Assembly: GCA_015063135.1 (NCBI GenBank)
Contig: SUTA01000007.1
Span: forward strand, 35,525-99,524
DNA length: 64,000 nt
DNA from: Thermoplasmata archaeon
GTDB taxonomy: Archaea; Thermoplasmatota; Thermoplasmata; Methanomassiliicoccales; Methanomethylophilaceae
Direction: 5' to 3'
Position numbers and translations under genes: made by a program. A model generated the notes under the pieces. That model was not told the DNA's origin and ran no database searches. It worked only from the letters and a program-made list of their open reading frames with translations. Positions 1 to 64,000 of this stretch are shown piece by piece; positions within the stretch are counted from its first letter, which is position 1, and the number at the start of each line of letters is the position of its first letter.

Positions 1-459
1 GTTGGCATCGCACATGGCGACGATCGGGATTCCCAGGTTCAGGGCCTCGTTGAGGGCCTGCTTGTCCGCGGAGGGGTCGGTGACGACCAGGACCTCGGGC
101 TCGATGAACACGGGGTTCGCGGGGTTGGTGAGGGTACCGGGGACGAAACGGCCGGCGAACGCGGGGGCGCCGATAGCCTTGGAGAACTCCCTGGCGGGCT
201 TCTGGCCGTACTGCCTGGCGGAGACGACGAGGACCCTCTTGGGGTCGTAGCGGGCGAGGAACGCGGCGGCGGCCCTGATCCTCTCGTCGGTCTTCTTGAC
301 GTCCAGGACGTACAGTCCGTCCTGCCTGACCTTGTAGATGAAGTCCTTCATGTCGGCGGATTTCTGCTGGGTTCCGATGTGGACACCGGAGGTGAGGTAG
401 ATGTCCTCGGCGACGAGCAGGTCTGCGCCTATGGTCGTTTCAAATTCTTCTTCTGCCAT
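1..459 (-). CDS. rps2: 30S ribosomal protein S2, archaeal (C-terminus cut by window edge)
   Basis: Small-subunit ribosomal protein. From the ATG at 459 the protein begins [20 protein letters not shown] and carries the S2 signatures [22 protein letters not shown] and FVPGTLTNP. About 152 residues are visible; the C-terminus lies off the left edge. It follows rpoK on the same strand after 11 nt, an archaeal rpoK-rps2 arrangement, so the two are probably co-transcribed. Confidence 0.95.
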
Positions 460-470
460 TGTGATTCCTC

Positions 471-641
471 TCAGTTCTTGACGACGGTGATCGGGACGAG
501 GTCCTGTGCGAACTCCAGCTCGGCGATGTCGATCGGGTCGAGCATGTCCTCAGGATAATCTACCAGGACAGGGGCTCCGTAGGAGATCTGCAGTGCCCTG
601 GATCCGATGATCCTAGCTTTCTCAAACCTAGTGTACTTCAT
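471..641 (-). CDS. rpoK: DNA-directed RNA polymerase subunit K
   Basis: A 56-residue archaeal/eukaryotic-type RNA polymerase subunit (Rpb6/omega equivalent). The family core [26 protein letters not shown] is nearly the whole protein. ATG at 641, TGA stop at 471-473. A GGTGA ribosome-binding motif precedes the start, and an AT-rich TATA-like box lies at 681-690. It leads the short rpoK-rps2 unit. Confidence 0.95.
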
Positions 642-680
642 ATGAGTCACCGTTCCAATGGGTTCCCGCTAACCTCACCT

Positions 681-690
681 TATTAATAAA
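681..690 (-). promoter_or_regulatory. TATA-like box for rpoK-rps2
   Basis: TTTATTAATA read on the minus strand, centred about 44 nt before the rpoK ATG, which implies a short leader of roughly 17 nt with an SD motif. Prediction from sequence only. Confidence 0.45.
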
Positions 691-804
691 CATTTCCCGC
701 CCTACCTTATTTTGTCTGTTAGTTAAAACCTCAACAAACGCGCGCGCGAGGGATAACGGTGTTAATCCGCCATGTTTTTCTATCCGTGGGAGCATGGGCC
801 CCGT

Positions 805-1305
805 ATGTCCGAGAAGCTCAGGGAATGCGCAGCGGCCTTCTTCCGCGCCACAGGCAAGGACGTCACGACAGCGGACGGCTTCGTCATGGGCATCTCCCTG
901 GAGCTCAAGTGGATGCCGCCCTCCGATGCAAAACGCCTGCTGGCACTCATGGTCAAGGCCGGTGTCCTGGAGCAGCGCGACGGGTACGTGAGGCCTGCCT
1001 CGGACCTCAGCGGGATGGACGTCCCCATGGCGTACCGCCCCGCTCCGACGATCCTCGAGGAGCCCGTTCCGGCGCCCGCCCCTGCGAAGAAGGAGGCGCC
1101 CGCCGACATGTTCCATGTCCTGATGGATGCGGCCGTCTCCGCTGGGATGGAGCGCAAGGACTTCGTGCAGGGATCCAACAGGATATCGCGCGACCTGAAC
1201 ATCGACATAGCCGCGGCTGCCCTGATAGTCCTGAGGGACAACGGGATCGAGGCATCGTCCTACGTGGACGATGTGTACAACTCGATCCTGATCGCTCCTT
1301 CCTGA
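805..1305 (+). CDS. DUF2240 family protein
   Basis: 166-residue archaeal protein of unknown function. The N-terminal part (ECAAAFFRATGKDV, LELKWMPPSDAKRLL, VKAGVLEQRDGYVRP) has the look of the DUF2240 family, in which a conserved helical/winged region precedes a proline-rich linker and a C-terminal helical segment. An ATG at 772 would add 11 residues; I prefer 805 because the family homology starts there. TGA stop at 1303-1305. It converges on aMBF1 with a 14 nt overlap. Confidence 0.7.
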   Translation: MSEKLRECAAAFFRATGKDVTTADGFVMGISLELKWMPPSDAKRLLALMVKAGVLEQRDGYVRPASDLSGMDVPMAYRPAPTILEEPVPAPAPAKKEAPADMFHVLMDAAVSAGMERKDFVQGSNRISRDLNIDIAAAALIVLRDNGIEASSYVDDVYNSILIAPS

Positions 1306-1783
1306 TGAAATTGCCCAGGGTCATCCTGTCGTTGCCGTTCCCGCCGCCGACCTTGCCGCCGCCCTGGACGACCTCGGTCAGCTTGATTCCGAGGGCCTTC
1401 TCGATCTTCTTGATGAGCTTCTCGTCGGGCACGAGGTTGTTGGACTCGATCTTGGCGATGGTGCCCTGCCTCTCCTGGATGGATTCGGCGAACTGCTTCT
1501 GGTCCATGCCCTTGGCGGTGCGGGCGTCCCTGATGGCGCCGCCGTAGTCGTCGATGAGCTCGACGGTGGAGGAGCCTGCGTAGATGTCCTTGGATTTCAT
1601 CCTCTTCTCGCGCCTCTCCAGCCTCTCCTCGATGACCGTGTGGGTCACTGGGGCGCCGCCGGAGGACTGGGCGCGGTAGTCCTCGCCGAACCTGGCACAG
1701 TTGGGGCACACGTTCAGCCTAGATCCCTCGACGATGACCGTCCTGGTGGAGGGCACGTCCTTTCCGCACATCTCGCACAACAT
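1292..1783 (-). CDS. mbf1: Archaeal multiprotein bridging factor aMBF1
   Basis: 163-residue transcription/translation-associated factor. An N-terminal zinc ribbon (MLCEMCGKDVPS, then CPNCARFG) is followed by a linker and a Cro/C1-type HTH (IRDARTAKGMDQKQFAESI, TIAKIESNNLVPDEKLIKKI). The family normally ends just after the TLGNFIRK motif. Here the next codon but one is CGA (1292-1294); without a stop there the frame would run about 95 codons antisense through the DUF2240 gene. A TATA box at 1806-1815 places the transcription start at the ATG, so the mRNA is probably leaderless. Confidence 0.9.
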
Positions 1784-1805
1784 GAATCCACCCAAGTTTG
1801 TGCAC

Positions 1806-1815
1806 GTATAAATAC
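1806..1815 (-). promoter_or_regulatory. TATA box for aMBF1 (leaderless)
   Basis: GTATTTATAC on the minus strand, centred 27-28 nt before the aMBF1 ATG at 1783. That spacing is the archaeal TATA-to-start distance, so the start codon should be at or next to the 5' end of the mRNA. Confidence 0.55.
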
Positions 1816-1858
1816 GCAACCACGCGCCAGCATGCGCGCCGAGGTTACGCGCGAACGA

Positions 1859-1868
1859 TTTATATAAA
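1859..1868 (+). promoter_or_regulatory. TATA box for PAN (leaderless)
   Basis: TTTATATAAA centred 25 nt upstream of the PAN ATG at 1889, again predicting a leaderless transcript. It lies back-to-back with the aMBF1 promoter in a 105-nt divergent spacer. Confidence 0.6.
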
Positions 1869-1888
1869 AGACCTATCATCCCCACGTT

Positions 1889-3103
1889 ATGGCCGTCGAC
1901 AGTACCATGGCCGAGGAAGTCTCGGAACTGAAAGCCAAGATCGTCAGCCTCGAGGAGAGGAACGTGAAGCTCATGGAGGACCTCCAGAACGCGGAGGTCG
2001 AGAAGAAGTACTCCGAGAGCGAGGTTTTCAGGCTGAAGAAGGACATCACCAGGATGAGGAACGAGCTGGAGAGGCTGAAGAGCCCGCCGCTCATAATCGC
2101 CTCAGTCCGCGATGTCCTTCCCAATAGCCGCGTCGTCGTCAAGAGCTCCACGGGACCCGATTTCCTGGTCTCCGTGTCCGAGTACGTGCCCATGGAGGAC
2201 CTCATCCCCGGGGCCAGGGTCTCCCTCAACAAGCAGACCCTATCCATCATGGATGTCCTGCCCACTCCCGTGGACGTCGTGGTCTCCGGAGCGGAGATCG
2301 TCGACAAGCCCGACATCACGTACGACGACATCGGTGGCCTGAAGGACCAGATGCTCGAGCTCCGCGAGGCCGTAGAGGACCCGCTGCTCAGGCCCGAGCT
2401 CTACGCTAAGGTCGGAATCGAGCCCCCGAAGGGAGTGCTCCTGGTCGGTCCACCGGGCACCGGCAAGACCCTGATGGCCAAGGCAGTGGCCAACGCCACC
2501 CAGGCGACGTTCATCAGGATGGTCGGCTCCGAGCTCGTCCAGAAGTACATAGGAGAGGGAGCCAGGCTCGTCCGCGAGCTGTTCCAGATGGCCAAGGAGA
2601 AGGCCCCCAGCATCATATTCATCGACGAGCTGGACTCCGTCGGTGCCAAGAGGCTCGACGTGACCACATCCGGCGACAGGGAGGTCCAGAGGACCCTGAT
2701 GCAGCTCCTGAGCGAGCTGGATGGGTTCACCCCCACCAGCGACGTCAAGATCATCGGCGCCACCAACAGGCCCGACATCCTGGACGACGCGCTCCTCAGG
2801 CCCGGCAGGTTCGACAGGATCATCGAGGTCGGCCTCCCCGACAAGGACGGCAGGGCCCAGATCTTCAGCATCCACATCGCCCATATGAGCATCGACGATA
2901 GCGTCACAGCGGAAAAGCTCGCCGCGATGACGGAGGGCGCATCCGGAGCCATCATCAAGAGTGTCTGCACCGAGGCCGGAATGTTGGCCATCCGCGACGG
3001 CCGTGACACGGTCACCATGGACGACTTCGTCAACGCCAATAAGAAGGTCGAGGAGGCGGGACGCAACAAGACGACCCCCGCTCCGGCCACGATGTTTGGA
3101 TGA
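1889..3103 (+). CDS. pan: Proteasome-activating nucleotidase (AAA+ ATPase)
   Basis: 404 residues; hexameric unfoldase that feeds the 20S proteasome. An N-terminal coiled coil (about 8-60) is followed by an OB-like domain and an AAA+ domain with Walker A GPPGTGKT (near residue 190), Walker B IIFIDELDSV and the RPGRFDR arginine-finger region. The C-terminal tripeptide is MFG: a hydrophobic-Phe-X ending where PAN normally has hydrophobic-Tyr-X for docking into the alpha ring. TGA stop, followed by a GC hairpin at 3125-3143. Confidence 0.95.
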   Translation: MAVDSTMAEEVSELKAKIVSLEERNVKLMEDLQNAEVEKKYSESEVFRLKKDITRMRNELERLKSPPLIIASVRDVLPNSRVVVKSSTGPDFLVSVSEYVPMEDLIPGARVSLNKQTLSIMDVLPTPVDVVVSGAEIVDKPDITYDDIGGLKDQMLELREAVEDPLLRPELYAKVGIEPPKGVLLVGPPGTGKTLMAKAVANATQATFIRMVGSELVQKYIGEGARLVRELFQMAKEKAPSIIFIDELDSVGAKRLDVTTSGDREVQRTLMQLLSELDGFTPTSDVKIIGATNRPDILDDALLRPGRFDRIIEVGLPDKDGRAQIFSIHIAHMSIDDSVTAEKLAAMTEGASGAIIKSVCTEAGMLAIRDGRDTVTMDDFVNANKKVEEAGRNKTTPAPATMFG

Positions 3104-3124
3104 CCGGACGGTAAAACAATCAAA

Positions 3125-3143
3125 GGAGGGGCATGGCCCCTCC
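3125..3143. terminator. GC hairpin between convergent PAN and GPN GTPase
   Basis: GGAGGGGC and GCCCCTCC pair over 8 bp around an ATG tri-loop, 21 nt after the PAN stop and 26 nt before the GTPase stop on the other strand. It is symmetric, so it could act for both genes. One of a family of similar hairpins in the window. Confidence 0.55.
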
Positions 3144-3169
3144 GCTTCATTCTATATGTGTCAGAGGGG

Positions 3170-3934
3170 TCATTCCCTCTCGTTGTCCTCTCCGCCGAAG
3201 AACGTGAGCTGCGATGCGGCGTAGATGTCCTCCAGGCCCATCCAGGCCTCTGCGGAGACGGCCCTGATGCCGCCGAACACGCCCATGTTCTCCATGGCCT
3301 TGAACAGCTCTATGCCCACCACGGACTGGGGGTCGGAATCGGCGTCCAGGAGGTCGCCGTACAGGGCGTCGGACTGGGAGTACCAGTCGAGCATCCTCTG
3401 CTGGTCGTCCTCGGTCAGCGTGTCGCACTTGGAGAGCAGGTTGATCATGGGGATCTGGAGCCTGAACTGAACCAGCGCACCCAGGGTCATGGCGGAGATG
3501 AACCCGTTGGGGGTCCTGCAGAGGGACGGGTCAGAGAGGTATGCCAGCATGGAATCCTCCTTCCCGAACGCGTTGACGGTCAGGTTCGAGGACTCCCTGA
3601 AGGCGAAGAGCTCAAGCTGCCCAGGGGTGTCCACCAGGACGTAGTCGGTGACGTACGTGGAGAGCACCTCGATCATCTTCCTGATGTTGACCGCCATGAG
3701 GTCGGCGGCCACAATCTGGGCGCCGTTCGGGCCGAGGGAGTACTCCTCCATGACCTCGGCCAGGTTGATCCATTCCCTTATGTCGATGTCGGGCTCGTAG
3801 GGCAGGGTCTCCGCCCCGGGATCCATGTTCACGGCGATGCAATCTACGCCCGCATCGTCCAGCCACTGCTTGTACGCGCCCACGAGGGTGCTTTTGCCGC
3901 TTCCCGCGGTACCCACGAAGAAAATGTTCTTCAT
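3170..3934 (-). CDS. GPN-loop GTPase (ATP/GTP-binding protein)
   Basis: 254 residues. P-loop GTAGSGKST directly after MKNIFFV and the family-defining GPN motif in EYSLGPNGAQIV. Homologous eukaryotic Gpn proteins act in RNA polymerase assembly; the archaeal role is unproven. The upstream ATG at 3964 would add 10 residues, but the TATA-like box centred near 3973 puts the transcript start at about 3946, which favours 3934. TGA stop. Confidence 0.85.
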   Translation of the reverse strand: MKNIFFVGTAGSGKSTLVGAYKQWLDDAGVDCIAVNMDPGAETLPYEPDIDIREWINLAEVMEEYSLGPNGAQIVAADLMAVNIRKMIEVLSTYVTDYVLVDTPGQLELFAFRESSNLTVNAFGKEDSMLAYLSDPSLCRTPNGFISAMTLGALVQFRLQIPMINLLSKCDTLTEDDQQRMLDWYSQSDALYGDLLDADSDPQSVVGIELFKAMENMGVFGGIRAVSAEAWMGLEDIYAASQLTFFGGEDNERE

Positions 3935-3965
3935 ACGCCTCTCCCAGACCCTCTCTATGGACAAT

Positions 3966-3978
3966 CTAATTAAAATAG
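3966..3978. promoter_or_regulatory. Shared divergent TATA region (GPN GTPase / DUF998 gene)
   Basis: CTAATTAAAATAG lies between two divergent genes. On the plus strand it is centred 26 nt before the ATG at 3997 (leaderless); on the minus strand it predicts a short leader for the GTPase. Confidence 0.5.
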
Positions 3979-3996
3979 TAAGTCATTGGCGGGACC

Positions 3997-4566
3997 ATGA
4001 CTGATAATAAAGGCAGCCAGTCTGTGGTCGCCGCCGCAGGCATCATCGGAGCCTTCGCGTTCTGCGTTCTCTGGATGATCGCGGTATTCGCGGACCCCTC
4101 CTGGACCTTCGGGGATAATACCATCTCCGATCTCGGCATCTCCGAGTCCGAGACCGCGAAGGTTGCGATCACCATCGGCTGCATAATAACCGGAGCCGTC
4201 ATGGCTCTCTTCGGCATTGGAAAGGCCTGGAACGGCAAGTCCGCCATCGCTGCGGCAGGCGTATTCATCTGCATGGCAGGGATTTTCCTGGCCCTCATCG
4301 GCGTCTTCAACAAGGACGTCGGAGACATCCACAAGTTCATCGCCTGTCTGTTCTTCATCTGCGCGATCCTCGGCATCGTCATCGGTGCCATCGGGGACTA
4401 CAAGATCGGGAACAGCCTCTTCGCCGCCACCGCGGGCGGGCTCGTCGTGATCGCATTCGCATCCTACTTCATACTGTCCTGCGCCGGATGGGAGGTCATA
4501 TCCGTCATCTGCATCCTCGCCTGGTTCGTCATCGACTGCATCAAGGTCGGCCTGGGCAAGTGTTAA
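3997..4566 (+). CDS. DUF998-like six-helix membrane protein
   Basis: 189 residues, almost entirely hydrophobic, with about six transmembrane segments. The stretch DNTISDLGISE after the first helix matches the conserved N-x-ISDLG signature of the DUF998 family. No catalytic motif is obvious and the function is unknown. TAA stop. Probably co-transcribed with the next membrane protein 31 nt downstream. Confidence 0.65.
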   Translation: MTDNKGSQSVVAAAGIIGAFAFCVLWMIAVFADPSWTFGDNTISDLGISESETAKVAITIGCIITGAVMALFGIGKAWNGKSAIAAAGVFICMAGIFLALIGVFNKDVGDIHKFIACLFFICAILGIVIGAIGDYKIGNSLFAATAGGLVVIAFASYFILSCAGWEVISVICILAWFVIDCIKVGLGKC

Positions 4567-4597
4567 AAAAGGCAAGTGAGTACAAGGGTTGGTTAAC

Positions 4598-4966
4598 ATG
4601 GGTGCAATGCCTCAGAAAATGAAGGTCGGCGCTGCCGCCGGTTTCATCGGAGCCATCATCGCTCTGGCCATCATGGCCTACAACTGGGATGGGTCCTCCG
4701 ATTCGATCTACGCCGTCGGGCTCGACATGCTCGTCGCCATGGCGTTCTTCGCCGCAGCGGGTACCTTCATGAAATACAGTCCTGTGCAGGGATCCACGAT
4801 GCCGGTCCTCTCGGCCCTGGCCATCGCGTTCACAATCATCGCCCAGATTTACGGGGCGTTCGAGATCTGGCAGACCATCATCCTCCTCATCGTCGGAGCC
4901 GTCTGCCTGCTCTGCGCAGCCTGTCCCACCGTCGCCGGCTGGGTCGACGGCAACAGGAAAGTCTGA
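4598..4966 (+). CDS. Small four-helix membrane protein, unknown function
   Basis: 122 residues with about four hydrophobic segments and a charged C-terminus (VDGNRKV). I do not recognise a family. The ATG at 4598 follows the DUF998 gene by 31 nt, suggesting an operon. TGA stop, followed by a GC hairpin at 4976-4991. Confidence 0.6.
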   Translation: MGAMPQKMKVGAAAGFIGAIIALAIMAYNWDGSSDSIYAVGLDMLVAMAFFAAAGTFMKYSPVQGSTMPVLSALAIAFTIIAQIYGAFEIWQTIILLIVGAVCLLCAACPTVAGWVDGNRKV

Positions 4967-4975
4967 AACACTAAC

Positions 4976-4991
4976 AGGGGCTACGGCCCCT
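4976..4991 (+). terminator. GC hairpin after the membrane-protein pair
   Basis: AGGGGC/GCCCCT stem with a TACG loop, 9 nt after the TGA stop, followed by a weakly T-rich run. Same design as the hairpin after PAN. Confidence 0.5.
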
Positions 4992-5102
4992 ACATTCTTG
5001 TATTTAATTCTTGACAGGTTCCAGCATCCACTCTACCTATATCATGGTTGAAAGTCGTTTTTTTCAACAATTATTTAGGGAAGTGCCATATAGAGTATAA
5101 TA

Positions 5103-5125
5103 AAGATTCAAAAAGTTTAAATCTT
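5103..5125. promoter_or_regulatory. Inverted repeat overlapping the ribK promoter (candidate RbkR operator)
   Basis: AAGATTCAAA and TTTAAATCTT form a 10-bp inverted repeat (one mismatch) around AAG. The right arm contains a TATA-like TTTAAAT centred about 27 nt before the ribK ATG, so protein bound here should block initiation. The downstream product has an N-terminal helix-turn-helix, so autoregulation is a reasonable inference. Confidence 0.45.
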
Positions 5126-5145
5126 AAAATACAGAATTGTTGAGT

Positions 5146-5802
5146 ATGGATGAGAAGTACTCATTCGCGTTGAGGAAGTTGGCGCTCATGGGTGCGGTGG
5201 ATGATTACGTCGCCATATCCAGCCGCGAGCTGGGCGATGCCCTTGAGATGAGTCAGCAGTCCGCCTCCAAACGCATCCTCGAGCTGCTGGACGAGAAGCT
5301 CATCGTCCGCGATCTCGGAGCTAGAAGGCAGCGCATCAAGCTGACCCCCAGGGGCATCGATGAGCTCAAGAAAGAGTACAACGAATACCGCATCATCTTC
5401 GAGACCTCTGACCACATGACCATCCACGGGACGGTCGCATCCGGGATGGGCGAGGGCGGCTATTACATCTGCCAGAACGGCTACATGGTCCAGTTCCAGA
5501 ACAAGCTCGGGTTCACACCCTTCGAGGGCACCCTGAACGTCAAGGTTGACGTGGAGGACGTCGGCAAGCTGGACTTCATCGGCAAATCGTCGGGCATCGT
5601 CATCAACGGGTTCTCGAGCGAGGGCCGCAGCTTCGGGAACGTCATCGCCTACAGGGCCAAGATCCGCAACATGGAGTGCGCCATCGTGGTACCGGAGAGG
5701 TCCCATTACGTGGACACCCTCGAGGTCATCTGCCCATACCATCTGAGGAGGACGCTGAGCCTCAACGACGGCGACAAAATCGATGTCAGGATAAACTCCC
5801 GA
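5146..5802 (+). CDS. ribK: CTP-dependent riboflavin kinase with N-terminal winged helix (RbkR type)
   Basis: 218 residues. The N-terminal 85 form a winged HTH (SSRELGDALEMSQQSASKRIL, then KLTPRGIDELKKEY); the C-terminal part is the archaeal CTP-dependent riboflavin kinase fold (TVASGMGEGGYYI, LGFTPFEGTLNV, IICPYHLRRTLSLNDGDKIDV with the last words as family landmarks). Such fusions act as both FMN-forming enzyme and riboflavin-gene regulator. The protein ends naturally at DVRINS followed by CGA (5800-5802), and a terminator-like hairpin starts at the next base. A standard-code reading adds 43 nonsense residues antisense to purQ. Confidence 0.88.
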
Positions 5803-5819
5803 GCGGGCGATGCGCCCGC
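5803..5819 (+). terminator. GC hairpin directly after the ribK CGA
   Basis: GCGGGCG and CGCCCGC pair over 7 bp around an ATG loop, beginning at the base after the CGA codon. Its position supports the CGA as the true end of ribK. Confidence 0.55.
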
Positions 5820-5836
5820 CCGGGGAAACCGTTTCT

Positions 5837-6655
5837 TCAGAGTTTTTCCAGGTACTTCATCGCGGACTCGAAGATGGCCCTGCCGTCCCCGATCTCGCTG
5901 GAGTAGCCTCTCGTCCAGTCCGCGTGGGTGAACCTCGTCATGACCCTCTCGGGATGGGGCATCATGCCCAGAACGTTCCCGGCGGGGTTGCATATGCCGG
6001 CGATGTCCGAGGGGGACCCGTTGGGGTTCCATGGGTAGACGGCATCGGAGCCGTCGGGGCAGACGTACCTGAACACGACCTGGTCGTTGTCCTCCAGCTT
6101 CTGGACGAAGTCCGGGTCGTTGCTGAGCAGCTTCCCCTCGGCGTGGGCGGAGGGGATGGACAGCAGCGCCTTGGAGGGGATCTCCGAGGTGAACAGGCAC
6201 TTGCCGCGGTTGTCGTTCCTGAGGACGGTGGGGCGGCACTCGAACCTCCCGGAGTCGTTGTTGTAGAGGGCGGCGGTGGGGGCATCGGTCATGGTCTGCT
6301 CCATCGCGGGGAGCAGCCCGAGCTCCACCAGGATCTGGAACCCGTTGCACACGCCGATGACCGGCTTGCCGGACTCCACGAACCTCTTTACGTCCCCTCC
6401 GATGGCGGCCCTTATCCTGGCTGCGAATATTGCGCCCGCGCGGACGTAGTCGCCCGCGGAGAATCCGCCGGGGAAGGCGAGGATGTCGTAGTCCTCGAGG
6501 CTCCTGCGGAGGGCCGCGGGGGCCTGGCCGGTGAGCTGCTTCAGGTGGACCTTCTCCGCCTGGGCTCCGAGCATGGAGAAGGCGTTGGCCATCTCGTCCT
6601 CGCAGTTCGTTCCCTCTATCCTTATGACGCATACCTTGGCGTCCTGGGGCTTCAT
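5837..6655 (-). CDS. purQ: Phosphoribosylformylglycinamidine synthase, glutaminase subunit
   Basis: 272 residues; class I glutamine amidotransferase that supplies ammonia to PurL in the fourth step of purine synthesis. Nucleophile Cys in VIGVCNGFQIL, His in MMPHPERV. It is longer than the about 230 residues of many PurQ. The ATG overlaps the purL stop as ATGA. TGA stop at 5837-5839. Confidence 0.93.
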   Translation of the reverse strand: MKPQDAKVCVIRIEGTNCEDEMANAFSMLGAQAEKVHLKQLTGQAPAALRRSLEDYDILAFPGGFSAGDYVRAGAIFAARIRAAIGGDVKRFVESGKPVIGVCNGFQILVELGLLPAMEQTMTDAPTAALYNNDSGRFECRPTVLRNDNRGKCLFTSEIPSKALLSIPSAHAEGKLLSNDPDFVQKLEDNDQVVFRYVCPDGSDAVYPWNPNGSPSDIAGICNPAGNVLGMMPHPERVMTRFTHADWTRGYSSEIGDGRAIFESAMKYLEKL

Positions 6656-8979
6656 TGCTTCCCACCTCCCATGATGTTCCATATGGGGTCGTTCCAGGCG
6701 GCCCTCATCTCCTCCAGCGGGATCCTGGTCCCGTTGTCCTTTATGTGCAGGCCGGCGCCCTTGGTGATGCCCAGGAGGGTCGCGTCGCCGCCCATGATCT
6801 CGGTGAACCTGGTGACGTCCTTGCCGTCGACCTCCGCGATCCAGCGGGTGCAGCTCTCGGAGTACAGCGCCCTCTGCAGGGGCAGGTCGATGCCCGACAT
6901 GTCGATCTCCGCCCCGACCTGGCCCGATATGCACATCTCGGCTACGGCGACGGCTATGCCGCCGTCGGAGCAGTCGTGGCAGCTCAGGACGATGCCCTCG
7001 TCCATTGCGGACAGGAGCTCGTCGGTGATCCTCTTGAGCGCGGGGATGTCCACGGCGGGGACCGCTCCCTCCTTGCCGCCGAACTTGCGGAACAGCAGGG
7101 ATGCGCCCATCTCGTCCCTCGTCCTTCCGATGAGGAAGATGCAGCTGCCGGATTTCTTGAAGTCCGCGGTGACGGCCTTCCTCACGTCGGGTATGATCCC
7201 GCATCCGAGTATCATCGGGGTGGGCAGGATGTGGTGCCCGCCGGGGGCCTCGTTGTACAGGCTAACGTTGCCGGAGGGTATGGGGATGTCGAGCTCCCTG
7301 GCGATCTCGCCGAGGCCCCTGACGGCCTCCCTGAACTCGCCCAGCCTCTCGGGCTTCTCGGGGTTGCCGAAGTTCAGGCAGTCGGTGAACGCGTTGGGCC
7401 TGGCGCCCACGGCGACTAGGTTCCTGCAGGTCTCGTCGATGCAGGCCATCCCGCCCTTGTAGGGGTCGGCCTCGGTGAACCAGGGGTTGCATCCGATGGC
7501 CGCTGCGAGCCCCCTGACGCTGCCAGGGACGGGGATCAGCACGGATGCGTCGCCCGGGCCGGTCTCGTTCATCTCCCCGACCATGGGGTGGATGGCGGTG
7601 GACGCCCTGACCTCGTGGTCGTACTGCCTGATCGCCCACTCCTTGGAGGCGACGTTCAGGTCGGACAGGAGCGCGAGGATGACCTCCCTGTCGGAGGGCA
7701 GCTCGGGGAACTCCTCCCTCTCCTTGGAGGACACGATGGGCATGGAGTAGGGCCTGTTGTAGACCGGGCCCCCGGTGAGGAACTCCAGGTCCATGTCGAA
7801 GATGGGCTCGCCGTCCCAGAACAGGCGGGTGCGCTTCAGGTCCGTCGTCTTCGCGACGGGCACAGCCAGGACGTCCCACATGTCGAATATCTCCAGCACG
7901 GCGTCCACGTTCTCGGGCTTGCAGGTGCACATCATGCGCTCCTGCGACTCGGACACCCATATCTCCCAGGGCGCGAGGCCGGGCTCCTTGAGCGGGACCT
8001 TCTCCAGGTCCACGTCCGCTCCGCAGCCGGCATCCAGCGCCATCTCGCCGATGACGCAGCTAAGGCCGCCGCCGCCCAGGTCCTTCATCCCGGTGATGAG
8101 GTGCTTCTCGTTGACCTCGAAGCATGCGTGCATGACGGGCTCCTTCGTGATGGGGTCCCCCAGCTGGACGGCTCCCCTGGAGTCCTCGTCGGATGTCGCG
8201 GTGAGGTCTGCGGATGCGAAGTTCACGCCGTGTATCCCATCGCGGCCGGTGCGGCCGCCGATGAGGATCATGACCTCCCCGGGGCCCCCGGCGTAGTTCT
8301 TGGCGAGGTCCTTCCTCTTGACGATACCGAGGCAGGCCACGTTGACCAGGCAGTTCCCGGTGTACTTCTCGTCGAAGAAGAACCCGCCGGTGATCGTGGG
8401 GATCCCAACGCGGTTCCCGTAGTCCCTGATCCCGGAGACCACTCCGTTCACCAGGTACCTGGGGTGCTTTATGCCCGGGGGCAGCTCGCCCTTGCGGTCG
8501 ATGGGCCCGAAGCACAGGGGGTCGGCCAGTCCTATGGGCTGCGCGCCCATGCAGACGACGTCCCTCAGGATGCCGCCGATGCCGGTCGCGGCCCCGCCGT
8601 AGGGCTCGATGGCGGATGGGTGGTTGTGGCTCTCGATCCTCAGCGCGTACCCGTAGTCGTCGTCGAAGACCATGACGCCCGCGTCCCCCCTCGAGAGGAC
8701 GTCGTCGCGGTCGATCCCGAAGACGAACTCCTTCAGGATGGGCTTGGAGCTCTTGTAGCAGCAGTGCTCGCTCCATGCCTGGCCAAGGGACTGGAGCTCC
8801 ACGTCTGTGGGGTCCCTGCCCTCCTTCTTGAAGTAGTCGCGGATGACCTTCATCTCGTCCAGCGACAGGCTCAGGCTCATGTCGCGGGAGACCTGCATGA
8901 GCTCGTCGTCCGTGGCGGCGAGCAGCCCCACCTCGTAGAGGGGGAACGGCACGTCGCGCTTCTTCATCAGGTCGGCCAT
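6652..8979 (-). CDS. purL: Phosphoribosylformylglycinamidine synthase, large subunit
   Basis: 775 residues; ATP-dependent FGAM synthase. N-terminal QAWSEHCCYKSSK with the conserved SEHC, the glycine-rich segments ATGIGGILRD and HNHPSAIEPYGGAAT, and duplicated AIRS-like domains (DCSDGGIAVAVAEM in the second half). Second gene of purS-purL-purQ; ATGA overlap with purQ and 4 nt after purS. 775 codons contain no CGA. Confidence 0.95.
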   Translation of the reverse strand: MADLMKKRDVPFPLYEVGLLAATDDELMQVSRDMSLSLSLDEMKVIRDYFKKEGRDPTDVELQSLGQAWSEHCCYKSSKPILKEFVFGIDRDDVLSRGDAGVMVFDDDYGYALRIESHNHPSAIEPYGGAATGIGGILRDVVCMGAQPIGLADPLCFGPIDRKGELPPGIKHPRYLVNGVVSGIRDYGNRVGIPTITGGFFFDEKYTGNCLVNVACLGIVKRKDLAKNYAGGPGEVMILIGGRTGRDGIHGVNFASADLTATSDEDSRGAVQLGDPITKEPVMHACFEVNEKHLITGMKDLGGGGLSCVIGEMALDAGCGADVDLEKVPLKEPGLAPWEIWVSESQERMMCTCKPENVDAVLEIFDMWDVLAVPVAKTTDLKRTRLFWDGEPIFDMDLEFLTGGPVYNRPYSMPIVSSKEREEFPELPSDREVILALLSDLNVASKEWAIRQYDHEVRASTAIHPMVGEMNETGPGDASVLIPVPGSVRGLAAAIGCNPWFTEADPYKGGMACIDETCRNLVAVGARPNAFTDCLNFGNPEKPERLGEFREAVRGLGEIARELDIPIPSGNVSLYNEAPGGHHILPTPMILGCGIIPDVRKAVTADFKKSGSCIFLIGRTRDEMGASLLFRKFGGKEGAVPAVDIPALKRITDELLSAMDEGIVLSCHDCSDGGIAVAVAEMCISGQVGAEIDMSGIDLPLQRALYSESCTRWIAEVDGKDVTRFTEIMGGDATLLGITKGAGLHIKDNGTRIPLEEMRAAWNDPIWNIMGGGKQ

Positions 8980-8983
8980 GGGA

Positions 8984-9223
8984 TCATCTCACGGTGACCT
9001 TGAAGTTCTGGATCACGGGGTTGGCGAGGAGCTTCCTGCACATCTCCTCTCCGGCCTTGACGGCCTCGTCGGCGGGCAGGGAGGTCTCGACCTCGAACAG
9101 CTTGACGGACCTGACCTCGCCGAGCCCCTCGAATCCGAGGGCCTCGAGGGTCTTCTTGGTGTTCTTCCCCTCGGGGTCGGCGACGCCCTTTTTGAGTTCG
9201 ATTCTGATTTCGATTACTGTCAT
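8984..9223 (-). CDS. purS: Phosphoribosylformylglycinamidine synthase, PurS subunit
   Basis: 79 residues; small subunit that holds PurQ and PurL together. Typical features are IELKKGVADPEGKNTKKTLE near the N-terminus and the ending IQNFKVTVR. TGA stop. First gene of the purSLQ operon. Confidence 0.92.
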   Translation of the reverse strand: MTVIEIRIELKKGVADPEGKNTKKTLEALGFEGLGEVRSVKLFEVETSLPADEAVKAGEEMCRKLLANPVIQNFKVTVR

Positions 9224-9380
9224 TACAATACCCTATCGCGCGCGCATAGATAATGGATTTGATGGGCTGCGAGGAGTGCCTGGGGGAGCGGGCCGGGCTG
9301 GATGGATAGAACCTGCGACCGTGCCGCTGGCTGGGTACGGGGGCATCATTGCTCCAGTGGAAAAAAAGGTCGAGCGGTCA

Positions 9381-9390
9381 AGTATAAATC
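9381..9390 (+). promoter_or_regulatory. TATA box for the small gene at 9416 (leaderless)
   Basis: AGTATAAATC, centred about 30 nt upstream of the ATG at 9416. The rest of the spacer 9224-9415 shows no other feature I can support. Confidence 0.45.
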
Positions 9391-9415
9391 AGTCGAGCCC
9401 GATACGTAATCCATC

Positions 9416-9577
9416 ATGTCTCTGATGGGAACATTGGCGCGCGGTACGCTGAAACGCGCCGATGCAGAGGAAGCCTCAGGGGAGGAGGCGGAGTACGAGA
9501 TGGTGGATTTGGAGCTGGCACAGGGCTCCGAGGTCACCATCTTCATCCCGGCGGAGGGGCCCATATTCGGGCTCCGA
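9416..9577 (+). CDS. Small acidic protein, unknown function
   Basis: 53 residues if it ends at CGA (9575-9577); a TGA follows three codons later. Starts MSLMGTLARGTLKRADAEEA and is acidic in the middle. A TATA box at suitable distance and regular codon use support it as a gene; no family recognised. It lies between purS (divergent) and radA. Confidence 0.5.
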
Positions 9578-9683
9578 TGCATTGTGTGACCGCACGGTAT
9601 ATTCTTTAAATACTCTGAATCGCGAACGGCCGTTTGCCGCTACGGCAGGGCCGAAAATCCACTTTCGGGCACCCCCCGCTTTG

Positions 9684-9692
9684 GGTTAAATA
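9684..9692 (+). promoter_or_regulatory. TATA-like box for radA
   Basis: GGTTAAATA about 40 nt upstream of the radA ATG, leaving a short leader that carries the GGAGGA ribosome-binding site. Confidence 0.4.
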
Positions 9693-9726
9693 CCCTGTCG
9701 TAGTTGAGCGATACGGAGGAATCCCA

Positions 9727-10668
9727 ATGGTCACCAAAACCCTAGAAGACATACCAGGAGTAGGACCAGCCATAGCAGAAAAGCTCCGTGAAGCAGGATA
9801 CAACGAGTTGATGGCCATTGCAGTCGCTTCCCCGAAAGAGCTCGCAGAGACATGCGAGATCGGTGAGAAGAAGGCAATGGACATCATCGAGGGTGCCAAG
9901 CTTTGCGCAGACATTGGCGGTTTCGAGACGGGAGAAGATATCCTTGAGAGGAGGAAGGCCGTCACCAAGCTGACGACCGGATCCAAGGCGTTCGACGAGC
10001 TGCTCGCCGGAGGGCTGGAGAGCCAGTCCATCGTCGAGCTGTTCGGTGAGTTCGGGAGCTGCAAGACCCAGGTCTGCTTCCAGCTCGCGGTCAACGCCAC
10101 GCTGCCGGAGGAGAGGGGAGGCCTCGACTCCGACGTCATCATAATAGACACAGAGAACACGTTCAGGCCCGAGAGGATCATCCAGATGGCCAATTACCTG
10201 GGCGTCGACCCGGACGAGACCCTGAAGAGGATCCACGTCGCCAGGGCCTTCAACTCCCAGCACCAGGTGCTGCTGGTCGACAAGGCCATGGAGCTCGCCC
10301 AGACCACGAAGGTCAGGCTGTTGATCGTGGACTCTCTGACATCGCACTTCAGGGCGGAGTACGTCGGAAGGGGCGCGCTGGCGGAGAGGCAGCAGATCCT
10401 CAACCGCCACATGCACGACCTGCTGAACTTCGCAACGGTCAACAACGCGGTCATCGCCGTTACCAACCAGGTCGCGGCCAAGCCCGACGCGTTCTTCGGC
10501 GACCCCACCCGCCCCATAGGAGGGCACATCGTCGGACACACCGCTACCTTCAGGATCTACCTGAGGAAGGGGAAGGCCGGGAAGAGGATCGCCAGGCTCA
10601 TCGATTCGCCCAACCTGCCGGAGGGCGAGGCCGTCTTCATGGTCACGGAAGATGGTATTAAGGACTGA
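9727..10668 (+). CDS. radA: DNA repair and recombination protein RadA
   Basis: 313 residues; archaeal RecA/Rad51 recombinase. An N-terminal helix-hairpin-helix ([19 protein letters not shown]) precedes the ATPase core. Walker A reads GEFGSCKTQ, with Cys where RadA normally has Gly before the catalytic Lys. Walker B is in [10 protein letters not shown], and the L2 region is followed by [20 protein letters not shown]. Strong SD GGAGGA before ATG 9727. TGA stop, then a GC hairpin. Confidence 0.96.
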
Positions 10669-10678
10669 ACCGCAATAA

Positions 10679-10695
10679 GGGGGGCGTGGCCCCCC
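10679..10695 (+). terminator. GC hairpin after radA whose loop is the next gene's GTG start
   Basis: GGGGGGC/GCCCCCC stem (7 bp) with a GTG loop, 10 nt after the radA TGA. The loop triplet is also the best start codon for the downstream methyltransferase. Confidence 0.5.
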
Positions 10696-11681
10696 AATAT
10701 TTCTTCGAGCTCTCGGGCGAGTCCAAGGACATGCCGCCCGCCGAGATCGCAGGCTGCCTCAGAGCCGAGGCCGACCAGTACGAGATCGTCGCCGAGGGGC
10801 CGGGCTATCTGATAGCATCGTTCGATTCGCAGTTCTTCCCCGGGGTGGCCGAAAGGCTCGCAATGACCCATTCTTGCGGCCGCTACCTCGGTGCCTACGA
10901 CCCGGACGACCTCTCGGGCCTCGAGAACGCTGAGCTCCCGCCTGGAACATTCGCCATCCGCGCCAAGCGCTACAAGGGTATGATGAAGGATGTGGACTCC
11001 CAGGGGCTAATCCGCCGCATCGGAGGGGTGCTCTCTGTCCACAACGATGTCAATCTGAAGGAGCCGGACACAGTTGTGAGGCTCCAGATGTGCGACCGGG
11101 CCCACGTCTACATCGAGGAGCACGTCACGGAGACCGACCTCCTGGAGAAGCGCAAGGTTGGCGAGAGGCCCTTCTTCTCTCCGATCTCCCTGCATCCGAA
11201 GTATGCCAGGGCGCTCATCAATCTCACCGGGGTGAAGCGCGGCGGGACCGTCCTGGACCCGTTCTGCGGCACCGGGGGCATCGTGATCGAGGCGGCCGAG
11301 ATGGGCATGAAGGCCATGGCCTCTGACTTCGACGAGGAGATGGTCATAGGGTGCCGCGAGAACATGGACTTCTATGGTCTGGCACTTCACGATTTCGATG
11401 TCCTCGACATCGGCGACATCGGTGACAGGTTCCATGATGTGGATGCCATCTGCACCGACCCGCCCTACGGCCGGTCCACCAAGACCGGAGGGGAGGAGAT
11501 CGCCGAGATCTACCGCCGCGCGGGGGATGCCTTCCCGAGGTCCCTCAAACCCGGATGCCGTGCGGGCGTCGTGCTGCCGTTCGCCATGGAGTTCCCCACC
11601 ATGGAGCTCGAGGGGATGTACCTTCAGAGGGTCCACGGCTCGCTTTCGCGGCATTATCACGTGTTCCGCGCGCTCGAGCGA
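10686..11681 (+). CDS. tRNA (guanine10-N2)-methyltransferase-like, TrmG10 type
   Basis: 331 residues. An N-terminal THUMP-like region (QYFFELSGESKDMPPAEI) is followed by a Rossmann methyltransferase with SAM motif VLDPFCGTGGIVIEAA and catalytic motif TDPPYGRS. GTG start at 10686, chosen because the family begins at YFFELSGE. The protein ends HVFRALE then CGA (11679-11681); the next bases are the AT-rich promoter of the GGGP synthase gene. Standard-code reading would extend through that promoter to a TAA. Confidence 0.85.
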
Positions 11682-11740
11682 GCGCGAATGTTTAATAAGG
11701 AGCGCGCATAAGTGCGCACATAAGGCGAAGGCCGAGCGTG

Positions 11741-12484
11741 ATGACGATGAACGTTCACCAGTATCTCATGGACAGGATTGCGAAAGGCACGATCCACATG
11801 TCCCTCCTCGATCCCGACAAGCAGTCTGCAGAGGAGGCCGGAAAGATCGCACTCAAGATGAAGGAGGCCGGTTCCGACGCTGTGATGATCGGCGGTTCCA
11901 CCGGAGTCAACGCAGAGAACCTGTCCGCGACCGCCAAGGCCATCCGCGAGATGTCCGGGCTCCCCACGATCCACTTCCCCAGCGGGCCCGCGGAGCTCTC
12001 CCCGGACGTCGATTCCATCTTCTTCATGAGCCTGATGAACAGCGCCGACCTCAACATGGTCATGGGATACCAGGTCTACGGCGCCCCCGTCATTAGGAAG
12101 CTTGGCATCGAGACCATCTCCATGGGCTATGTCATCGTCGAGCCCGGGATGAAGGTCGGAGAGGTCGGCAAGGCAATGCTGGTCAAGCGCGACGAGGTCA
12201 AGAAGGCCGTCGCCTACGCCATCGCATGCGAGATGTTCGGCATGGATTTCGTCTACTTCGAGGCTGGATCCGGAGCTCCCGAGCCCGTACCCACCGAGAT
12301 CGTCGCAGCCGTCAAGGCCGCTGTCAAGATCCCCGTCATCATCGGCGGAGGCATCAGGACCCCCGAGGCCGCCGAGGCCATAAGGAAGGCCGGGGCCGAT
12401 GCCATCGTCACCGGCACGTTCATCGAGCAGTGCAGCGACGATTCCAAGCTGAAAGCCGTCGTCGCAGCCTCCAAGGGACTCTGA
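11741..12484 (+). CDS. (S)-3-O-geranylgeranylglyceryl phosphate synthase
   Basis: 247 residues; makes the first ether bond of archaeal lipids from sn-glycerol-1-phosphate and GGPP. TIM-barrel landmarks: HMSLLDPDK, DAVMIGGSTGV, HFPSGPAELS, FVYFEAGSGAPEPV and VIIGGGIRTPEAA. ATG 11741; an internal ATG at 11747 is possible. A TATA-like TTTAATAAGG lies near 11690. TGA stop, 1 nt before the next gene. Confidence 0.93.
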   Translation: MTMNVHQYLMDRIAKGTIHMSLLDPDKQSAEEAGKIALKMKEAGSDAVMIGGSTGVNAENLSATAKAIREMSGLPTIHFPSGPAELSPDVDSIFFMSLMNSADLNMVMGYQVYGAPVIRKLGIETISMGYVIVEPGMKVGEVGKAMLVKRDEVKKAVAYAIACEMFGMDFVYFEAGSGAPEPVPTEIVAAVKAAVKIPVIIGGGIRTPEAAEAIRKAGADAIVTGTFIEQCSDDSKLKAVVAASKGL

Positions 12485-12485
12485 C

Positions 12486-12845
12486 ATGTCCTACGACGAG
12501 CGCCCCTCGTACAATACGCCCATCTCCCCCAGGGCCCCCATGTGGCTGACCCCCGAGGAGAGGGCCGCAGGCATCACCAAGGACCTCAAGGTCGCCGCGC
12601 GCAGGTTCCTGTGCCCTAACTGCGGTCACGAGTTCAGTCTGTTCCAGTCTAGGGCCGTCGCCTGCAAGGCGTGCCCGAAGGCGAACCAGAACTGCCCGTA
12701 CGTCAGGTGCCCCTACTGCGACAACGAGTATCCTCTCCAGGGATTCATCGTCCCGGACAACAAGCAGGATGCCGTCCACATGAATAATTACGCGGACGGA
12801 GTGTTCAACCACTGGCAGGACAGCTACGGCAACAATCGCAGGCGA
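12486..12845 (+). CDS. Zinc-ribbon protein, unknown function
   Basis: 119 residues ending at CGA (12843-12845). Several Cys pairs (FLCPNCGHEF, ACKACPKANQNC, VRCPYCDNEYPL) suggest two zinc ribbons. ATG 12486 follows the GGGP synthase stop by 1 nt, so it is likely co-transcribed. One base separates its CGA from the CGA of the convergent ATPase gene. Confidence 0.7.
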
Positions 12846-12846
12846 A

Positions 12847-14484
12847 TCGCTTCCTCTGGATGCAGAGCATCTGAGGGTGCCTGTTCAGGAATGCTGCCAC
12901 ATCTAGGTCCCTGACCTGCGAGTGCCACATCCCAGTGGCGGAGTCCTTCGCTTCATCCTGGGCCTTCACGATGCCGATGGCCTCGGTGACCACCTGCAGG
13001 AGCGTGCGGGAGCCGTCCATCAGCTCCCTGGCAACCGCGATGATGTCGGCTATCGTGCGCGCCTGGCTCATGTCGTAAATCGCGGCCACGGGCGCGTTGA
13101 CCTGATAGGTCCCGATCTCGATGGACCTTACGGAGGACGCGGTGACGCTGACCTCCTTCCTGCCCTTCTCGTAGCTGATGCCCTTGGACACGGGGTACCT
13201 GTCCTTCGGGATCGAGAATTCGAAATCCCTCTCGGTTTTCTGCACATCGGCCTTCCTGACGCTGAAGCCGTCCATGACGACCACTGTGTCGGCGGATCTC
13301 GCAACCTCGGGGTCCCCGGACACGATGAAGGTGGCCACCGTGGCGGATGCGAGGGCGGGTCCGGCCTCGGTCAGGGGGACCATGGCGCCGGAATCATCCA
13401 TGAAGCCCCTCCTGAGGGTCTCGGGGGAGACGTACTCTTCGTCTATTATGAGCAGCTTGGAGGTGAGCTCGATGTACTCCGACATCGAGACGTACTCGGA
13501 ATGGCAGCCGCACAGGGATGCGGCCTTGGCCGCCGAGGCCTCCCCGAATTCGGGGGAGTCCTTCAGGAACATCGAAACGTCCACGGAATCGGCCGGGCGG
13601 CCGGACTCCGAGACCACGAACGAGGCGCAGGGGAAGGAGATGACGTACTCCCTGCCGTCTCCGGGGATGTGGTTGTAAGGCCCGGCGGCTATGGCATCGG
13701 CCAGTGTGGACCTCCCGCTCCTCGGGGCTCCGAGGACGACGTTCATGTGCCTCTTCACGCCCCATCCCGCGATGGGGTCCCCGTTGGGGACATCGAAGGT
13801 GACCTTTAGGGAATCGTCGCAATGGAACGGCACTGCCCCGCTCATGGGCGCCAGCTCGTCCTCCCTGCGGGGCAGGACGGAGCCGTCGGCGACGAACGCC
13901 ACCAGGCCCCTCTCTTTGAGGTGGCTCCTGATGAACTCCGCGTTCTCGGCGGTCTGGATGTGGTTGTACAGCTTGGACTGCTTGTACGAGGGGTAGATCA
14001 TCGATTCCCCGACGACGCATTTGATCCTGACGTAGATGAGCTCCTCCATCGCCGCGGCGGACACCTTCCCGCCGGCGGACGGGAGGTCGGCGGTGAACCT
14101 GGCCTCCACATAGTAGGGGGTGATGACGACCGACCACCTCTCCAGGATCTCCTGGCCCGGGCGGGGGATGAACAGCTCCCCTCCGTCGGTCTTGGGTATC
14201 GGCGACCTGGCATACGTCCTGCATGCCTCCCAGAAGCGCCTGGCTATGAGGTCCCTGAGAGCGATCTCCCTGACCTTGGTGCTGTAAGTGTCCTCCGGGA
14301 ACATCGCCCTCTTCATGGGGACGCGGACGCGCATGGCCGTGTGGCCGGCGCGGTCATTCTGGATGTCGTCGAAGAAAAGCTCGAAATCCTCCAGGACGAA
14401 GCTGTTCTGGAGGTTCTTGTACTTGGCGAACGGCTTCCCGTCCGCATTCCTCAGGGTCCCCTTCAGGACCTCTTCGGATGCCAT
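12847..14484 (-). CDS. Predicted ATPase of the ABC class (COG3044-like) with altered Walker A
   Basis: 545 residues. Family landmarks: GLVAFVADGSVLPRRED, YNHIPGDGREYVI and the Walker B LLIIDEE. The P-loop reads GAPRSGRST, with Arg (AGG codon) in place of the catalytic Lys. The C-terminal AAFLNRHPQML corresponds to the family's conserved ending and is followed shortly by CGA (12847-12849). Biochemical role unknown. It is preceded by the gene at 14493 with an SD-like GAGGTGG. The Lys-to-Arg change may leave it unable to hydrolyse ATP. Confidence 0.78.
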
Positions 14485-14492
14485 CGTCCACC

Positions 14493-14873
14493 TCGGCGGT
14501 ACTTGCTGTACTTGTCGAGGAGCCTGCAGATCCTGTCGTACTCGTCCTTGCTGAGGTCGCCGGACTCGACGAAGGTCTTGGCGAAGTCCTTGGCATCCCT
14601 GGTGGAGACGCGGGACGCCTTGGCGATGATAGATGCGAGGAAGGACGACGCCTTCGACGGGTCCATGGACGATGCGCTCAGGATCTCGTTCATGTCGTAC
14701 TTGAACGGGTTGATCTTGTGGGTGTTGAGCATCGCCTGCTTCTTCGTGGATTCCTTGGTCCTGACCGGCTTGTTCTTCTTCGCGCCGGCCTTGTCCCCGC
14801 CGTATTGGGAGGACGCAACGGGCGTTTTCACAACGACCTTGTTCGTCCTCGTCGTGGTTGTCTTCTCAGGCAA
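14493..14873 (-). CDS. Small basic protein paired with the ABC-class ATPase
   Basis: 126 residues ending DKYSKYR then CGA (14493-14495). Lys/Thr-rich N-terminal tail (TTTTRTNKVVVKT), then a helical region (ASSFLASIIAKASRVSTRDAK). No family recognised. I use a TTG start at 14873, preceded by GGAG 8 nt upstream, because the TATA box at 14909-14918 puts the transcript start near 14887. The ATPase ATG lies 8 nt after the CGA, inside a short operon. Confidence 0.6.
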
Positions 14874-14908
14874 GAATATTACTCCGTTGAGGCAACGAAT
14901 CACGAATC

Positions 14909-14918
14909 TATATAAAAA
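14909..14918 (-). promoter_or_regulatory. TATA box for the 14493/ATPase operon
   Basis: TTTTTATATA on the minus strand; predicted transcript start near 14887, leaving a leader of about 14 nt with GGAG. Confidence 0.55.
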
Positions 14919-14960
14919 GGTACACGCGCGGGGACGCCATCGGCCACTGGCCGTCCGAGA

Positions 14961-14970
14961 ACGTTAATAT
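14961..14970 (+). promoter_or_regulatory. TATA-like box for the AlbA_2 membrane protein (leaderless)
   Basis: ACGTTAATAT centred 27 nt before the ATG at 14993. Confidence 0.45.
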
Positions 14971-14992
14971 CCCCCTAGGCCTACGGGTCGGC

Positions 14993-16186
14993 ATGGGAGA
15001 GGACCAGACCATCGGGGACAGTCGCCGCCCGGCCATGGAGCGCGGATTGACCCAGCAGGCATTCGCTGTTTACATCGTCCTGCTGGCCGCCTCGTGTATA
15101 GCCCTGATCCTCGCATCGTACTTCAGGCAGATAGGGGACCTCATCCTGATCATCCCGATGATAATCCTGCAGCTGGCGGCGATCGTCACCGACAGGCAGG
15201 AGGTCCACGTCCCCCCGCTCATCATCGTCCTGATGGTGGCCACGTTCTTCCTGTCATTCCTGGGGCTGGGATTCCGCAACATGGACCAGGTGGGATTCAT
15301 AGCCAGCATCCTCCAGGGCGTTAATCTGATGATGATCGGCCTGGTGGTCCTCTACGCCCTGATGAAGGGGCATCCCTCGTCCATGAACAGCCCGATGGTC
15401 ATATTCATCTCGGAGTGCGTCGCCATCGCCATATTCACCATCATGAAGGTGGTGCAGTACTACGTCTCGGAGTACTGGGACCCCATGAGCCCCGTGGCCA
15501 TCGACCGCCTCATGGAGGAGATGCTGGGGGTCTTCCTCGGGTCCCTGCTCATCGGGATACTGTTCCTCTTCGAAAAGACCCAGAGGCAGTTCGAGTATCT
15601 CCTGAACACCTTCATGCGCGGCACGAAGGAGAGGGGCAACGAGATCGCACCCAGCGAGGTCTTGAAGCAGGAGGCGCTGCGCCTCATGCGCGAGGGCGAG
15701 TCCGGGAAGGTCGAGTTCAAGTCCACCATGAGAGTGAACTTGGAGACGAAGGAGAGGGACAAGAGGATGGAGAAGGCCGTCCTGAAGACCTTGGTCGCCT
15801 ATCTGAACACCGACGGCGGCGTTCTGCTGGTCGGCGTCGACGATGAGGGGAACCCCAGGGGGCTGGAGGAGGACAACTTCGAGAACATCGACAAGATGAA
15901 TCTCCACCTCACCCACATGATCACCAATGCCATCGGCGACGAGTTCCTGCCCTATATCTGGTTCACCGTCCTCGACTTCGACGGCAAGCAGGTCGTCATG
16001 ATCAGCTGCGACAAGTGCAGAAAGCCGGTGTTCTACAGGGAGGGCAAGACCGAGGAGTTCTATGTGCGCTCCGGGCCTTCCAGCATCGTCCTGACCGGCA
16101 AGAGCCTGGTCAACTACGTGAGCAACAGGTCCAAGAAGGCCAGGACCAAGATCCTGGACGAGGCCAGGCTCGAGGGTCTGCAGCGA
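14993..16186 (+). CDS. Membrane protein with C-terminal AlbA_2 (Schlafen-type) domain
   Basis: 397 residues. About five or six transmembrane helices fill residues 20-195, followed by a cytoplasmic AlbA_2 domain: GESGKVEFKSTM, LVAYLNTDGGVLLVGVDDEG, ISCDKCRKPVF and EEFYVRSGPSS. This domain is linked to nucleic-acid binding or cleavage and to regulators, often with helicase domains; fusion to a membrane anchor is less common. It ends RLEGLQ then CGA (16184-16186), and a T-rich run follows immediately. Function unknown. Confidence 0.75.
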
Positions 16187-16222
16187 TTCTTCTTATCTTA
16201 ATACCGTGAAAATGGTAAGGGT

Positions 16223-16240
16223 GCCCGCCCGGAGGCGGGC
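16223..16240. terminator. GC hairpin between convergent genes
   Basis: GCCCGCC/GGCGGGC stem of 7 bp with a CGGA loop, followed by TGTTTT. Placed between the AlbA_2 gene and the small membrane protein on the other strand. Confidence 0.55.
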
Positions 16241-16256
16241 TGTTTTGGGGTGATGA

Positions 16257-16517
16257 TCACTCGCTCTTTTCCTTGAGGGCCTTCTTGGCCTTCCCGAGGG
16301 ACCTTGCGATCAGGAGGGTCATGATGACGGCAAGGACGGTGACGATGATGGCGTACACCGTCAGTCCGGCGAGGTCGTCCTCGGTTCCGAAGACGGCGGC
16401 GACGGCCTGCTTGATAGCCTCGTTCCATGCCAGGGCGGCAACGAGTCCGAACGCTGCGGTGATGAGCGCGGCGAACGTCTCGAGCAACTGAATCTTGAAC
16501 TCGTCAGTTCCAGCCAT
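16257..16517 (-). CDS. Small two-helix membrane protein (DUF5654-like)
   Basis: 86 residues, two transmembrane helices around AFGLVAALAWNEAIK and VYAIIVTVLAVIMTLLI, ending in a Lys-rich tail. It resembles the short archaeal DUF5654 family, but I base that on memory of the motif, not a search. TGA stop. Confidence 0.6.
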   Translation of the reverse strand: MAGTDEFKIQLLETFAALITAAFGLVAALAWNEAIKQAVAAVFGTEDDLAGLTVYAIIVTVLAVIMTLLIARSLGKAKKALKEKSE

Positions 16518-16564
16518 GCATCGTGAATCCGAATCGGTTGTATATAAGCCTTAGATGGGGATCA

Positions 16565-16650
16565 TGGTGCGGGGAAGGGGATTCGAACCCCTGAATCGCT
16601 AAGAACAGGATCTTAAGTCCTGCGCCTTTGGCCAGCTCGGCTACCCCCGC
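16565..16650 (-). tRNA. tRNA-Leu, anticodon UAA, with encoded CCA
   Basis: Reads GCGGGGGTAGCC... with a class II variable arm. The anticodon stem-loop CAGGACTTAAGATCCTG gives UAA, the T arm has GGGGTTCGAATCCCC, and a 7-bp acceptor stem is followed by A and a genomically encoded CCA (16565-16567). It decodes UUA/UUG leucine. Confidence 0.95.
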
Positions 16651-16712
16651 TCGCAACCCGAATAGGCGCTGTTGATTAAACCATTATCTACGACCGAGCC
16701 GATACGAGTGCC

Positions 16713-17108
16713 ATGGCCTACAGGATTCCGACGGAGGAGCAGGTGGCGGACGCCATAGCGGATGTGATGTCCAGGCAGCCCCATGTGCGCTCCCAGAGGG
16801 AGTTGGTCATGCTGGTCTCCACGGAGTTGATGTGCGACGACCAGGACTACCGCATAGGCGCCGCCAGGATCCGCAGGGTCGGTGTGAGGAACGCGCTCTT
16901 CGATGTAACGATAAGCTACGCCCACGACAGCCGCGGGATGTCCAGCATCACATGCCCGGTGTGCGGGGGCAGCCTGGAATCGGTGATGAATCGCACCCTG
17001 GACGGCGGATGCATCGAGCTGAGGAGGGTCTGCGAGGACTGCGGCTACAGGGCCGACCCCGGTAGCGCCCGCCCCAGCAGGTACGTGTTCGACAGGAGGC
17101 TCAGGCGA
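16713..17108 (+). CDS. Zinc-ribbon protein, unknown function
   Basis: 131 residues ending YVFDRRLR then CGA (17106-17108). Two Cys pairs (ITCPVCGG and VCEDCGYR) indicate a C-terminal zinc ribbon; the N-terminal half looks helical (PTEEQVADAIADVM, HVRSQRELVMLV). The CGA overlaps the ATG of the next gene as CGATG, the same geometry as the TGATG overlaps in the fpo operon. A TATA-like GATTAAA lies near 16675. Confidence 0.65.
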
Positions 17109-17359
17109 TGTCCGAGAGGGCCGACAAGCTCAGGGAGGCGGAGGAGCTGCTAAACCGCGCGGCCGACCTCATGGACGAGGCCCTGAGGATGTCCGGCATG
17201 GAATCGCGCTCCGGGGACGACTCGGAGACCATCAGGAGGATAGCCTCCTCGGACAGCTACGGCGGGTCGCTCCGCAACATAGCCAGGGACATGGATTACC
17301 AGGAGGAGGAACAGCCCTGCTGGACCCAGCCCCTCACATCCCCCAAGAACCAGTTCCGA
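17108..17359 (+). CDS. Small hypothetical protein translationally coupled to the zinc-ribbon gene
   Basis: 83 residues, helical N-terminus (ADKLREAEELLNRAADLMDEA), then a Ser/Arg-rich region. Ends PKNQF then CGA (17357-17359), one base before the CGA of the convergent dehydrogenase. No family recognised. Confidence 0.55.
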
Positions 17360-17360
17360 T

Positions 17361-18347
17361 TCGCGCCAGCCTATGGGGGATATCCTTCCCCTCGCCCATG
17401 GCCTTTATGGCTTCCATGCAGCCGACTGCCATCCCGCGGACGGACGTCTCGCAGTAGAAAGCCATGTGATGCGTGAGGACCACGTTGTCCATGGCCCTGA
17501 GGCGCTCCATGTAGGGGTTCGAGATCTCGGTTCCGGAGCAGTCATAGTAGTAGAAGCTGAACTCGTCCTCGACGACGTCGATCCCGGCTCCCCCGATGCT
17601 CCCGGATTCCAGGGCCTCGATCAGGGCCTCCGTGTCCACGATGGCACCGCGGGCGGTATTTATCAGCACCGCGTCGTCCTTCATCTTCTCGAAGACGGAG
17701 CTGTTGAACATGTGGTATGTCTCCCCGTTGAGCTCGACATGGATGGAGACTATATCGCAGGTCTCGAGGAGCTCGTCGAATCCCACCCTATGTGCCAGCT
17801 TGTCGGCGGCGGGGGACGGGCTGCGGTTGCAGTAGTAGGTCTCGCATCCGAACCCGGACAGGGTCTCGAGCACTTTCAGTCCTATCCTGCCGGTGCCCAC
17901 TATGCCCACCTTGAGCTCCCCGAGGGACCTTCCGAGCATGCCGTTCAGCCTGAAGTCGTTGGCCAGGTTCCTGGCCTCTATCTTCTTGATGTTGCGGCTC
18001 ACCATGAGCATGAGGAGCACGGTGTACTCCGCCACCCCGATCGGCTCGTAGGTGACGTTGGTCACGATCATCCCCGTCTCCTTGGCATGGGCGATGTCGA
18101 TGTGGTCGAAGCCGATGGTGCGGGTGCCGATCATCCTGACCCCCACAGACCTGAAGGCGTCCATGAGCTCGGGGTCGATCTTGCTGGTGATGATGCTGAT
18201 GGCATCGTAGCCCTCGGCCAGCCTGTAGTTGTCCATGCTGGGCGGTTCTTCCGTGTACCCGAACTCCAGGCCCAGCTCCTTGGCGTAGCGGTCGAAGAAG
18301 ACCTTCTCGTCGAACATCCTCATGTTGTAAACGAAGAACCTCGTCAT
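17361..18347 (-). CDS. D-isomer 2-hydroxyacid dehydrogenase (D-lactate dehydrogenase/VanH-like)
   Basis: 328 residues; NAD-dependent interconversion of 2-oxoacids and D-2-hydroxyacids. Substrate domain GTRTIGFDHIDI, NAD motif VGIVGTGRIG, catalytic region INTARGAIVD, then AGIDVVEDE and THHMAFYCETSV with the catalytic His. The D-LDH/VanH branch is suggested by DVVEDEF and the FYYYD stretch. It ends GKDIPHRLA then CGA (17361-17363); eight more codons would precede a TGA under the standard code. Confidence 0.85.
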
Positions 18348-18372
18348 CTGACCGCCCCAATCGGCAATCAGA

Positions 18373-18966
18373 TTAATTCTTTTTCGGGATTTCCTGGGTG
18401 TAGATGATCCTCTTCAGCGGGAACCCGTGGAAGTCCACGACGACCATCCCGCGCCTCCTCATCCCGATCTTGTCGTAGAACCCGTAGTCGCAGTCGTCGT
18501 CCGTGAAGAGCATGAAGCTCCCGCACCCCTTCTCCGAGAGCCTAGACACGGCCTCGTCGAGCAGCCTCCTGCCGATGCCGCGGCCCCTCGAGCGGGACCC
18601 CACTATGAGCAGCAGGACCTCCGCGTCGGCCCTCACGCCGAACTCCCTCTTGAGGCCCTCGTCCGCCCTGTGCAGGATGCGCATGTCATCCATGGCCGAG
18701 TCGAACCCCTCCTCCCCGGAGAATTCGTCGAAGTCGCTGGTATCAGTCTCGCCTGGCACAGTCCTCACGAAGCACACGCCCTCCGGCTCGCCGTCGAGCA
18801 CGGCGGTCAGGCGGAGGTCGGCGTTCCGGTAGTGCATGCCCGCATAGGCCTCAGAGAACATCCTGCCGACGCGCTCCCCGTAGTCCTTGAAGAACCACAT
18901 CCTGTAAACTGCGTCGACCGCCATGGCCAGGTCGCCGGGCTCGGATTCGTGGAAGGTGAGGTCCAT
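18373..18966 (-). CDS. GNAT-family N-acetyltransferase
   Basis: 197 residues. The acetyl-CoA motif A is SRSRGRGIGRRLLDEAVSRL, followed by GCGSFMLFTDDDCDYGFYDKIGMRRRG. Substrate unknown. The ATG at 18966 is preferred over 18978 because the TATA box at 18988-18996 lies 26-27 nt upstream of it. TAA stop. Confidence 0.8.
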   Translation of the reverse strand: MDLTFHESEPGDLAMAVDAVYRMWFFKDYGERVGRMFSEAYAGMHYRNADLRLTAVLDGEPEGVCFVRTVPGETDTSDFDEFSGEEGFDSAMDDMRILHRADEGLKREFGVRADAEVLLLIVGSRSRGRGIGRRLLDEAVSRLSEKGCGSFMLFTDDDCDYGFYDKIGMRRRGMVVVDFHGFPLKRIIYTQEIPKKN

Positions 18967-18987
18967 GGCCGCTCCCATGCCTCCGCC

Positions 18988-18996
18988 GTATATAAG
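18988..18996 (-). promoter_or_regulatory. TATA box for the GNAT gene (leaderless)
   Basis: CTTATATAC on the minus strand, centred 26-27 nt before the ATG at 18966; it decides the start choice. Confidence 0.5.
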
Positions 18997-19057
18997 CGCG
19001 TGCGCACGGGCAGGGATAGTTATTAAATGCGCTGGGGGTTACGTGTGTCCAGATTGC

Positions 19058-19948
19058 ATGACAGCCAAGCTCATCCTAGGAAAGGACGTTTCGGAGGAGA
19101 TCTACTCCGAGCTCAGGCAGAGGATCGAGGCCTTGAAGGCCAAAGGGACCGTCCCCGGACTGGCGGTCGTGCTCGTCGGCAACGACCCCGCCTCCCAGGT
19201 CTACGTGAGGAAGAAGGGCGAGATGTGCGAGTCCCTGGGCATGATGTCCAGGACCATCGTGCTGCCCGAGGAGACCACGCAGCAGGAGCTGCTGGATGTC
19301 GTGGCCGGGCTCAACGCCGACCCCGCCATCCACGGTTTCCTGGTGCAGCTACCTCTGCCGAAGCACATAGACGAGGAGGCCATCATCAACGCCATCGACC
19401 CCAGGAAGGACGCGGACTGCTTCCACCCCAGCAACGTCGGGAGGATGCTCATCGGAGAGCCAGACTTTCTGCCCGCGACCCCAGCCGGGGTCCAGCAGAT
19501 GCTCATCCGCTCCGGCATCGAGACCAAGGGCAAGCACGTCGTGGTCGTCGGCCGCAGCAACATCGTCGGCAAGCCCATGGCGGCCATGATGGTCCAGAAG
19601 GGCGCCGGCGCCGACTCAACCGTCACAATCGTCCACTCCCGCACCCAGGACCTACCCTACATCACCAGGCAGGCCGACATCCTGATTGTCGCCATCGGCA
19701 AGCCCCGCTTCGTCACCGCTGACATGGTCAAGGACGGGGCGGTAGTCATCGACGTGGGGACCAACCGCGTGGATGACCCCACACATCCCAAGGGCAGCAG
19801 GCTAGTCGGGGACGTGGACTTCGAGAACGTCAAGGACAAGGCCTCCGCCATATCGCCCGTCCCGGGCGGAGTGGGGCCGATGACCATCTGCATGCTCATG
19901 GCCAACGCCGTCAAGGCGGCCGAGAGGGCGGCGGAGGGATCCAGATGA
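19058..19948 (+). CDS. folD: Methylene-H4folate dehydrogenase / methenyl-H4folate cyclohydrolase
   Basis: 296 residues; bifunctional one-carbon enzyme. Landmarks: GNDPASQVYVRKKGEMC with the catalytic Lys, VQLPLPKHIDEEAI, VVVVGRSNIVGKPMA and SPVPGGVGPMT. TATA-like TAGTTATTAAATG near 19023. TGA stop overlaps kptA as ATGA. It opens a five-gene run folD-kptA-mmp11-uppS-radical SAM. Confidence 0.95.
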   Translation: MTAKLILGKDVSEEIYSELRQRIEALKAKGTVPGLAVVLVGNDPASQVYVRKKGEMCESLGMMSRTIVLPEETTQQELLDVVAGLNADPAIHGFLVQLPLPKHIDEEAIINAIDPRKDADCFHPSNVGRMLIGEPDFLPATPAGVQQMLIRSGIETKGKHVVVVGRSNIVGKPMAAMMVQKGAGADSTVTIVHSRTQDLPYITRQADILIVAIGKPRFVTADMVKDGAVVIDVGTNRVDDPTHPKGSRLVGDVDFENVKDKASAISPVPGGVGPMTICMLMANAVKAAERAAEGSR

Positions 19949-20604
19949 TAAGGGAATGCGAGGACCACGGCTACTTCCGCGCCGAGGCGTGCCCGTTCTG
20001 CGGGGACGAGGGCAAGTTCATAATGTCTGATTTCGAGGTAGAGAAGATAGGGAGGACCCTGGCCGGCATCCTCAGGCACGGCAAGTACGGTGTCGAGATC
20101 GATTCCCAGGGATATGCGGACATCCGCGATGTTCTCGCCAAGGTCAAGGAGAAGAACCCCCGCATGAAATGGCTCAGGACCAAGCACCTCGAGGCCCTGA
20201 TCACCACCGACCCCAAGGGCAGGTACGAGATCACCGGCAACAGCATCCGCGCCACATACGGCCACACGATAGAGCTCGACTTGGACCTCGACAACGAGGG
20301 CATCCCGGAGGAGCTGTTCTACCCCGCATCCGAGGAGGAGGCCGAGCTCCTGATGGAGTCAGGGATCAGGCCCACGGACCGCTCCATGGTCCACCTGTCG
20401 CTGGGCTTCAAGGACGCGTACCGCGCCGGGTCCGTCAGGATGGACGACCCCGTCGTCTTAGTTATCGACACCGGGCTCTGCATCGAGGAGGGCTACGACA
20501 TCGGGAGGGCCGCCAAGACGGTCTTCCTGTGCAGGGAGGTCCCCGCGGACGCCATCATGGTGGCGGAGCCGGAGGACTACGATTTCGAGGAGGGCGACGA
20601 GCGA
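19945..20604 (+). CDS. kptA: RNA 2'-phosphotransferase (Tpt1/KptA)
   Basis: 219 residues; transfers an internal 2'-phosphate of RNA to NAD+. An N-terminal zinc ribbon (CEDHGYF...CPFCG) precedes the KptA core GRTLAGILRHGKYGVE, SIRATYGHTI and TDRSMVHLS, covering the Arg-His-Arg-Arg set. It ends EEGDE then CGA (20602-20604), which overlaps the next ATG as CGATG. Under the standard code one more residue, Trp, would precede a TGA. Confidence 0.88.
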
Positions 20605-21554
20605 TGGTGACCGTGCTCACCCCGGACCAGGTCGAGGAGAAGTACGGCAGGATGTTCTGCCGCGGCCTCTACACACTGGTGGACGAGGAGAACGGCATCG
20701 CCCAGGTCCTGGAGCGCTGCTCCGCGCAGGGCCCGGCCGAATGGGACATCATGAACAGGCGCCGCTCGGGAGGCGTGATCAACGTGATACGCCAGGAGTC
20801 CGGCCTCATGGTCATGGACACCGTGATCGGCGAGAGGGAGCTCAACTTCGGCCCCGCCGCCGAGCACGTGGGCGGCCAGGGGCTGGCGGCCCTCAAGGTC
20901 GAGGGCGACGAGGTCCGCACCACATGGTACGGCATCGCCGGCGCGGGAGTCGGCATCGGGGCGTGCCTGCCTGGGTGCAGGGACGTCATCCGCACGGAGT
21001 ACCCCGATGACTTCACCATAGGCGGGGCGCACGCCGCCCACGTCGACATCATCACGCCCAAGCTCGTGAGGGTCATCATCGGAGTCGACGACACGGACAC
21101 CAAGGAGAAGGGCGCCTCGTGGGTCGCGTCCCTCAAGCTCGGGATGACCTGCCCAGTGGGGCACTTCCTGGGCCACAAGATCATCCAGCTGAACCCCCTG
21201 GTCCCCAACAAGACCACCAACTGCTGCTCTACCGCCGTCGCGTTCGCCGTGAAGGAGAGCGAGATCCCGGCCCTCGTCGAGTACGCCACCGAGTTTATCA
21301 GGAAGGAATCATACTCCGAGGATTCCGTCATCACCGTCTTCAAGGGCCTCAAGGTGCCGGAGAAGCTGGCGGAGTTCGGATGGAGCTGCAAATCCGTGCT
21401 GTACACCCAGGAGGACGCCATCAAGGCGGCCGGGGAGAACGGGGTGCAGATCATCAGCGTGACGGGAATGAAAGGTGTCATAGGCGCCGTCGCGGCCATC
21501 GGATGCTTCGACATGGGCGAGAAGGCCGCAGGAATAGCCGAGGACTTCCAGTGA
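20604..21554 (+). CDS. Methanogenesis marker protein 11-like (TiaS-type DDTD domain)
   Basis: 316 residues. The second half opens with VRVIIGVDDTDTKEKGASW, the nucleotide-binding motif shared by methanogenesis marker 11 and TiaS, followed by NPLVPNKTTNCCSTAVAF. The first 150 residues have no TiaS-like match that I recognise, and the length suits marker 11, so I prefer that over tRNA-Ile2 agmatinylcytidine synthetase. TGA stop overlaps the uppS GTG. Confidence 0.65.
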   Translation: MVTVLTPDQVEEKYGRMFCRGLYTLVDEENGIAQVLERCSAQGPAEWDIMNRRRSGGVINVIRQESGLMVMDTVIGERELNFGPAAEHVGGQGLAALKVEGDEVRTTWYGIAGAGVGIGACLPGCRDVIRTEYPDDFTIGGAHAAHVDIITPKLVRVIIGVDDTDTKEKGASWVASLKLGMTCPVGHFLGHKIIQLNPLVPNKTTNCCSTAVAFAVKESEIPALVEYATEFIRKESYSEDSVITVFKGLKVPEKLAEFGWSCKSVLYTQEDAIKAAGENGVQIISVTGMKGVIGAVAAIGCFDMGEKAAGIAEDFQ

Positions 21555-22330
21555 CAGTATTCCACAAGATCATCAGCGACCAGGCATATTCGGCCTACCA
21601 GAACCAGCTCGAGCGCGAGGTCCGCTCCCAGCCGCTCCCCCAGCACATCGCCATCATCATGGACGGCAACCGCAGGTTCGCCAGGGAGATGGGCGAGTCC
21701 CCCGAGGAGGGACACAGGCGGGGCAGGGACAAGCTGGAGGAGGTCCTCCACTGGTGCCTCGACCTGGGGATAAAGGACCTGACGGTCTACGCGTTCTCCA
21801 CCGAGAACTTCCGCCGCGAGGAGTCGGAGGTGGATTACCTCATGGAGCTCCTGGAGACCACCCTCTACGACTTCGCCGACGACCCCAGGATCCACGAGAA
21901 CGAGGTCAAGCTGAGGGTTATAGGCGACCTGGACATGGTCCCCGAGGGAATCCAGGAGGCCGCCGACTACGCGCTGAAGAAGACCGAGGGCTACGGCAAG
22001 CACTCGCTGAACCTCGCCATCGCCTACGGCGGCAGGCAGGACATCACCAACGCGGTCCGCAGCCTGGCCCAGGACGTCCTGGATGGCAAGATAGCCGTGG
22101 ACGACATCAACGAGGCCATGGTCTCCAGCCGCATCTCAACCAACGGGCTGCCCGACCCGGACCTGGTCCTGCGCACATCGGGCGAGCTCAGGATCTCCAA
22201 CTTCCTTCTCTGGCAGATGGCCTACTCGGAGCTGTACTTCACCGACGTCTACTGGCCCGGCTTCAGGTACATCGACCTCCTGAGGGCCATAAGGAACTAC
22301 CAGAACCGCAAGAGGCGCTACGGGGAGCGA
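21551..22330 (+). CDS. uppS: Undecaprenyl/polyprenyl diphosphate synthase (cis-prenyltransferase)
   Basis: 259 residues; elongates isoprenoid diphosphates to the long lipid carrier used for glycosylation. Signature HIAIIMDGNRRFA, VYAFSTENFRRE, ISTNGLPDPDLVLRTSGE and SELYFTDVYWPGF. GTG start at 21551 overlaps the previous stop. The protein ends RKRRYGE, the normal family terminus, then CGA (22328-22330), with the radical SAM ATG 2 nt later. Confidence 0.93.
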
Positions 22331-22332
22331 CC

Positions 22333-24057
22333 ATGCATTACGACGTCGTCTTCCTCCATGCGCCCAGCGTCTACGATTTCAGGAAGAAGCCCATCTTCTA
22401 CGGTCCCGTGAGCGACGTCATCCCGTCATCCCCCGTGTTCGAGATGTACCCGGTGGGCTTCATGACGATATCCAGCCACCTGGAGGCCGCGGGCTACCGC
22501 ACCAGGATCTGCAACATAGCGGTCCAGATGCTGTCCAGCGAGAAGTTCGACGCGGAGAGGAAGATAGCGTCCATCGACTCGGATGTCTACGCCATCGACC
22601 TCCACTGGATGCCCCACGCCCACGGCGCCATAGAGCTGGCCAGGATAGTCAAGAAGTACCATCCCGACTCCAAGGTCGAGTTCGGCGGCTTCACATCGTC
22701 GTACTTCCACCAGGAGCTCATCCAGCGCCCGGAGATCGACCTGGTCATGCGCGGGGACACCACCGAGGTGCCCACGGTCATGATGATGGACGCCCTCTCC
22801 AAGGGGAAGGACCTCTCCGACATCCCGAACCTCACATGGAAGGACGATTCCGGCAGGATCCACGAGAACCCGCTGACCTACGTCGCGGAGGATTTGGACG
22901 ACATCTTGTTCGACTACGGCACCATGATCAAGTGCACCATGCGCAACCTGGATGTCAAGGGGGCCCTCCCGTGGTACGGCTGGGACAAGCTCCCTCTGAC
23001 ATCGGCGTTCACGGTCAGGGGGTGTTCCATCAACTGCGCCGAGTGCGGCGGGTCCCACCATGCCAACGGGAAGGTCGCGTGCAGGAAGCATCCCGCGTTC
23101 CGCAGCCCCGAGAAGCTGGCCGGGGACCTCGACAGGATACAATCGTACCTCAACACTCCTATCTTCATAGTGGGTGATCTGAGGCAGGCCGGCCCGGACT
23201 ACGCCATGAGGTTCCTGGAGGAGTGCCGCGCCAGGCGCATCAGGAACCATGTGATCATCGAGCTTTTCAACGGTGCCACCGCCGATTACTTCCACGAGCT
23301 GGACAGGACCTTCGAGGGAGGGTACACCATAGAGTTCTCGCCCGATTCCCACGATGAGAAGGTCCGCTCCGCCCTCGGCAAGGGATACACCAACGAGGCC
23401 ATCGAGAAGACGCTGCCGGCGGCCTTCGCCAACGGCTGCCAGAGGTTCGACATGTTCTACATGAACGGGCTGCCGTTCCAGGACAGGGAATCCGCGATGA
23501 GCAGTGCGAGGGCATCCAGGAAACTGTGGTCGCTGGTGGGCAGGGACGACGGGCTGTTCATCTACAACGCTCCGTTCGCGCCCTTCGTCGATCCCGGCAG
23601 CAGGGTGTTCGAGGAGCCGGAGAAGTGGGGGTACACCCTCAGGGCCCGCACCCTGGAGGACCACAGGAGGCTGCTGGACAACCCGTCGTGGAAGCATGTC
23701 CTCTCCTATGAGACCAAATGGATGACCAGGGACGACGTCGCGGAGATATCCTACGATGCGGCGATCGAGCTGGCGACCATCGAGCATCAGGCGGGGAGGC
23801 TGGACGATGCCGTCTTCGAGGACCGCTGCCGCCGCACCGAGTTCGCCAGGGACCTGATGCACAGGGTGGACGAGATCATGCTGATCCAGGACCCGGAGGA
23901 GCGCGAGGCGAGGCTCTGGGAGACCAAGGACGACGGCATGAGGATGATGAACTCCACCATCGCCAACAAGAACGACCTGGATTGGAAGGCCAGCTCGATC
24001 ATAGCGAACACCCCGAGGGTCGCCCTGGGGCTCGCCAAGTCCTATCTCCGTCGCTGA
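22333..24057 (+). CDS. Radical SAM protein with N-terminal B12-binding-like domain (Ta0216 type)
   Basis: 574 residues. The N-terminal 170 resemble a cobalamin-binding Rossmann domain (EFGGFTSSYFHQEL). The radical SAM cluster motif is VRGCSINCAECGG (CxxxCxxC), followed by IFIVGDLRQAG. It resembles the archaeal B12-binding/radical SAM group typified by Thermoplasma Ta0216; the reaction is unknown. TGA stop; overlaps the convergent proC by 7 nt. Confidence 0.75.
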   Translation: MHYDVVFLHAPSVYDFRKKPIFYGPVSDVIPSSPVFEMYPVGFMTISSHLEAAGYRTRICNIAVQMLSSEKFDAERKIASIDSDVYAIDLHWMPHAHGAIELARIVKKYHPDSKVEFGGFTSSYFHQELIQRPEIDLVMRGDTTEVPTVMMMDALSKGKDLSDIPNLTWKDDSGRIHENPLTYVAEDLDDILFDYGTMIKCTMRNLDVKGALPWYGWDKLPLTSAFTVRGCSINCAECGGSHHANGKVACRKHPAFRSPEKLAGDLDRIQSYLNTPIFIVGDLRQAGPDYAMRFLEECRARRIRNHVIIELFNGATADYFHELDRTFEGGYTIEFSPDSHDEKVRSALGKGYTNEAIEKTLPAAFANGCQRFDMFYMNGLPFQDRESAMSSARASRKLWSLVGRDDGLFIYNAPFAPFVDPGSRVFEEPEKWGYTLRARTLEDHRRLLDNPSWKHVLSYETKWMTRDDVAEISYDAAIELATIEHQAGRLDDAVFEDRCRRTEFARDLMHRVDEIMLIQDPEEREARLWETKDDGMRMMNSTIANKNDLDWKASSIIANTPRVALGLAKSYLRR

Positions 24058-24857
24058 CGGGACATCTGCCTCGATTTCTCGATGGTGGCGTCGATCGCCG
24101 ATATGACGGCGGAGCGCAGCCCCATATCCTCGAGGGTCCTAACGCCTTCGATCGTGGTGCCGGCGGGGGAGCATACCTCGTCCTTGAGGACGTCCGGGTG
24201 CTTGCCGGTGTCGAGGACCATCTTGGCCGCTCCGAGCATGGACTGGGCCGCCAGCATGATGGACGCCTCTCTTGAGAGCCCGTTGAGGACTCCTGCATCG
24301 GCCATGGCGTCGATGACCATGTACATGAACGCGGGGGAGCTTCCTGCGATACCCGTTATGGCGTCCATCTGGGATTCGGGAACCTCGGCCACGAGTCCGA
24401 CGGATTCCAGTATGTCGGCCACCTTCTCCTTCTCGGCGGGGGTCATCTTGACGTCGCACGTGTAGCCCATGGCGCCTTCCAGCACCATGCAGCAGTGGTT
24501 GGGCATGACCCTCACGATCTTGGCATCTGGCACATATCCGGAGAGCTTCTCCATGGTGAGCCCGGCGACGATGCTTATGACGATCCTGCCGTCCCCGATC
24601 TTCACGTCCTCGTCCTCGAAGAGGCCGGCGACATGCTTGGGCTTGACGGCTATGACGACCATATCGCACTTGTCGCACATCTCCTTGGCGCGCTCGTAGA
24701 CCTCGATGCCGTACCTGGACGACATCCTCGCCCTGGTGGACTCGCTGGGGGCGCAGGCGACTATGTCGTCCTTGGAGAACACCCCTTTCGAGAGCAGCCC
24801 TCCGATGAGGGCCTCTGCCATCTTTCCGGCTCCGATGAAACCTATAGCAGCGCGCAT
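24051..24857 (-). CDS. proC: Pyrroline-5-carboxylate reductase
   Basis: 268 residues; last step of proline synthesis. NAD(P) motif IGFIGAGKMAEALIGGLL, VIAVKPKHV, VRVMPNHCCMV, GSSPAFMYMVIDAMAD and the late SPAGTTIEGVRTLE. Ends KSRQMSRQ then CGA (24051-24053). Two codons later a TAG occurs, the only TAG that could have been read as a stop anywhere in the window. The true start is ATG 24857; in the standard code this frame is continuous with the upstream glutamate synthase-like gene. Confidence 0.9.
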
Positions 24858-24911
24858 GCTCGGACATTCCGTTCGGATAGATAAAGCGTTGGCGGTTCTC
24901 CCGCTGCAACA

Positions 24912-24932
24912 GCCCGCGGGGGCCCCGCGGGC
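24912..24932 (-). terminator. Long GC palindrome after the glutamate synthase-like gene
   Basis: GCCCGCGGG pairs with CCCGCGGGC (9 bp) around a 3-nt loop, 12 nt after the CGA at 24945-24947 and 54 nt before the proC start. It sits inside what a standard-code reading would call coding sequence. Confidence 0.5.
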
Positions 24933-24944
24933 ATGGGATGCGGT

Positions 24945-26360
24945 TCGTGCGTGCCTGATACCTGTGGCGGCGGCAATATCCGAATCCACGGTGCAGAGGT
25001 CGTCGAGGGATAGCTCGGACAGGGACCTGTGGCCGGATACGCGCAGGAACACCCTGATCTCCTCGGACGTGGCGTTGAGGTAGTTTCCGACCCTCTTGGC
25101 CCCGGCCTCCTGATCGAGGCGGGACTCCAGCTCCGGATCCTGGGTGGCGATGCCCATCGGGCACCTCCCCCCGTTGCAGGCCCTGTATTTCTGGCATCCA
25201 AGCGCCATGAGCGCTGCGGAGGCCACGGCTACGGCGTCCGCGCCCATGGCCAGCGCCTTGATGAAGTCCCTGCTGGTCTTGAGACCTCCGGTTACCACTA
25301 GCTCCTGGTGCATGCCGTGGGCATCCATGTATCTCCTGGCCCTCGACAGGGCGTAGAGGGTGGGTACTGTGGAGGCATCCTTGAGGAATTTGGGAGAGGA
25401 GCCAGTGGCGCCTCCCCTGCCGTCTATGGTGATGAAGTCGCATCCGGAACCGGAGATGAACTCGAGGTCCTCCTCTATGTGCCCGGCGGCTATCTTCACC
25501 CCTATGGGCTTGCCCTTGGTCTCCTCGCGGAGGTAGTCGACCATGGCCCTTAGGTCTTCGGGGCCGTTTATCTCGGGGAATCTGGAGGGGCTCTGTATGT
25601 CCCGGCCCCTCGGCCTCCCCCTCATGAAGGCTATGATGTCCGTGACCTTGTCCCCGGGGAGGTGCCCGCCCATGCCGGGTTTGGTGCCCTGGCCTATCTT
25701 GATCTCCACTGCATCGCACTTCTCGAACGTCTCCATGCACACGCTGTATCTGTTGGGGACGTACTCGAAGATGTACCTGTACGCGTTGTCGGCCTCGTCG
25801 GGCAGCACGCCGCCCTCTCCGCTGCACATCGCGGTCCTCGCCATGGCGGAGCCCTTTGACAGGGCGATCTTGGCCCTTCCAGACAGCGCACCGAAGCTCA
25901 TATGCGACACGTAGACGGGGGTCTCGATGACCATGGGCTTGGCGGCCCCTTTCCCTATCGTGACGCTTATGTCGACCTCCTCGCCGTCATCGAGAGGAGG
26001 ATGTGCTAGCTGTCCCCCGAGGAACAGGATGTCGTCGAACGACGGCACCGGGAGGAGGGTGTCCATGGGCTCTCCGGCGGACCTGCCCGTGAGGGCCATG
26101 GCGTGGATCTCGTCCATCTGCCCGCCGTCCTTCCTGACGAGCTTCGGGTCGATGGAGAGGTCGGCACCGGAGGGCTCCTCCGCAGTGGATCCCGCAGATG
26201 CGATGGTGCCGCTTCTCGGCTCGTCGTCGAGCCTTACGAAATCGCTCTTGGAGGCATGGCAGACCGGACAGACCCAGTCGTCCGGAAGTTCGTCGAATTT
26301 CACCGGTTCTACGTCCTCGTCGTAGATTTCGCCGCAGATGGAGCACCTGTATCTCGCCAT
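24945..26360 (-). CDS. Rubredoxin-glutamate synthase-like FMN/Fe-S protein
   Basis: 471 residues. An N-terminal rubredoxin domain (YRCSICGEIYD, then WVCPVCHASK) is joined to an FMN-binding glutamate synthase large-subunit domain: VSHMSFGALSGRAK, EIKIGQGTKPGMGG, TIDGRGGATGSSP. A 3Fe-4S-type Cys set is CQKYRACNGGRCPMG. No amidotransferase domain is present, as in the archaeal GltB-like core. Ends ATGIRHA then CGA (24945-24947). Reading CGA as Arg creates an artificial 772-residue fusion with ProC. Confidence 0.85.
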
Positions 26361-26530
26361 GGTATCAGGTTCGAATCGGCTCGTGGGTTATTAGCCTAAT
26401 GCCTCGCCGGGACGGCCTCCTGGTACCTCTGCGGAAATTGGGCATTTTCTGCTGTCTGATCGCGATTTGATGATATTTCAACAAACCTGTTGGACGAGTG
26501 CCCCATCGGCGTTCGACTGTTGGTGCTCTT

Positions 26531-26541
26531 CTATATATATT
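26531..26541 (+). promoter_or_regulatory. Promoter of the fpo operon
   Basis: CTATATATATT in the 226-nt spacer before fpoA, centred about 51 nt before its ATG, predicting a leader of about 24 nt that includes GGTGGGC. I see no other gene in 26361-26586. Confidence 0.55.
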
Positions 26542-26586
26542 CTAGGGGTGGAACCTTTATGTACTTACAGGACTTGGTGGGCAACT

Positions 26587-26949
26587 ATGTCACTGATCGC
26601 GTTCTATGTGCCTCTGGCGTTCGTGGCCGTCATCGCGTTCGCGTTTGCGCCATTGTCATGGTTCGTGTCGAGGTTTCTGAGACCCCAGAAACCCACTCAG
26701 TGGATGGAATCCACCTACGAGTGCGGTTCAGAACCTATCGGAGATGCTCACGTCCAGTTCAGGTTCCAATACTACGCCTTTGCGTTGATTTTCGTGGTAT
26801 TTGATCTGGTCGCGACCTTCCTCATGTTGTGGGTTGTCGCCTTCTCGGGTTTGTCCCCCGAGGCCATCTTCCTCATGATTTTGTTCTTCGGTATTCTGAT
26901 TCTCGGTGTCGCATACGCTCTGAAAAAGGAGGAAAACGTATGGATATGA
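26587..26949 (+). CDS. fpoA: F420H2 dehydrogenase-like subunit FpoA (NuoA)
   Basis: 120 residues, three transmembrane helices. Conserved NuoA elements KPTQWMESTYECGSEP and FRFQYYAFALIFVVFD. Membrane subunit at the junction with the peripheral arm. First gene of an eleven-subunit operon (fpoJ is split); overlaps fpoB by 10 nt. Confidence 0.93.
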   Translation: MSLIAFYVPLAFVAVIAFAFAPLSWFVSRFLRPQKPTQWMESTYECGSEPIGDAHVQFRFQYYAFALIFVVFDLVATFLMLWVVAFSGLSPEAIFLMILFFGILILGVAYALKKEENVWI

Positions 26950-27503
26950 GCCTCTACCCCCATGCAGTCGCCATGAGTGCTGACGAGTTCATGACATGGT
27001 CTGACGCCATGATCAATGATCTCCTCAGCTCGGGGATGAAAAAAACGATCGACACTCTGACCGGGCCCATCTGGGCCTGGGGTATGAAGAACTCCATGCA
27101 CCCGCTGCACTGGGGTCTCGCATGCTGCGCTCTGGAGATGGCCGCGGCCTCCGCGCCCAGGTACGATGCAGAGCGTTACGGAATGATCTACCGTTCATCC
27201 CCCAGGCAGACCGATATCCTGCTGGTCAACGGATGGATCTCCAAGAAGATCCGCCCCGACCTCAGGCGTCTGTACGAACAGATACCCAACCCCAAGTGGG
27301 TCGTGGCCATGGGCGAGTGCGCCATCTCCGGCGGACCCTGGTACGACTCCTACAACATCGTCCAGGGACTCGACCAGATCGTTCCCGTGGACATTTACAT
27401 ACCCGGGTGCCCCGCAAGGCCCGACGCTATGATCGACGGATTCATGCTCCTCCAGAAGAAGATCGAGAGCTACTTCAGGAGAGGAGTCACCATGGAGGAC
27501 TGA
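26940..27503 (+). CDS. fpoB: Fpo subunit B (NuoB, N2 cluster)
   Basis: 187 residues; carries the terminal 4Fe-4S cluster. Ligand Cys: GLACCALEM, MGECAISGG and IPGCPARPD. Strong SD AAAGGAGGAAAA before ATG 26940. TGA stop. Confidence 0.95.
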   Translation: MDMSLYPHAVAMSADEFMTWSDAMINDLLSSGMKKTIDTLTGPIWAWGMKNSMHPLHWGLACCALEMAAASAPRYDAERYGMIYRSSPRQTDILLVNGWISKKIRPDLRRLYEQIPNPKWVVAMGECAISGGPWYDSYNIVQGLDQIVPVDIYIPGCPARPDAMIDGFMLLQKKIESYFRRGVTMED

Positions 27504-27505
27504 GC

Positions 27506-27973
27506 ATGGACGGCGAAGTTCTTCAGGCCCCCTCCGTCGACGAGATCGTCGCGCAGCTGAAGGCGCACTGCCCCTGCGTCGAGGTCACCAAGACCGAGGA
27601 GCGCAGGGTCTACGCCAAAGTACCCGCTGAGAACAACTTCAAGGTGTGCCAGTTCATCCACGACAATCTGACCTTCGAGCACTGCTCGACCGTCATCGGG
27701 GTGGACTACATCGACCACCTGACGGTGGTCTACCACCTGACCAACTACTACACCGGCGTCATGATTGAGCTGTCCGCCGATGTCGACTCCGAGAACCCCC
27801 ACATCCAGTCCGTCACCCCCATATGGGAGGGCGCCAACTGGCATGAGAGGGAGCAGTGGGAGCTCTTCGGCATCGTCTTCGACAACCACCCGAGGCTCGA
27901 GAGGCTGCTCACGCCCAAGACGTACGAGTTCTTCCCCTTCAGGAAATCATACAAGCTCAGGGGGTGGGAGTGA
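27506..27973 (+). CDS. fpoC: Fpo subunit C (NuoC)
   Basis: 155 residues; peripheral arm subunit. Landmarks VYHLTNYYTGVMIEL, EGANWHEREQWELFGIVF and the ending SYKLRGWE. TGA immediately followed by the fpoD ATG. Confidence 0.93.
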   Translation: MDGEVLQAPSVDEIVAQLKAHCPCVEVTKTEERRVYAKVPAENNFKVCQFIHDNLTFEHCSTVIGVDYIDHLTVVYHLTNYYTGVMIELSADVDSENPHIQSVTPIWEGANWHEREQWELFGIVFDNHPRLERLLTPKTYEFFPFRKSYKLRGWE

Positions 27974-29116
27974 ATGGCTGACTCCATCGTTCCCGTTAAA
28001 GAAATTGAAGAGAAGATGGATACCGACAAGATGTGGGTCATCATGGGACCCCAGCACCCCTTCTCCCACGGACTCTGGACCCTCAAGGTCCAGCTGGACG
28101 GAGAGTTCGTCACGGATGCAGATCCCATAGTAGGATACCTGCACCGCGGCTGGGAGAAGGAGACCGAGAACAGGACCTATCCCAAGATCATCCCGATGGC
28201 CGACCGTCTCTGCTATGCGGCGTCCATGACCTACACGCACCTCTACTGCATGACTGTGGAGAAGGCGCTGGGCATCGACATCCCCGAGAAGGCCAAGTAC
28301 ATCAGGATCGTCGCCGACGAGGTGTGCAGGATCCAGTCCCACCTGATGTGGCTGGCCGCGGTCGGAACCGATATGGGTAACCTGACCGTGTTCCTCTGGT
28401 GCATGAGGGAGAGGGAGTTCTTCCTCGATCTCAACGTCAAGCTGACCGGCGCCAGGATGACCACCAACTACCCGCGTATCGGCGGAGTCAGGAACGACAC
28501 CACCGAGCTGTTCGACAGGGACATCCTGAGGACCGTGGACAGGTTCGAGAAGGCCCTCTGGGACATTATCGCCCTGATCGACGATTCCTCCATCTTCGTA
28601 TCGAGGATGAAAGGCATCAGCTACCTCTCCCGCGAGCAGGTCGCTAACATGGGTCTCACAGGTCCGGCGATGAGGGGATGCGGCGTGGACTTCGATATCC
28701 GCCGCGACGACCCCTACGACAACTACGACAAGATCGACTTCGAGGTCCCTGTTCTGACCGAGGGCGACTCCTACGCAAGGTACATGATCCGTGTGGAGGA
28801 GATGTTCCAGTCCGTCGAGATCATCAGGCAGGCCGTCGCAAAGGTAAAAGCGATCGGAAAGAACGCCCCCTACAGGATGAAGGTGCCCTCCAAGGTGCCC
28901 AAGGGAACCGCGTTCATGAGGATGGAGGACCCCCGTGGTGAGTCCCTCATGTACCTCGTGTCCGACGGCACTGACAAGCCCTGGAGGCTCAAGGTCCGCA
29001 GTCCGATCTTCACGAACGTATCAACATCCAAAGCCATGTGCATGGGATGCAGGATCGCGGATGTTCCGGCGATTCTCGCCCAGATCGACATGTGCCTGGG
29101 AGAGACCGACAGGTGA
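27974..29116 (+). CDS. fpoD: Fpo subunit D (NuoD, 49-kDa homologue)
   Basis: 380 residues; lines the quinone/methanophenazine site. Landmarks GPQHPFSHGLW (HPSTHG equivalent), GYLHRGWEKETENRTY and the C-terminal CMGCRIADVPAILAQID. Overlaps fpoH as TGATG. Confidence 0.95.
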   Translation: MADSIVPVKEIEEKMDTDKMWVIMGPQHPFSHGLWTLKVQLDGEFVTDADPIVGYLHRGWEKETENRTYPKIIPMADRLCYAASMTYTHLYCMTVEKALGIDIPEKAKYIRIVADEVCRIQSHLMWLAAVGTDMGNLTVFLWCMREREFFLDLNVKLTGARMTTNYPRIGGVRNDTTELFDRDILRTVDRFEKALWDIIALIDDSSIFVSRMKGISYLSREQVANMGLTGPAMRGCGVDFDIRRDDPYDNYDKIDFEVPVLTEGDSYARYMIRVEEMFQSVEIIRQAVAKVKAIGKNAPYRMKVPSKVPKGTAFMRMEDPRGESLMYLVSDGTDKPWRLKVRSPIFTNVSTSKAMCMGCRIADVPAILAQIDMCLGETDR

Positions 29117-30288
29117 TGAAGATGGCGTACAGCAGCATTCTCGACTGGATCGACTTCTTCAAAGACCCTATGGACAGTCCCTACTATCCGTTCGACACCT
29201 ACAACCTGGCGTACGACATCGGATTCAAGCTCCACGAGATCATCGGCGGAACCATCGCTTGGCTCATCAACCTCCTGTTCCCCGGGAACGGAGTGTCCGA
29301 GTGGCTTATGTGCGACTACGTCTCCGCGATCATGGCGCTCCTGATCTTCATGATTCTGATCTTCCTGGTCGCGTTCGTGTCCGTCCTGATCGTCCTATGG
29401 CTAGAGCGTAAGCTGCTAGGTAGGATGATGGACAGGCGCGGAACCATGATCGGTATGAAAGGGTTCCTGCAGTGTGTCGCCGATGGTCTGAAAACCTTCA
29501 TGAAGGAGAACACCATCCCCAAGAAGGTCGACAAGATGACGTACATATGGTGCGTCTCCCTCATCGTCGGCCTGTCCGTCCTGGTCGCGTGCATGGTGCC
29601 CCTGTCCTCCAGGTGGTACGTCGTCGACTACCAGACCGGTCTTCTCATTATCATGGCGTTCTTCGCCCTGGCCCCCTTCCTGATCCTCGTGTCCGGATGG
29701 GCCCAGAACAACAAGTACTCACTTATCGGTGGAATGAGGGCCGCCGAGCTGATGATCTCCTACGAGGTCCCTATGCTCATCCTCATCTGTACCGCCGCGC
29801 TGGCAGCAGGCAGCTTCAACATCGGAGACATCGTCTACTACCAGAACGACCACCTCTGGTTCTTCATACCCCAGATCCTCGGTTTCATCGTCTTCTTCTT
29901 CTGCGCGACCGCAGAGGCGGAGCGTGTGCCCTTCGATATCGCTGAGGCAGAGGCCGAGCTGGTCGAGGGATGGCAGACCGAGTACGCCGGAATGAAGTGG
30001 GGACTCATCATGCTTGCCGACTACCTCAGGGGAACCGTCTCCTGCGGCATGGTCGTCATCCTGTACCTCGGCGGCTGGACCCTCCCGTTCATCGGTGACG
30101 GTCCCATACCCGAGATCGTGTTCCTGCTCAAGGCCTACTTCGTGTTCTTCCTCATGGTCCTGCTGAGGGCCGCCATGGCTCGTGTCAGGACCGACCAGAT
30201 CCTGAACATCGGATGGAAGGTATTCATGCCCCTGTCCGTGATCAACCTGGCGATCGTTATCGTATTGAAGGTAGGAGGCCTGATCTGA
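29116..30288 (+). CDS. fpoH: Fpo subunit H (NuoH)
   Basis: 390 residues, multiple transmembrane helices; forms the entry of the electron-carrier channel. LWLERKLLGRMMDRRGTMIG and EAERVPFDIAEAEAELVEGW are diagnostic. About 55 N-terminal residues precede the first helix. TGATG overlaps at both ends. Confidence 0.95.
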   Translation: MKMAYSSILDWIDFFKDPMDSPYYPFDTYNLAYDIGFKLHEIIGGTIAWLINLLFPGNGVSEWLMCDYVSAIMALLIFMILIFLVAFVSVLIVLWLERKLLGRMMDRRGTMIGMKGFLQCVADGLKTFMKENTIPKKVDKMTYIWCVSLIVGLSVLVACMVPLSSRWYVVDYQTGLLIIMAFFALAPFLILVSGWAQNNKYSLIGGMRAAELMISYEVPMLILICTAALAAGSFNIGDIVYYQNDHLWFFIPQILGFIVFFFCATAEAERVPFDIAEAEAELVEGWQTEYAGMKWGLIMLADYLRGTVSCGMVVILYLGGWTLPFIGDGPIPEIVFLLKAYFVFFLMVLLRAAMARVRTDQILNIGWKVFMPLSVINLAIVIVLKVGGLI

Positions 30289-31028
30289 TGACCATCAAAT
30301 ATCTGGACAAGTACCCGAAGAACCTCGCCAAGAGCCTTTGGGTCATGAAGCCCGTCTGGACCGTGTTCAAGCTGTTCGGCAAGACGGTCACCCACAGATC
30401 CATGACCATCCTGTATCCCTACGAGAAAGAGTGGATACCGGAGAACTACCGCGGACGCCCCGGACTCAGGTTCGACAAGTGCGTCGGATGCGGCATGTGC
30501 GTGCGCATGTGCCCCACCGCGTGCATCAAGCTGATCGAGGTCGACGATGACGCTGGCAACAAGGTCATGAGGCCCCAGGTCAACGTCGGCAGGTGCGCCA
30601 TGTGCGGATACTGCGCCGAGTACTGCCCGGTGGACGCGATGACCGTGACCCCCGAGTACGAGCTCGCGGAGTACACCAGGTACGACCTGCTCTACGGGCC
30701 CAGGAGGCTCAACTACGAAGGAACCACGGAGGGGATGGAGGTCCACCTGGAGCTCACGCTGCCCTCCGATATCCAGAACGGCAACCCCGAGAGGCGCGTG
30801 CGCCTCGCGGACCTCGACAAGCCTGAGCTGACCGACAGCAAATGCATCGGCTGCAAGAAGTGCGCCAAGGTCTGCCCCGTGGGAGCCGTCAAAATGGTCG
30901 AGAAGGGAGTGAACGACAAGGGCAAGCCCATCGTCCGCCCCGAGTTCGACAATGCTAAGTGCATCGGATGCAGCAACTGTATCATTGACTGCCCGAAGAA
31001 TGCACTGGAGCTCAAGGAGGTGCTCTGA
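30288..31028 (+). CDS. fpoI: Fpo subunit I (NuoI) with four 4Fe-4S motifs
   Basis: 246 residues, well above the usual length of about 130-180. The normal pair of 4Fe-4S motifs (CVGCGMCVRMCP near residue 64 and CAMCGYCAEYCP near 103) is followed by a linker and a second pair (CIGCKKCAKVCP near 185 and CIGCSNCIIDCP near 225). The extra ferredoxin domain is intact and in frame. Since FpoF is missing, it may be an electron entry or docking module (inference). Confidence 0.9.
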   Translation: MTIKYLDKYPKNLAKSLWVMKPVWTVFKLFGKTVTHRSMTILYPYEKEWIPENYRGRPGLRFDKCVGCGMCVRMCPTACIKLIEVDDDAGNKVMRPQVNVGRCAMCGYCAEYCPVDAMTVTPEYELAEYTRYDLLYGPRRLNYEGTTEGMEVHLELTLPSDIQNGNPERRVRLADLDKPELTDSKCIGCKKCAKVCPVGAVKMVEKGVNDKGKPIVRPEFDNAKCIGCSNCIIDCPKNALELKEVL

Positions 31029-31360
31029 TGATTCTGTTTGATTTCATCGGCGACATCTGGGGAGGGCTGAAGGACTTCGCGTTCTTCGTGCTCGACAACC
31101 TCGACCTGGTTGCATTCATCATAATCGCAGCCATAATGATCCTGGCGGCGATCTACGTCGTGACGGACAAAGAGGTCGTCCACAGCGCGTTCTACCTCGC
31201 GCTCGTGTTCCTCTGCGTGGGATTCGTGTTCTTCTTCCTGGAGGCCGAATTCATAGGAGTGGTGCAGATCCTCGTCTACGTTGGAGCCATCACCATCCTG
31301 TTCGCATTCAGTATAATGCTTACTAGAAGGTTTATCATGAAAGGAGGCGACCAGCAATGA
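31028..31360 (+). CDS. fpoJ: Fpo subunit J, N-terminal part
   Basis: 110 residues; NuoJ N-terminal half with helices at VAFIIIAAIMILAAIYVV and the conserved FFFLEAEFIGVVQILVYVGAI. FpoJ is split into two genes, as in Methanosarcina. ATGA overlap with the next gene. Confidence 0.9.
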   Translation: MILFDFIGDIWGGLKDFAFFVLDNLDLVAFIIIAAIMILAAIYVVTDKEVVHSAFYLALVFLCVGFVFFFLEAEFIGVVQILVYVGAITILFAFSIMLTRRFIMKGGDQQ

Positions 31361-31647
31361 GCAAGAAGGTTGCAATAGGCCTGGGCGTCTCTGCCCTGCT
31401 GTTGTGCGTCATGGCGATCGGAATCTTCGCCACCGACTGGGACGACTACACCGAGTACGACACCCCTCAGGGCGTCATCGTGTTCCCCACGGACGAGGAA
31501 CCCATCGTCGAGGGCGACGAGGTCAACGAGGACAGCCTCAGCTACTACATCTTCGAGAAGTACGGACTCGTGCTGATCCCCCTGGCGCTGCTCATGTTCG
31601 GCGCCATGGTCGGCGGAGTCGTCATCGCGAGGGAGGAGATCGAATGA
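31357..31647 (+). CDS. Fpo subunit J, C-terminal part
   Basis: 96 residues with two helices flanking an acidic external loop (IVEGDEVNEDSL). Position between fpoJ-N and fpoK and topology identify it as the NuoJ C-terminal half. ATGA overlaps on both sides. Confidence 0.8.
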   Translation: MSKKVAIGLGVSALLLCVMAIGIFATDWDDYTEYDTPQGVIVFPTDEEPIVEGDEVNEDSLSYYIFEKYGLVLIPLALLMFGAMVGGVVIAREEIE

Positions 31648-31952
31648 TCCCGATAGAGTTCTTCCTTCTCCTCGGAGGGATCCTGTTCATCATCGGAGCC
31701 TACGGCGCCCTGACCAAGAGCAACGCGATCCTCGTCCTGATGTGCATCGAGCTGATGCTCAACGCCGCGAACATCAACTTCGTAGCGTTCGGCGCCTTCA
31801 ACGGCGACGTCATGGGACAGGCATTCGTCGTCATGACCATTTCCGTAGCGGCCGCAGAGGTGGCGGTAGGTATCGCCATCCTGCTCAACGCGTACAAGGT
31901 AAGGAAGACCACGGAGCTCGACGATAAGCAGCTCCAGACCATGAGGTGGTGA
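31644..31952 (+). CDS. fpoK: Fpo subunit K (NuoK)
   Basis: 102 residues, three helices, with the conserved membrane Glu residues in LMCIELMLNAANINF and AAAEVAVGIAILLN. Proton-path subunit. TGA then fpoL. Confidence 0.93.
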   Translation: MIPIEFFLLLGGILFIIGAYGALTKSNAILVLMCIELMLNAANINFVAFGAFNGDVMGQAFVVMTISVAAAEVAVGIAILLNAYKVRKTTELDDKQLQTMRW

Positions 31953-31954
31953 AG

Positions 31955-34018
31955 ATGTTCATAGAATACACATGGCTTGTGCCCCTGCTCCCGATGCTGT
32001 GCTTCATTATCATCGGTTTCCTGGGAAGGAAAACCCCTGAGAAGGGAGGCTACATCGCAATCGCCGGAGCCGCAGGCTCATTTCTCATGGCAGTCCTGAT
32101 ATCCTACGAGTACCTCACCGGAGATGCGTATCCCGACCCCGTCAGTTCCTCTATCCAGTGGTTCATCATACCCGGAAACGAGGACTACGTGCTCAACCTC
32201 GGATACTACGTGGACGGCCTCACCTGCGTGATGATGCTGTTCTCGTCCGCTATCTCGACGCTGATCTTCATCTATTCCATCGGATACATGGGCGACCAGG
32301 GCCCCAGGAAGACCAGGTACTACGCCGAGGTCTCCCTGTTCCTGACCGGAATGCTGGGCCTCATCGTGTCCTCCAACTTCCTTGAGATGTTCATCTTCTG
32401 GGAGGTCATGGGTCTGTGCTCCTACCTGCTGATCGGATTCTGGTCCTTCAGGCACCCCGAGGGAGACGACGCCTCTGTCAACGCCGCATCCGCGGCCAAG
32501 AAGGCGTTCCTCGTCACCCGCATGGGAGATGTCTGTCTCATGGCCGGTCTGTTCATCCTGCTGGGAGAGTTCCACAGCCTGGACTACACCACCCTGTTCG
32601 ACCCCGACAACATCGCCGCGGTCAACTCCGACAACCTGACCCTCGCCATGCTCCTCGTCTTCGGAGGAGTCATCGGTAAGAGCGCTCAGTTCCCCCTGCA
32701 CGACTGGCTGCCCGATGCGATGGCCGGTCCTACGACCGTTTCCTCTTTGATCCACGCCGCGACCATGGTCAAGGCAGGAGTCTACCTGGTTGCCAGGGGC
32801 TGGCCCCTGTTCATCCAGAACCCCGACGTCATGCTCTTCGTGGGAATCATCGGAGGAATCACCGCGTTCCTCGCCGCTACGATGGCGCTGAACAACATGA
32901 ACATCAAGAAGGTCCTCGCGTACTCCACCATCTCCCAGCTCGGATACATGATCCTGGGTCTCGGAGCGGGCGGATACCTCGTCGCCCTCGGAATCCAGAT
33001 GGGCGGAGAGGAGGGCGCCGTCCTCATGGCTGCCGGTACCGCCGGATTCTTCGCCGGATGCTTCCACATGGTGAACCACGCCTTCTTCAAGGCCCTGCTC
33101 TTCATGTGCTCCGGTTCAGTCATCCATGCATGCCACACCGAGGACATGCGCCTAATGGGCGGCTTGCATAAACACATGAAGATAACATCGACCGCCATGC
33201 TCCTGGGATCCCTGTCCATCGCCGGATTCCCGCTCTTCAGCGGATTCTGGTCCAAGGATCTGGTCCTGGAGATCGCCATGGATGCCGGAAACGACGGAAC
33301 CGTCTGGTTCACCGTGCTCTGGGTCCTCGCAGTGGTCACCGCCTTCATGACCGCGTTCTACATGTTCCGCATGTGGTTCATGACCTTCATGGGAAGCGAG
33401 GGACACAACGCCCAGCACTGCCACGGCGAGTCCCCCAAGTCCATGACCGTCCCGCTGATGATCCTCGCCGTCTTCGCAGTCGGCAGCGGATTCCTGGCCC
33501 TCTTCGGCCTCGACGGAATCCTGTCCTTCGACCCCATCACCTACCTGGTCGGTGGCGGACACACCGAGGGATTCGAGTACTTCAGCGAGCTGTTCACCAA
33601 CCCCTACACATGGCTGACCATCGTCCTCGCCCTCGGCGGTATCGGAATCGCCTACGTCATGTACGGCAAGAAGTCCGAGGATGTCGAGAGCAAGACCTTC
33701 GCCCTCGCGGGCAAGTTCAACAAGAACGGCAACGCCTGGCTTTACAAGGCGCTGACCAAGAGATGGTGGTTCCCCGACCTGTACAACCAGATTTCCTGGA
33801 AGCTCGGCTACGGCGTCGCCAAGGGCGTCAACTACGTCGACCGCCAGGTCATCGACGGTACCGTCAATGCGCTCTCCAGCTCCGTCGTCGGAGGAGGAGA
33901 CGTCCTGAGCAAGGTCCAGACCGGTCACGTCCAGAGCTACTCTTCCGTAGTGCTCTTGGGCATCTCCGTCCTGTCGGTCCTGCTCTTAATCATCGCAATG
34001 GTCATGGGAGGTATCTGA
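31955..34018 (+). CDS. fpoL: Fpo subunit L (NuoL, antiporter-like)
   Basis: 687 residues; largest proton-pumping subunit. Landmarks FWEVMGLCSYLLIGFW, GKSAQFPLHDWLPDAMAGPT, SSLIHAATMVKAGVY, and a C-terminal lateral-helix extension. I start it at ATG 31955, 2 nt after the fpoK stop, preceded by GAGGTGG. It ends ATC TGA G ATG G into fpoM. Confidence 0.95.
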   Translation: MFIEYTWLVPLLPMLCFIIIGFLGRKTPEKGGYIAIAGAAGSFLMAVLISYEYLTGDAYPDPVSSSIQWFIIPGNEDYVLNLGYYVDGLTCVMMLFSSAISTLIFIYSIGYMGDQGPRKTRYYAEVSLFLTGMLGLIVSSNFLEMFIFWEVMGLCSYLLIGFWSFRHPEGDDASVNAASAAKKAFLVTRMGDVCLMAGLFILLGEFHSLDYTTLFDPDNIAAVNSDNLTLAMLLVFGGVIGKSAQFPLHDWLPDAMAGPTTVSSLIHAATMVKAGVYLVARGWPLFIQNPDVMLFVGIIGGITAFLAATMALNNMNIKKVLAYSTISQLGYMILGLGAGGYLVALGIQMGGEEGAVLMAAGTAGFFAGCFHMVNHAFFKALLFMCSGSVIHACHTEDMRLMGGLHKHMKITSTAMLLGSLSIAGFPLFSGFWSKDLVLEIAMDAGNDGTVWFTVLWVLAVVTAFMTAFYMFRMWFMTFMGSEGHNAQHCHGESPKSMTVPLMILAVFAVGSGFLALFGLDGILSFDPITYLVGGGHTEGFEYFSELFTNPYTWLTIVLALGGIGIAYVMYGKKSEDVESKTFALAGKFNKNGNAWLYKALTKRWWFPDLYNQISWKLGYGVAKGVNYVDRQVIDGTVNALSSSVVGGGDVLSKVQTGHVQSYSSVVLLGISVLSVLLLIIAMVMGGI

Positions 34019-34019
34019 G

Positions 34020-35510
34020 ATGGAATTCTCTATTCTCGCCCTGCTCCTGATCATCCCCCTGATCGGTGCCATCGCCACCCTTTGCTGCGGCGGCGAGAGG
34101 CAGAAGGCTGCGAAGTACGTCGCAGGAGCGTTCTCCGGTGTCACGCTGGCGCTCGCCCTGTACATCATGTTCCTCTGCGACTTCGGCGACCTCGACATGA
34201 CAATCTCATGGATTGAGACCGAGGTGCTGACGATCAACTTCGCGCTACACGTCGACGGGCTCAGCATCCTGATGGTCTTCCTGACCGCCCTGCTGTCCCT
34301 GCTTGTCATCGTCTTCTCCGCTGCGGAGAAGGACAGGCCCCAGTACTTCCACGCCCTGGTCCTGGCCATGGAGGTCGGACTCATGGGAGTGTACCTGGCG
34401 AGCGACTACTTCCTCTTCTACGTGATGTGGGAGCTGACGCTCATACCCATGTACTTCATGATCTCCTGGTACGGAGGACCTCGCAGGCACTACGCCGCAA
34501 TCAAGTTCTTCATCTACACCCACGTGGCATCCCTCGTGATGCTCATCGGAATCTTCGCGATGGGCTTCGAGGCACTGTCCATGACGGGAACGATGGACTT
34601 CTCGTTCGCGTTCATCAACACGGTCATGCCGTTCGCCGACGAGTCCTTCCAGATCCTGGTCTTCGCCCTGCTCTTCTTCGGATTCATGGTGAAGATGCCT
34701 TCCGTGCCCTTCCACACATGGCTGCCCGATGCGCACGTCGAGGCCCCCACCGGCGGATCCGTCCTGCTGGCGGGTGTCATGCTGAAGATGGGTTCCTACG
34801 GTATCATCCGCGTCTGCCTCGAGGCCCTGCCCGAGGGAGCCGAGTACTGGCAGTGGGTCATCATCGCGATCGGCCTGCTGTCCATGGTCTACGGAGCCTA
34901 CGCTTGCATTGCGCAGTCTGACCTCAAGAAGATGGTCGCGTTCTCGTCCATCAGCCACATGGGGATGGTCATGCTCGGAATCGGATGCCTGTCCGAGGCC
35001 GGAGTCATGTTCGCCATCTTCCAGATGTTCGCCCACGGTCTCATCACCGGAGTCCTGTTCATGGTCGCCGGTATGGCCGGCCACAACTTCGGCACCAGGG
35101 AGATCCCCCTGCTCGGAGGCATGGCCGGGAAGGTGCCCATCTACGCCACCTTCATGATGATCGGATGGATGGCCTCTCTGGGACTGCCCGGTCTAGTCGG
35201 ATTCTGGGGAGAGTTCCCCCTGGTGTTCGCCTTCTACGACTTCATCCAGTCCGAGGGAATGCTTTGGCTGATCGTCTTCTGCCTGCTGAACCTGATGCTC
35301 ACCGCCGGTTACTACCTGTGGTCCATGCAGAGGGTGCTGTTCGGAGTCGAGACCACCAAGATCGACATGGCGCACGTCCACGATGTCAGCAAGACCGAGG
35401 GAATCGCCATGGCCGTCCTGGTCGGCCTGATCGCGCTCTTCGGAGTGTGGCCCGCCCTGGCCCTCGACTACATCGGTGACTACACCAGCCTTCTGATGGG
35501 GGTGTTCTGA
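34020..35510 (+). CDS. fpoM: Fpo subunit M (NuoM, antiporter-like)
   Basis: 496 residues; proton-pumping subunit. FYVMWELTLIPMYFMI, PFHTWLPDAHVEAPTGGSVLL and AFSSISHMGMVMLG are typical NuoM signatures. TGATG overlap with fpoN. Confidence 0.95.
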   Translation: MEFSILALLLIIPLIGAIATLCCGGERQKAAKYVAGAFSGVTLALALYIMFLCDFGDLDMTISWIETEVLTINFALHVDGLSILMVFLTALLSLLVIVFSAAEKDRPQYFHALVLAMEVGLMGVYLASDYFLFYVMWELTLIPMYFMISWYGGPRRHYAAIKFFIYTHVASLVMLIGIFAMGFEALSMTGTMDFSFAFINTVMPFADESFQILVFALLFFGFMVKMPSVPFHTWLPDAHVEAPTGGSVLLAGVMLKMGSYGIIRVCLEALPEGAEYWQWVIIAIGLLSMVYGAYACIAQSDLKKMVAFSSISHMGMVMLGIGCLSEAGVMFAIFQMFAHGLITGVLFMVAGMAGHNFGTREIPLLGGMAGKVPIYATFMMIGWMASLGLPGLVGFWGEFPLVFAFYDFIQSEGMLWLIVFCLLNLMLTAGYYLWSMQRVLFGVETTKIDMAHVHDVSKTEGIAMAVLVGLIALFGVWPALALDYIGDYTSLLMGVF

Positions 35511-36994
35511 TGTTCGACATGTCTACCATATTCGGCGACTACACCGCCATCGCGCCCCTCATCTTCCTGATAATCGGCGCACTGATCCTGCCCGGAATAC
35601 ACCTCCTCGGCAAGAGATGCACCGTTACATGGGGAGTGGCCCTGGCTCTTGTCATCGTCTCCCTGATCGTCAACGTCCTCATGCTCACCGACGAGTACGT
35701 CGGAGAGACCCTGGGCATCGTCGAGTACAACGCGTACTCCGGCGCGATGATCCTGCTGTTCCAGATCGTCCTGTTCCTGGCCGTCCTGGTGTCCAACAGC
35801 AGCGTCGAGACCACCAAGCTGCATGTGGGAGCGTTCTACTCCCTCATCCTGGCCGCAACCACCGGTATGATGTTCGTGGTCGAGTCCTCCGACCTGCTGA
35901 CAATCTTCGTCGGAGTCGAGCTGACGAGTATCTCCTCGTACGCCCTCGTCTCCATGAAGAGGAACGACAGCAGGGCCGCCGAGGCTGCCGTCAAGTACGT
36001 CATCATCGGAGGAATGTCCACCGCTCTGACCATCTACGGTATCTCCATGCTGTACGGAATGGCCGGATCCACAGACATCCAGACCATCGCCGACAACATC
36101 GCTATCGATGGCCTCAGCATCCCGCTGGCCGTTGGACTGGTGTGCATGATCGCCGGATACGGCTTCAAGATCGCCGCCGTGCCCTTCCACATGTGGGCCC
36201 CCGACGTCTACGAGGGAGCCGCAACCCCGGTCAGCATGTTCCTGGCAACCGGATCCAAGAAGATGGGTCTCTCCGTCTTCTTCCAGATCTTCCTGGTGAT
36301 CTTCATCGCCGGAACCGCCATGAGCAAGGTCGCCGGACCCGAGATGCAGTACCTGTTCGCCATCATCGCCGCAGTCACCATGACCGTCGGTAACGTCGTG
36401 GCGATCGCACAGACCAACATCAAGAGGATGCTCGCGTACTCCTCCATCGCCCAGGCAGGTTACATCCTGATCGTCATGGCGGTCATGACCGAGTACGCCG
36501 CCTCCGCCGGTATGTTCCACATGTTCACCCACGTGTTCATGAAGGGAGGAGCGTTCCTCATCGTCGGAGCGCTCATCTGCGCCGGCGTCGGCGAGAAGAT
36601 CGGCGACTACAAGGGCCTGGCCAAGAGGTCGCCCTTCCTGGCAGCCGCGATGATGCTGTTCCTGTTCTCGCTCGCGGGAATCCCGCCTCTCGCAGGATTC
36701 ACATCCAAGTTCTTCCTGTTCTCCGGAGCCATCGGAGGACCGGACGGCGTGATGTACGAGTGGGTCTGGCTGGCCTTCATCGCCATCCTCAACTCCGCGA
36801 TCTCCCTGTACTACTATGCAAGGGTCGTCAAGGCCATGTACGTGGAGAAGGGAACCACGGAGGAGAAGATCAAGATCCCCAAGCCGTTCCTGGCCGGAAT
36901 CGTGATCTGCCTGGTGTTCGTCATCGTGCTGGGTGTCTACCCGCAGCTCCTCTACGGATTCTGCGAGGCCGCTGCCAGCGCGCTGCTGATCTGA
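35510..36994 (+). CDS. fpoN: Fpo subunit N (NuoN, antiporter-like)
   Basis: 494 residues; third antiporter-like subunit. VGVELTSISSYALVS, VPFHMWAPDVYEGAATPVS and AYSSIAQAGYI. Last gene of the operon: no FpoO and no FpoF follow, and a hairpin ends the unit. Confidence 0.95.
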   Translation: MFDMSTIFGDYTAIAPLIFLIIGALILPGIHLLGKRCTVTWGVALALVIVSLIVNVLMLTDEYVGETLGIVEYNAYSGAMILLFQIVLFLAVLVSNSSVETTKLHVGAFYSLILAATTGMMFVVESSDLLTIFVGVELTSISSYALVSMKRNDSRAAEAAVKYVIIGGMSTALTIYGISMLYGMAGSTDIQTIADNIAIDGLSIPLAVGLVCMIAGYGFKIAAVPFHMWAPDVYEGAATPVSMFLATGSKKMGLSVFFQIFLVIFIAGTAMSKVAGPEMQYLFAIIAAVTMTVGNVVAIAQTNIKRMLAYSSIAQAGYILIVMAVMTEYAASAGMFHMFTHVFMKGGAFLIVGALICAGVGEKIGDYKGLAKRSPFLAAAMMLFLFSLAGIPPLAGFTSKFFLFSGAIGGPDGVMYEWVWLAFIAILNSAISLYYYARVVKAMYVEKGTTEEKIKIPKPFLAGIVICLVFVIVLGVYPQLLYGFCEAAASALLI

Positions 36995-37022
36995 TACCGA
37001 AACCATTCCACCAAACCCTTTC

Positions 37023-37044
37023 CCTCCCGGGATTCCCCGGGAGG
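37023..37044 (+). terminator. GC hairpin at the end of the fpo operon
   Basis: CCTCCCGGG/CCCGGGAGG, 9 bp around ATTC, 28 nt after the fpoN stop and upstream of the next promoter at 37075. Confidence 0.6.
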
Positions 37045-37074
37045 CTACCCAGCTTCATCCGGCCAACCGCCAAT

Positions 37075-37086
37075 GCTTTTATATGG
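37075..37086 (+). promoter_or_regulatory. TATA box for the GGPP synthase gene (leaderless)
   Basis: GCTTTTATATGG centred 26 nt before the ATG at 37106. Confidence 0.55.
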
Positions 37087-37105
37087 CACTCTCATATCGC
37101 GAGTT

Positions 37106-38071
37106 ATGGCAGAGCCATGGCACGAGTGCATCAAGGGGGAGCTGGAGGAGGTCGAGTCCTTCATGAGGAAGACCCTCGAGACCAGGAGCCCCGAGCTCAC
37201 AGAGATGTGCCAGTACGTCACGTGCTCTGGGGGCAAGCGCCTCAGGCCAGCCATCTGCATATTATCGTACCGCGCATGCGGGGGCGCGGATTCCGAGAAG
37301 CCAGTCAAGGTCGGGACCGCGTTCGAGATCGTCCATTCCGCGACCCTCATCCACGATGACATCAACGATCAGGGCGAGCTCAGGCGCGGTAGGAAGACCC
37401 TGCACAGGCAGTACACCGTCAGCAAGGCCATCATCGCCGGCGACTACATGTTCGCCGTGGGGTTCCAGCTCCTCTCGGAGGTTGCCCCGCAGATCGCCAA
37501 CTACGTGGTCGAGGCATCCGCATACATGGGCGCCGGGGAGTTCATCCAGAAGGATTTCGAGCACTCCCCCGAGGTCACGCAGGACGATTACATCCAGATT
37601 ATCATGGGCAAGACTGCCAAGCTCTTCGCCGCATCCGCCAAATCCGGGGCGGTGATCACAGGCGCTGACATGGAGACGCTCGACCAGATCGGCGAGTACG
37701 CCGAGCATCTAGGGCTAGCATTCCAGATCGTCGACGACACCCTCGACGTCAAAGGCGACCCTCATAACACCGGCAAGTCCGTGGGGACGGACTGGCTGGA
37801 GGGAAAGCCCACCCTCCCCGTCATCTACGCTATGGAGGACCAGCAATATGGCCCCCGCGTCAAGGAGCTCTTCCTCAAGAAGGACGTTACCGATGCCGAC
37901 GTCTCGGAAGCGCTCGACCTCATTCTCAAGACCGACTCCGTCGACCGCTGCCTCTCCCTGGCCGCGGATTACGCCGCGCAGGCCAAGGCCGACCTCTCCG
38001 GCCTGCAGGAGTCGAAGTACAAGGACGCACTCCTCTCCCTGGCCGACTACGTCGTCGGCCGCGACAGGTGA
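37106..38071 (+). CDS. idsA: Geranylgeranyl/polyprenyl diphosphate synthase
   Basis: 321 residues; trans-prenyltransferase making the C20 chains of archaeal lipids. GGKRLRPAICIL, the first Asp-rich motif HDDINDQGELRRG (shortened relative to DDxxxxD forms) and the second IVDDTLDVKGD. The start is ATG 37106; an in-frame CGA lies just upstream. TGA stop; GGR follows 5 nt later, so the two lipid genes form an operon. Confidence 0.93.
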   Translation: MAEPWHECIKGELEEVESFMRKTLETRSPELTEMCQYVTCSGGKRLRPAICILSYRACGGADSEKPVKVGTAFEIVHSATLIHDDINDQGELRRGRKTLHRQYTVSKAIIAGDYMFAVGFQLLSEVAPQIANYVVEASAYMGAGEFIQKDFEHSPEVTQDDYIQIIMGKTAKLFAASAKSGAVITGADMETLDQIGEYAEHLGLAFQIVDDTLDVKGDPHNTGKSVGTDWLEGKPTLPVIYAMEDQQYGPRVKELFLKKDVTDADVSEALDLILKTDSVDRCLSLAADYAAQAKADLSGLQESKYKDALLSLADYVVGRDR

Positions 38072-38076
38072 GCCCC

Positions 38077-39162
38077 ATGGATTCAGTGGACGTCCTCGTG
38101 GTGGGTTCCGGCCCCGCCGGCAGCACCGCGGCCAGGTTCGCCGCCGAGAAGGGCGCCAGCGTCATGTTCATAGAGCGCCGCCCCGAAGTGGGTGTCCCCG
38201 TGAGGTGCGGCGAGTTCATGCCCGGCATGGGCGAGATCATGGACATGTTCCCCAACCTCACCGATGCCGACGAGATCTTCGACATCCCTCAGGAGCTCCG
38301 CTGCCTGGACACCGTGGGGATCAAGCTCGTGAACCCCAAGGGAAAGGTCACGCTGCTGGACTTCGAGGGATACACCACAGACAGGGACAGGTTCGACCAG
38401 TACCTGGCCAGGCAGGCCCAGGAGGCCGGCGCGGTGCTGGAGACCAGCTGTCTGTTCAAGGGCATCCGCGACGGGGTCGCGGAGACGTCCAAGGGGGACA
38501 TAAAGTACAAAGTCATCATCGGCGCAGACGGCCCCGGCTCCCGTGTCGCGCAGAGCCTCGGGCTCAACAGGAACAGGAACCCGTACCCCGCCGTGACCGC
38601 TCAGGTCAAAGGGGGCTTCGAGCCCTACCTCTACATGTTCTTCGGGGACATCGCCCCCGGTGCTTACAGCTGGATCATCCCCAAGGACGGCAGGGCCAAC
38701 GTCGGCGTGGGTTTCTCCCCGAGATTCGCCCACGGCAACCTCGGCGAGTACTTCGACACCTTCGCCAGGAAGAACGGCTTCGAGGAGCACTCCAAGCTCG
38801 AGGGGAAGTACGTGCCGAGCGAGGGCCCAATCGCGAAGACCGTGTCCGGGAACGGCATGGTCGTCGGAGACGCCGCTGGACAGGTCATCTCCGTCAACGG
38901 CGGAGGCATCCCCCTGGCGCTCATCGCCGGCAGGGTCTGCGGTCGTGTTGCTGCTGCGAACATCGCATCCTCTTCGCCTCTTGCGGATTACGAGACCGAG
39001 TGGCGCAGGATAATGGAGAAGCCCCTGAAGACCGCCGCATCGAACAAGAAGCTGGCCGACACGTTCGCGTTCAGGTCCGAGTTCTCCACCAACCTCTGCA
39101 TGGGCATCCTGGGCAAGCGCAGGATGGGCAACCTGATCAGGTGCAAGCGCATCTTCCCGCGA
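38077..39162 (+). CDS. Digeranylgeranylglycerophospholipid reductase
   Basis: 361 residues; FAD enzyme that saturates the isoprenoid chains of archaeal lipids. FAD motif VLVVGSGPAGSTAARFAAEKG shortened here to its core VVGSGPAGS, then GVPVRCGEF, GADGPGS and GDAAGQVISVNGGGIPLALIAG. It ends CKRIFP then CGA (39160-39162), immediately abutting the CGA of the convergent Nob1 gene. A TGA would come 11 codons later under the standard code. Confidence 0.9.
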
Positions 39163-39636
39163 TCGCTTCTTCCTGTGCCCGCGCATCGGTGACCCGCATA
39201 TCGGGCACTCCGGCATCTTCTCCTTGAACCACTTGCCGCATCCGATGCATTGGTAGTTCCATTTGGCTACCTTGGTGATGCCCTTCATGCCGATCGGCTT
39301 GAAAGGTATGCCGAGCACGCTGCAGACGTTCTGTATGGAGTAGTCGTCGCTCCAGACCTCCCCGTCCACGTCGAGCGCCAGAGCAACCACGGTGACGTCA
39401 ACGGGTGACAGCCTCCCGCTGTCGCCTGTCCTGTCCGCCGCTCCCATCACCTTCTTCACGGATGCATCGGTGCAGTCGGAGACGCGGATTATGTCGGCCC
39501 AGAGTGCCAAGCGGGGGTCCTTATGGATCTCCAGCTCCCTGATGACTCCCGGCGGGCAGACGTGGTCACCCTCGGGCAGCGCATCCATTGAGAAGAAAGC
39601 GGAGCTGTCAAGGACCTTGACGCGTTGGTCTGCCAT
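39163..39636 (-). CDS. nob1: Endoribonuclease Nob1 (PIN domain plus zinc ribbon)
   Basis: 157 residues; matures the 3' end of 16S rRNA. PIN domain acidic residues appear in VLDSSAFFS, VIRELE, LSPVDVTVVALAL and SDDYSIQNV. The zinc ribbon is YQCIGCGKWF...CPICGSPM. The family ends just after the ribbon, as here at GHRKK then CGA (39163-39165). If CGA were Arg the frame would run another 360 or so codons antisense through almost all of the GGR gene, which is not credible. Confidence 0.9.
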
Positions 39637-39637
39637 A

Positions 39638-40432
39638 TTGGCTGTTATCGGCGCCGATGTATTTGGAACTCTTGCCCGGTGGCTACCAACCCTTCACGGC
39701 GCAGACGACGCAGTATTCTGCGGCATCCCCGCTGACGATAGGGCTGCGAATGTGGCGGTCGGCAGCAGTGGCGGCACCGCGGTCATCAGCGAGTACATGT
39801 CTATGCTTATCGTGGCTGGAGCCGCTAACGCCGGGGCCGCCGATGATTTCCTGTCCGTGGCCATCACGACCAGCGCCACCACCGTCACCATGCCCAAGGG
39901 GCTGCTCCACGATGCGAAGGTCAAGGATGTCACCATCGCCATGGGCGGGGCCACCATCGTGTCCCCCAAGACTGCGGTCGCGGACTATGACACGGCGGAC
40001 AGCATCTCGCTGTCGGTCGCCGACTCGCCCGCACCCATTTCAGCGGACATCGGGGTATCAGGGGCTACCCGGCCCTTCGAGCTCAACCTCGGTGGTTCCA
40101 ACACCAGCGAGTTCAACGGTCTGGTTACCGTCTCCGTCGATAGGAGCGTCCCTGCCGGGGCCACCAACGTCAGGTTCTACTGCATAGACGAGCCCACCGA
40201 GGTCTCTGCGGCAGTAGCCGGCGGCACCGTAACCGGAATGTTGCCCCACTTCTCCACATGGACCATCGTCTATGACATGCCGGCGGTGATCATCGATGAC
40301 GGGGACGAGCTCCCGCCCTCCTGGAATTACGTGCCCCAGCATCAGGTCCGCGGCAGCCAGACGACCACGATCATGGCCGTCGCCGCCATCGCCGTGGCCA
40401 TAGCAGCGTTCGTCGTTGTGAAGAAGGTCTGA
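39638..40432 (+). pseudogene. C-terminal part of a cell-surface protein, probably a remnant
   Basis: Up to 264 residues from a TTG at 39638, or 212 from the ATG at 39797. Ser/Thr/Ala-rich beta-type sequence (LSVAITTSATTVTMPKG) ends in a membrane anchor IMAVAAIAVAIAAFVVVKK. There is no signal peptide and no convincing promoter: the reading frame starts against the divergent Nob1 start codon. I therefore suspect a truncated adhesin or surface protein. Codon choice is less biased than in neighbours. TGA stop. Confidence 0.5.
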
Positions 40433-40441
40433 AACCATGAT

Positions 40442-40460
40442 ACGGGCGCCCAGCGCCCGT
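40442..40460 (+). terminator. GC hairpin after the surface-protein fragment
   Basis: ACGGGCGC/GCGCCCGT stem (8 bp) with a CCA loop, 9 nt after the stop. A second hairpin follows at 40475-40492. Confidence 0.5.
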
Positions 40461-40474
40461 CCTAAACCATTTAA

Positions 40475-40492
40475 CCCTCCCTCGGGGGAGGG
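40475..40492 (+). terminator. Second GC hairpin in tandem
   Basis: CCCTCCC/GGGAGGG stem of 7 bp with a TCGG loop, 14 nt after the first hairpin. Tandem arrangement is unique in this window. Confidence 0.45.
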
Positions 40493-40561
40493 CGTTCCCT
40501 TGGATGCGGAGCTTTATCGGGGCTCCACTGCGGGTCTAGTGCCTGCCGTCGTGCCAAATCG

Positions 40562-40570
40562 GTTATATGT
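40562..40570 (+). promoter_or_regulatory. TATA-like box for carS-pyrE-udg-HAD
   Basis: GTTATATGT about 40 nt upstream of the carS ATG; predicted leader about 12 nt. Confidence 0.4.
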
Positions 40571-40605
40571 GATGCATCCATTGGCTAACCATAGGTGTCA
40601 CGGAC

Positions 40606-41178
40606 ATGGATGTCTTAGAAGTCCTGGTGATAATGATAACGGGCCTCTGGCTGTTCCTCCCCGCGATGGTCCCCAACTCCGCGGCGGTGGTCTTCGCCAC
40701 CGATCAGAAGATGGATTTCGGGAAGACGTGGAGGGGCAAGCGCATCCTCGGGGACGGAAAGTCCTGGGGAGGGTTCTTCGGGGGCATAGCCTCGGGCATC
40801 TTCATCGGCCTGATCATCCTCGGCCTCGGTTACCTCTGCGGATCCGACGACTACTGGGGATACGGAGACTTCTACCGCAACATCGGCATCATCGCGTGCC
40901 TCGCCACTGGCGCGATCCTCGGAGACCTCTGCGGGGCGTTCATCAAGCGCAGGCTCGGCATGGAGAGGGGGCAGAAGGCACCCATCCTGGACCAGTACGA
41001 CTTCGTGGCCGGAGCGTTCCTGTTCACCGCTCTGTTCTTCCCCGATTGGGTGTACGAGACGTACATCGAGGGATGGCACATCGCCGCGCTGATCTTCATC
41101 ATCGTGATCATGTTCGTCATCCACCGTTCCGTGAACATCATAGGCTACAAGATGGGGCTGAAGAAGGAGCCCTGGTGA
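40606..41178 (+). CDS. carS: CDP-archaeol synthase
   Basis: 190 residues, about five transmembrane helices (former DUF46). Uses CTP to activate unsaturated archaetidic acid for polar head-group addition. Landmarks LPAMVPNSAAVVF, MDFGKTWRGKRILGDGKSWGG and GDLCGAFIKRRLG. Third lipid gene in this part of the window. TGA stop, 4 nt before pyrE. Confidence 0.9.
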   Translation: MDVLEVLVIMITGLWLFLPAMVPNSAAVVFATDQKMDFGKTWRGKRILGDGKSWGGFFGGIASGIFIGLIILGLGYLCGSDDYWGYGDFYRNIGIIACLATGAILGDLCGAFIKRRLGMERGQKAPILDQYDFVAGAFLFTALFFPDWVYETYIEGWHIAALIFIIVIMFVIHRSVNIIGYKMGLKKEPW

Positions 41179-41182
41179 TTAC

Positions 41183-41716
41183 ATGAGCGAGCTTTCCAAG
41201 GCACTAATGGACTGCGGCGCCCTGCAGTTCGGGGAGTTCACCCTGGCCTCTGGCGCCAAGAGCGACTACTACATAGACATCAAGAAGGCCAGCACCAACC
41301 CCAAGGTACTGTACCTCATATCCCAGCTCATGGCCGAGAAGATGCAGGACCAGAACATCCGCCCCGACAGGATCGCGGGCGTCGTCCTGGGTTCCGTCCC
41401 GCTGGCCGCGGCGCTGTCCCTGGCCACCGGCGTGCCCTACGTCATGATCCGCAAGGAGAAGAAGGACCACGGCACCGGTAAGCTGATCGAGGGCGACCTC
41501 AACCCCGGCGACAAGGTCCTCGTGGTCGAGGATGTCATCACCACAGCGGGCTCCAGCATCAAGGCCATCCACACCCTCAGGGAGGCCGGGGCCGAGGTCA
41601 CCGATGTGATCTCCGTCATCGACCGCGAGGGCGGCGGCAGGGAGAACCTGGAGGCCGAGGGCGTCAGGTTCAACCCCCTGGTGATCGCATCCGAGCTCGT
41701 CAAAGAGAAGAGATGA
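41183..41716 (+). CDS. pyrE: Orotate phosphoribosyltransferase
   Basis: 177 residues; makes OMP from orotate and PRPP. KSDYYIDIKKAS near the N-terminus, RKEKKDHGTGKLIEG and the PRPP loop VLVVEDVITTAGSS. ATGA overlap with the next gene. Confidence 0.93.
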   Translation: MSELSKALMDCGALQFGEFTLASGAKSDYYIDIKKASTNPKVLYLISQLMAEKMQDQNIRPDRIAGVVLGSVPLAAALSLATGVPYVMIRKEKKDHGTGKLIEGDLNPGDKVLVVEDVITTAGSSIKAIHTLREAGAEVTDVISVIDREGGGRENLEAEGVRFNPLVIASELVKEKR

Positions 41717-42243
41717 GGCCGGATCCGAATTGCAGGCTCTGCGGCCTGTGCGAGGGCCGCACGCACATCGTCCTGCCGGACGGCGACCCTTCCACGGGGA
41801 TTTTCCTCGTGGGGGAGGCCCCCGGCGAGAACGAGGATATCCAGGCGAGGCCTTTCGTCGGCCGTTCGGGGAAGATCCTCGAGGGCATGATGGCGGATGC
41901 CGGCCTGAAGCGGTCCGATGTGGTGATAACCAACACCGTCAAGTGCAGGCCCCCCGGCAACAGGGATCCCACGAAGGAGGAGATGGCCGCCTGCAGGCCC
42001 TTCCTCGACTCGGAGCTGGAGGATGCCAAGCTGGTGGTGGGTCTCGGGAAATCCGCGTGCAGGGACCTCATGGGCTTCGAGGGCGCCATGGCGGAGATCG
42101 TCAACGTCCCCACGACCATAACGGTAAACGGCAGGCAGGTCCCGTTCATCCCCACGTACCATCCCGCGGCGACGATATACAAGAAAAATTCAAGGGCCGA
42201 GCTGGCCCGCACCATGAGGATCATCGCGGAGGAGTACAGATGA
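41713..42243 (+). CDS. udg: Uracil-DNA glycosylase, family 4 (4Fe-4S)
   Basis: 176 residues. Motif A GEAPGENED, motif B YHPAA, and four candidate cluster Cys (CRLCGLC near the N-terminus, VKCRPP, MAACRP). Removes uracil from DNA. ATGA overlap with the HAD gene. Confidence 0.88.
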   Translation: MRPDPNCRLCGLCEGRTHIVLPDGDPSTGIFLVGEAPGENEDIQARPFVGRSGKILEGMMADAGLKRSDVVITNTVKCRPPGNRDPTKEEMAACRPFLDSELEDAKLVVGLGKSACRDLMGFEGAMAEIVNVPTTITVNGRQVPFIPTYHPAATIYKKNSRAELARTMRIIAEEYR

Positions 42244-43010
42244 GGTACGGCGGGTTCATGATAGACATGGACGGCACCGTCTACAAGGGCGGTGACCTGA
42301 TCCCGGGTGCGGTGGAGTTCATCTCCGCGCTGAAATCCAGGGGGATACCATTCGTCTTCCTTACCAACAACTCCTCGGCGACCCGTTCCCACTACTACGG
42401 GAAGCTCAGGCGCATGGGGTTCGACGTGGGGATCGAGAACGTCCTGACGTCGGCCATGGCGGCCGCCCGCTTCGTCATCGACGAGCGTCCTGGGAAGAGG
42501 GTCTACGTCGTGGCTTCAGAGGAGGTCAGGGACGAGATGCGCTCGGTGGGGGTGGATGTGGTGGAGGACGACCCGGACATCGTCCTGCTCACGTTCGACC
42601 GCACCATAACGTACGAGAAGATCAACAAGGCGTACCGCTACCTCTGCGGAGGGGCGGAGTTCATCGCCACCCATCCCGACGACCTGTGCCCCACGGAGGA
42701 CTCCTACGACATCGACATCGGGCCCTTCATCAGGATGTTCGAACAGATGTGCCAGACGTCTGCGATCGTCATCGGGAAGCCCAATGCGTCCATGCTCCTG
42801 ATGGCCGCCTCCCACATGGGAGTGGACCCATCGGCCACCGTCATGGTCGGGGACCGCCTGTACACGGATATCGAGATGGCCGTCAGGGCGGGGATAGGGT
42901 CCATCCTGGTCCTCAGCGGGGAGACATCGAGGGAGCAGCTGGAAGCCTCTGGCATGCATCCGACGCACGTCCTCGGCAGCGTCGCGGAGATCCCCGAGCT
43001 GCTCGAGCGA
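42240..43010 (+). CDS. HAD-superfamily phosphatase, NagD type (IIA)
   Basis: 256 residues. Nucleophile motif FMIDMDGTVYKGG, FLTNNSSATRS, KPNASMLLMA and VGDRLYTDIEMA. Substrate unknown. It ends VAEIPELLE, the usual terminus of this family, then CGA (43008-43010). With CGA as Arg the frame would continue 58 codons through a hairpin and the smc promoter. Confidence 0.88.
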
Positions 43011-43072
43011 GCCATCATTTCCACATGTGCCAGACATTCGGATGTGTGTCGCTATAAGCCTTTTATGGCGCT

Positions 43073-43104
43073 GAAAGGGGCCTTTCCGGTGCGGATCCCC
43101 TTTC
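43073..43104 (+). terminator. Hairpin downstream of the HAD gene
   Basis: GAAAGGGG/CCCCTTTC, 8 bp with a 16-nt loop, 62 nt after the CGA stop. It separates the HAD gene from the smc promoter. Confidence 0.4.
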
Positions 43105-43111
43105 CTCTACT

Positions 43112-43125
43112 CTTTATATATAAAG
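43112..43125. promoter_or_regulatory. Palindromic TATA box upstream of smc
   Basis: CTTTATATATAAAG is a perfect 14-bp palindrome. It predicts a transcript start near 43145 and a leader of about 80 nt before the smc ATG, long for this window. Confidence 0.5.
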
Positions 43126-43202
43126 GACGCGTTATCCTAAGCAACGTGCGTATATACGTGCGCGTGGGATGCAACGAAACGGTCTGATGGATCAGCCCGT
43201 GC

Positions 43203-43222
43203 CATCCCCCTGAATGGGGGTG
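43203..43222 (+). promoter_or_regulatory. Hairpin in the smc leader covering the SD-like site
   Basis: CATCCCC pairs with GGGGGTG (7 bp, one U-G) 4 nt before the smc ATG. GGGGGTG is also the only SD-like sequence, so the hairpin could hide the ribosome-binding site. Confidence 0.4.
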
Positions 43223-43226
43223 TCGG

Positions 43227-46200
43227 ATGTACTTAAAGCAGGTCGAGTTAGAGAACTTCAAATCGTTCGGCGGGAAACTGACGGTCCCGCTCATGGAGGG
43301 CTACACAGCCATAACGGGGCCGAACGGATCGGGCAAGTCCAACATCACGGATGCCATCCTCTTCGTCCTTGGGCCCAAGAGCTCCAAGGCGGTCCGCGCC
43401 GGCAAGCTGACAGACCTGATATTCGACGGGGGCAAGTCCAAGAACAAGGCATCCTACACCAAGGTCTCCCTCGTCTTCGACAATACCGACCGCCTCATGC
43501 CGTGGGACGACGACGAGGTCCGCCTCACCCGCTACGTCAAGTTGAGCGACAACGGGCAGGACTACAGCTCGTACTTCTACGTCAACGACCGCAAATCCAC
43601 CATGTCCGAGTTCGACACACTCCTGACCAAGGCCAGGATCAGCGCGGACGGCTACAACATGGTGCAGCAGGGCGACGTCATGAGGATCGTCCAGATGGGC
43701 AACTCCGAGAGGCGCCGCATCCTGGACAGCATATCCGGCATCGCCAGCTTCGATGCCGATATCGAGAAGGCCAAGGGCGAGAGGTTCGAGGCCGAGACCA
43801 ACCTGGACAGGGTCACAATCATCACCGGCGAGCTCGAGACCGAGCTCAAGCGCCTCGAGAGGGACCGCTCCGATGCGCAGAGGTACCTGGAGGCCAAGGG
43901 GGCCCTGGACATCGCGAAGGCCCAGTACTCCCACAGGATGCTCCAAATGGAGACCGCCAAGCTCGAGAGCATCAACGACCAGATCGGCCGCATCTCCAAG
44001 AGGGTCGAGGACGACACCCAGAAGAGGGATGCCAAGAGGCTGGAGCAGAAGGCCAAGGAGGAGGAGATCGCCGCCAAGGAGGAGGAGATCGCCGCCAAGA
44101 TCGGCCCCGAGTACAAGGAGATCAAGCAGAAGATCGAGGACGCCAGGGTGGACCTGGCCACCAAGCGCAGCGTGGTGGAGAACGCGGAGTCTGACCTGGA
44201 GCAGCAGTCGGAGTTCAGGAGGAACTTCGAGGAGTCCCTCGCATCGAACGAGGGCAACATCAAGCAGATCCAGGCCTCCAGGGACGACCAGAGGATCCGC
44301 CTGGAGGAGCTCGAGGGGATGGAGAAGGCCGCCGTCGCGGAGGAGCGCTCCATCTCCGAGCAGATCGCCAGCACCGGCGGGGAGCAGCAGGAGCTGCAGG
44401 TCCGCCAGGAGCAGGTGGAGAAGGACGTCGATGCCTGCTCCGAGGAGCTCAGGGAGGCCCAGGGCAGGATGTCCAAGGCGGAGGCCTCCTCCGAGGAGGC
44501 GCACTCCAGCTTCGAGGCCCTGGACACCAAGGCCCAGAACATAGATTTCGAGATCAAGGACGCCAAGTGGAGCCTCGAGCAGCTGAAGGCTGAGGCGGGG
44601 CCGTCCATAGAGGACTACGGCCAGAAGGTCCTCGCGCTCAAAGGCAAGGAGCGCGAGCTGGAGAAGCAGGAGCAGGAGCTCGATGCCGCATACAGGCGCA
44701 TCGACCAGGAGTACAATGCCCTGCAGGCCGAGAAGAAGGTCTCCCAGAGGGTGAACCGCGGAGCGGAGGCCGTGGAGGCCATCCTGTCCCTGAGGAACAG
44801 GGGCGAGATGAAGGGCATCCACGGGACCATCCAGGAGCTGGCCACCGTCGACAAGGGCTACGAGACCGCCCTGGCCGTGGCCGCCGGCGGGAAGATGCAG
44901 GCCGTCGTCGTGGACGACGACCAGATCGCCGCCGACTGCATCGGCTACCTGAAGAGGGAGAAGCTCGGCAGGGTCACCTTCCTGCCGCTTAACAAGATGA
45001 TGGGCGGGAAGCCAAGGGCCAAGGCGATCATGAGCCTGAAGGACACGGATGGCTACGCCATCGACCTGATCGACTTCGACCAGAGGTACTACAACGCCTT
45101 CTGGTACGTGCTCGGCGACACCCTCGTCGCCAACAACATGGACACCGCCCGCCGCATCATGGGCGGGATAAGGATCGTCACCGTCGCCGGGGAGCTCATC
45201 GACCCATCCGGAGCCATGTCCGGAGGGAACATCTCCCAGCAGAACCTGCTGAAGTTCGGCACGGCATCCGAGGACAAGCTCACGGAGCTAGGCGAGAAGC
45301 TCAGGAAGGCCATGGACGCCCTGGAGGGCGTGAGGACCGAGCTCCGCAGGGTCCGCGACGATATACGCGCCGCGGACGACGAGATGCGCAACGCCAGCTC
45401 CTCGGGCATGGCCCAGAGGGAGCAGATGGCCCAGCTGAGCGGCAGCATCAAGGAGCTGGAGAGGTCCAAGAAGGAGGTCTCCGAGCAGATCGCCGCCGCG
45501 AGGGCGAAGGTCGCCGATGCGGACAGGGAGTTCTCCGATGCTAAGGACGCGTTCACCAAGCTGTCCGCCCGCATGACGGAGCTCACCGACGAGCGCCAGA
45601 GGATCAAGGCCCGCATCGCCGAGATAGCGCCGGCGGAGCTGCAGGCCAGGATACAGAGCGTCCGCAACGAGCTGTACAACATCCGCGAGGAGAAGTCCGG
45701 CGTCGTCACCGAGATCAGCGGCGCCAACGTCGAGATCGAGGGATACAGGAAGCAGAACGAGTCCCTGCAGATGCAGCTGGACAGGGTCCTGGAGCAGATA
45801 AAGGAGGACGAGGACGCCATCGAGCAGGGCACCGCCGCCATGGAGCGCGCGAAGATCGACCTCGAGGCCCTGAAGCAGATTGAGGCGGAGATGGAGAGCG
45901 GGATCGAGGACCTCCGCAACCAGAAGGACGCGCTGAAGGACCAGTGGTACACCCTCGACTCCCAGCTGAAGGAGCTCGCGAAGGATATAGAGAACTCCCT
46001 GGCATCCAAATCGTCGTTCGAGGCGCAGGCCATCACGCAGCAGGCCGCCATCGAGGCCAGGAAGGCCGAGGTCGCCGCCATCACGATAGAGGTGCCCGAG
46101 CCGATCCCCTCCGAGGAGGAGATCCGCCGCACCATCAGGGCGAAGGAGACGGTGATAGCCGAGATCGGCAACGTCAACCTCCGCGCCATCGAGGACTACG

Positions 46201-46817
46201 ACGAGAAGAAGGCCCGCTACGACAAGCTCATGGCCGAGGTCGCCGACCTCAACAGCACCATCAAGGGCCTCAACGACCTGATGGACGACCTCTCTGCCAA
46301 GAAGAAGGGCCTGTTCATGGCCGCCTATGACGCGGTCAACGCCAATTTCAAAGCGGTCTATGCCGAGCTCTCCATGGGAGGGGAGGCGTTCATGGGCCTG
46401 GAGAACGAGGACGATCCCTTCGAGGGCGGCCTCATGATAAACGCCAAGCCCAGGAACGGGAAGCTGCTGAGGCTGGAGGCGCTGTCGGGAGGGGAGAAGT
46501 CCCTGACCGCCCTGGCGTTCATATTCGCGATCCAGGAGTACCAGCCCTCGCCGTTCTACGTGTTCGACGAGGTCGACCAGAACCTGGACTCGGTCAACTC
46601 GGAGCTCGTCGCCAAGAGGATAGTCAAGAGCTCCGCCAAAGCACAGTTCATACAGGTGTCCCTGAGGAAGGTCACGCTGGCCATGGCCGATCACCTGATC
46701 GGCGTCACGAGGCCGCCCTCGGGCATCAGCAAGGTCATCATGCAGCCGGACCTTGCCGAGGTCTCCTCCTACGAGGAGCAGGCTGCCAAACAGTCATTGA
46801 AGGACGAGGCGAACTGA
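43227..46817 (+). CDS. smc: Chromosome segregation protein SMC
   Basis: 1196 residues. Walker A TGPNGSGKSN at residues 32-41, N-terminal MVQQGDVMRI, two coiled-coil arms (about 170-500 and 680-1020) around a hinge (MKGIHGTIQELATVDKGYE to SGAMSGGN), and the C-terminal signature LSGGEKSLTALAFIFAI plus Walker B FYVFDEVDQNLD. First gene of smc-scpA-scpB, forming the condensin complex. TGA G ATG junction with scpA. Not one CGA in 1196 codons despite dozens of Arg. Confidence 0.97.
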   Translation: MYLKQVELENFKSFGGKLTVPLMEGYTAITGPNGSGKSNITDAILFVLGPKSSKAVRAGKLTDLIFDGGKSKNKASYTKVSLVFDNTDRLMPWDDDEVRLTRYVKLSDNGQDYSSYFYVNDRKSTMSEFDTLLTKARISADGYNMVQQGDVMRIVQMGNSERRRILDSISGIASFDADIEKAKGERFEAETNLDRVTIITGELETELKRLERDRSDAQRYLEAKGALDIAKAQYSHRMLQMETAKLESINDQIGRISKRVEDDTQKRDAKRLEQKAKEEEIAAKEEEIAAKIGPEYKEIKQKIEDARVDLATKRSVVENAESDLEQQSEFRRNFEESLASNEGNIKQIQASRDDQRIRLEELEGMEKAAVAEERSISEQIASTGGEQQELQVRQEQVEKDVDACSEELREAQGRMSKAEASSEEAHSSFEALDTKAQNIDFEIKDAKWSLEQLKAEAGPSIEDYGQKVLALKGKERELEKQEQELDAAYRRIDQEYNALQAEKKVSQRVNRGAEAVEAILSLRNRGEMKGIHGTIQELATVDKGYETALAVAAGGKMQAVVVDDDQIAADCIGYLKREKLGRVTFLPLNKMMGGKPRAKAIMSLKDTDGYAIDLIDFDQRYYNAFWYVLGDTLVANNMDTARRIMGGIRIVTVAGELIDPSGAMSGGNISQQNLLKFGTASEDKLTELGEKLRKAMDALEGVRTELRRVRDDIRAADDEMRNASSSGMAQREQMAQLSGSIKELERSKKEVSEQIAAARAKVADADREFSDAKDAFTKLSARMTELTDERQRIKARIAEIAPAELQARIQSVRNELYNIREEKSGVVTEISGANVEIEGYRKQNESLQMQLDRVLEQIKEDEDAIEQGTAAMERAKIDLEALKQIEAEMESGIEDLRNQKDALKDQWYTLDSQLKELAKDIENSLASKSSFEAQAITQQAAIEARKAEVAAITIEVPEPIPSEEEIRRTIRAKETVIAEIGNVNLRAIEDYDEKKARYDKLMAEVADLNSTIKGLNDLMDDLSAKKKGLFMAAYDAVNANFKAVYAELSMGGEAFMGLENEDDPFEGGLMINAKPRNGKLLRLEALSGGEKSLTALAFIFAIQEYQPSPFYVFDEVDQNLDSVNSELVAKRIVKSSAKAQFIQVSLRKVTLAMADHLIGVTRPPSGISKVIMQPDLAEVSSYEEQAAKQSLKDEAN

Positions 46818-46818
46818 G

Positions 46819-47694
46819 ATGGATGGGAATGCAAGGATAGACGAGCTGGAGCAGCACCTGCTGTTCCACAGGGCCCTCGCGGACGATGCGGAGTCCTATG
46901 AGAAAATCGGGGGATACATGGACATCCTGGCCCAGGCAGGGTCCGGGGAGCGCCTGCAGGACCCTGTGGACGAGTCGATACGCTCTGTCTTCAGCCTGGT
47001 GCTGGAGAACGGCATCGACCCGTGGGAGATCGACTTGGCGGAGTTCGTCAGGATGTACGAGCGCAAGGTCGCCGCCGACAGCTTCGACATGATCGTGGCT
47101 GGGAAGCTCATGCTGATGGCATGGAAGATCCTCAGGCTGCAGAGCCAGAGCACCCGCGACAGGTCCGAGCCCCCCGCGGTCGATGAGCTGCCGGAGGACT
47201 TCGACGACTCGTTCTTCTACGACGATGACCAGCTGGTCGTCCCCGAGGTGCAGTTCAGGGAGGCGTACAGGAGGGAGCCTATCCGCCCCGTCACCATGTA
47301 CGAGCTCATCGATGCATTCGAGGAGGCTCGCGAGGAGATGGAGGTCGCCCGCGAGAGGGAGCGCATACGCGCCGAGCTCAGGGCGAGGCAGCCCAAGGCC
47401 AGGTTCGACAACAAGGCCCACGAGGAGGATGACGAGAGGGACGTGGAGGCCGTGTGGGAGAGGATCTCCCGCCTCGGCGCCGGACCAATCGCCCTGGAGG
47501 ACCTGTACGGCGAGACCCTGAAGGAGAACCTCACCGTGTTCGTGTCCGTGCTCCACCTGGTCAGGGACGGCCGCCTGGACATCTGGCAGGAGTTCCTCCC
47601 CGACGGGCAGGTGTTCGTGGAGATCAAGACCGACTCCATCACCGGCAGGGTCGAGGACGACGGCGGCCGCCGCACACCCGAAGCGGTGATCCGA
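46819..47694 (+). CDS. scpA: Segregation and condensation protein A (kleisin)
   Basis: 291 residues; bridges the SMC heads. PWEIDLAEFVRMYERKV and FDMIVAGKLMLMAWKILRL are typical kleisin N-terminal elements; the C-terminal winged-helix LTVFVSVLHLVRDGRLDIWQ binds the SMC head. It ends RRTPEAVI then CGA (47692-47694), and scpB starts 1 nt later. This ATC-CGA-G-ATG-G junction is identical to ATC-TGA-G-ATG-G between fpoL and fpoM except for the first stop base. Confidence 0.9.
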
Positions 47695-47695
47695 G

Positions 47696-48214
47696 ATGGA
47701 CGCCAGGGGCGCAGTCGAGGCCGCGCTGTTCTCGGCGGCCGAGAACCTCAAGCTGTCCCAGATAGCGGAGAAGACAGGTCTCCCGGAGTCGGAGGTCAGG
47801 ACCGCCCTCATGGACCTCCGCAGGGAGTACGACCAGCGCGAGGGCGCCATAATCATCGCCAAGATCGGCACCGAGTACAGGATGATGCTCCGCCCGGAGT
47901 ACACCGAGTGCGCCACCGGGTTCGCCAAGGCCGAGATGCCGCCTGGGGTCATGAGGACCCTGAGCACCATAGCATACAACCAGCCGGTCCTCCAGTCGGA
48001 GCTGTTCAAGACCCGCGGCCCCCGCACGTACGACGACGTGCACAGGCTGGTGGAGATGGGCTTCGTCGCCGCCAAGCGCAGCGGCCAGACCATGGAGCTG
48101 ACGACCACAAAGAAGTTCTCAGACTACTTCGGCATCGGCAGCACCAGGAAGGCCGATATCAAGGCGTGGATAGAGTCCCAGATGGGCGCCGCGGCGGAAG
48201 AGCCCCAGAGCCGA
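47696..48214 (+). CDS. scpB: Segregation and condensation protein B
   Basis: 172 residues; two winged-helix domains. VEAALFSAAENLKLSQIAEKTG, LRPEYTECATGFAKAEMPPG, LSTIAYNQPVLQSEL and KKFSDYFGIGS. Ends EEPQS then CGA (48212-48214); the promoter of the next gene begins 16 nt later. Confidence 0.9.
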
Positions 48215-48230
48215 GGGCGCATCTCTCGCA

Positions 48231-48240
48231 ACATATAATA
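48231..48240 (+). promoter_or_regulatory. TATA box for the phosphohexomutase gene
   Basis: ACATATAATA; predicted transcript start near 48263, giving an approximately 87-nt leader. The box lies just past the CGA end of scpB, inside what the standard code would call scpB coding sequence. Confidence 0.5.
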
Positions 48241-48288
48241 GGCTACAGGACCTAGCCGTGGCGATGATTCCAGCGAACGGACAGACGG

Positions 48289-48307
48289 CCTGCATCGCCG
48301 ATGCAGG
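48289..48307 (+). promoter_or_regulatory. Hairpin in the phosphohexomutase leader
   Basis: CCTGCATC/GATGCAGG, 8 bp around GCC, in the 5' leader about 43 nt before the GTG start. The SD AGGAGG follows nearer the start. Possible structured leader or small RNA; nothing more can be said. Confidence 0.35.
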
Positions 48308-48349
48308 GGCAGACTCCAACACATCATTCTCAGCAGGAGGCCTCTGACC

Positions 48350-49696
48350 GTGTCCGCATCGCTTGGCGACGGATGGCTCAGGGGACGCTTCGGCACCGAG
48401 GTCACCGTCGAGATGGGCCTCCAGATAGGCAGGATAGCCGGGAGGCGCTACGGCGGTCCTGTGGCCGTCGCCTGCGACACCAGGCCGTCGGGCGAGGCGC
48501 TCACCAGCGCCGTGAAGGCCGGCATCATGGCATCCGGCCAGGACGTCATCGACATGGGCAGGCTGCCCACGTCGGCGCTCCAATACTACATAATGACCCA
48601 CGACGAGGTCGCAGGCGGGATAATGATAACCGCCTCGCACTCGCCGATGGACTACAATGGATTCAAGTTCATAGCCGCCTCGGGCAGGGATGACCCCGCC
48701 CTTGAGGGGATGACCGCCGAATCCATCATGGCCGAGACCGTCCCGACCGCGCCCTGGGAGAAGATAGGGGAGACGAGGGGCGTCAACGGCGAGCTGGAGA
48801 GGTACGTGGACGCCGTCGCGGGATGCGTAGACTCCGAGGCCATAATATCCAAGCATCTCAAGATCTGCGTGGACTGCGCCCGCGGTAACTGCCAGAGCAC
48901 GGTCACTATGCTGCTGAACAGGCTGGGCGTGGAGTACATCACCATGGATGGCAACGCCAGCGCCGAGGTCACAAGGCGCGATTCCGAGCTCTCCCCCGAG
49001 AACATGAAGGCCCTCGGGAATCTCACGTCCCATACCAAGAGCAACCTCGGCGTCGCGTTCGACATGGACGCCGACCGCTGCATGTTCGTGACCGGGAAGG
49101 GGAAGTTCGTCAGGGGCGACAAGAGCTTCTGCATCCTCGCCCGTAGCGTCCTGGACAAGAAGAAGGGGAAGGTGGTCACGTCCGTGGCATCCCCGAGCTC
49201 CATCGCCAAGTTCGTCGAGGCCAACGGAGGTCTCATCAAGCTCTGCGCCGTGGGCGCACCGACCGTCGTCCGCAAGGTGTCCGATTATGGGGCGGTTTTC
49301 GGCGGCGAGGTCAATGGCGGAAGCGTATTCCCCGATTTCCAGCCCTGCAGAGATGCAATACTGGCACTTGCCCGCATGCTCGAAGCCGTGGCGATCTATG
49401 GCCCTCTGGAGAAGCAGGCGGCGCAGATCCCCGATACCAATTACGTCATGGTAAACGTCTCGTGTCCCGACGAGAGGCGCCCGGAGGTAACCGCCAAGGT
49501 CAGGGATATCCTGTCCACGATGAACCCCGACGTCACAGATGGCTTCAAGGTGACCGAGGAGGACGGATGGTTCCTCATCAGGCTGTCCGATACCTGCCAC
49601 GTGATAAGGGTCTATGCCGAGTACGACGATGCCGAAAAGGCGGAGGCGAAGGCCAACGAGTACGCCGGCATCCTGAAGGATATGATCGGCGCCTGA
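48350..49696 (+). CDS. Phosphomannomutase/phosphoglucosamine mutase family
   Basis: 448 residues. Phosphoserine loop ITASHSPMDYNGFK, metal site AFDMDADRC and sugar loop FGGEVNGGSVFPDF; C-terminal phosphate-binding region WFLIRLSDT. GTG start with SD AGGAGG 9 nt upstream. Substrate (mannose, glucose or glucosamine phosphate) cannot be told. TGA stop; overlaps the convergent agmatinase by 11 nt. Confidence 0.88.
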   Translation: MSASLGDGWLRGRFGTEVTVEMGLQIGRIAGRRYGGPVAVACDTRPSGEALTSAVKAGIMASGQDVIDMGRLPTSALQYYIMTHDEVAGGIMITASHSPMDYNGFKFIAASGRDDPALEGMTAESIMAETVPTAPWEKIGETRGVNGELERYVDAVAGCVDSEAIISKHLKICVDCARGNCQSTVTMLLNRLGVEYITMDGNASAEVTRRDSELSPENMKALGNLTSHTKSNLGVAFDMDADRCMFVTGKGKFVRGDKSFCILARSVLDKKKGKVVTSVASPSSIAKFVEANGGLIKLCAVGAPTVVRKVSDYGAVFGGEVNGGSVFPDFQPCRDAILALARMLEAVAIYGPLEKQAAQIPDTNYVMVNVSCPDERRPEVTAKVRDILSTMNPDVTDGFKVTEEDGWFLIRLSDTCHVIRVYAEYDDAEKAEAKANEYAGILKDMIGA

Positions 49697-50549
49697 GGTT
49701 CTTGCCCACCACGGCGATAACTTCGTTGATGTAACGCGCGGCGAGGATGGAGGTTATCCCGGAGGGGTCCGCCGGAGGGCAGACCTCGCACACGTCGAAT
49801 CCGGCCAGCCTGTCGCCGACCGCGTTGATGACCTTCTTGACATCCATGGGCATCAGGCCGAACGGCTCCGGAGTGCCGGTGCCGGGCGCGAAGGCGGGGT
49901 CGATCCCGTCGATATCCAGGGTAAGGTAGATGCGCTCGTTCTTGACCGATTCCAGGGCCTTCTGTATGGCCTTGTCGATGCCGATGTCCATGACCTCGTA
50001 GGAACTGATGAAGCTGACCGGGTCGTCCCTGTCCAGCTCCTCCTCGCCTATGGCCCTGGCGCCGATGACGAAGACGTTCTCCAGTCCCAGGTGGTCGGCA
50101 GCCCTGCGGCAGATGCACGCATGGCTGTTGGGGGTCCCTAGGTACTCGTCCCTGGAGTCCAGATGCGCGTCAATTGAGATCAGCGCGATGTCGTCCTTGC
50201 CGAAGTTGCGGACCACCGGGATGTTCGCGGAGTGCTCCCCGCCGATGACGATCGGGAACTTGCCGTCCCTGATCCCGGGCCCCACGGCGAAGTCCACCTC
50301 GGCGATCATGTCCTCGGGGAGGACGAAGTCGTCGCAGTTGCCGTAGTCGTAGACTGCCGGCAGGTCCTGGTGGATGCCGTGCTCGAAATGTATCTCTTCA
50401 AAATTATAGGAGGCGCGCCTTATGGTCCAGGGCGCCTCCCTGGCGCCTGCTTTGAAGCAGGCTGTGTGGTCGTACGGGACCCCGTATATCACCACGTCGG
50501 CCTCGTCGTACTCGGCCTCCGCGCCGGCATACCCGATCCCGTACGCCAC
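49686..50549 (-). CDS. speB: Agmatinase/ureohydrolase family protein
   Basis: 287 residues. Mn-binding motifs GGEHSANIP, SIDAHLDSRDEY and TLDIDGIDPAFAPGTGTPEP. It releases urea from agmatine to make putrescine, or a related reaction. GTG start at 50549, 9 nt after aIF5A. Ends AVVGKNLRR then CGA (49686-49688). Pairing with aIF5A fits, since that factor carries a polyamine-derived modification. Confidence 0.87.
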
Positions 50550-50558
50550 TTTACGACC

Positions 50559-50936
50559 TCACATGAACTTGTATCTGCCCATGGCGACGAGGTAGAGGAC
50601 TTCGGCTCCCTCCTCGATCTTCTGCTCGGCGTCGTCGTTTATGGGGATGTAGACCTCCTCGAAGGTCTCGGAGTCCATGACATGGGCCTCCGTTCCGTTG
50701 ATGTCCAGGATCTGTCCCTTCCTCTTGTCGATCATGGGGACCTGCACCTTGGTGCTGACAGGCCCGACGATGGACTTCTTGGCTCCGGTGAAGATGCTGA
50801 CCGCGTCGATGTTGGCTTTGGCGGATCCGTGCTTACCGGGCTTGGAGGTGGTGATCTTGACGATCTTGCAGGGCTCCTCGTCGACGTTGACGTACCTGCC
50901 CTCTTTCAGTTCCCTAATCTCTTTCATCTCCCACAT
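50559..50936 (-). CDS. Translation initiation factor aIF5A
   Basis: 125 residues; KOW/SH3 plus OB fold. The modified Lys lies in TSKPGKHGSAKAN, and the sequence begins MWEMKEIRELKEGRYVNVD. ATG at 50936 chosen; a GTG six... upstream alternative (three residues more) exists. TGA stop. Upstream of agmatinase in one transcript. Confidence 0.93.
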   Translation of the reverse strand: MWEMKEIRELKEGRYVNVDEEPCKIVKITTSKPGKHGSAKANIDAVSIFTGAKKSIVGPVSTKVQVPMIDKRKGQILDINGTEAHVMDSETFEEVYIPINDDAEQKIEEGAEVLYLVAMGRYKFM

Positions 50937-50969
50937 TGGACTCACTCTCTTCTGATTTGATTTCCGGGC

Positions 50970-51038
50970 TTATGGCCGGTAGTTCACTCCCCTGTTGGGA
51001 GTGTAGACATACAGGCCGCTCGCTACTACGGGCCTCAT
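50970..51038 (-). CDS. Candidate 22-residue leader peptide upstream of aIF5A
   Basis: MRPVVASGLYVYTPNRGVNYRP ends at TAA. Its ATG is about 5 nt after the transcript start predicted by the TATA box at 51064-51076, so it would be leaderless. Codons are those favoured locally. A 7-bp CACTCCC/GGGAGTG hairpin lies within it. It could be a real micropeptide, a leader peptide or chance; I have no homologue in mind. Confidence 0.3.
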   Translation of the reverse strand: MRPVVASGLYVYTPNRGVNYRP

Positions 51039-51063
51039 GATATCTGGCTCCCGCATCAGCCTA

Positions 51064-51076
51064 CCTTAATATAAGG
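51064..51076 (-). promoter_or_regulatory. Promoter of the aIF5A-agmatinase unit
   Basis: CCTTATATTAAGG on the minus strand; transcript start predicted near 51043. The rest of the 51077-51153 spacer, downstream of Nop5, shows no gene. Confidence 0.45.
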
Positions 51077-51153
51077 ATTTAGGGGGTGATTAAGACGCGC
51101 GTAGCTCCCCCCACAGAACCGAGGAGGCGCAAGCGGCTTTCGAGGGCCACCCT

Positions 51154-52245
51154 TCGGTGCCTGGGGCCCTTGCCCTTCCTGTTCCTCTTCTTCCCCTTAT
51201 CCTGGCTCTTGGGCTTCTTCGGGGGATCGGGATACCTCTTCTTGATGTCGGCCAGGCGGGCCTTGAACTGCCTGTTGAGCTCGTCGCCCATGAATTCTCC
51301 GCCGCAGGCGTCGATCTTCGCCGCGATGAGCACCTTCCCGGCCAGCGCCCTGGCGATCTTGCCGCTCTGCCAGTAGGGCGCCCTGTGGACGTCCGGGTGC
51401 TGGTAGAGCACGCCGTGCTTCGGCCCCTTCTTGCCGGTCCTCATGCTCCTGAACATGGCCTTCTCGGCCCCCAGGAGCTGGACGGTGGACGACGGGAGGG
51501 AGGCGAGCCTCTCCAGCCCCCCGGCGAGGGATATGAGCCTGGCGGCCAGGGGGCCGCCCAGCATGGCGCACATGTTGGGGCACGACGCCTCGACTATGGA
51601 TTGTATGTACTCCTCGGTGCGCTTCTTGTCGTCGTAGAGGCGGACGAGGGTGTCGGCCAGGTCCATGACCGCGCGCATGTCGTCGGGGTCGAAGTCCGCC
51701 CCGATGGAGACGATGTCGGCTCCGAGCTCCTCCATGACCGCCTCCCTCTCGCCGTACCTGGCGACAAGGTCGGCGTACCTCTCGTCCCTGGCCATGTCGG
51801 CCAGCTCGGGGAAGTGCATGCCGTACCACTCGTGGAGCCTCTCGCTGTACAGGTTGATCGTGGATATCTCGTCGTCGAGGTTGCGTATCGCCTGCACCAG
51901 GTTCCTGTCCCTGGCTATGGGCTCGGAGGTGCGCAGCTTGGCGAGGCCGATCATGGCCTCGTGCATGAACGCATCGGTGTAGCCGTAGTCCTCGGCCTTG
52001 ATGTGCGAGGAGTCGAACACCTCGGGCTTCCCGAGGGGCGACTGCCTCCTCTCGCCCACGGAGAGCTTGCCCTTGGCCCTCTCGGCCAGCACCCTCTCCT
52101 CATCTAGCACGCCGCCCTTCTGCATCATGGCCAGCTTCCCGGCGAGCTTGGCGGGGTCCTTCGGGAGCAGTATGGAATCGATTATCCTGCCGCTCTTCTC
52201 GTCGCAGAGGAAGACCCCGAACCATTTCGTGACAAGTACCGCCAT
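51154..52245 (-). CDS. nop5: Nop5 (C/D-box sRNP core protein)
   Basis: 363 residues; joins L7Ae and fibrillarin in 2'-O-methylation particles. The Nop domain contains CPNMCAMLGGPLAARLI, AEKAMFRSMRTGKKGPKHGVLYQHP and APYWQSGKIARALAGKVLIAAKID. The Lys-rich tail ends KGKGPRH then CGA (51154-51156). No fibrillarin gene is adjacent, which is unusual for archaea. Its ATG is 4 nt after the aldolase CGA. Confidence 0.92.
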
Positions 52246-52249
52246 GGTA

Positions 52250-52855
52250 TCGGATCTCCAGTATCCTCTTTATCTCTGCCTTGGGGAGGTCCTTGGCGTC
52301 CCCGGCCAGCAGCTGGAGCTTGGCTTGGAATTCCAGCTCCTCCATCCTGTTGTACGCCTCCTCCAGGGTCCTGCCCTGGGTGAGCGCGCCGTGCTTGGCC
52401 ATCAGCATGGCCTTGGATCCGTGGCAGGCGGCCACGGCGTCGACGAGGGCCTGCGACCCAGGGGTGCAGTACTTGACTGTGGGGACCTTGCCTAGGAGGA
52501 GGACCCCCTCGGGCGTCAGGTTGCTCCTGATGTCCTCGCCCTTCACTGCGAGCGCCGTGCAGTAGAGCGGGTGGCAGTGGACCACCGCCCCGGTCTCGGG
52601 CTCGAGGTTGTACAGCGCCAGGTGGAACTTGTGCTCGATGGAGGGCTTCCCGTCTGAGAGGACCTTGCCGTCCGTGCCCAGGAGGACCATGTCCTCCGGC
52701 TCCAGCAGGCCCTTGTTCCTGCCGGAAGGCGTGATGAGGACCTCTCCATCGTTGATCTTGACGCTCATGTTCCCGCCGGCGGACACCGTCAGCTGGCGGT
52801 CGTATAGCATGCGGCAGACGGCGGTCAGGCGCTCCCTGGCGTACCTCTCGATCAC
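52250..52855 (-). CDS. Class II aldolase (MtnB/fuculose-aldolase family)
   Basis: 201 residues; zinc aldolase. SAGGNMSVK, LITPSGRNKGLLEPEDM, VVHCHPLYCTALA with the HxH zinc ligands and LMAKHGALTQG. GTG start overlaps the mtnA stop (GTGA). Next to MtnA it is probably the aldolase of the DHAP shunt that salvages 5'-deoxy or 5-methylthio pentose phosphates (inference). Ends IKRILEI then CGA (52250-52252), followed by TACC and the Nop5 ATG. Confidence 0.85.
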
Positions 52856-53850
52856 CCGATCACCTTGGATATCTCGGAGGGCTTCAGGATGCCCTTCTCC
52901 GTGATGAATCCGGCAACCAGCTCGGCGGGGGTGACGTCGAAGGCGGGGTTCTTGGCTGGGGACCCCACGGGGGCGATCCTGATGTCCTTGACCATGGTGA
53001 CCTCGGTCTCGGACCTCTCCTCGATGACGATGTCCGCGCCGGTCTTTGTGTTGAAATCGAATGTGGAAATGGGGGCCGCCACGTAGAACGGGATGCCGAA
53101 GTGCTTCGCGACGATGGCCTTGTCGAAGGTCCCGATCTTGTTCGCGAAGTCCCCGTTGGCGGCGATCCTGTCGGCGCCGGTGATGATCAGGTCCACGCCC
53201 TTGCTCATGTAGTACGCCGAGGCGCCGTCGGGGATGATGGCGTGGTCGATGCCCTCCTGGTTGAGCTCCCATGCCGTGAGCTGCATGCCCTGGAGCCTGG
53301 GGCGGGTCTCGGAAGCGTACACGAAGAACCTCTTGCCGTTGGCCCATGCCTGTCTCATGGGGGCCAGGGCCGTCCCGACGTCCACGGTCGCCAGCGCACC
53401 GGCGTTGCAGTGGGTCATGAGCTTCATGCCGTCCTTGATCAGCTCGCCACCGTATTTCCCGATGGCCTTGCACTTGTCCACCATGGACTGGGCGTACGCG
53501 TCGGCGGCCTCAACGGGGTCCATGCCCTTGGCGAGGTCCGCGAGCATGGTGTCGACGGCGTAGAAGAGGTCGTTGGCGGTGGGCCTGGCGGCCTTGATGG
53601 CCCTGGCTGCCTCCTGGATGTCCTTGCCGTTAAGGGCGGCCATGCACATGCCGTAGGCGGCCGTGGCGCCGATGGACGGCGCCCCGCGGGTGGTCATGTT
53701 GCGGATGGCCTCGGCGATCTCGAGGTGGTCATCGAAATCCTTGATCACGATGCGGGCGGGCAGCTCCCTCTGGTCTATCATGCGGACCTTCCCGTTCTCG
53801 AACCAAACCGCTCTGATGTCGCACTCTTTCCCGTCTATCTCGGCCTTCAT
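52852..53850 (-). CDS. mtnA: 5-methylthioribose-1-phosphate isomerase (MtnA family)
   Basis: 332 residues. NMTTRGAPSIGATAAYG, catalytic Cys in LMTHCNAGALATVD, Asp in IITGADRIAANGD, and SPAKNPAFDVTPAELV at the end. Isomerises aldose-1-phosphate to ketose-1-phosphate in salvage of methylthioadenosine or 5'-deoxyadenosine, a frequent by-product of radical SAM enzymes. TATA-like GTTATTAAG near 53886. TGA stop. Confidence 0.92.
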   Translation of the reverse strand: MKAEIDGKECDIRAVWFENGKVRMIDQRELPARIVIKDFDDHLEIAEAIRNMTTRGAPSIGATAAYGMCMAALNGKDIQEAARAIKAARPTANDLFYAVDTMLADLAKGMDPVEAADAYAQSMVDKCKAIGKYGGELIKDGMKLMTHCNAGALATVDVGTALAPMRQAWANGKRFFVYASETRPRLQGMQLTAWELNQEGIDHAIIPDGASAYYMSKGVDLIITGADRIAANGDFANKIGTFDKAIVAKHFGIPFYVAAPISTFDFNTKTGADIVIEERSETEVTMVKDIRIAPVGSPAKNPAFDVTPAELVAGFITEKGILKPSEISKVIG

Positions 53851-53972
53851 TTGAGCTCACTGAGCATCCGTATGCAGGTGCGTTATTAAGGATGCGCGCC
53901 CGCGCAAGACAGTGGCAGGGTGAAGAGGGAAGGCTCACGCATGAAGGGCCGCTGGACGGTCACCGGGCGAAA

Positions 53973-54605
53973 TCGCCTGGCGGGCTCGAACGTCAGGAGG
54001 GCCCCGTTGCCGAGGACCTCGCAGTCCTTCAGCACAAGCTTCGCCCCTCCATCGACGACCCATCCGTCACCGTCGCAGGGGGTCGGGGCATCGGCGCCGC
54101 CGATGATCAGGCCGCCCACGAAGACGGTGTAGCGGTCCACGAGGCCCGCTTTGAAAAACTTGGATATGGTGACGCCGCCGCCCTCGACGATGACGTTCTC
54201 GATGCCGATCTCCTCGGCGAGGTACTCCATGACCGCGGGGAGGTCGATCTCGTCCTTGCCCATGCGGACGGTCTCCTCGCAGTCCCACTCCCTGTCGCAG
54301 CCCTCCAGCGTAACCATGACGGTTGGTGCGCGCTCGTCCAGTACCTGCGCCTCGTCTGGGGTCCTGCCGTGGGGGTCGAGGACGATCCTGATGGGGTTCG
54401 TGTCGTAATCGCCGTCCTTGAAGGTGAGGTGCGGGTCGTCGGCGATTATCGTGCCGACCCCCACGAGAATCGCATCGTACTTCCTCCTGAGCGCCTTGAC
54501 GCGGGTCTTGTCCTCGTCAGAGGATATCCTGACCTGCGTCCTGTCCGCGCCGGCGATCTTCCCGTCGGCGGACATGGCGCAGTTAACGTGGATGAACGGC
54601 CTCAT
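53973..54605 (-). CDS. arfC: 2,5-diamino-6-(ribosylamino)-4(3H)-pyrimidinone 5'-phosphate reductase
   Basis: 210 residues; RibD C-terminal-type reductase for riboflavin and F420 precursors. HVNCAMSADGKIAG at the start, YDAILVGVGTIIADDP, and VIVEGGGVTISKFFKAGLVD. Ends LLTFEPAR then CGA (53973-53975); about 15 more codons would follow under the standard code. ATG at 54605, overlapping the rtcA end by 23 nt. Confidence 0.85.
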
Positions 54606-55638
54606 TGTGCTCACCCGGCGTGACCGTGAACTTGTATACGTTCTCCTTCCTCTCGACCCCGAACTTGACGTCGAGGAAGGATTCCAAAGTGTCCATCTGG
54701 CTCAGCAGGTGCTTGCTGATCCTGGAGACGGTGAAACCGCTCTTCCCGGTGGCCATAGCCATGTACGGGAGCAGCTGGTCGGCGGTGTGCACGTCCATGG
54801 TGGCGCCGCTGGTCATCTCCCTCAGGAGGTCGTTGGCGGCATCCTCGCCCGCGCGGTCCGCGGTGTGACCCCTGGAGGTCAGCGCGTTGCTCCCGAGCAT
54901 GCCGTTCTCGTACTCGGCAACTAGGACCACCCCGGCACCCCTGGAGTCGCCCTCGGTCTTCTGGACGTCGAATTCCACGTCTGCGACCTTGGACAGGGTG
55001 TCCTGGCAGCTCTTCATGAGGTCCTTGGTGATCCAGTCGGGCAGCCTCTGGCTGAAGCATACGCCTTTGATGCCTACGAGCTCGCCCATGGATTCGATGT
55101 CGAGGGGAGCGATCTCGCCGATGGGGTCCAGGGTCGCGATGACCCTGCCGCCGCCCTGGGGGTAGAAGCCCCTGCCTATGATGCGGCAGTCGGCGTTGAT
55201 GTTCATCCTGTGCATCAGGGGGAACAGGAGCTGGTCGTAGGAGTCTATGGGAGGGGCCCACATGACGTTGGTCCCGCCGCTGATGTCCACAGTCAGCCTC
55301 TTGGAGTGGTTCCTGGCCGCCAGGAGCATCGCCTGGAGGACCAGGCTCACGCTGCCGGCGGTGCCGATGTTCATCTGGATGTTGTAGACCTGCTCGTTGC
55401 CGGGGGTGAAAAGCAGCTCCCTGGAGCCGATGGCGTTCCCGGTCACGGTGGATCCCGCCATCTGGGCCACGGCGTTCACTGCGGCGCAGTGCTGCTTGGA
55501 CAGGCCGTTGGTGGGGCGGTTCTCCCTTATGCGGGTCAGGTGGACGGTCCTGCCGGTGACGGTGGCCATGGCCACGGACGTGCGGACCATCTGCCCGCCG
55601 CCCTCTCCTCTCGAGCCGTCGATCTCCAGGACTTCCAT
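54583..55638 (-). CDS. rtcA: RNA 3'-terminal phosphate cyclase
   Basis: 351 residues; converts RNA 3'-phosphates to 2',3'-cyclic phosphates. DGSRGEGGGQMVRTSVAMA at the N-terminus and the nucleophilic His in MDVHTADQLLPYMAMA. The TATA box at 55661-55670 predicts a leaderless start at 55638. TAA stop overlaps arfC. Confidence 0.93.
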   Translation of the reverse strand: MEVLEIDGSRGEGGGQMVRTSVAMATVTGRTVHLTRIRENRPTNGLSKQHCAAVNAVAQMAGSTVTGNAIGSRELLFTPGNEQVYNIQMNIGTAGSVSLVLQAMLLAARNHSKRLTVDISGGTNVMWAPPIDSYDQLLFPLMHRMNINADCRIIGRGFYPQGGGRVIATLDPIGEIAPLDIESMGELVGIKGVCFSQRLPDWITKDLMKSCQDTLSKVADVEFDVQKTEGDSRGAGVVLVAEYENGMLGSNALTSRGHTADRAGEDAANDLLREMTSGATMDVHTADQLLPYMAMATGKSGFTVSRISKHLLSQMDTLESFLDVKFGVERKENVYKFTVTPGEHNEAVHPR

Positions 55639-55660
55639 GCGCCCCCCATTATTACGCGCT

Positions 55661-55670
55661 CTTTTAAGGT
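55661..55670 (-). promoter_or_regulatory. TATA box for rtcA (leaderless)
   Basis: ACCTTAAAAG on the minus strand, centred 27 nt before the rtcA ATG. Confidence 0.5.
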
Positions 55671-55689
55671 TGGCGGTGTACCCAAATCG

Positions 55690-55697
55690 CTTTTATC
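55690..55697 (+). promoter_or_regulatory. TATA box for hypF (leaderless)
   Basis: CTTTTATC centred 26 nt before the hypF ATG at 55719; it also fixes that start over an upstream GTG at 55698. Confidence 0.5.
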
Positions 55698-55718
55698 GTG
55701 CTCCCCGATGACCTGGAC

Positions 55719-57881
55719 ATGAGGGTAGTCGTGCGCGGTACGGTCCAGGGGGTCGGATTCAGGCCCGCCGTGTTCAGGGCCGCGGCCGCGTGCGGGGCGT
55801 CCGGGACCGTCCGCAACGGAGGGTCCCAGGTCGTCATAGAGACGGACAGGCCGGACGAGCTGATGGCCGCCCTGATGTCGGATCTGCCGCCTCTGGCACG
55901 TATCGAATCCGTGGAGAGGGAGGACGTCCCCTACGAAGGCCCCAGTGGCTTCTCGATCATCCATTCGGACGGCTCCGGCACCGGGGCCTCGGTCCCGGCG
56001 GACAGCGCCGTCTGCGACAGGTGCGTCAGGGAAATGCTCTCCCCCGGCCGCCGCCATATGTACCCGTTCACGACCTGCACCGACTGCGGGCCCAGGTACT
56101 CACTCCTGAGGGGCATCCCCTACGACAGGCCGCTCACCTCGATGGACTCTTTCGCCATTTGCCCCGAGTGCGGCAGGGAGTTCTCGGACCCCGGCGACAG
56201 GCGCTTCCACCATCAGACCATCTGCTGCCCGGCTTGCGGCCCCTCATACCGCCTCCTCGATGCTGGGGGGAGTCCCGTGGAGGGAGACCCGATAGAGATG
56301 CTGGCACATGCCTTGGACAATGGCTGCCTCGCCGTGGTGAAGGGCTGGGGAGGGATGCACATCTGCTGCATCCTGGACCGCCTCCCGCATCTGAGGGAAT
56401 GGTACAGGCGCGGCCAGAAGCCCTTCGCCGTCATGGTCCGCGACATGGATGCCCTGAGGCGCTACGCGGAGCCCACCCCCGAGGAGGAGGCCAGGCTCCT
56501 TTCCCCCGACAGGCCCATCGTCCTGGTCAGGAAGATCCCGTCGGAGGCGATGGAGGCCGCTTCCCCAGGGCTGGACAACGTCGGGATGTTCCTGCCCTAC
56601 ACGGGAATGCACCATGTCCTGTTCGACCACCTGGGCGCCGATGCCCTGGTCATGACATCGGCCAACGCCCCCGGCGAGCCCATGGTCATCGATGATGCGG
56701 AGGCACTTGCCCTCGGCGTGGACTACTACCTGCTCCACAACCAGCCCATAATCAACAGATCCGACGACTCCGTCGTGAGGATTCTCGGCGACAGGACGCA
56801 GTACATCCGCAGGTCCAGGGGAGCGATCCCGTACCACATACCAATTGGCTTCTGGGGCGACGCGGTTGCACTGGGCCCCCAGGAGAACATGACAGGGTCC
56901 GTGGCCTCGGATGGCCGCATATGGCCCACTCAGCACATCGGCAACGGGGAGGGCATAGGCGTCCCGGAGTTCCTGGAGGAGGCGGTCAGGGCGCAGATGC
57001 GCTTCGTCGGCTGCGAGCCCGCCATAGTCGCCGAGGACCTGCATCCGGGATACGCGAACCGCCGCATAGCCCGGCGCATAGCGGAGGAGCATGGGGCCGA
57101 GATCATGGACGTACAGCACCACTGGGCCCATGCGGCGGCGCTGATGGCCGAGAACGGCATCGACCGCTGCATCTGCCTGACCCTCGACGGCACCGGCCAC
57201 GGGGACGACGGCACCGCCTGGGGCGGGGAGGTCCTGGATTCATCGTTCGAGGGCTATGGGAGGGTGGCCCATCTGGAGACGATACCGCTCCTGGGGGGCG
57301 AGAAGGCCTTGAGGGACATCCGCAGGCTCAGGTTCGCCATAGACTCGATAAACGGCTCGGAGAACCGCGATTTCACGGATTCGGAGGCCGCCATCCTGAA
57401 GAAGATGATGGGGGGCAGCGTCAGGACGTCCTCGTTCGGCCGCTTCCTCGATGCCCTGTCGTATTCGCTGGGCGTCTGCTCGGTCCGCTCATACGATGGG
57501 GAGCCGGCCATGAGGCTGGAGCCCTTGCTGGCGCGCGGCAGGCACGTTGACGGGATCTCCGCCGAGAACGACGGCGGGACGATACGCTACACCCGCATGT
57601 TCCAGCACATCAGTGGATGCTCCCCGGAGGACTTCGCCTACACCGCGGTCGAATCCGTGATGGAGGAGCTGGTCGGCGCGGCCGCCGAACGCGCGGAATC
57701 CGAGGGCATCAGGGAGGTCGGCCTGACGGGAGGCGTCTCCTACAACGCGCCCATCGCGCGCATGTTCGTGGATATGGTTAAATCGCGCGAGCTGGTACCC
57801 GTCCTGCACAGGCAGGTCCCCAATGGGGACGGCGGAGTGTCGGTCGGGCAGGCCGCCATTGCCCTGAGGAAGATACAATGA
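55719..57881 (+). CDS. hypF: Hydrogenase maturation carbamoyltransferase HypF
   Basis: 720 residues; makes the thiocyanate ligand precursor for NiFe hydrogenases. Acylphosphatase domain RGTVQGVGFRPAVF, zinc fingers CDRCVRE...CTDCGPRYS and CPECGREFS...CCPACGPSY, YrdC-like ATP domain, then the Kae1-like carbamoyltransferase domain with DVQHHWAHAAALM and CLTLDGTGHGDDG. It implies the genome encodes NiFe hydrogenases. TGA overlaps the next gene as ATGA. Confidence 0.95.
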   Translation: MRVVVRGTVQGVGFRPAVFRAAAACGASGTVRNGGSQVVIETDRPDELMAALMSDLPPLARIESVEREDVPYEGPSGFSIIHSDGSGTGASVPADSAVCDRCVREMLSPGRRHMYPFTTCTDCGPRYSLLRGIPYDRPLTSMDSFAICPECGREFSDPGDRRFHHQTICCPACGPSYRLLDAGGSPVEGDPIEMLAHALDNGCLAVVKGWGGMHICCILDRLPHLREWYRRGQKPFAVMVRDMDALRRYAEPTPEEEARLLSPDRPIVLVRKIPSEAMEAASPGLDNVGMFLPYTGMHHVLFDHLGADALVMTSANAPGEPMVIDDAEALALGVDYYLLHNQPIINRSDDSVVRILGDRTQYIRRSRGAIPYHIPIGFWGDAVALGPQENMTGSVASDGRIWPTQHIGNGEGIGVPEFLEEAVRAQMRFVGCEPAIVAEDLHPGYANRRIARRIAEEHGAEIMDVQHHWAHAAALMAENGIDRCICLTLDGTGHGDDGTAWGGEVLDSSFEGYGRVAHLETIPLLGGEKALRDIRRLRFAIDSINGSENRDFTDSEAAILKKMMGGSVRTSSFGRFLDALSYSLGVCSVRSYDGEPAMRLEPLLARGRHVDGISAENDGGTIRYTRMFQHISGCSPEDFAYTAVESVMEELVGAAAERAESEGIREVGLTGGVSYNAPIARMFVDMVKSRELVPVLHRQVPNGDGGVSVGQAAIALRKIQ

Positions 57882-58885
57882 GCAACATCCTGTACGTGCT
57901 CCTGGACGGGGCCGAGGACGATCCGAATCCGCAGCTCGGCGGCAAGAAGCCCGTCGAGATAGCCGAGATGCCCTACCTCTACGACAGGGCCAGGCATGCG
58001 TTCAGGACGACCGGTAGGGGCTACACGCACCTATTCCTCAACGAGTTCTTCACCGGCCACCCGCCGGAGGTCCCCAGGGGCGCCCTGGAGGCCCTGGGCC
58101 TGGGGCTCCCGATCATGGATCCCAAGCGCACGGCGTACAGGCTCAGCCCCGCCGAGATCGACGACGGCATGGTCAGGTGGTCGTACCACGCCTCGGAGTT
58201 CAGCGACGAGCTCCAGAGGGTCATGATGTCCCATATGGACATCTTCGAGGGCCGCGATCCCCAGATAAGGTTCTTCATCAACGGCAGGGCCGTCCTCACC
58301 ATGGAGTGCGACGACGTGCCCGAGACGCCCTCCCCGCCCGTGGACGCCCCGTGCGCGGAGATCCCAGGCGTCCTCGGCGAGTTCGTGAAGGCCGTGGCCG
58401 ACGACATGGGCGGCATAACCGATTATCCCTGGGGGTGCGGCAAGTTCGGGCACCAGTACCCGGCGCACCCCTGTTTCAACAACCTGACCGCGATCTCCGA
58501 CAGCCCCACCTCCCTGGGGGTCTGCGCATCGCTGGGCCAGAAGATCATGCTCATAGACGACCTGGACGAGCGCTTCCCGGCCGCCGTCAAGGCCCTGGAG
58601 CACGGCGACGTGTTCCTGCACATCGACGAGGTCGACGAGTACAGCCACCAGAAGGACCACGAGAAGAAGAAGTGGGTCCTGGAGCACACGGACAGGATGA
58701 TGGAGAAGCACTTCCCCGACGTGGAGAACGTGGTCTACTTCGCTGACCACGGCACCTCTTGCGTCACGGGGGAGCACATATTGACGGACGTCCCCGTCTG
58801 GACGTCCATAGACTGCGGGATCGCTCCCGGCACCATACACCCGCTGCCGGACCTGGTCCCTGATATAGCGAAGCACAAGAGGCGA
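57878..58885 (+). CDS. Alkaline phosphatase superfamily protein (iPGM/ApgM-like)
   Basis: 335 residues. VLLDGAEDDPNPQLGGKKP near the N-terminus, HIDEVDEYSHQKDHEKK with metal ligands, and YFADHGTSCVTGEHI. Resembles archaeal cofactor-independent phosphoglycerate mutase, though the divergence leaves room for another phosphotransfer role. It ends IAKHKR then CGA directly followed by TGA (58883-58888), a tandem stop. Confidence 0.75.
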
Positions 58886-58889
58886 TGAC

Positions 58890-59999
58890 ATGGCGTTCGA
58901 GATACCGCCCAGCCTGGGCGTCTACGGAGACGAGGCGATTGCGAAGGATATCCTGTCCAGGATATGGGGCAAGAGGGGGGTGTTCACCTGCACGGTGGCC
59001 AACACCCGCACCTCTACGATCCCGGGGGTCTCCGAAGCCGGGGACACGCCGGAGCTCACCATGTTCACCCCGGCCGCCGATGCGGAGCTGCTGATCAACG
59101 GCAGGGTCACCTGCATGAAGGGCATCCCGATCAATCCCGGCGGCATACCCACGCCGGCCACCCTCACCATGGCGGCCCTGGACCTGTCCGGGATGCCGTA
59201 CTACATCGTCAACGGCGGATGCGGCGTCATACCCTCCGTCCCCTACTTCTACACCGGAGGGGAATGCGGCGAGAAGATCACCACGGGGAAGTCCGTGAGG
59301 AACGTCCGCGAGAGCTACGAGAAGGGCTACAAGCTGGGCGAGATGCTCGCCAGGGCGTACGACTTTGTGGTAATCAGCGAGAGCTGCGCCGGCGGGACCA
59401 CCACCGCCCTCGCGGTGATGATGGCCATGGGCGTCATCAAGGAGAACCTGGTCAGCAGCAGCTCCCCGAAGAACCCGAAGGAGCTGAAGAGCAGGCTCGT
59501 CGCCGAGGCCTTCGAGGCCGCCGGCATCACACCCGGATCCCTGGCCGAAGATCCCCTGAGGGCGATCGAGTGCGTCGGTGACCCGATGCAGCCCGCCAAC
59601 GTCGGGATCCTGTGCGGCGCGGCCAAGTCCGTGCCCGTCATCGTAGGCGGCGGCACCCAGCTGTCCGCGGTCATAGCCTGCGCCCTGAAGCTCCACCCGG
59701 AGATCGCCGGGAGCATCATCCACGGCACCACCAGATGGATGATGAACGACCCCAACTCCAGCCTCGTGAAGATCATGGAGGGGATCTCCGACAAGGTCCC
59801 CATCGTCTACATCAACGTCGATTACTCCGAGAGCCCCTACGAGGGCCTTCAGGCCTACGAGTGGGGATTCATCAAGGAGGGCGTGGGATGCGGAGGGTCC
59901 TCCGTGGCATGCGTCGTGGCAACATCCGGAAAGGTCACGAGCAAGGACCTGGTGGACAAGGTCCACGAGATCTACCGCGGCATCATGGGATACGACTGA
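58890..59999 (+). CDS. cobT: CobT-like nicotinate-nucleotide phosphoribosyltransferase
   Basis: 369 residues. Archaeal CobT/UPF0284 type: NGGCGVIPSVPYF, SESCAGGTTTALAVMMAMG, VGDPMQPANVGIL and VGGGTQLSAVIACAL. Activates the lower-ligand base in cobamide assembly. It faces the cobY end of the corrinoid cluster and overlaps it by 17 nt. TGA stop. Confidence 0.85.
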   Translation: MAFEIPPSLGVYGDEAIAKDILSRIWGKRGVFTCTVANTRTSTIPGVSEAGDTPELTMFTPAADAELLINGRVTCMKGIPINPGGIPTPATLTMAALDLSGMPYYIVNGGCGVIPSVPYFYTGGECGEKITTGKSVRNVRESYEKGYKLGEMLARAYDFVVISESCAGGTTTALAVMMAMGVIKENLVSSSSPKNPKELKSRLVAEAFEAAGITPGSLAEDPLRAIECVGDPMQPANVGILCGAAKSVPVIVGGGTQLSAVIACALKLHPEIAGSIIHGTTRWMMNDPNSSLVKIMEGISDKVPIVYINVDYSESPYEGLQAYEWGFIKEGVGCGGSSVACVVATSGKVTSKDLVDKVHEIYRGIMGYD

Positions 60000-60600
60000 C
60001 AGCTTCCATGGTCCTGGCGAGTTCCAGCTCGCCCTTGGTGTTCACATTGACGGCGAGCTCCTCGGAGGACGTCTCGTAGAGAACTTCCTCCAGGTATATG
60101 CCGTCGATGGTCCACTGGCGGTTCATGATGCACAGTCCAGAGAGGACCCAATTGCGACCGTTGTGCTCCCTGGTATAGGAGGGTGTGATGCCCACGCGGC
60201 GGACGGTGTCCTCGTCTATGACCGCGATCGCGGACTCCATGGCTCCGGGCTGGAAGAAATCGATGAACCTGTCGACAATCTCCGTCTTCAGCATGGGCAG
60301 GTCGGAGGGACAGGTCAGGACGTAGTTCCCGTGCATGGCTCTGAACGATTGGTGAAGATCGTCCATGAAGCTCTCGCCGGATGTGCGTATGGTCTCCACG
60401 CCCACCTCCTTGAGGTAGCGCTCTGTCTCCAGCGTGTTGTCGCTCACGGAGACCAGTATCCTGTCGATGTGCCTGGAGTCGGAGAGCGCGTCAACGACGC
60501 GCTGGATCGTGGGCACGCCGCCTACGAGCTGCATGGGCTTCTCTATGCCGCATTTGCCCATGCGGGTGCCTTTCCCCCCAGCGTTGATCAGGGCCTCCAT
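59983..60600 (-). CDS. cobY: Adenosylcobinamide-phosphate guanylyltransferase
   Basis: 205 residues; archaeal nucleotidyltransferase that activates cobinamide phosphate with GTP. N-terminal MEALINAGGKGTRMG and KPMQLVGGVPTIQRVV, then TCPSDLPML. Last gene of cobD-cbiB-cbiZ-cobY. TGA stop. Confidence 0.88.
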   Translation of the reverse strand: MEALINAGGKGTRMGKCGIEKPMQLVGGVPTIQRVVDALSDSRHIDRILVSVSDNTLETERYLKEVGVETIRTSGESFMDDLHQSFRAMHGNYVLTCPSDLPMLKTEIVDRFIDFFQPGAMESAIAVIDEDTVRRVGITPSYTREHNGRNWVLSGLCIMNRQWTIDGIYLEEVLYETSSEELAVNVNTKGELELARTMEAVSRIP

Positions 60601-60604
60601 GCTC

Positions 60605-61618
60605 TTACCGAGGTAGGGATGGTTCCGCCATCCATATACCTTTGCAGAGCAGCGAGACCAGGCCGTCCATCACTCCGAGGGCGGGATCCAGTCTGGAACC
60701 GAGGATCGAGAGGGCCATGGCATCCACCAGCTCCCTGGCCCCGCCATGGCCGTCTGCGGCCATGGAGTCGGCTCTGAAAGAAGTGAAGAACGCGAGGTCC
60801 ACGAGGGCAGTTATGTCGGGGTCCGAGAGGTATTCCCTCAGGCAGCCCTCTGCCTGGGCCTCGTCGCGCCCGCGGGACCTGGCGGCCGCCATGAGCTCCT
60901 CGCGGTAGCCAAGACGCGCCAGGAGGTCCATCGGGGGCTCGGGCACGGGATGCTCCAGCCTCTTCTCCAGGGCGTAGCCCACGGCCTTCCTGACGGCTCT
61001 GGCGGCCGCGATGCCGATGCTCGACCCGGTGCCGCAGTACCTGACCTTCTCGCCCTCGGACGGGCAGAACACGGCCATGGAATCCGATGTGGTGCCAGTC
61101 TCGTAATATCCGGCATGGTTGAGCGCCACGGTCTTCCCCTCGACGAGGGGGATGAACATGTTGACCATCGCCTCCTCGGTCAGGGGCGACGGGGAGATCA
61201 CGGCCACGTTGATGGTGCCGCCGAGCATCCTCCTGCCCCTGGCTAGAGACAGCTCGTGGCGGTACGGCCAGTTGTCGAGGACCTCCCCTGCGACAACGTG
61301 GTTGCTGAGGCCGGCGGTGGCCACGGCCTCCACCCGGACGCCATCCCGCTCGCCGACGGCCGTGTTGAACACGTAATCAACCTCTGCGGCGGTCATCATG
61401 CCGACGGAGTCCTCCGGCAGCCCGAGGCCGTCGCGGACCCTCGCCGCATGGGCGCCAGGGTCATCTGTCATGTAGTCCTTGGGGACCTGCATTATGAAGA
61501 ATGCGGAGGCCCTGGTGCGCCCGCCGTTGAGGATGGCGCTGCTGAGGCATTCCATGGGGGAATCGAAGACGGCGATTCCCACGGGCTGACCCTCGAACTC
61601 CCTTATCTCTGTCTTCAT
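60605..61618 (-). CDS. cbiZ: Adenosylcobinamide amidohydrolase
   Basis: 337 residues; cleaves the aminopropanol side chain of salvaged cobinamide to cobyrate. SSAILNGGRTRASAFFIMQVP, TAGLSNHVVAGE and GTINVAVISPSPLTEEAM fit CbiZ. Its presence shows corrinoid salvage. ATG overlaps cbiB as ATGA. TAA stop. Confidence 0.85.
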   Translation of the reverse strand: MKTEIREFEGQPVGIAVFDSPMECLSSAILNGGRTRASAFFIMQVPKDYMTDDPGAHAARVRDGLGLPEDSVGMMTAAEVDYVFNTAVGERDGVRVEAVATAGLSNHVVAGEVLDNWPYRHELSLARGRRMLGGTINVAVISPSPLTEEAMVNMFIPLVEGKTVALNHAGYYETGTTSDSMAVFCPSEGEKVRYCGTGSSIGIAAARAVRKAVGYALEKRLEHPVPEPPMDLLARLGYREELMAAARSRGRDEAQAEGCLREYLSDPDITALVDLAFFTSFRADSMAADGHGGARELVDAMALSILGSRLDPALGVMDGLVSLLCKGIWMAEPSLPR

Positions 61619-62655
61619 ACGGACCACCCGAATATTCCCAGGAACGCGTTGATGATGTCGTAGGTGATGCCCTCGCACCGGACCTGGATCCAGCACCCGA
61701 GTATCGCGTATGCGATGAGGCACACGGTGAGTATGAAAATGACGGACGCGGTCTCCACCAGCTTCAGGCACCTGCGGACGTCGTCCGTGGTCGGAAGAGG
61801 CCCCTTGCCCATGACGTAGACTCCCTTCTTCTCCATGCTGATGCCCAGCGTGGCGGATACCGCAGTCATAGACCATCCGCTGTTGGGGCTGGGGGTCTTG
61901 GTGTGCTCCGCCTTGGCGGCTGGCACGGCTGCCCTCCAGTCCATCTTCAGCATCATGCCGGCGAGGGCCACGAAGTAGGGTGAGACCCTGGAGGTGGCGA
62001 ATCCCAGCACATCGTCGAACTTTGCGGGGAAGTACCCGAGCTTGGCGTACTTCTCGTTGAGGTAGCCCCACATGGCGTCCATGAGGTTGGCGCACCTGAA
62101 CATGACGGCCCCGGGCAGCCCCAGGAAGCCGAAGTAGGTCACGGGGGAGTAGACGGAGTCCACAAGGTTCTCCGATATGGTCTCGCAGCAGGAAGACGCG
62201 ATGTGCTCCGCATCCATTCCCTTGGTGTTCCTGCTGACGATCATCTGGACCTTGGCCGCGGCGTCCTCGACCCTCCCGGCGTCGAGGTCGTCGCATATGG
62301 GGATGCAGTGCTTCCTGAAGGAGAACACCGCGAAGGAGATCTTGAAGATGAACGCGGTGGCGATTATCCATGCGGCCTCTCCGACCAGGGGGTCGACGTG
62401 GGCGCCGATCACGATCCTGCATGTGGTCGTTATCAGCAGCCCGATCCCGGAGAACAGCAGGAATACCAGCAGGTACGACAGGAACCCGAGGACGGACGTG
62501 AACCTCGACGTCCTGTTCTTGATGCGCTTGTTGATGGCGTCCAGGATGTTCCCCATCCACCTCAGCGGGTGGAAAGCGTTGGGGACCTCCCCGACGAAGC
62601 GGTCGATGAGCAGCGCGAGGACGATGATAAGGACGGCATCGATCCACAGCTGCAT
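61615..62655 (-). CDS. cbiB: Adenosylcobinamide-phosphate synthase
   Basis: 346 residues, several transmembrane helices. DRFVGEVPNAFHPLRWMGN, SSCCETISENLVDSVYSPVTYF and AEHTKTPSPNSGWSMTAVSA are diagnostic. Attaches the aminopropanol phosphate made by CobD. TGA stop. Confidence 0.93.
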   Translation of the reverse strand: MQLWIDAVLIIVLALLIDRFVGEVPNAFHPLRWMGNILDAINKRIKNRTSRFTSVLGFLSYLLVFLLFSGIGLLITTTCRIVIGAHVDPLVGEAAWIIATAFIFKISFAVFSFRKHCIPICDDLDAGRVEDAAAKVQMIVSRNTKGMDAEHIASSCCETISENLVDSVYSPVTYFGFLGLPGAVMFRCANLMDAMWGYLNEKYAKLGYFPAKFDDVLGFATSRVSPYFVALAGMMLKMDWRAAVPAAKAEHTKTPSPNSGWSMTAVSATLGISMEKKGVYVMGKGPLPTTDDVRRCLKLVETASVIFILTVCLIAYAILGCWIQVRCEGITYDIINAFLGIFGWSV

Positions 62656-62661
62656 GGGGCA

Positions 62662-63771
62662 TCACCCGTTGAGTATGGAATCCACCGCGGCTATGAACCT
62701 GCAGTTGCGCTCCCTGTCCTTGACGCTGTACCTGACGTACGGTGCGAACTCCTCGCCGAACGAGGCGCAGTCCCTCACCATGATGCCGTGGCTCAGCATC
62801 CTCTTCTTGAAGTCGGAGCACACCATGCCCAGGGGCTCCAGCGAGTTGAAGTAGAAGAACGAGTCCGAGACCTCCCCCACGGGGAACCCGACCTCCTCCA
62901 GGGAGGAGTTCATGATCTCCGACTCCTCGGCCATCACCATGGCCGCGCGGTCGACGTAGTCCATCCTGTCCCTCAGGAGGACGTTGGCCACCGTCTGCTC
63001 GATCTGGCCCACGTTCCAGGTTATCCTGACCTTCTCCATCTCCTGGATGATGTCGGGGTTGGAGAACCCGAACCCTATGCGGATGCCGGGGATGGCGAAG
63101 CTCTTGGTCATGGATGACGCGACGACCAGGTTCGTGAACCTGTCGACCATCCCGGAGAGCGTGATGTCCACGTACCCGGGGACCAGCTCCAGGAGCGTCT
63201 CGTCCAGGAACACCAGGATTCCGCGGTCCTCGCACTCGCGAACGATGCTGATGACCTTGTCCCTGGGCTCCACCCTTCCGGTGGGGTTGTTGGGGTTGCA
63301 GATGTACATAGCCTTCACGCCGTCGGCCTCGAACATCAGGGAGTCCAGGTCGATGCGGAAGTCATCCTCGGGTCTCAGGTTGTTCCACATGATCTCCGCG
63401 CCGACGATCCTGCACTGCTGGGCGTACTCGGCGAAGGATGGGCGGTTGATGATCACTCTGTCCCCGGGGCGCATGAACGTGTTGGGGAAGTTGCGGATGA
63501 TGTCCGAGGATCCGGCCCCGATGGTGATGCAGTCGGGATCGAGGTTGAAGGTCTTGGAGATGGTGTCCTTGAGCTCCGCGCAGGAGTCGTCGGGGTAATG
63601 CCCGATGTCGGACACCGCCTGGGCGATGATCTCCCCCAGGTCCTCCGGGGGACCGAAGGGATTGAGGTTGTGGCTGTAGTCCTCGACGTTCTCGAGCTTC
63701 CACGCCTGCCCTCCGTGAACGGTGGACGGGAGGCCCTTGAGTTCGTCCCTCGGGAGTATGCGCCCTTTCAT
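62662..63771 (-). CDS. cobD: Threonine-phosphate decarboxylase (CobD) / HisC-like aminotransferase
   Basis: 369 residues; PLP enzyme making (R)-1-amino-2-propanol phosphate. NLNPFGPPEDL, NPNNPTGRV, and PLP Lys in SSMTKSFAIPGIRIGF. Placement before cbiB selects CobD over histidinol-phosphate aminotransferase. A TATA box at 63796-63803 predicts a leaderless start at 63771. TGA stop. Confidence 0.9.
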   Translation of the reverse strand: MKGRILPRDELKGLPSTVHGGQAWKLENVEDYSHNLNPFGPPEDLGEIIAQAVSDIGHYPDDSCAELKDTISKTFNLDPDCITIGAGSSDIIRNFPNTFMRPGDRVIINRPSFAEYAQQCRIVGAEIMWNNLRPEDDFRIDLDSLMFEADGVKAMYICNPNNPTGRVEPRDKVISIVRECEDRGILVFLDETLLELVPGYVDITLSGMVDRFTNLVVASSMTKSFAIPGIRIGFGFSNPDIIQEMEKVRITWNVGQIEQTVANVLLRDRMDYVDRAAMVMAEESEIMNSSLEEVGFPVGEVSDSFFYFNSLEPLGMVCSDFKKRMLSHGIMVRDCASFGEEFAPYVRYSVKDRERNCRFIAAVDSILNG

Positions 63772-63795
63772 TGGACACGGGCATTGCCTACTGCC

Positions 63796-63803
63796 GTATA
63801 TAT
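63796..63803 (-). promoter_or_regulatory. TATA box for the cobD-cbiB-cbiZ-cobY operon
   Basis: ATATATAC on the minus strand, centred about 28 nt before the cobD ATG. Confidence 0.55.
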
Positions 63804-63902
63804 CCGTAACTAGTCGCGCGCGCGGTGATTACAGAGGAACTGAACGTGCGGTCCGCTTTCGGGCACCTTTCCTTCCTGAATCTGCGGATTGTATAGGTTA
63901 CA

Positions 63903-64000
63903 TCAGGCCAGCACAATCTTGCCGCTCTTCGGTTCTTCCAGCCCGAAGAGTCTGAAGATCTCCCTCACATTCTTCGATACCGCGGTGAGTCTCCAATCAC
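63903..64000 (-). mobile_element. C-terminus of a transposase (IS1634/IS4-like), cut by window edge
   Basis: The last 31 residues include LTAVSKNVREIFRLFGLEEP before a TGA at 63903-63905. A short W-x-LT-x-(8)-REIF-x-(2)-FG ending is typical of IS1634-type transposases in methanogens, but too little is visible for certainty. An inverted terminal repeat, if present, should lie in 63810-63902. Confidence 0.45.

What the first reader, a model, noticed from the sequence alone, without database searches (positions are those of the whole stretch)
1..64000. CGA appears to be a stop codon in this genome
Seen directly: CGA is absent from the body of every gene I read (about 20,000 codons; SMC alone has 1196, PurL 775, HypF 720), although Arg is common (CGC, AGG, also CGT, CGG, AGA) and the CGA trinucleotide is frequent out of frame. 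In 25 genes the first in-frame CGA coincides with the expected protein end: first base of the codon in gene direction lies at aMBF1 1294(-), ribK 5800, 9575, TrmG10 11679, 12843, ATPase 12849(-), 14495(-), AlbA_2 16184, 17106, 17357, D-LDH 17363(-), kptA 20602, uppS 22328, proC 24053(-), gltB-like 24947(-), GGR 39160, nob1 39165(-), HAD 43008, scpA 47692, scpB 48212, agmatinase 49688(-), nop5 51156(-), aldolase 52252(-), arfC 53975(-), iPGM-like 58883. Promoters, hairpins, SD sites or the next ATG start within a few bases after it. Count: 41 TGA, 25 CGA, 4 TAA, 0 TAG. A base-calling artefact turning TGA into CGA would put CGA only at stops, but cannot explain the absence of native sense CGA, and out-of-frame TGA remains plentiful. 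Mechanisms to consider: a release factor accepting C at the first base with loss of tRNA-Arg(UCG); C-to-U editing of mRNA to UGA; an unassigned codon with rescue. I know of no described archaeal code like this.
Basis: partly seen in the sequence, partly recalled or inferred. Interest (0 to 1): 0.98.

Follow-up and report, generated by a model that had tools for sequence, protein, structure and literature searches.

The report
Archaeon using CGA as stop codon
In this archaeon, a relative of gut methanogens, the codon CGA, which means arginine elsewhere, stands at the ends of genes and is missing inside them, so it is likely read as a stop signal by a release factor that lacks a residue predicted to keep such codons out; it would be the first such switch known outside mitochondria and plastids.

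Summary
Confirmed. All 25 listed sites are CGA; a gene finder blind to CGA and to the stops recovers 23. In 808 kb of this genome CGA comes first at 244 of 573 gene ends and makes up 32 of 10,120 interior Arg codons, TGA's noise level. CGA-ended proteins stop where TGA/TAA-ended homologues stop (63 of 73). Of the anticodons found in a complete congener only Arg-UCG was not found here. New: the state spans the genus. Five congeners end 20-42% of sampled genes with CGA. All 25 congeneric aRF1 genes read (of 30 congeners) keep one in-frame CGA at the same Arg; this genome has CGC. It is nearly the only conserved sense CGA in the stretches sampled. Congeneric tRNA-Arg(UCG), found in 27 of 31 genomes, has an altered anticodon arm in every case; nine outgroup tRNAs are intact. 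aRF1 has Met in place of the Arg (human Arg68) that a published simulation credits with excluding C at codon position 1. Likely mechanism: relaxed aRF1 reads CGA; congeners use it to regulate aRF1; this species has lost tRNA and switch. No wet-lab proof.

The parts
1292..1294 (-).
   Evidence: CGA confirmed; CGA-blind segment ends at 0 codons
5800..5802 (+). CGA stop of CTP-dependent riboflavin kinase (ribK)
   Evidence: segment end offset -7 codons; NF010762 match ends at the CGA residue, 219
9575..9577 (+).
   Evidence: CGA confirmed; not recovered by the blind segmentation
11679..11681 (+). CGA stop of a TIGR01177-family methyltransferase (reader: TrmG10)
   Evidence: offset +13; profile 329 of 330 reached at residue 333, CGA is 339
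12843..12845 (+). CGA stop
   Evidence: offset +3
12847..12849 (-). CGA stop (reader: ATPase), convergent with the previous gene
   Evidence: offset -3
14493..14495 (-). CGA stop
   Evidence: offset +1
16184..16186 (+). CGA stop (reader: AlbA_2)
   Evidence: offset -3
17106..17108 (+). CGA stop
   Evidence: offset 0
17357..17359 (+). CGA stop
   Evidence: offset -3
17361..17363 (-). CGA stop (reader: D-LDH), convergent with the previous gene
   Evidence: offset +4
20602..20604 (+). CGA stop (reader: kptA)
   Evidence: offset 0
22328..22330 (+). CGA stop of uppS
   Evidence: offset 0; TIGR00055 228 of 228 reached at residue 255, CGA is 257; run-on homologues with Arg here
24051..24053 (-). CGA stop (reader: proC)
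   Evidence: offset +8
24945..24947 (-). CGA stop (reader: gltB-like)
   Evidence: CGA confirmed; inside a segment that merged two genes in one frame
39160..39162 (+). CGA stop of a geranylgeranyl reductase family protein
   Evidence: offset -1; profile ends well before CGA (288 against 359), so no help
39163..39165 (-). CGA stop of a nob1-like protein; together with the previous site the palindrome CGATCG
   Evidence: offset -1; NF009148 match ends at the CGA residue, 153
43008..43010 (+). CGA stop (reader: HAD)
   Evidence: offset -3
47692..47694 (+). CGA stop (reader: scpA)
   Evidence: offset +8; no family match
48212..48214 (+). CGA stop of scpB
   Evidence: offset -4; TIGR00281 match ends at 153, CGA is 175
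49686..49688 (-). CGA stop of agmatinase
   Evidence: offset +2; TIGR01230 274 of 275 reached at 282, CGA is 291
51154..51156 (-). CGA stop of a nop5/Nop56-like protein
   Evidence: offset -5; NF011121 match ends at 369, CGA is 372
52250..52252 (-). CGA stop (reader: aldolase)
   Evidence: offset -2
53973..53975 (-). CGA stop of the riboflavin-pathway reductase (arfC)
   Evidence: offset -1; TIGR00227 215 of 216 reached at 239, CGA is 243
58883..58885 (+). CGA stop (reader: iPGM-like)
   Evidence: offset 0

Best explanation
CGA stands at 244 of 573 sampled gene ends and is all but missing from gene interiors, so it is likely a true stop codon, most likely read by the cell's aRF1, which has Met in place of the arginine predicted to keep C out of codon position 1, while the tRNA-Arg(UCG) that would compete was not found in the genome. 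Shown from sequence: the codon distribution, the homologous C-termini, the tRNA set, Met at aRF1 residue 64 on this family's side (Arg in nearly all neighbours), an in-frame CGA at aRF1 Arg77 in every congener read but not here, and altered anticodon arms in every congeneric tRNA-Arg(UCG) found. Inferred order: (1) Arg64Met near the base of the family relaxed reading of the first codon base, so CGA, one base from UGA, became risky inside genes and rare; (2) in the genus, tRNA-Arg(UCG) was weakened, sense CGA was purged, and one CGA was kept in aRF1, where much aRF1 would stop its own synthesis and little aRF1 would let the weak tRNA read on (autoregulation); (3) TGA and CGA became interchangeable at gene ends by single transitions; (4) in this lineage codon 77 became CGC, tRNA-Arg(UCG) was lost, aRF1 gained Asn65-His66 next to the NIKS motif, and CGA rose to two fifths of stops. 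With pylS present and TAG at 2 of 573 ends, the likely code is stop = TGA, TAA, CGA, with TAG for pyrrolysine.
For: Ends TGA 292, CGA 244, TAA 35, TAG 2 of 573; interior CGA 32 of 10,120 Arg codons against TGA 37, TAA 10, TAG 18 inside. CGA 31 in frame against 2,728 and 13,019 out of frame. C-termini within 6 aa of TGA/TAA-ended homologues: CGA-ended 63 of 73 here and 38 of 49 in congeners; TGA-ended here 75 of 79; control, CGA-first ends in outgroups 2 of 6. Profiles end 0-9 residues before CGA in 7 of 10 window genes tested. Every anticodon found in the single-contig congener G014 is found here except Arg TCG. aRF1 itself ends with CGA. Residue 64: Met 119, Leu 1 of the 120 nearest proteins; Arg 116, Lys 3, Tyr 1 of the 120 nearest to an outgroup aRF1; human Arg68Ala computed to cut the penalty for C at position 1 from about 6 to 1-2 kcal/mol (PMC5681627, passages). 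aRF1 codon 77 CGA in 25 of 25 congeners read, CGC here. tRNA-Arg(UCG): 31:39 mismatch in 19 of 19 of one kind, C33 in the other kind (7 read, 1 by identity), intact in 9 of 9 outgroup tRNAs. Independent run-on proteins. One protein identical in G021 and G008 ends with CGA and TGA.
Against: No protein, RNA or biochemical data. Met64 is found on the whole family's side, while near-complete loss of sense CGA is genus-wide (and in G034), so it cannot be sufficient. The simulation treated human Arg68Ala, not an archaeal Met. NIKS and YxCxxxF are unchanged. Congeners with many CGA stops still carry tRNA-Arg(UCG), so their CGA would be ambiguous. The genome is 87.5% complete, and tRNA-Tyr was found in neither this genome nor G014, so the search can miss (probably intron-bearing) tRNAs. 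Only 73 of the 244 CGA-ended genes had a homologue to test, and 31 of the 32 interior CGAs had none spanning them. Autoregulation rests on conservation alone: CGT185 in aRF1 is also invariant (8 of 149 fourfold or sixfold sites are), and no RNA structure was supported.
Confidence: 0.72

Rival explanations
1. CGA is only unassigned: without tRNA-Arg(UCG) ribosomes stall on it, and a general rescue system (aPelota and partners) frees them at gene ends; aRF1 plays no special part.
For: tRNA-Arg(UCG) was not found. aPelota-like proteins are present in many relatives (weak second hits; identification by similarity to pelota chains).
Against: Congeners that still carry tRNA-Arg(UCG) also end genes with CGA (G021 29 of 83, G027 13 of 31). 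CGA is kept inside aRF1 itself, and residue 64 changed in aRF1. In-frame back-up stops are no commoner after CGA than after TGA.
Confidence: 0.12
2. C-to-U editing of mRNA turns CGA into UGA at gene ends, as in plant organelles, and the ribosome sees an ordinary stop.
For: CGA and TGA differ by one transition and replace each other between near-identical genes. Not excluded for site-specific editing.
Against: General editing of CGA would also change 2,728 NCG-A codons in the sample, which are only mildly fewer than expected (observed/expected 0.82), and editing at chosen sites does not explain the loss of sense CGA, the loss of the tRNA or the aRF1 changes.
Confidence: 0.06
3. Base-calling, assembly or binning artefact.
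For: The genome is a draft of 40 contigs.
Against: uppS run-on proteins with Arg at the stop place come from several sources at 82-98% identity; congeners from separate assemblies show the same pattern; sense CGA is lost as well.
Confidence: 0.01
4. The part on aRF1 only: the conserved CGA77 is a relic or serves something other than feedback (for example slow reading for folding).
For: CGT185 in aRF1 is invariant too, and 8 of 149 fourfold or sixfold sites are; no conserved RNA structure around it.
Against: Elsewhere in the sampled stretches of 20 congeners CGA is 29 of 12,592 interior Arg codons, most of them at joins of genes, so a neutral CGA should have drifted as neighbouring codons did; the 7 bases CTCGACT are invariant in the 22 sequences aligned.
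Confidence: 0.3

Closest known systems
Sense-to-stop reassignment in organelles: UCA/UCG in sphaeroplealean mitochondria (PMC6821328, passages), UUA/UCA in peDinoflagellate plastids (PMC12574857, passages), AGR in mitochondria (PMC4695839, passages)
   Same: A sense codon vanishes from gene interiors and appears at ends, the cognate tRNA is missing, and the release factor carries unusual changes.
   Different: Those are organelles with bacterial-type factors, and the codons begin with U or are AGR; here it is a cellular genome with an eRF1-type factor and a codon that begins with C. The 2025 paper calls the plastid case the first outside mitochondria.
CGA/CGG reassigned to other amino acids in bacteria found by Codetta (PMC8629427, passages)
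   Same: Rare Arg codons of the CGN box change meaning, with changes in tRNA genes.
   Different: Those genomes are AT-rich and the codon gains an amino acid; here GC is 59% in the sample and the codon becomes a stop. The screen lists no archaeal sense codon with another amino acid and chooses only among 20 amino acids.
prfB (RF2) autoregulation by an in-frame UGA in bacteria (PMC12421855, passages)
   Same: A release-factor gene carries, early in its reading frame, a codon that the factor itself would read as stop.
   Different: In prfB a frameshift passes the stop; here the frame is unbroken and a weak tRNA-Arg(UCG) would read through. Seen in congeners, lost in this species.
Pyrrolysine (TAG) coding in Methanomassiliicoccales
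   Same: Same order of archaea; pylS is present and TAG is almost absent as a stop (2 of 573).
   Different: That is stop-to-sense at TAG; the CGA change is sense-to-stop.

Membership tests
Sense-to-stop codon reassignment | Codon absent from conserved sense positions | tested here: met
   32 of 10,120 interior Arg codons, at TGA's noise level; none aligns to Arg in a homologue, though 31 of 32 had no spanning homologue
Sense-to-stop codon reassignment | Codon at the homologous C-terminus | tested here: met
   63 of 73 within 6 aa; 7 of 10 profiles end 0-9 residues before CGA
Sense-to-stop codon reassignment | Cognate tRNA lost | tested here: met
   Arg TCG is the only anticodon of G014 not found here; genome 87.5% complete. 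Not met in 27 of 31 genus genomes, which keep an altered tRNA
Sense-to-stop codon reassignment | Release factor reads the codon | not testable with these tools
   Only indirect: Met64, Asn65-His66 and CGA77 in congeners
Sense-to-stop codon reassignment | Protein ends before the codon (mass spectrometry) | not testable with these tools
   No proteome data
prfB-like autoregulation of a release factor | Conserved in-frame self-read stop early in the gene | tested here: met
   CGA at codon 77 in 25 of 25 congeners read; not met in this genome (CGC)
prfB-like autoregulation of a release factor | Programmed frameshift past the stop | tested here: not met
   The reading frame is continuous across codon 77, so it is not a member; it would work like one by read-through
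prfB-like autoregulation of a release factor | Read-through depends on factor level | not testable with these tools
   Needs a reporter
CGA reassigned to another amino acid | In-frame CGA aligned to one other residue in homologues | tested here: not met
   Of 32 interior CGAs here, 31 had no spanning homologue and one was spanned only by another CGA
Organelle-type C-to-U mRNA editing | mRNA differs from genome | not testable with these tools
   No RNA data; general editing is disfavoured by 2,728 NCG-A codons

The most novel reading that the evidence does not exclude
A living archaeal genus is caught in the act of turning a sense codon into a stop: loss of aRF1's first-base gatekeeper made CGA readable as stop, the genus uses the resulting contest between aRF1 and a crippled tRNA-Arg(UCG) at one CGA inside the aRF1 gene as a self-regulating switch, and this species has finished the change by dropping tRNA and switch and ending two fifths of its genes with CGA.
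Probability: 0.5. Interest if true: 0.98.

Novelty: new variant of a known kind. Interest (0 to 1): 0.95.

Why it matters
If true it is the first sense-to-stop change in a cellular, non-organellar genome that my searches could find, a stop codon that begins with C, and a natural test of how eRF1-type factors exclude C at the first position, which in the work I saw rests on structures and simulation. The genus gives a graded series (0 to 43% CGA stops; tRNA intact in outgroups, altered in congeners, not found here) in which codon-capture and ambiguous-intermediate models can be tested. Practically, gene callers run through CGA, so proteins of this lineage in public data carry false tails.

Tried and rejected
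Single-genome codon models trained on one or two 20-kb stretches locked on to the wrong strand for several relatives (visible as AGG-poor counts); those rows were discarded and redone with this genome's model and then with models re-trained from it. G031, G039 and G040 (AT-rich) gave no segments and are uninformative there. A first script for aRF1 found 1 of 38 loci and failed; one search replaced it. ARAGORN's 'Ser (cga) with intron' at L029 looks by eye like a Met (CAT) tRNA with an intron.

General mRNA editing is rejected as the main account. Back-up stops: canonical in-frame stops in the first 5 codons number 0.16 per gene after CGA and 0.22 after TGA, so no extra back-up after CGA. CAA avoidance as a second sign of relaxed first-base reading: CAA is low against AAA in most of the family (G014: CAA 6 of 668 CAR, AAA 74 of 1,314 AAR) but not clearly in G034; inconclusive. 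RNA structure at the aRF1 CGA: 26 predicted pairs, none with changes on both sides. CGA followed by C in aRF1 resembles a weak stop context (C is the rarest base after CGA ends, 27 of 244), but the Leu codon there confounds it.

Low CGA-end counts need care: in order-level outgroups (G036, G038, G047), where CGA is an ordinary Arg codon (66 of 1,129), 7 of 51 ends read CGA first, and in other genera of the family 11 of 239. So the few CGA ends of G014 (6 of 91), G030 (3 of 54) and G007 (3 of 67) are weak evidence; against TGA/TAA-ended homologues G009 has 3 of 3 and G007 1 of 2 within 6 aa, G014 and G030 none to test.

Literature: ten searches of an open-licence library, each listing its top 7 to 20 papers; none listed appeared, from title and start of abstract, to report CGA as a stop. 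I saw passages, not whole papers. Most subscription journals were not searchable.

Full report
Setting. The window is G000:C31:35525-99524 of a 1.86-Mb, 40-contig genome, 87.5% complete, 0.05% contaminated. Record titles of relatives (Methanomassiliicoccales, Candidatus Methanomethylophilaceae, many from ruminant guts) place it in that family. One congener (G028) has a contig of 96,203 bases, the length of a contig in the record titled UBA71, so the genus is probably that of UBA71 (inference). 31 genomes of the genus are held, this one included.

Observation. All 25 listed sites are in-frame CGA, and 23 are recovered by a gene finder blind to CGA and to the three stops. With 47 further stretches (808 kb in all, 43% of the genome) 619 coding segments of at least 80 codons give 193,625 interior codons, with CGA 32 of 10,120 Arg codons. 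TGA (37), TAA (10) and TAG (18) occur inside at the same order, which is the noise of joining neighbouring genes. At 573 ends the first of the four codons is TGA 292, CGA 244, TAA 35, TAG 2. None of the 32 interior CGAs aligns to Arg in a homogue among the fetched relatives, but 31 have no homologue spanning them and one is spanned by another CGA, so the weight lies on their rarity. Out of frame CGA is common (2,728 and 13,019 against 31 in frame). Rare control codons do not pile up at ends (19 to 40 of 619 against 185 for CGA; the common codons CGC and GGA 78 and 73).

C-termini. For CGA-ended proteins with TGA/TAA-ended homologues among the fetched relatives, the ends agree within 6 aa in 63 of 73 cases (TGA-ended: 75 of 79); for CGA-first ends of outgroups, where CGA is sense, in 2 of 6. 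Curated profiles, given ten window proteins read through CGA, end 0-9 residues before CGA in seven (ribK, TIGR01177, uppS, nob1-like, agmatinase, nop5-like, arfC); the scpA-like protein has no family, and the profiles of scpB and the GGR-like protein stop 22 and 71 residues earlier. Public proteins of this lineage run on through CGA. P0001, one residue from this aRF1, has 472 aa, exactly to the next standard stop (its source is not shown and it may be a very near genome). uppS homologues P0242-P0245 (82-98%; sources lgn, ENA, JGI, NCBI) and P0247 and P0250 (67 and 66%) carry Arg at the stop place followed by a tail, while most listed ones have 258-262 aa. This speaks against a local base-calling error.

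tRNA. Rfam finds 43 tRNAs. With ARAGORN on those loci, on all stretches and on the window, every isotype-anticodon found in G014, a single-contig congener, is found here except Arg TCG; Pro GGG was found here only, and Tyr in neither. Arg GCG, CCG, TCT and CCT are present. BLAST with two kinds of congeneric tRNA-Arg(UCG) finds the GCG tRNA as best hit here. Archaea do not read CGN with inosine-34 (recalled), so CGA would have no cognate tRNA.

Genus. CGA ends are not private: G027 13 of 31, G021 29 of 83, G026 6 of 19, G001 6 of 21, G029 4 of 20, G009 5 of 48, down to G028 0 of 34, G019 0 of 22 and G003 0 of 19; 83 of 653 ends in the 20 congeners sampled. CGA-ended proteins of congeners agree with homologues in 38 of 49 cases. 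In one case G021 and G008 encode an identical 167-aa protein that ends with CGA and TGA respectively. On an aRF1 tree the users lie on several branches. Interior CGA is 46 of 12,609 Arg codons in the congeners; 17 of the 46 are one codon, Arg77 of aRF1. Among the other 29 one (G005, L147, segment 11179-12420, codon 116) aligns mostly to Arg (13 of 19), one shared by G007 and G009 aligns to varied residues, and by eye the rest lie mostly at joins of neighbouring genes or in poorly conserved stretches. Other genera of the family hold CGA at 61 of 4,397 Arg codons, order-level outgroups at 66 of 1,129.

aRF1. This genome's aRF1 (409 aa) itself ends with CGA. NIKS and YxCxxxF are intact. Residue 64, human Arg68 by the alignment to 1dt9, is Met in 119 and Leu in 1 of the 120 nearest proteins listed, but Arg in 116, Lys in 3 and Tyr in 1 of the 120 nearest to an outgroup aRF1. 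A published simulation (PMC5681627, passages) finds that eRF1 rejects CAA, CAG and CGA by about 6 kcal/mol, largely through Lys63, that Arg68 holds the NIKS loop, and that Arg68Ala drops the penalty to 1-2 kcal/mol. So this family carries a change at the residue computed to guard the first base. This genome has Asn65-His66 where 118 of the 120 nearest proteins have Lys-Asn. At codon 77 all 25 congeners read have CGA; this genome has CGC; 12 outgroup rows (10 genomes) have AGA, AGG, CGC or CGG. Five congeners (G002, G004, G006, G017, G022) were not read there. The bases CTCGACT are invariant in the 22 sequences aligned.

tRNA-Arg(UCG) in the genus. It was found in 27 of 31 genomes. In 19 of 19 of one kind the 31:39 pair is broken (C-A or A-A), with 26:44 able to pair instead; the other kind, in 8 genomes of one clade (7 read, G019 by identity over 141 bases), has C33 in place of the near-universal U33 (recalled). 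Nine outgroup tRNAs have five full pairs and U33. It was not found in G000, G013, G016 and G017; the last three are 87, 88 and 66% complete. PMC13092985 (passages) ties weakened anticodon stems of other tRNAs to stop read-through, but at the top pair (27:43), so it is an analogy only.

Mechanism. The simplest reading is that aRF1 with a relaxed first-base check reads CGA, one base from UGA. Sense CGA became costly and was purged; the tRNA was weakened but kept, since at least one CGA must still be read; and aRF1's own CGA became a feedback switch. This species lost switch and tRNA together, as the model requires, and CGA rose to 43% of stops. Shown: distributions, conservation and the substitutions named. 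Inferred: their causal order, release at CGA by aRF1, autoregulation. Against: Met64 is family-wide while the near-complete loss of sense CGA is genus-wide (and in G034); the simulation concerned human Arg68Ala; no wet-lab data.

Known and new. Sense-to-stop changes are known in mitochondria and, by a 2025 paper that calls itself the first case outside mitochondria, in plastids; the codons named in the passages I saw begin with U or are AGR. The Codetta screen reported no archaeal sense codon with another amino acid and chooses only among 20 amino acids. None of the papers listed in ten searches appeared to report CGA as a stop. pylS is present and TAG ends 2 of 573 genes, so this organism likely departs from the standard code at two codons.

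Noticed in passing
L157:9393-10613 (G034, another genus of the family): CGA is only 2 of 1,183 interior Arg codons there, and one of the two is in aRF1 (codon 24, not 77); G033 has CGA at the same codon 24. A second, separate case of a CGA kept in aRF1 is possible.
   Followed up: partly
L118 (G031): aRF1 ends ...KVR with CGA as the last codon before TAG, as if CGA stood one codon before the stop.
   Followed up: no
aRF1 codon 185 in L093-L116 and L120: Arg185 is CGT in 25 of 25 congeners and here, although CGT is a rare Arg codon; it lies just after the GGQ motif.
   Followed up: no
L155:6608-7771 (G007) and L153:5198-6325 (G009): The same gene next to aRF1 holds an in-frame CGA at a shared place that aligns to varied residues elsewhere: a second conserved internal CGA, or a variable protein.
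   Followed up: no
L147:11179-12420 (G005), codon 116: Probable true sense CGA (Arg in 13 of 19 spanning homologues), so CGA may still be read as Arg in that congener.
   Followed up: no
G000:C18:72418-73092: pylS (267.8 bits, over the cut-off), with TAG nearly absent as a stop: pyrrolysine coding is likely.
   Followed up: partly
family-wide interior codons: CAA is scarcer than AAA in most family genomes but not clearly in G034, perhaps another trace of relaxed first-base reading (CAA against UAA).
   Followed up: partly
L058 and L064 (G000:C4): Two near-identical tRNA-Pro(TGG) genes lie on one small contig; one has a different 5' end that weakens its acceptor stem.
   Followed up: no
   Followed up: no
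window 16565-16650 (-): tRNA-Leu (TAA), the only tRNA in the window.
   Followed up: no
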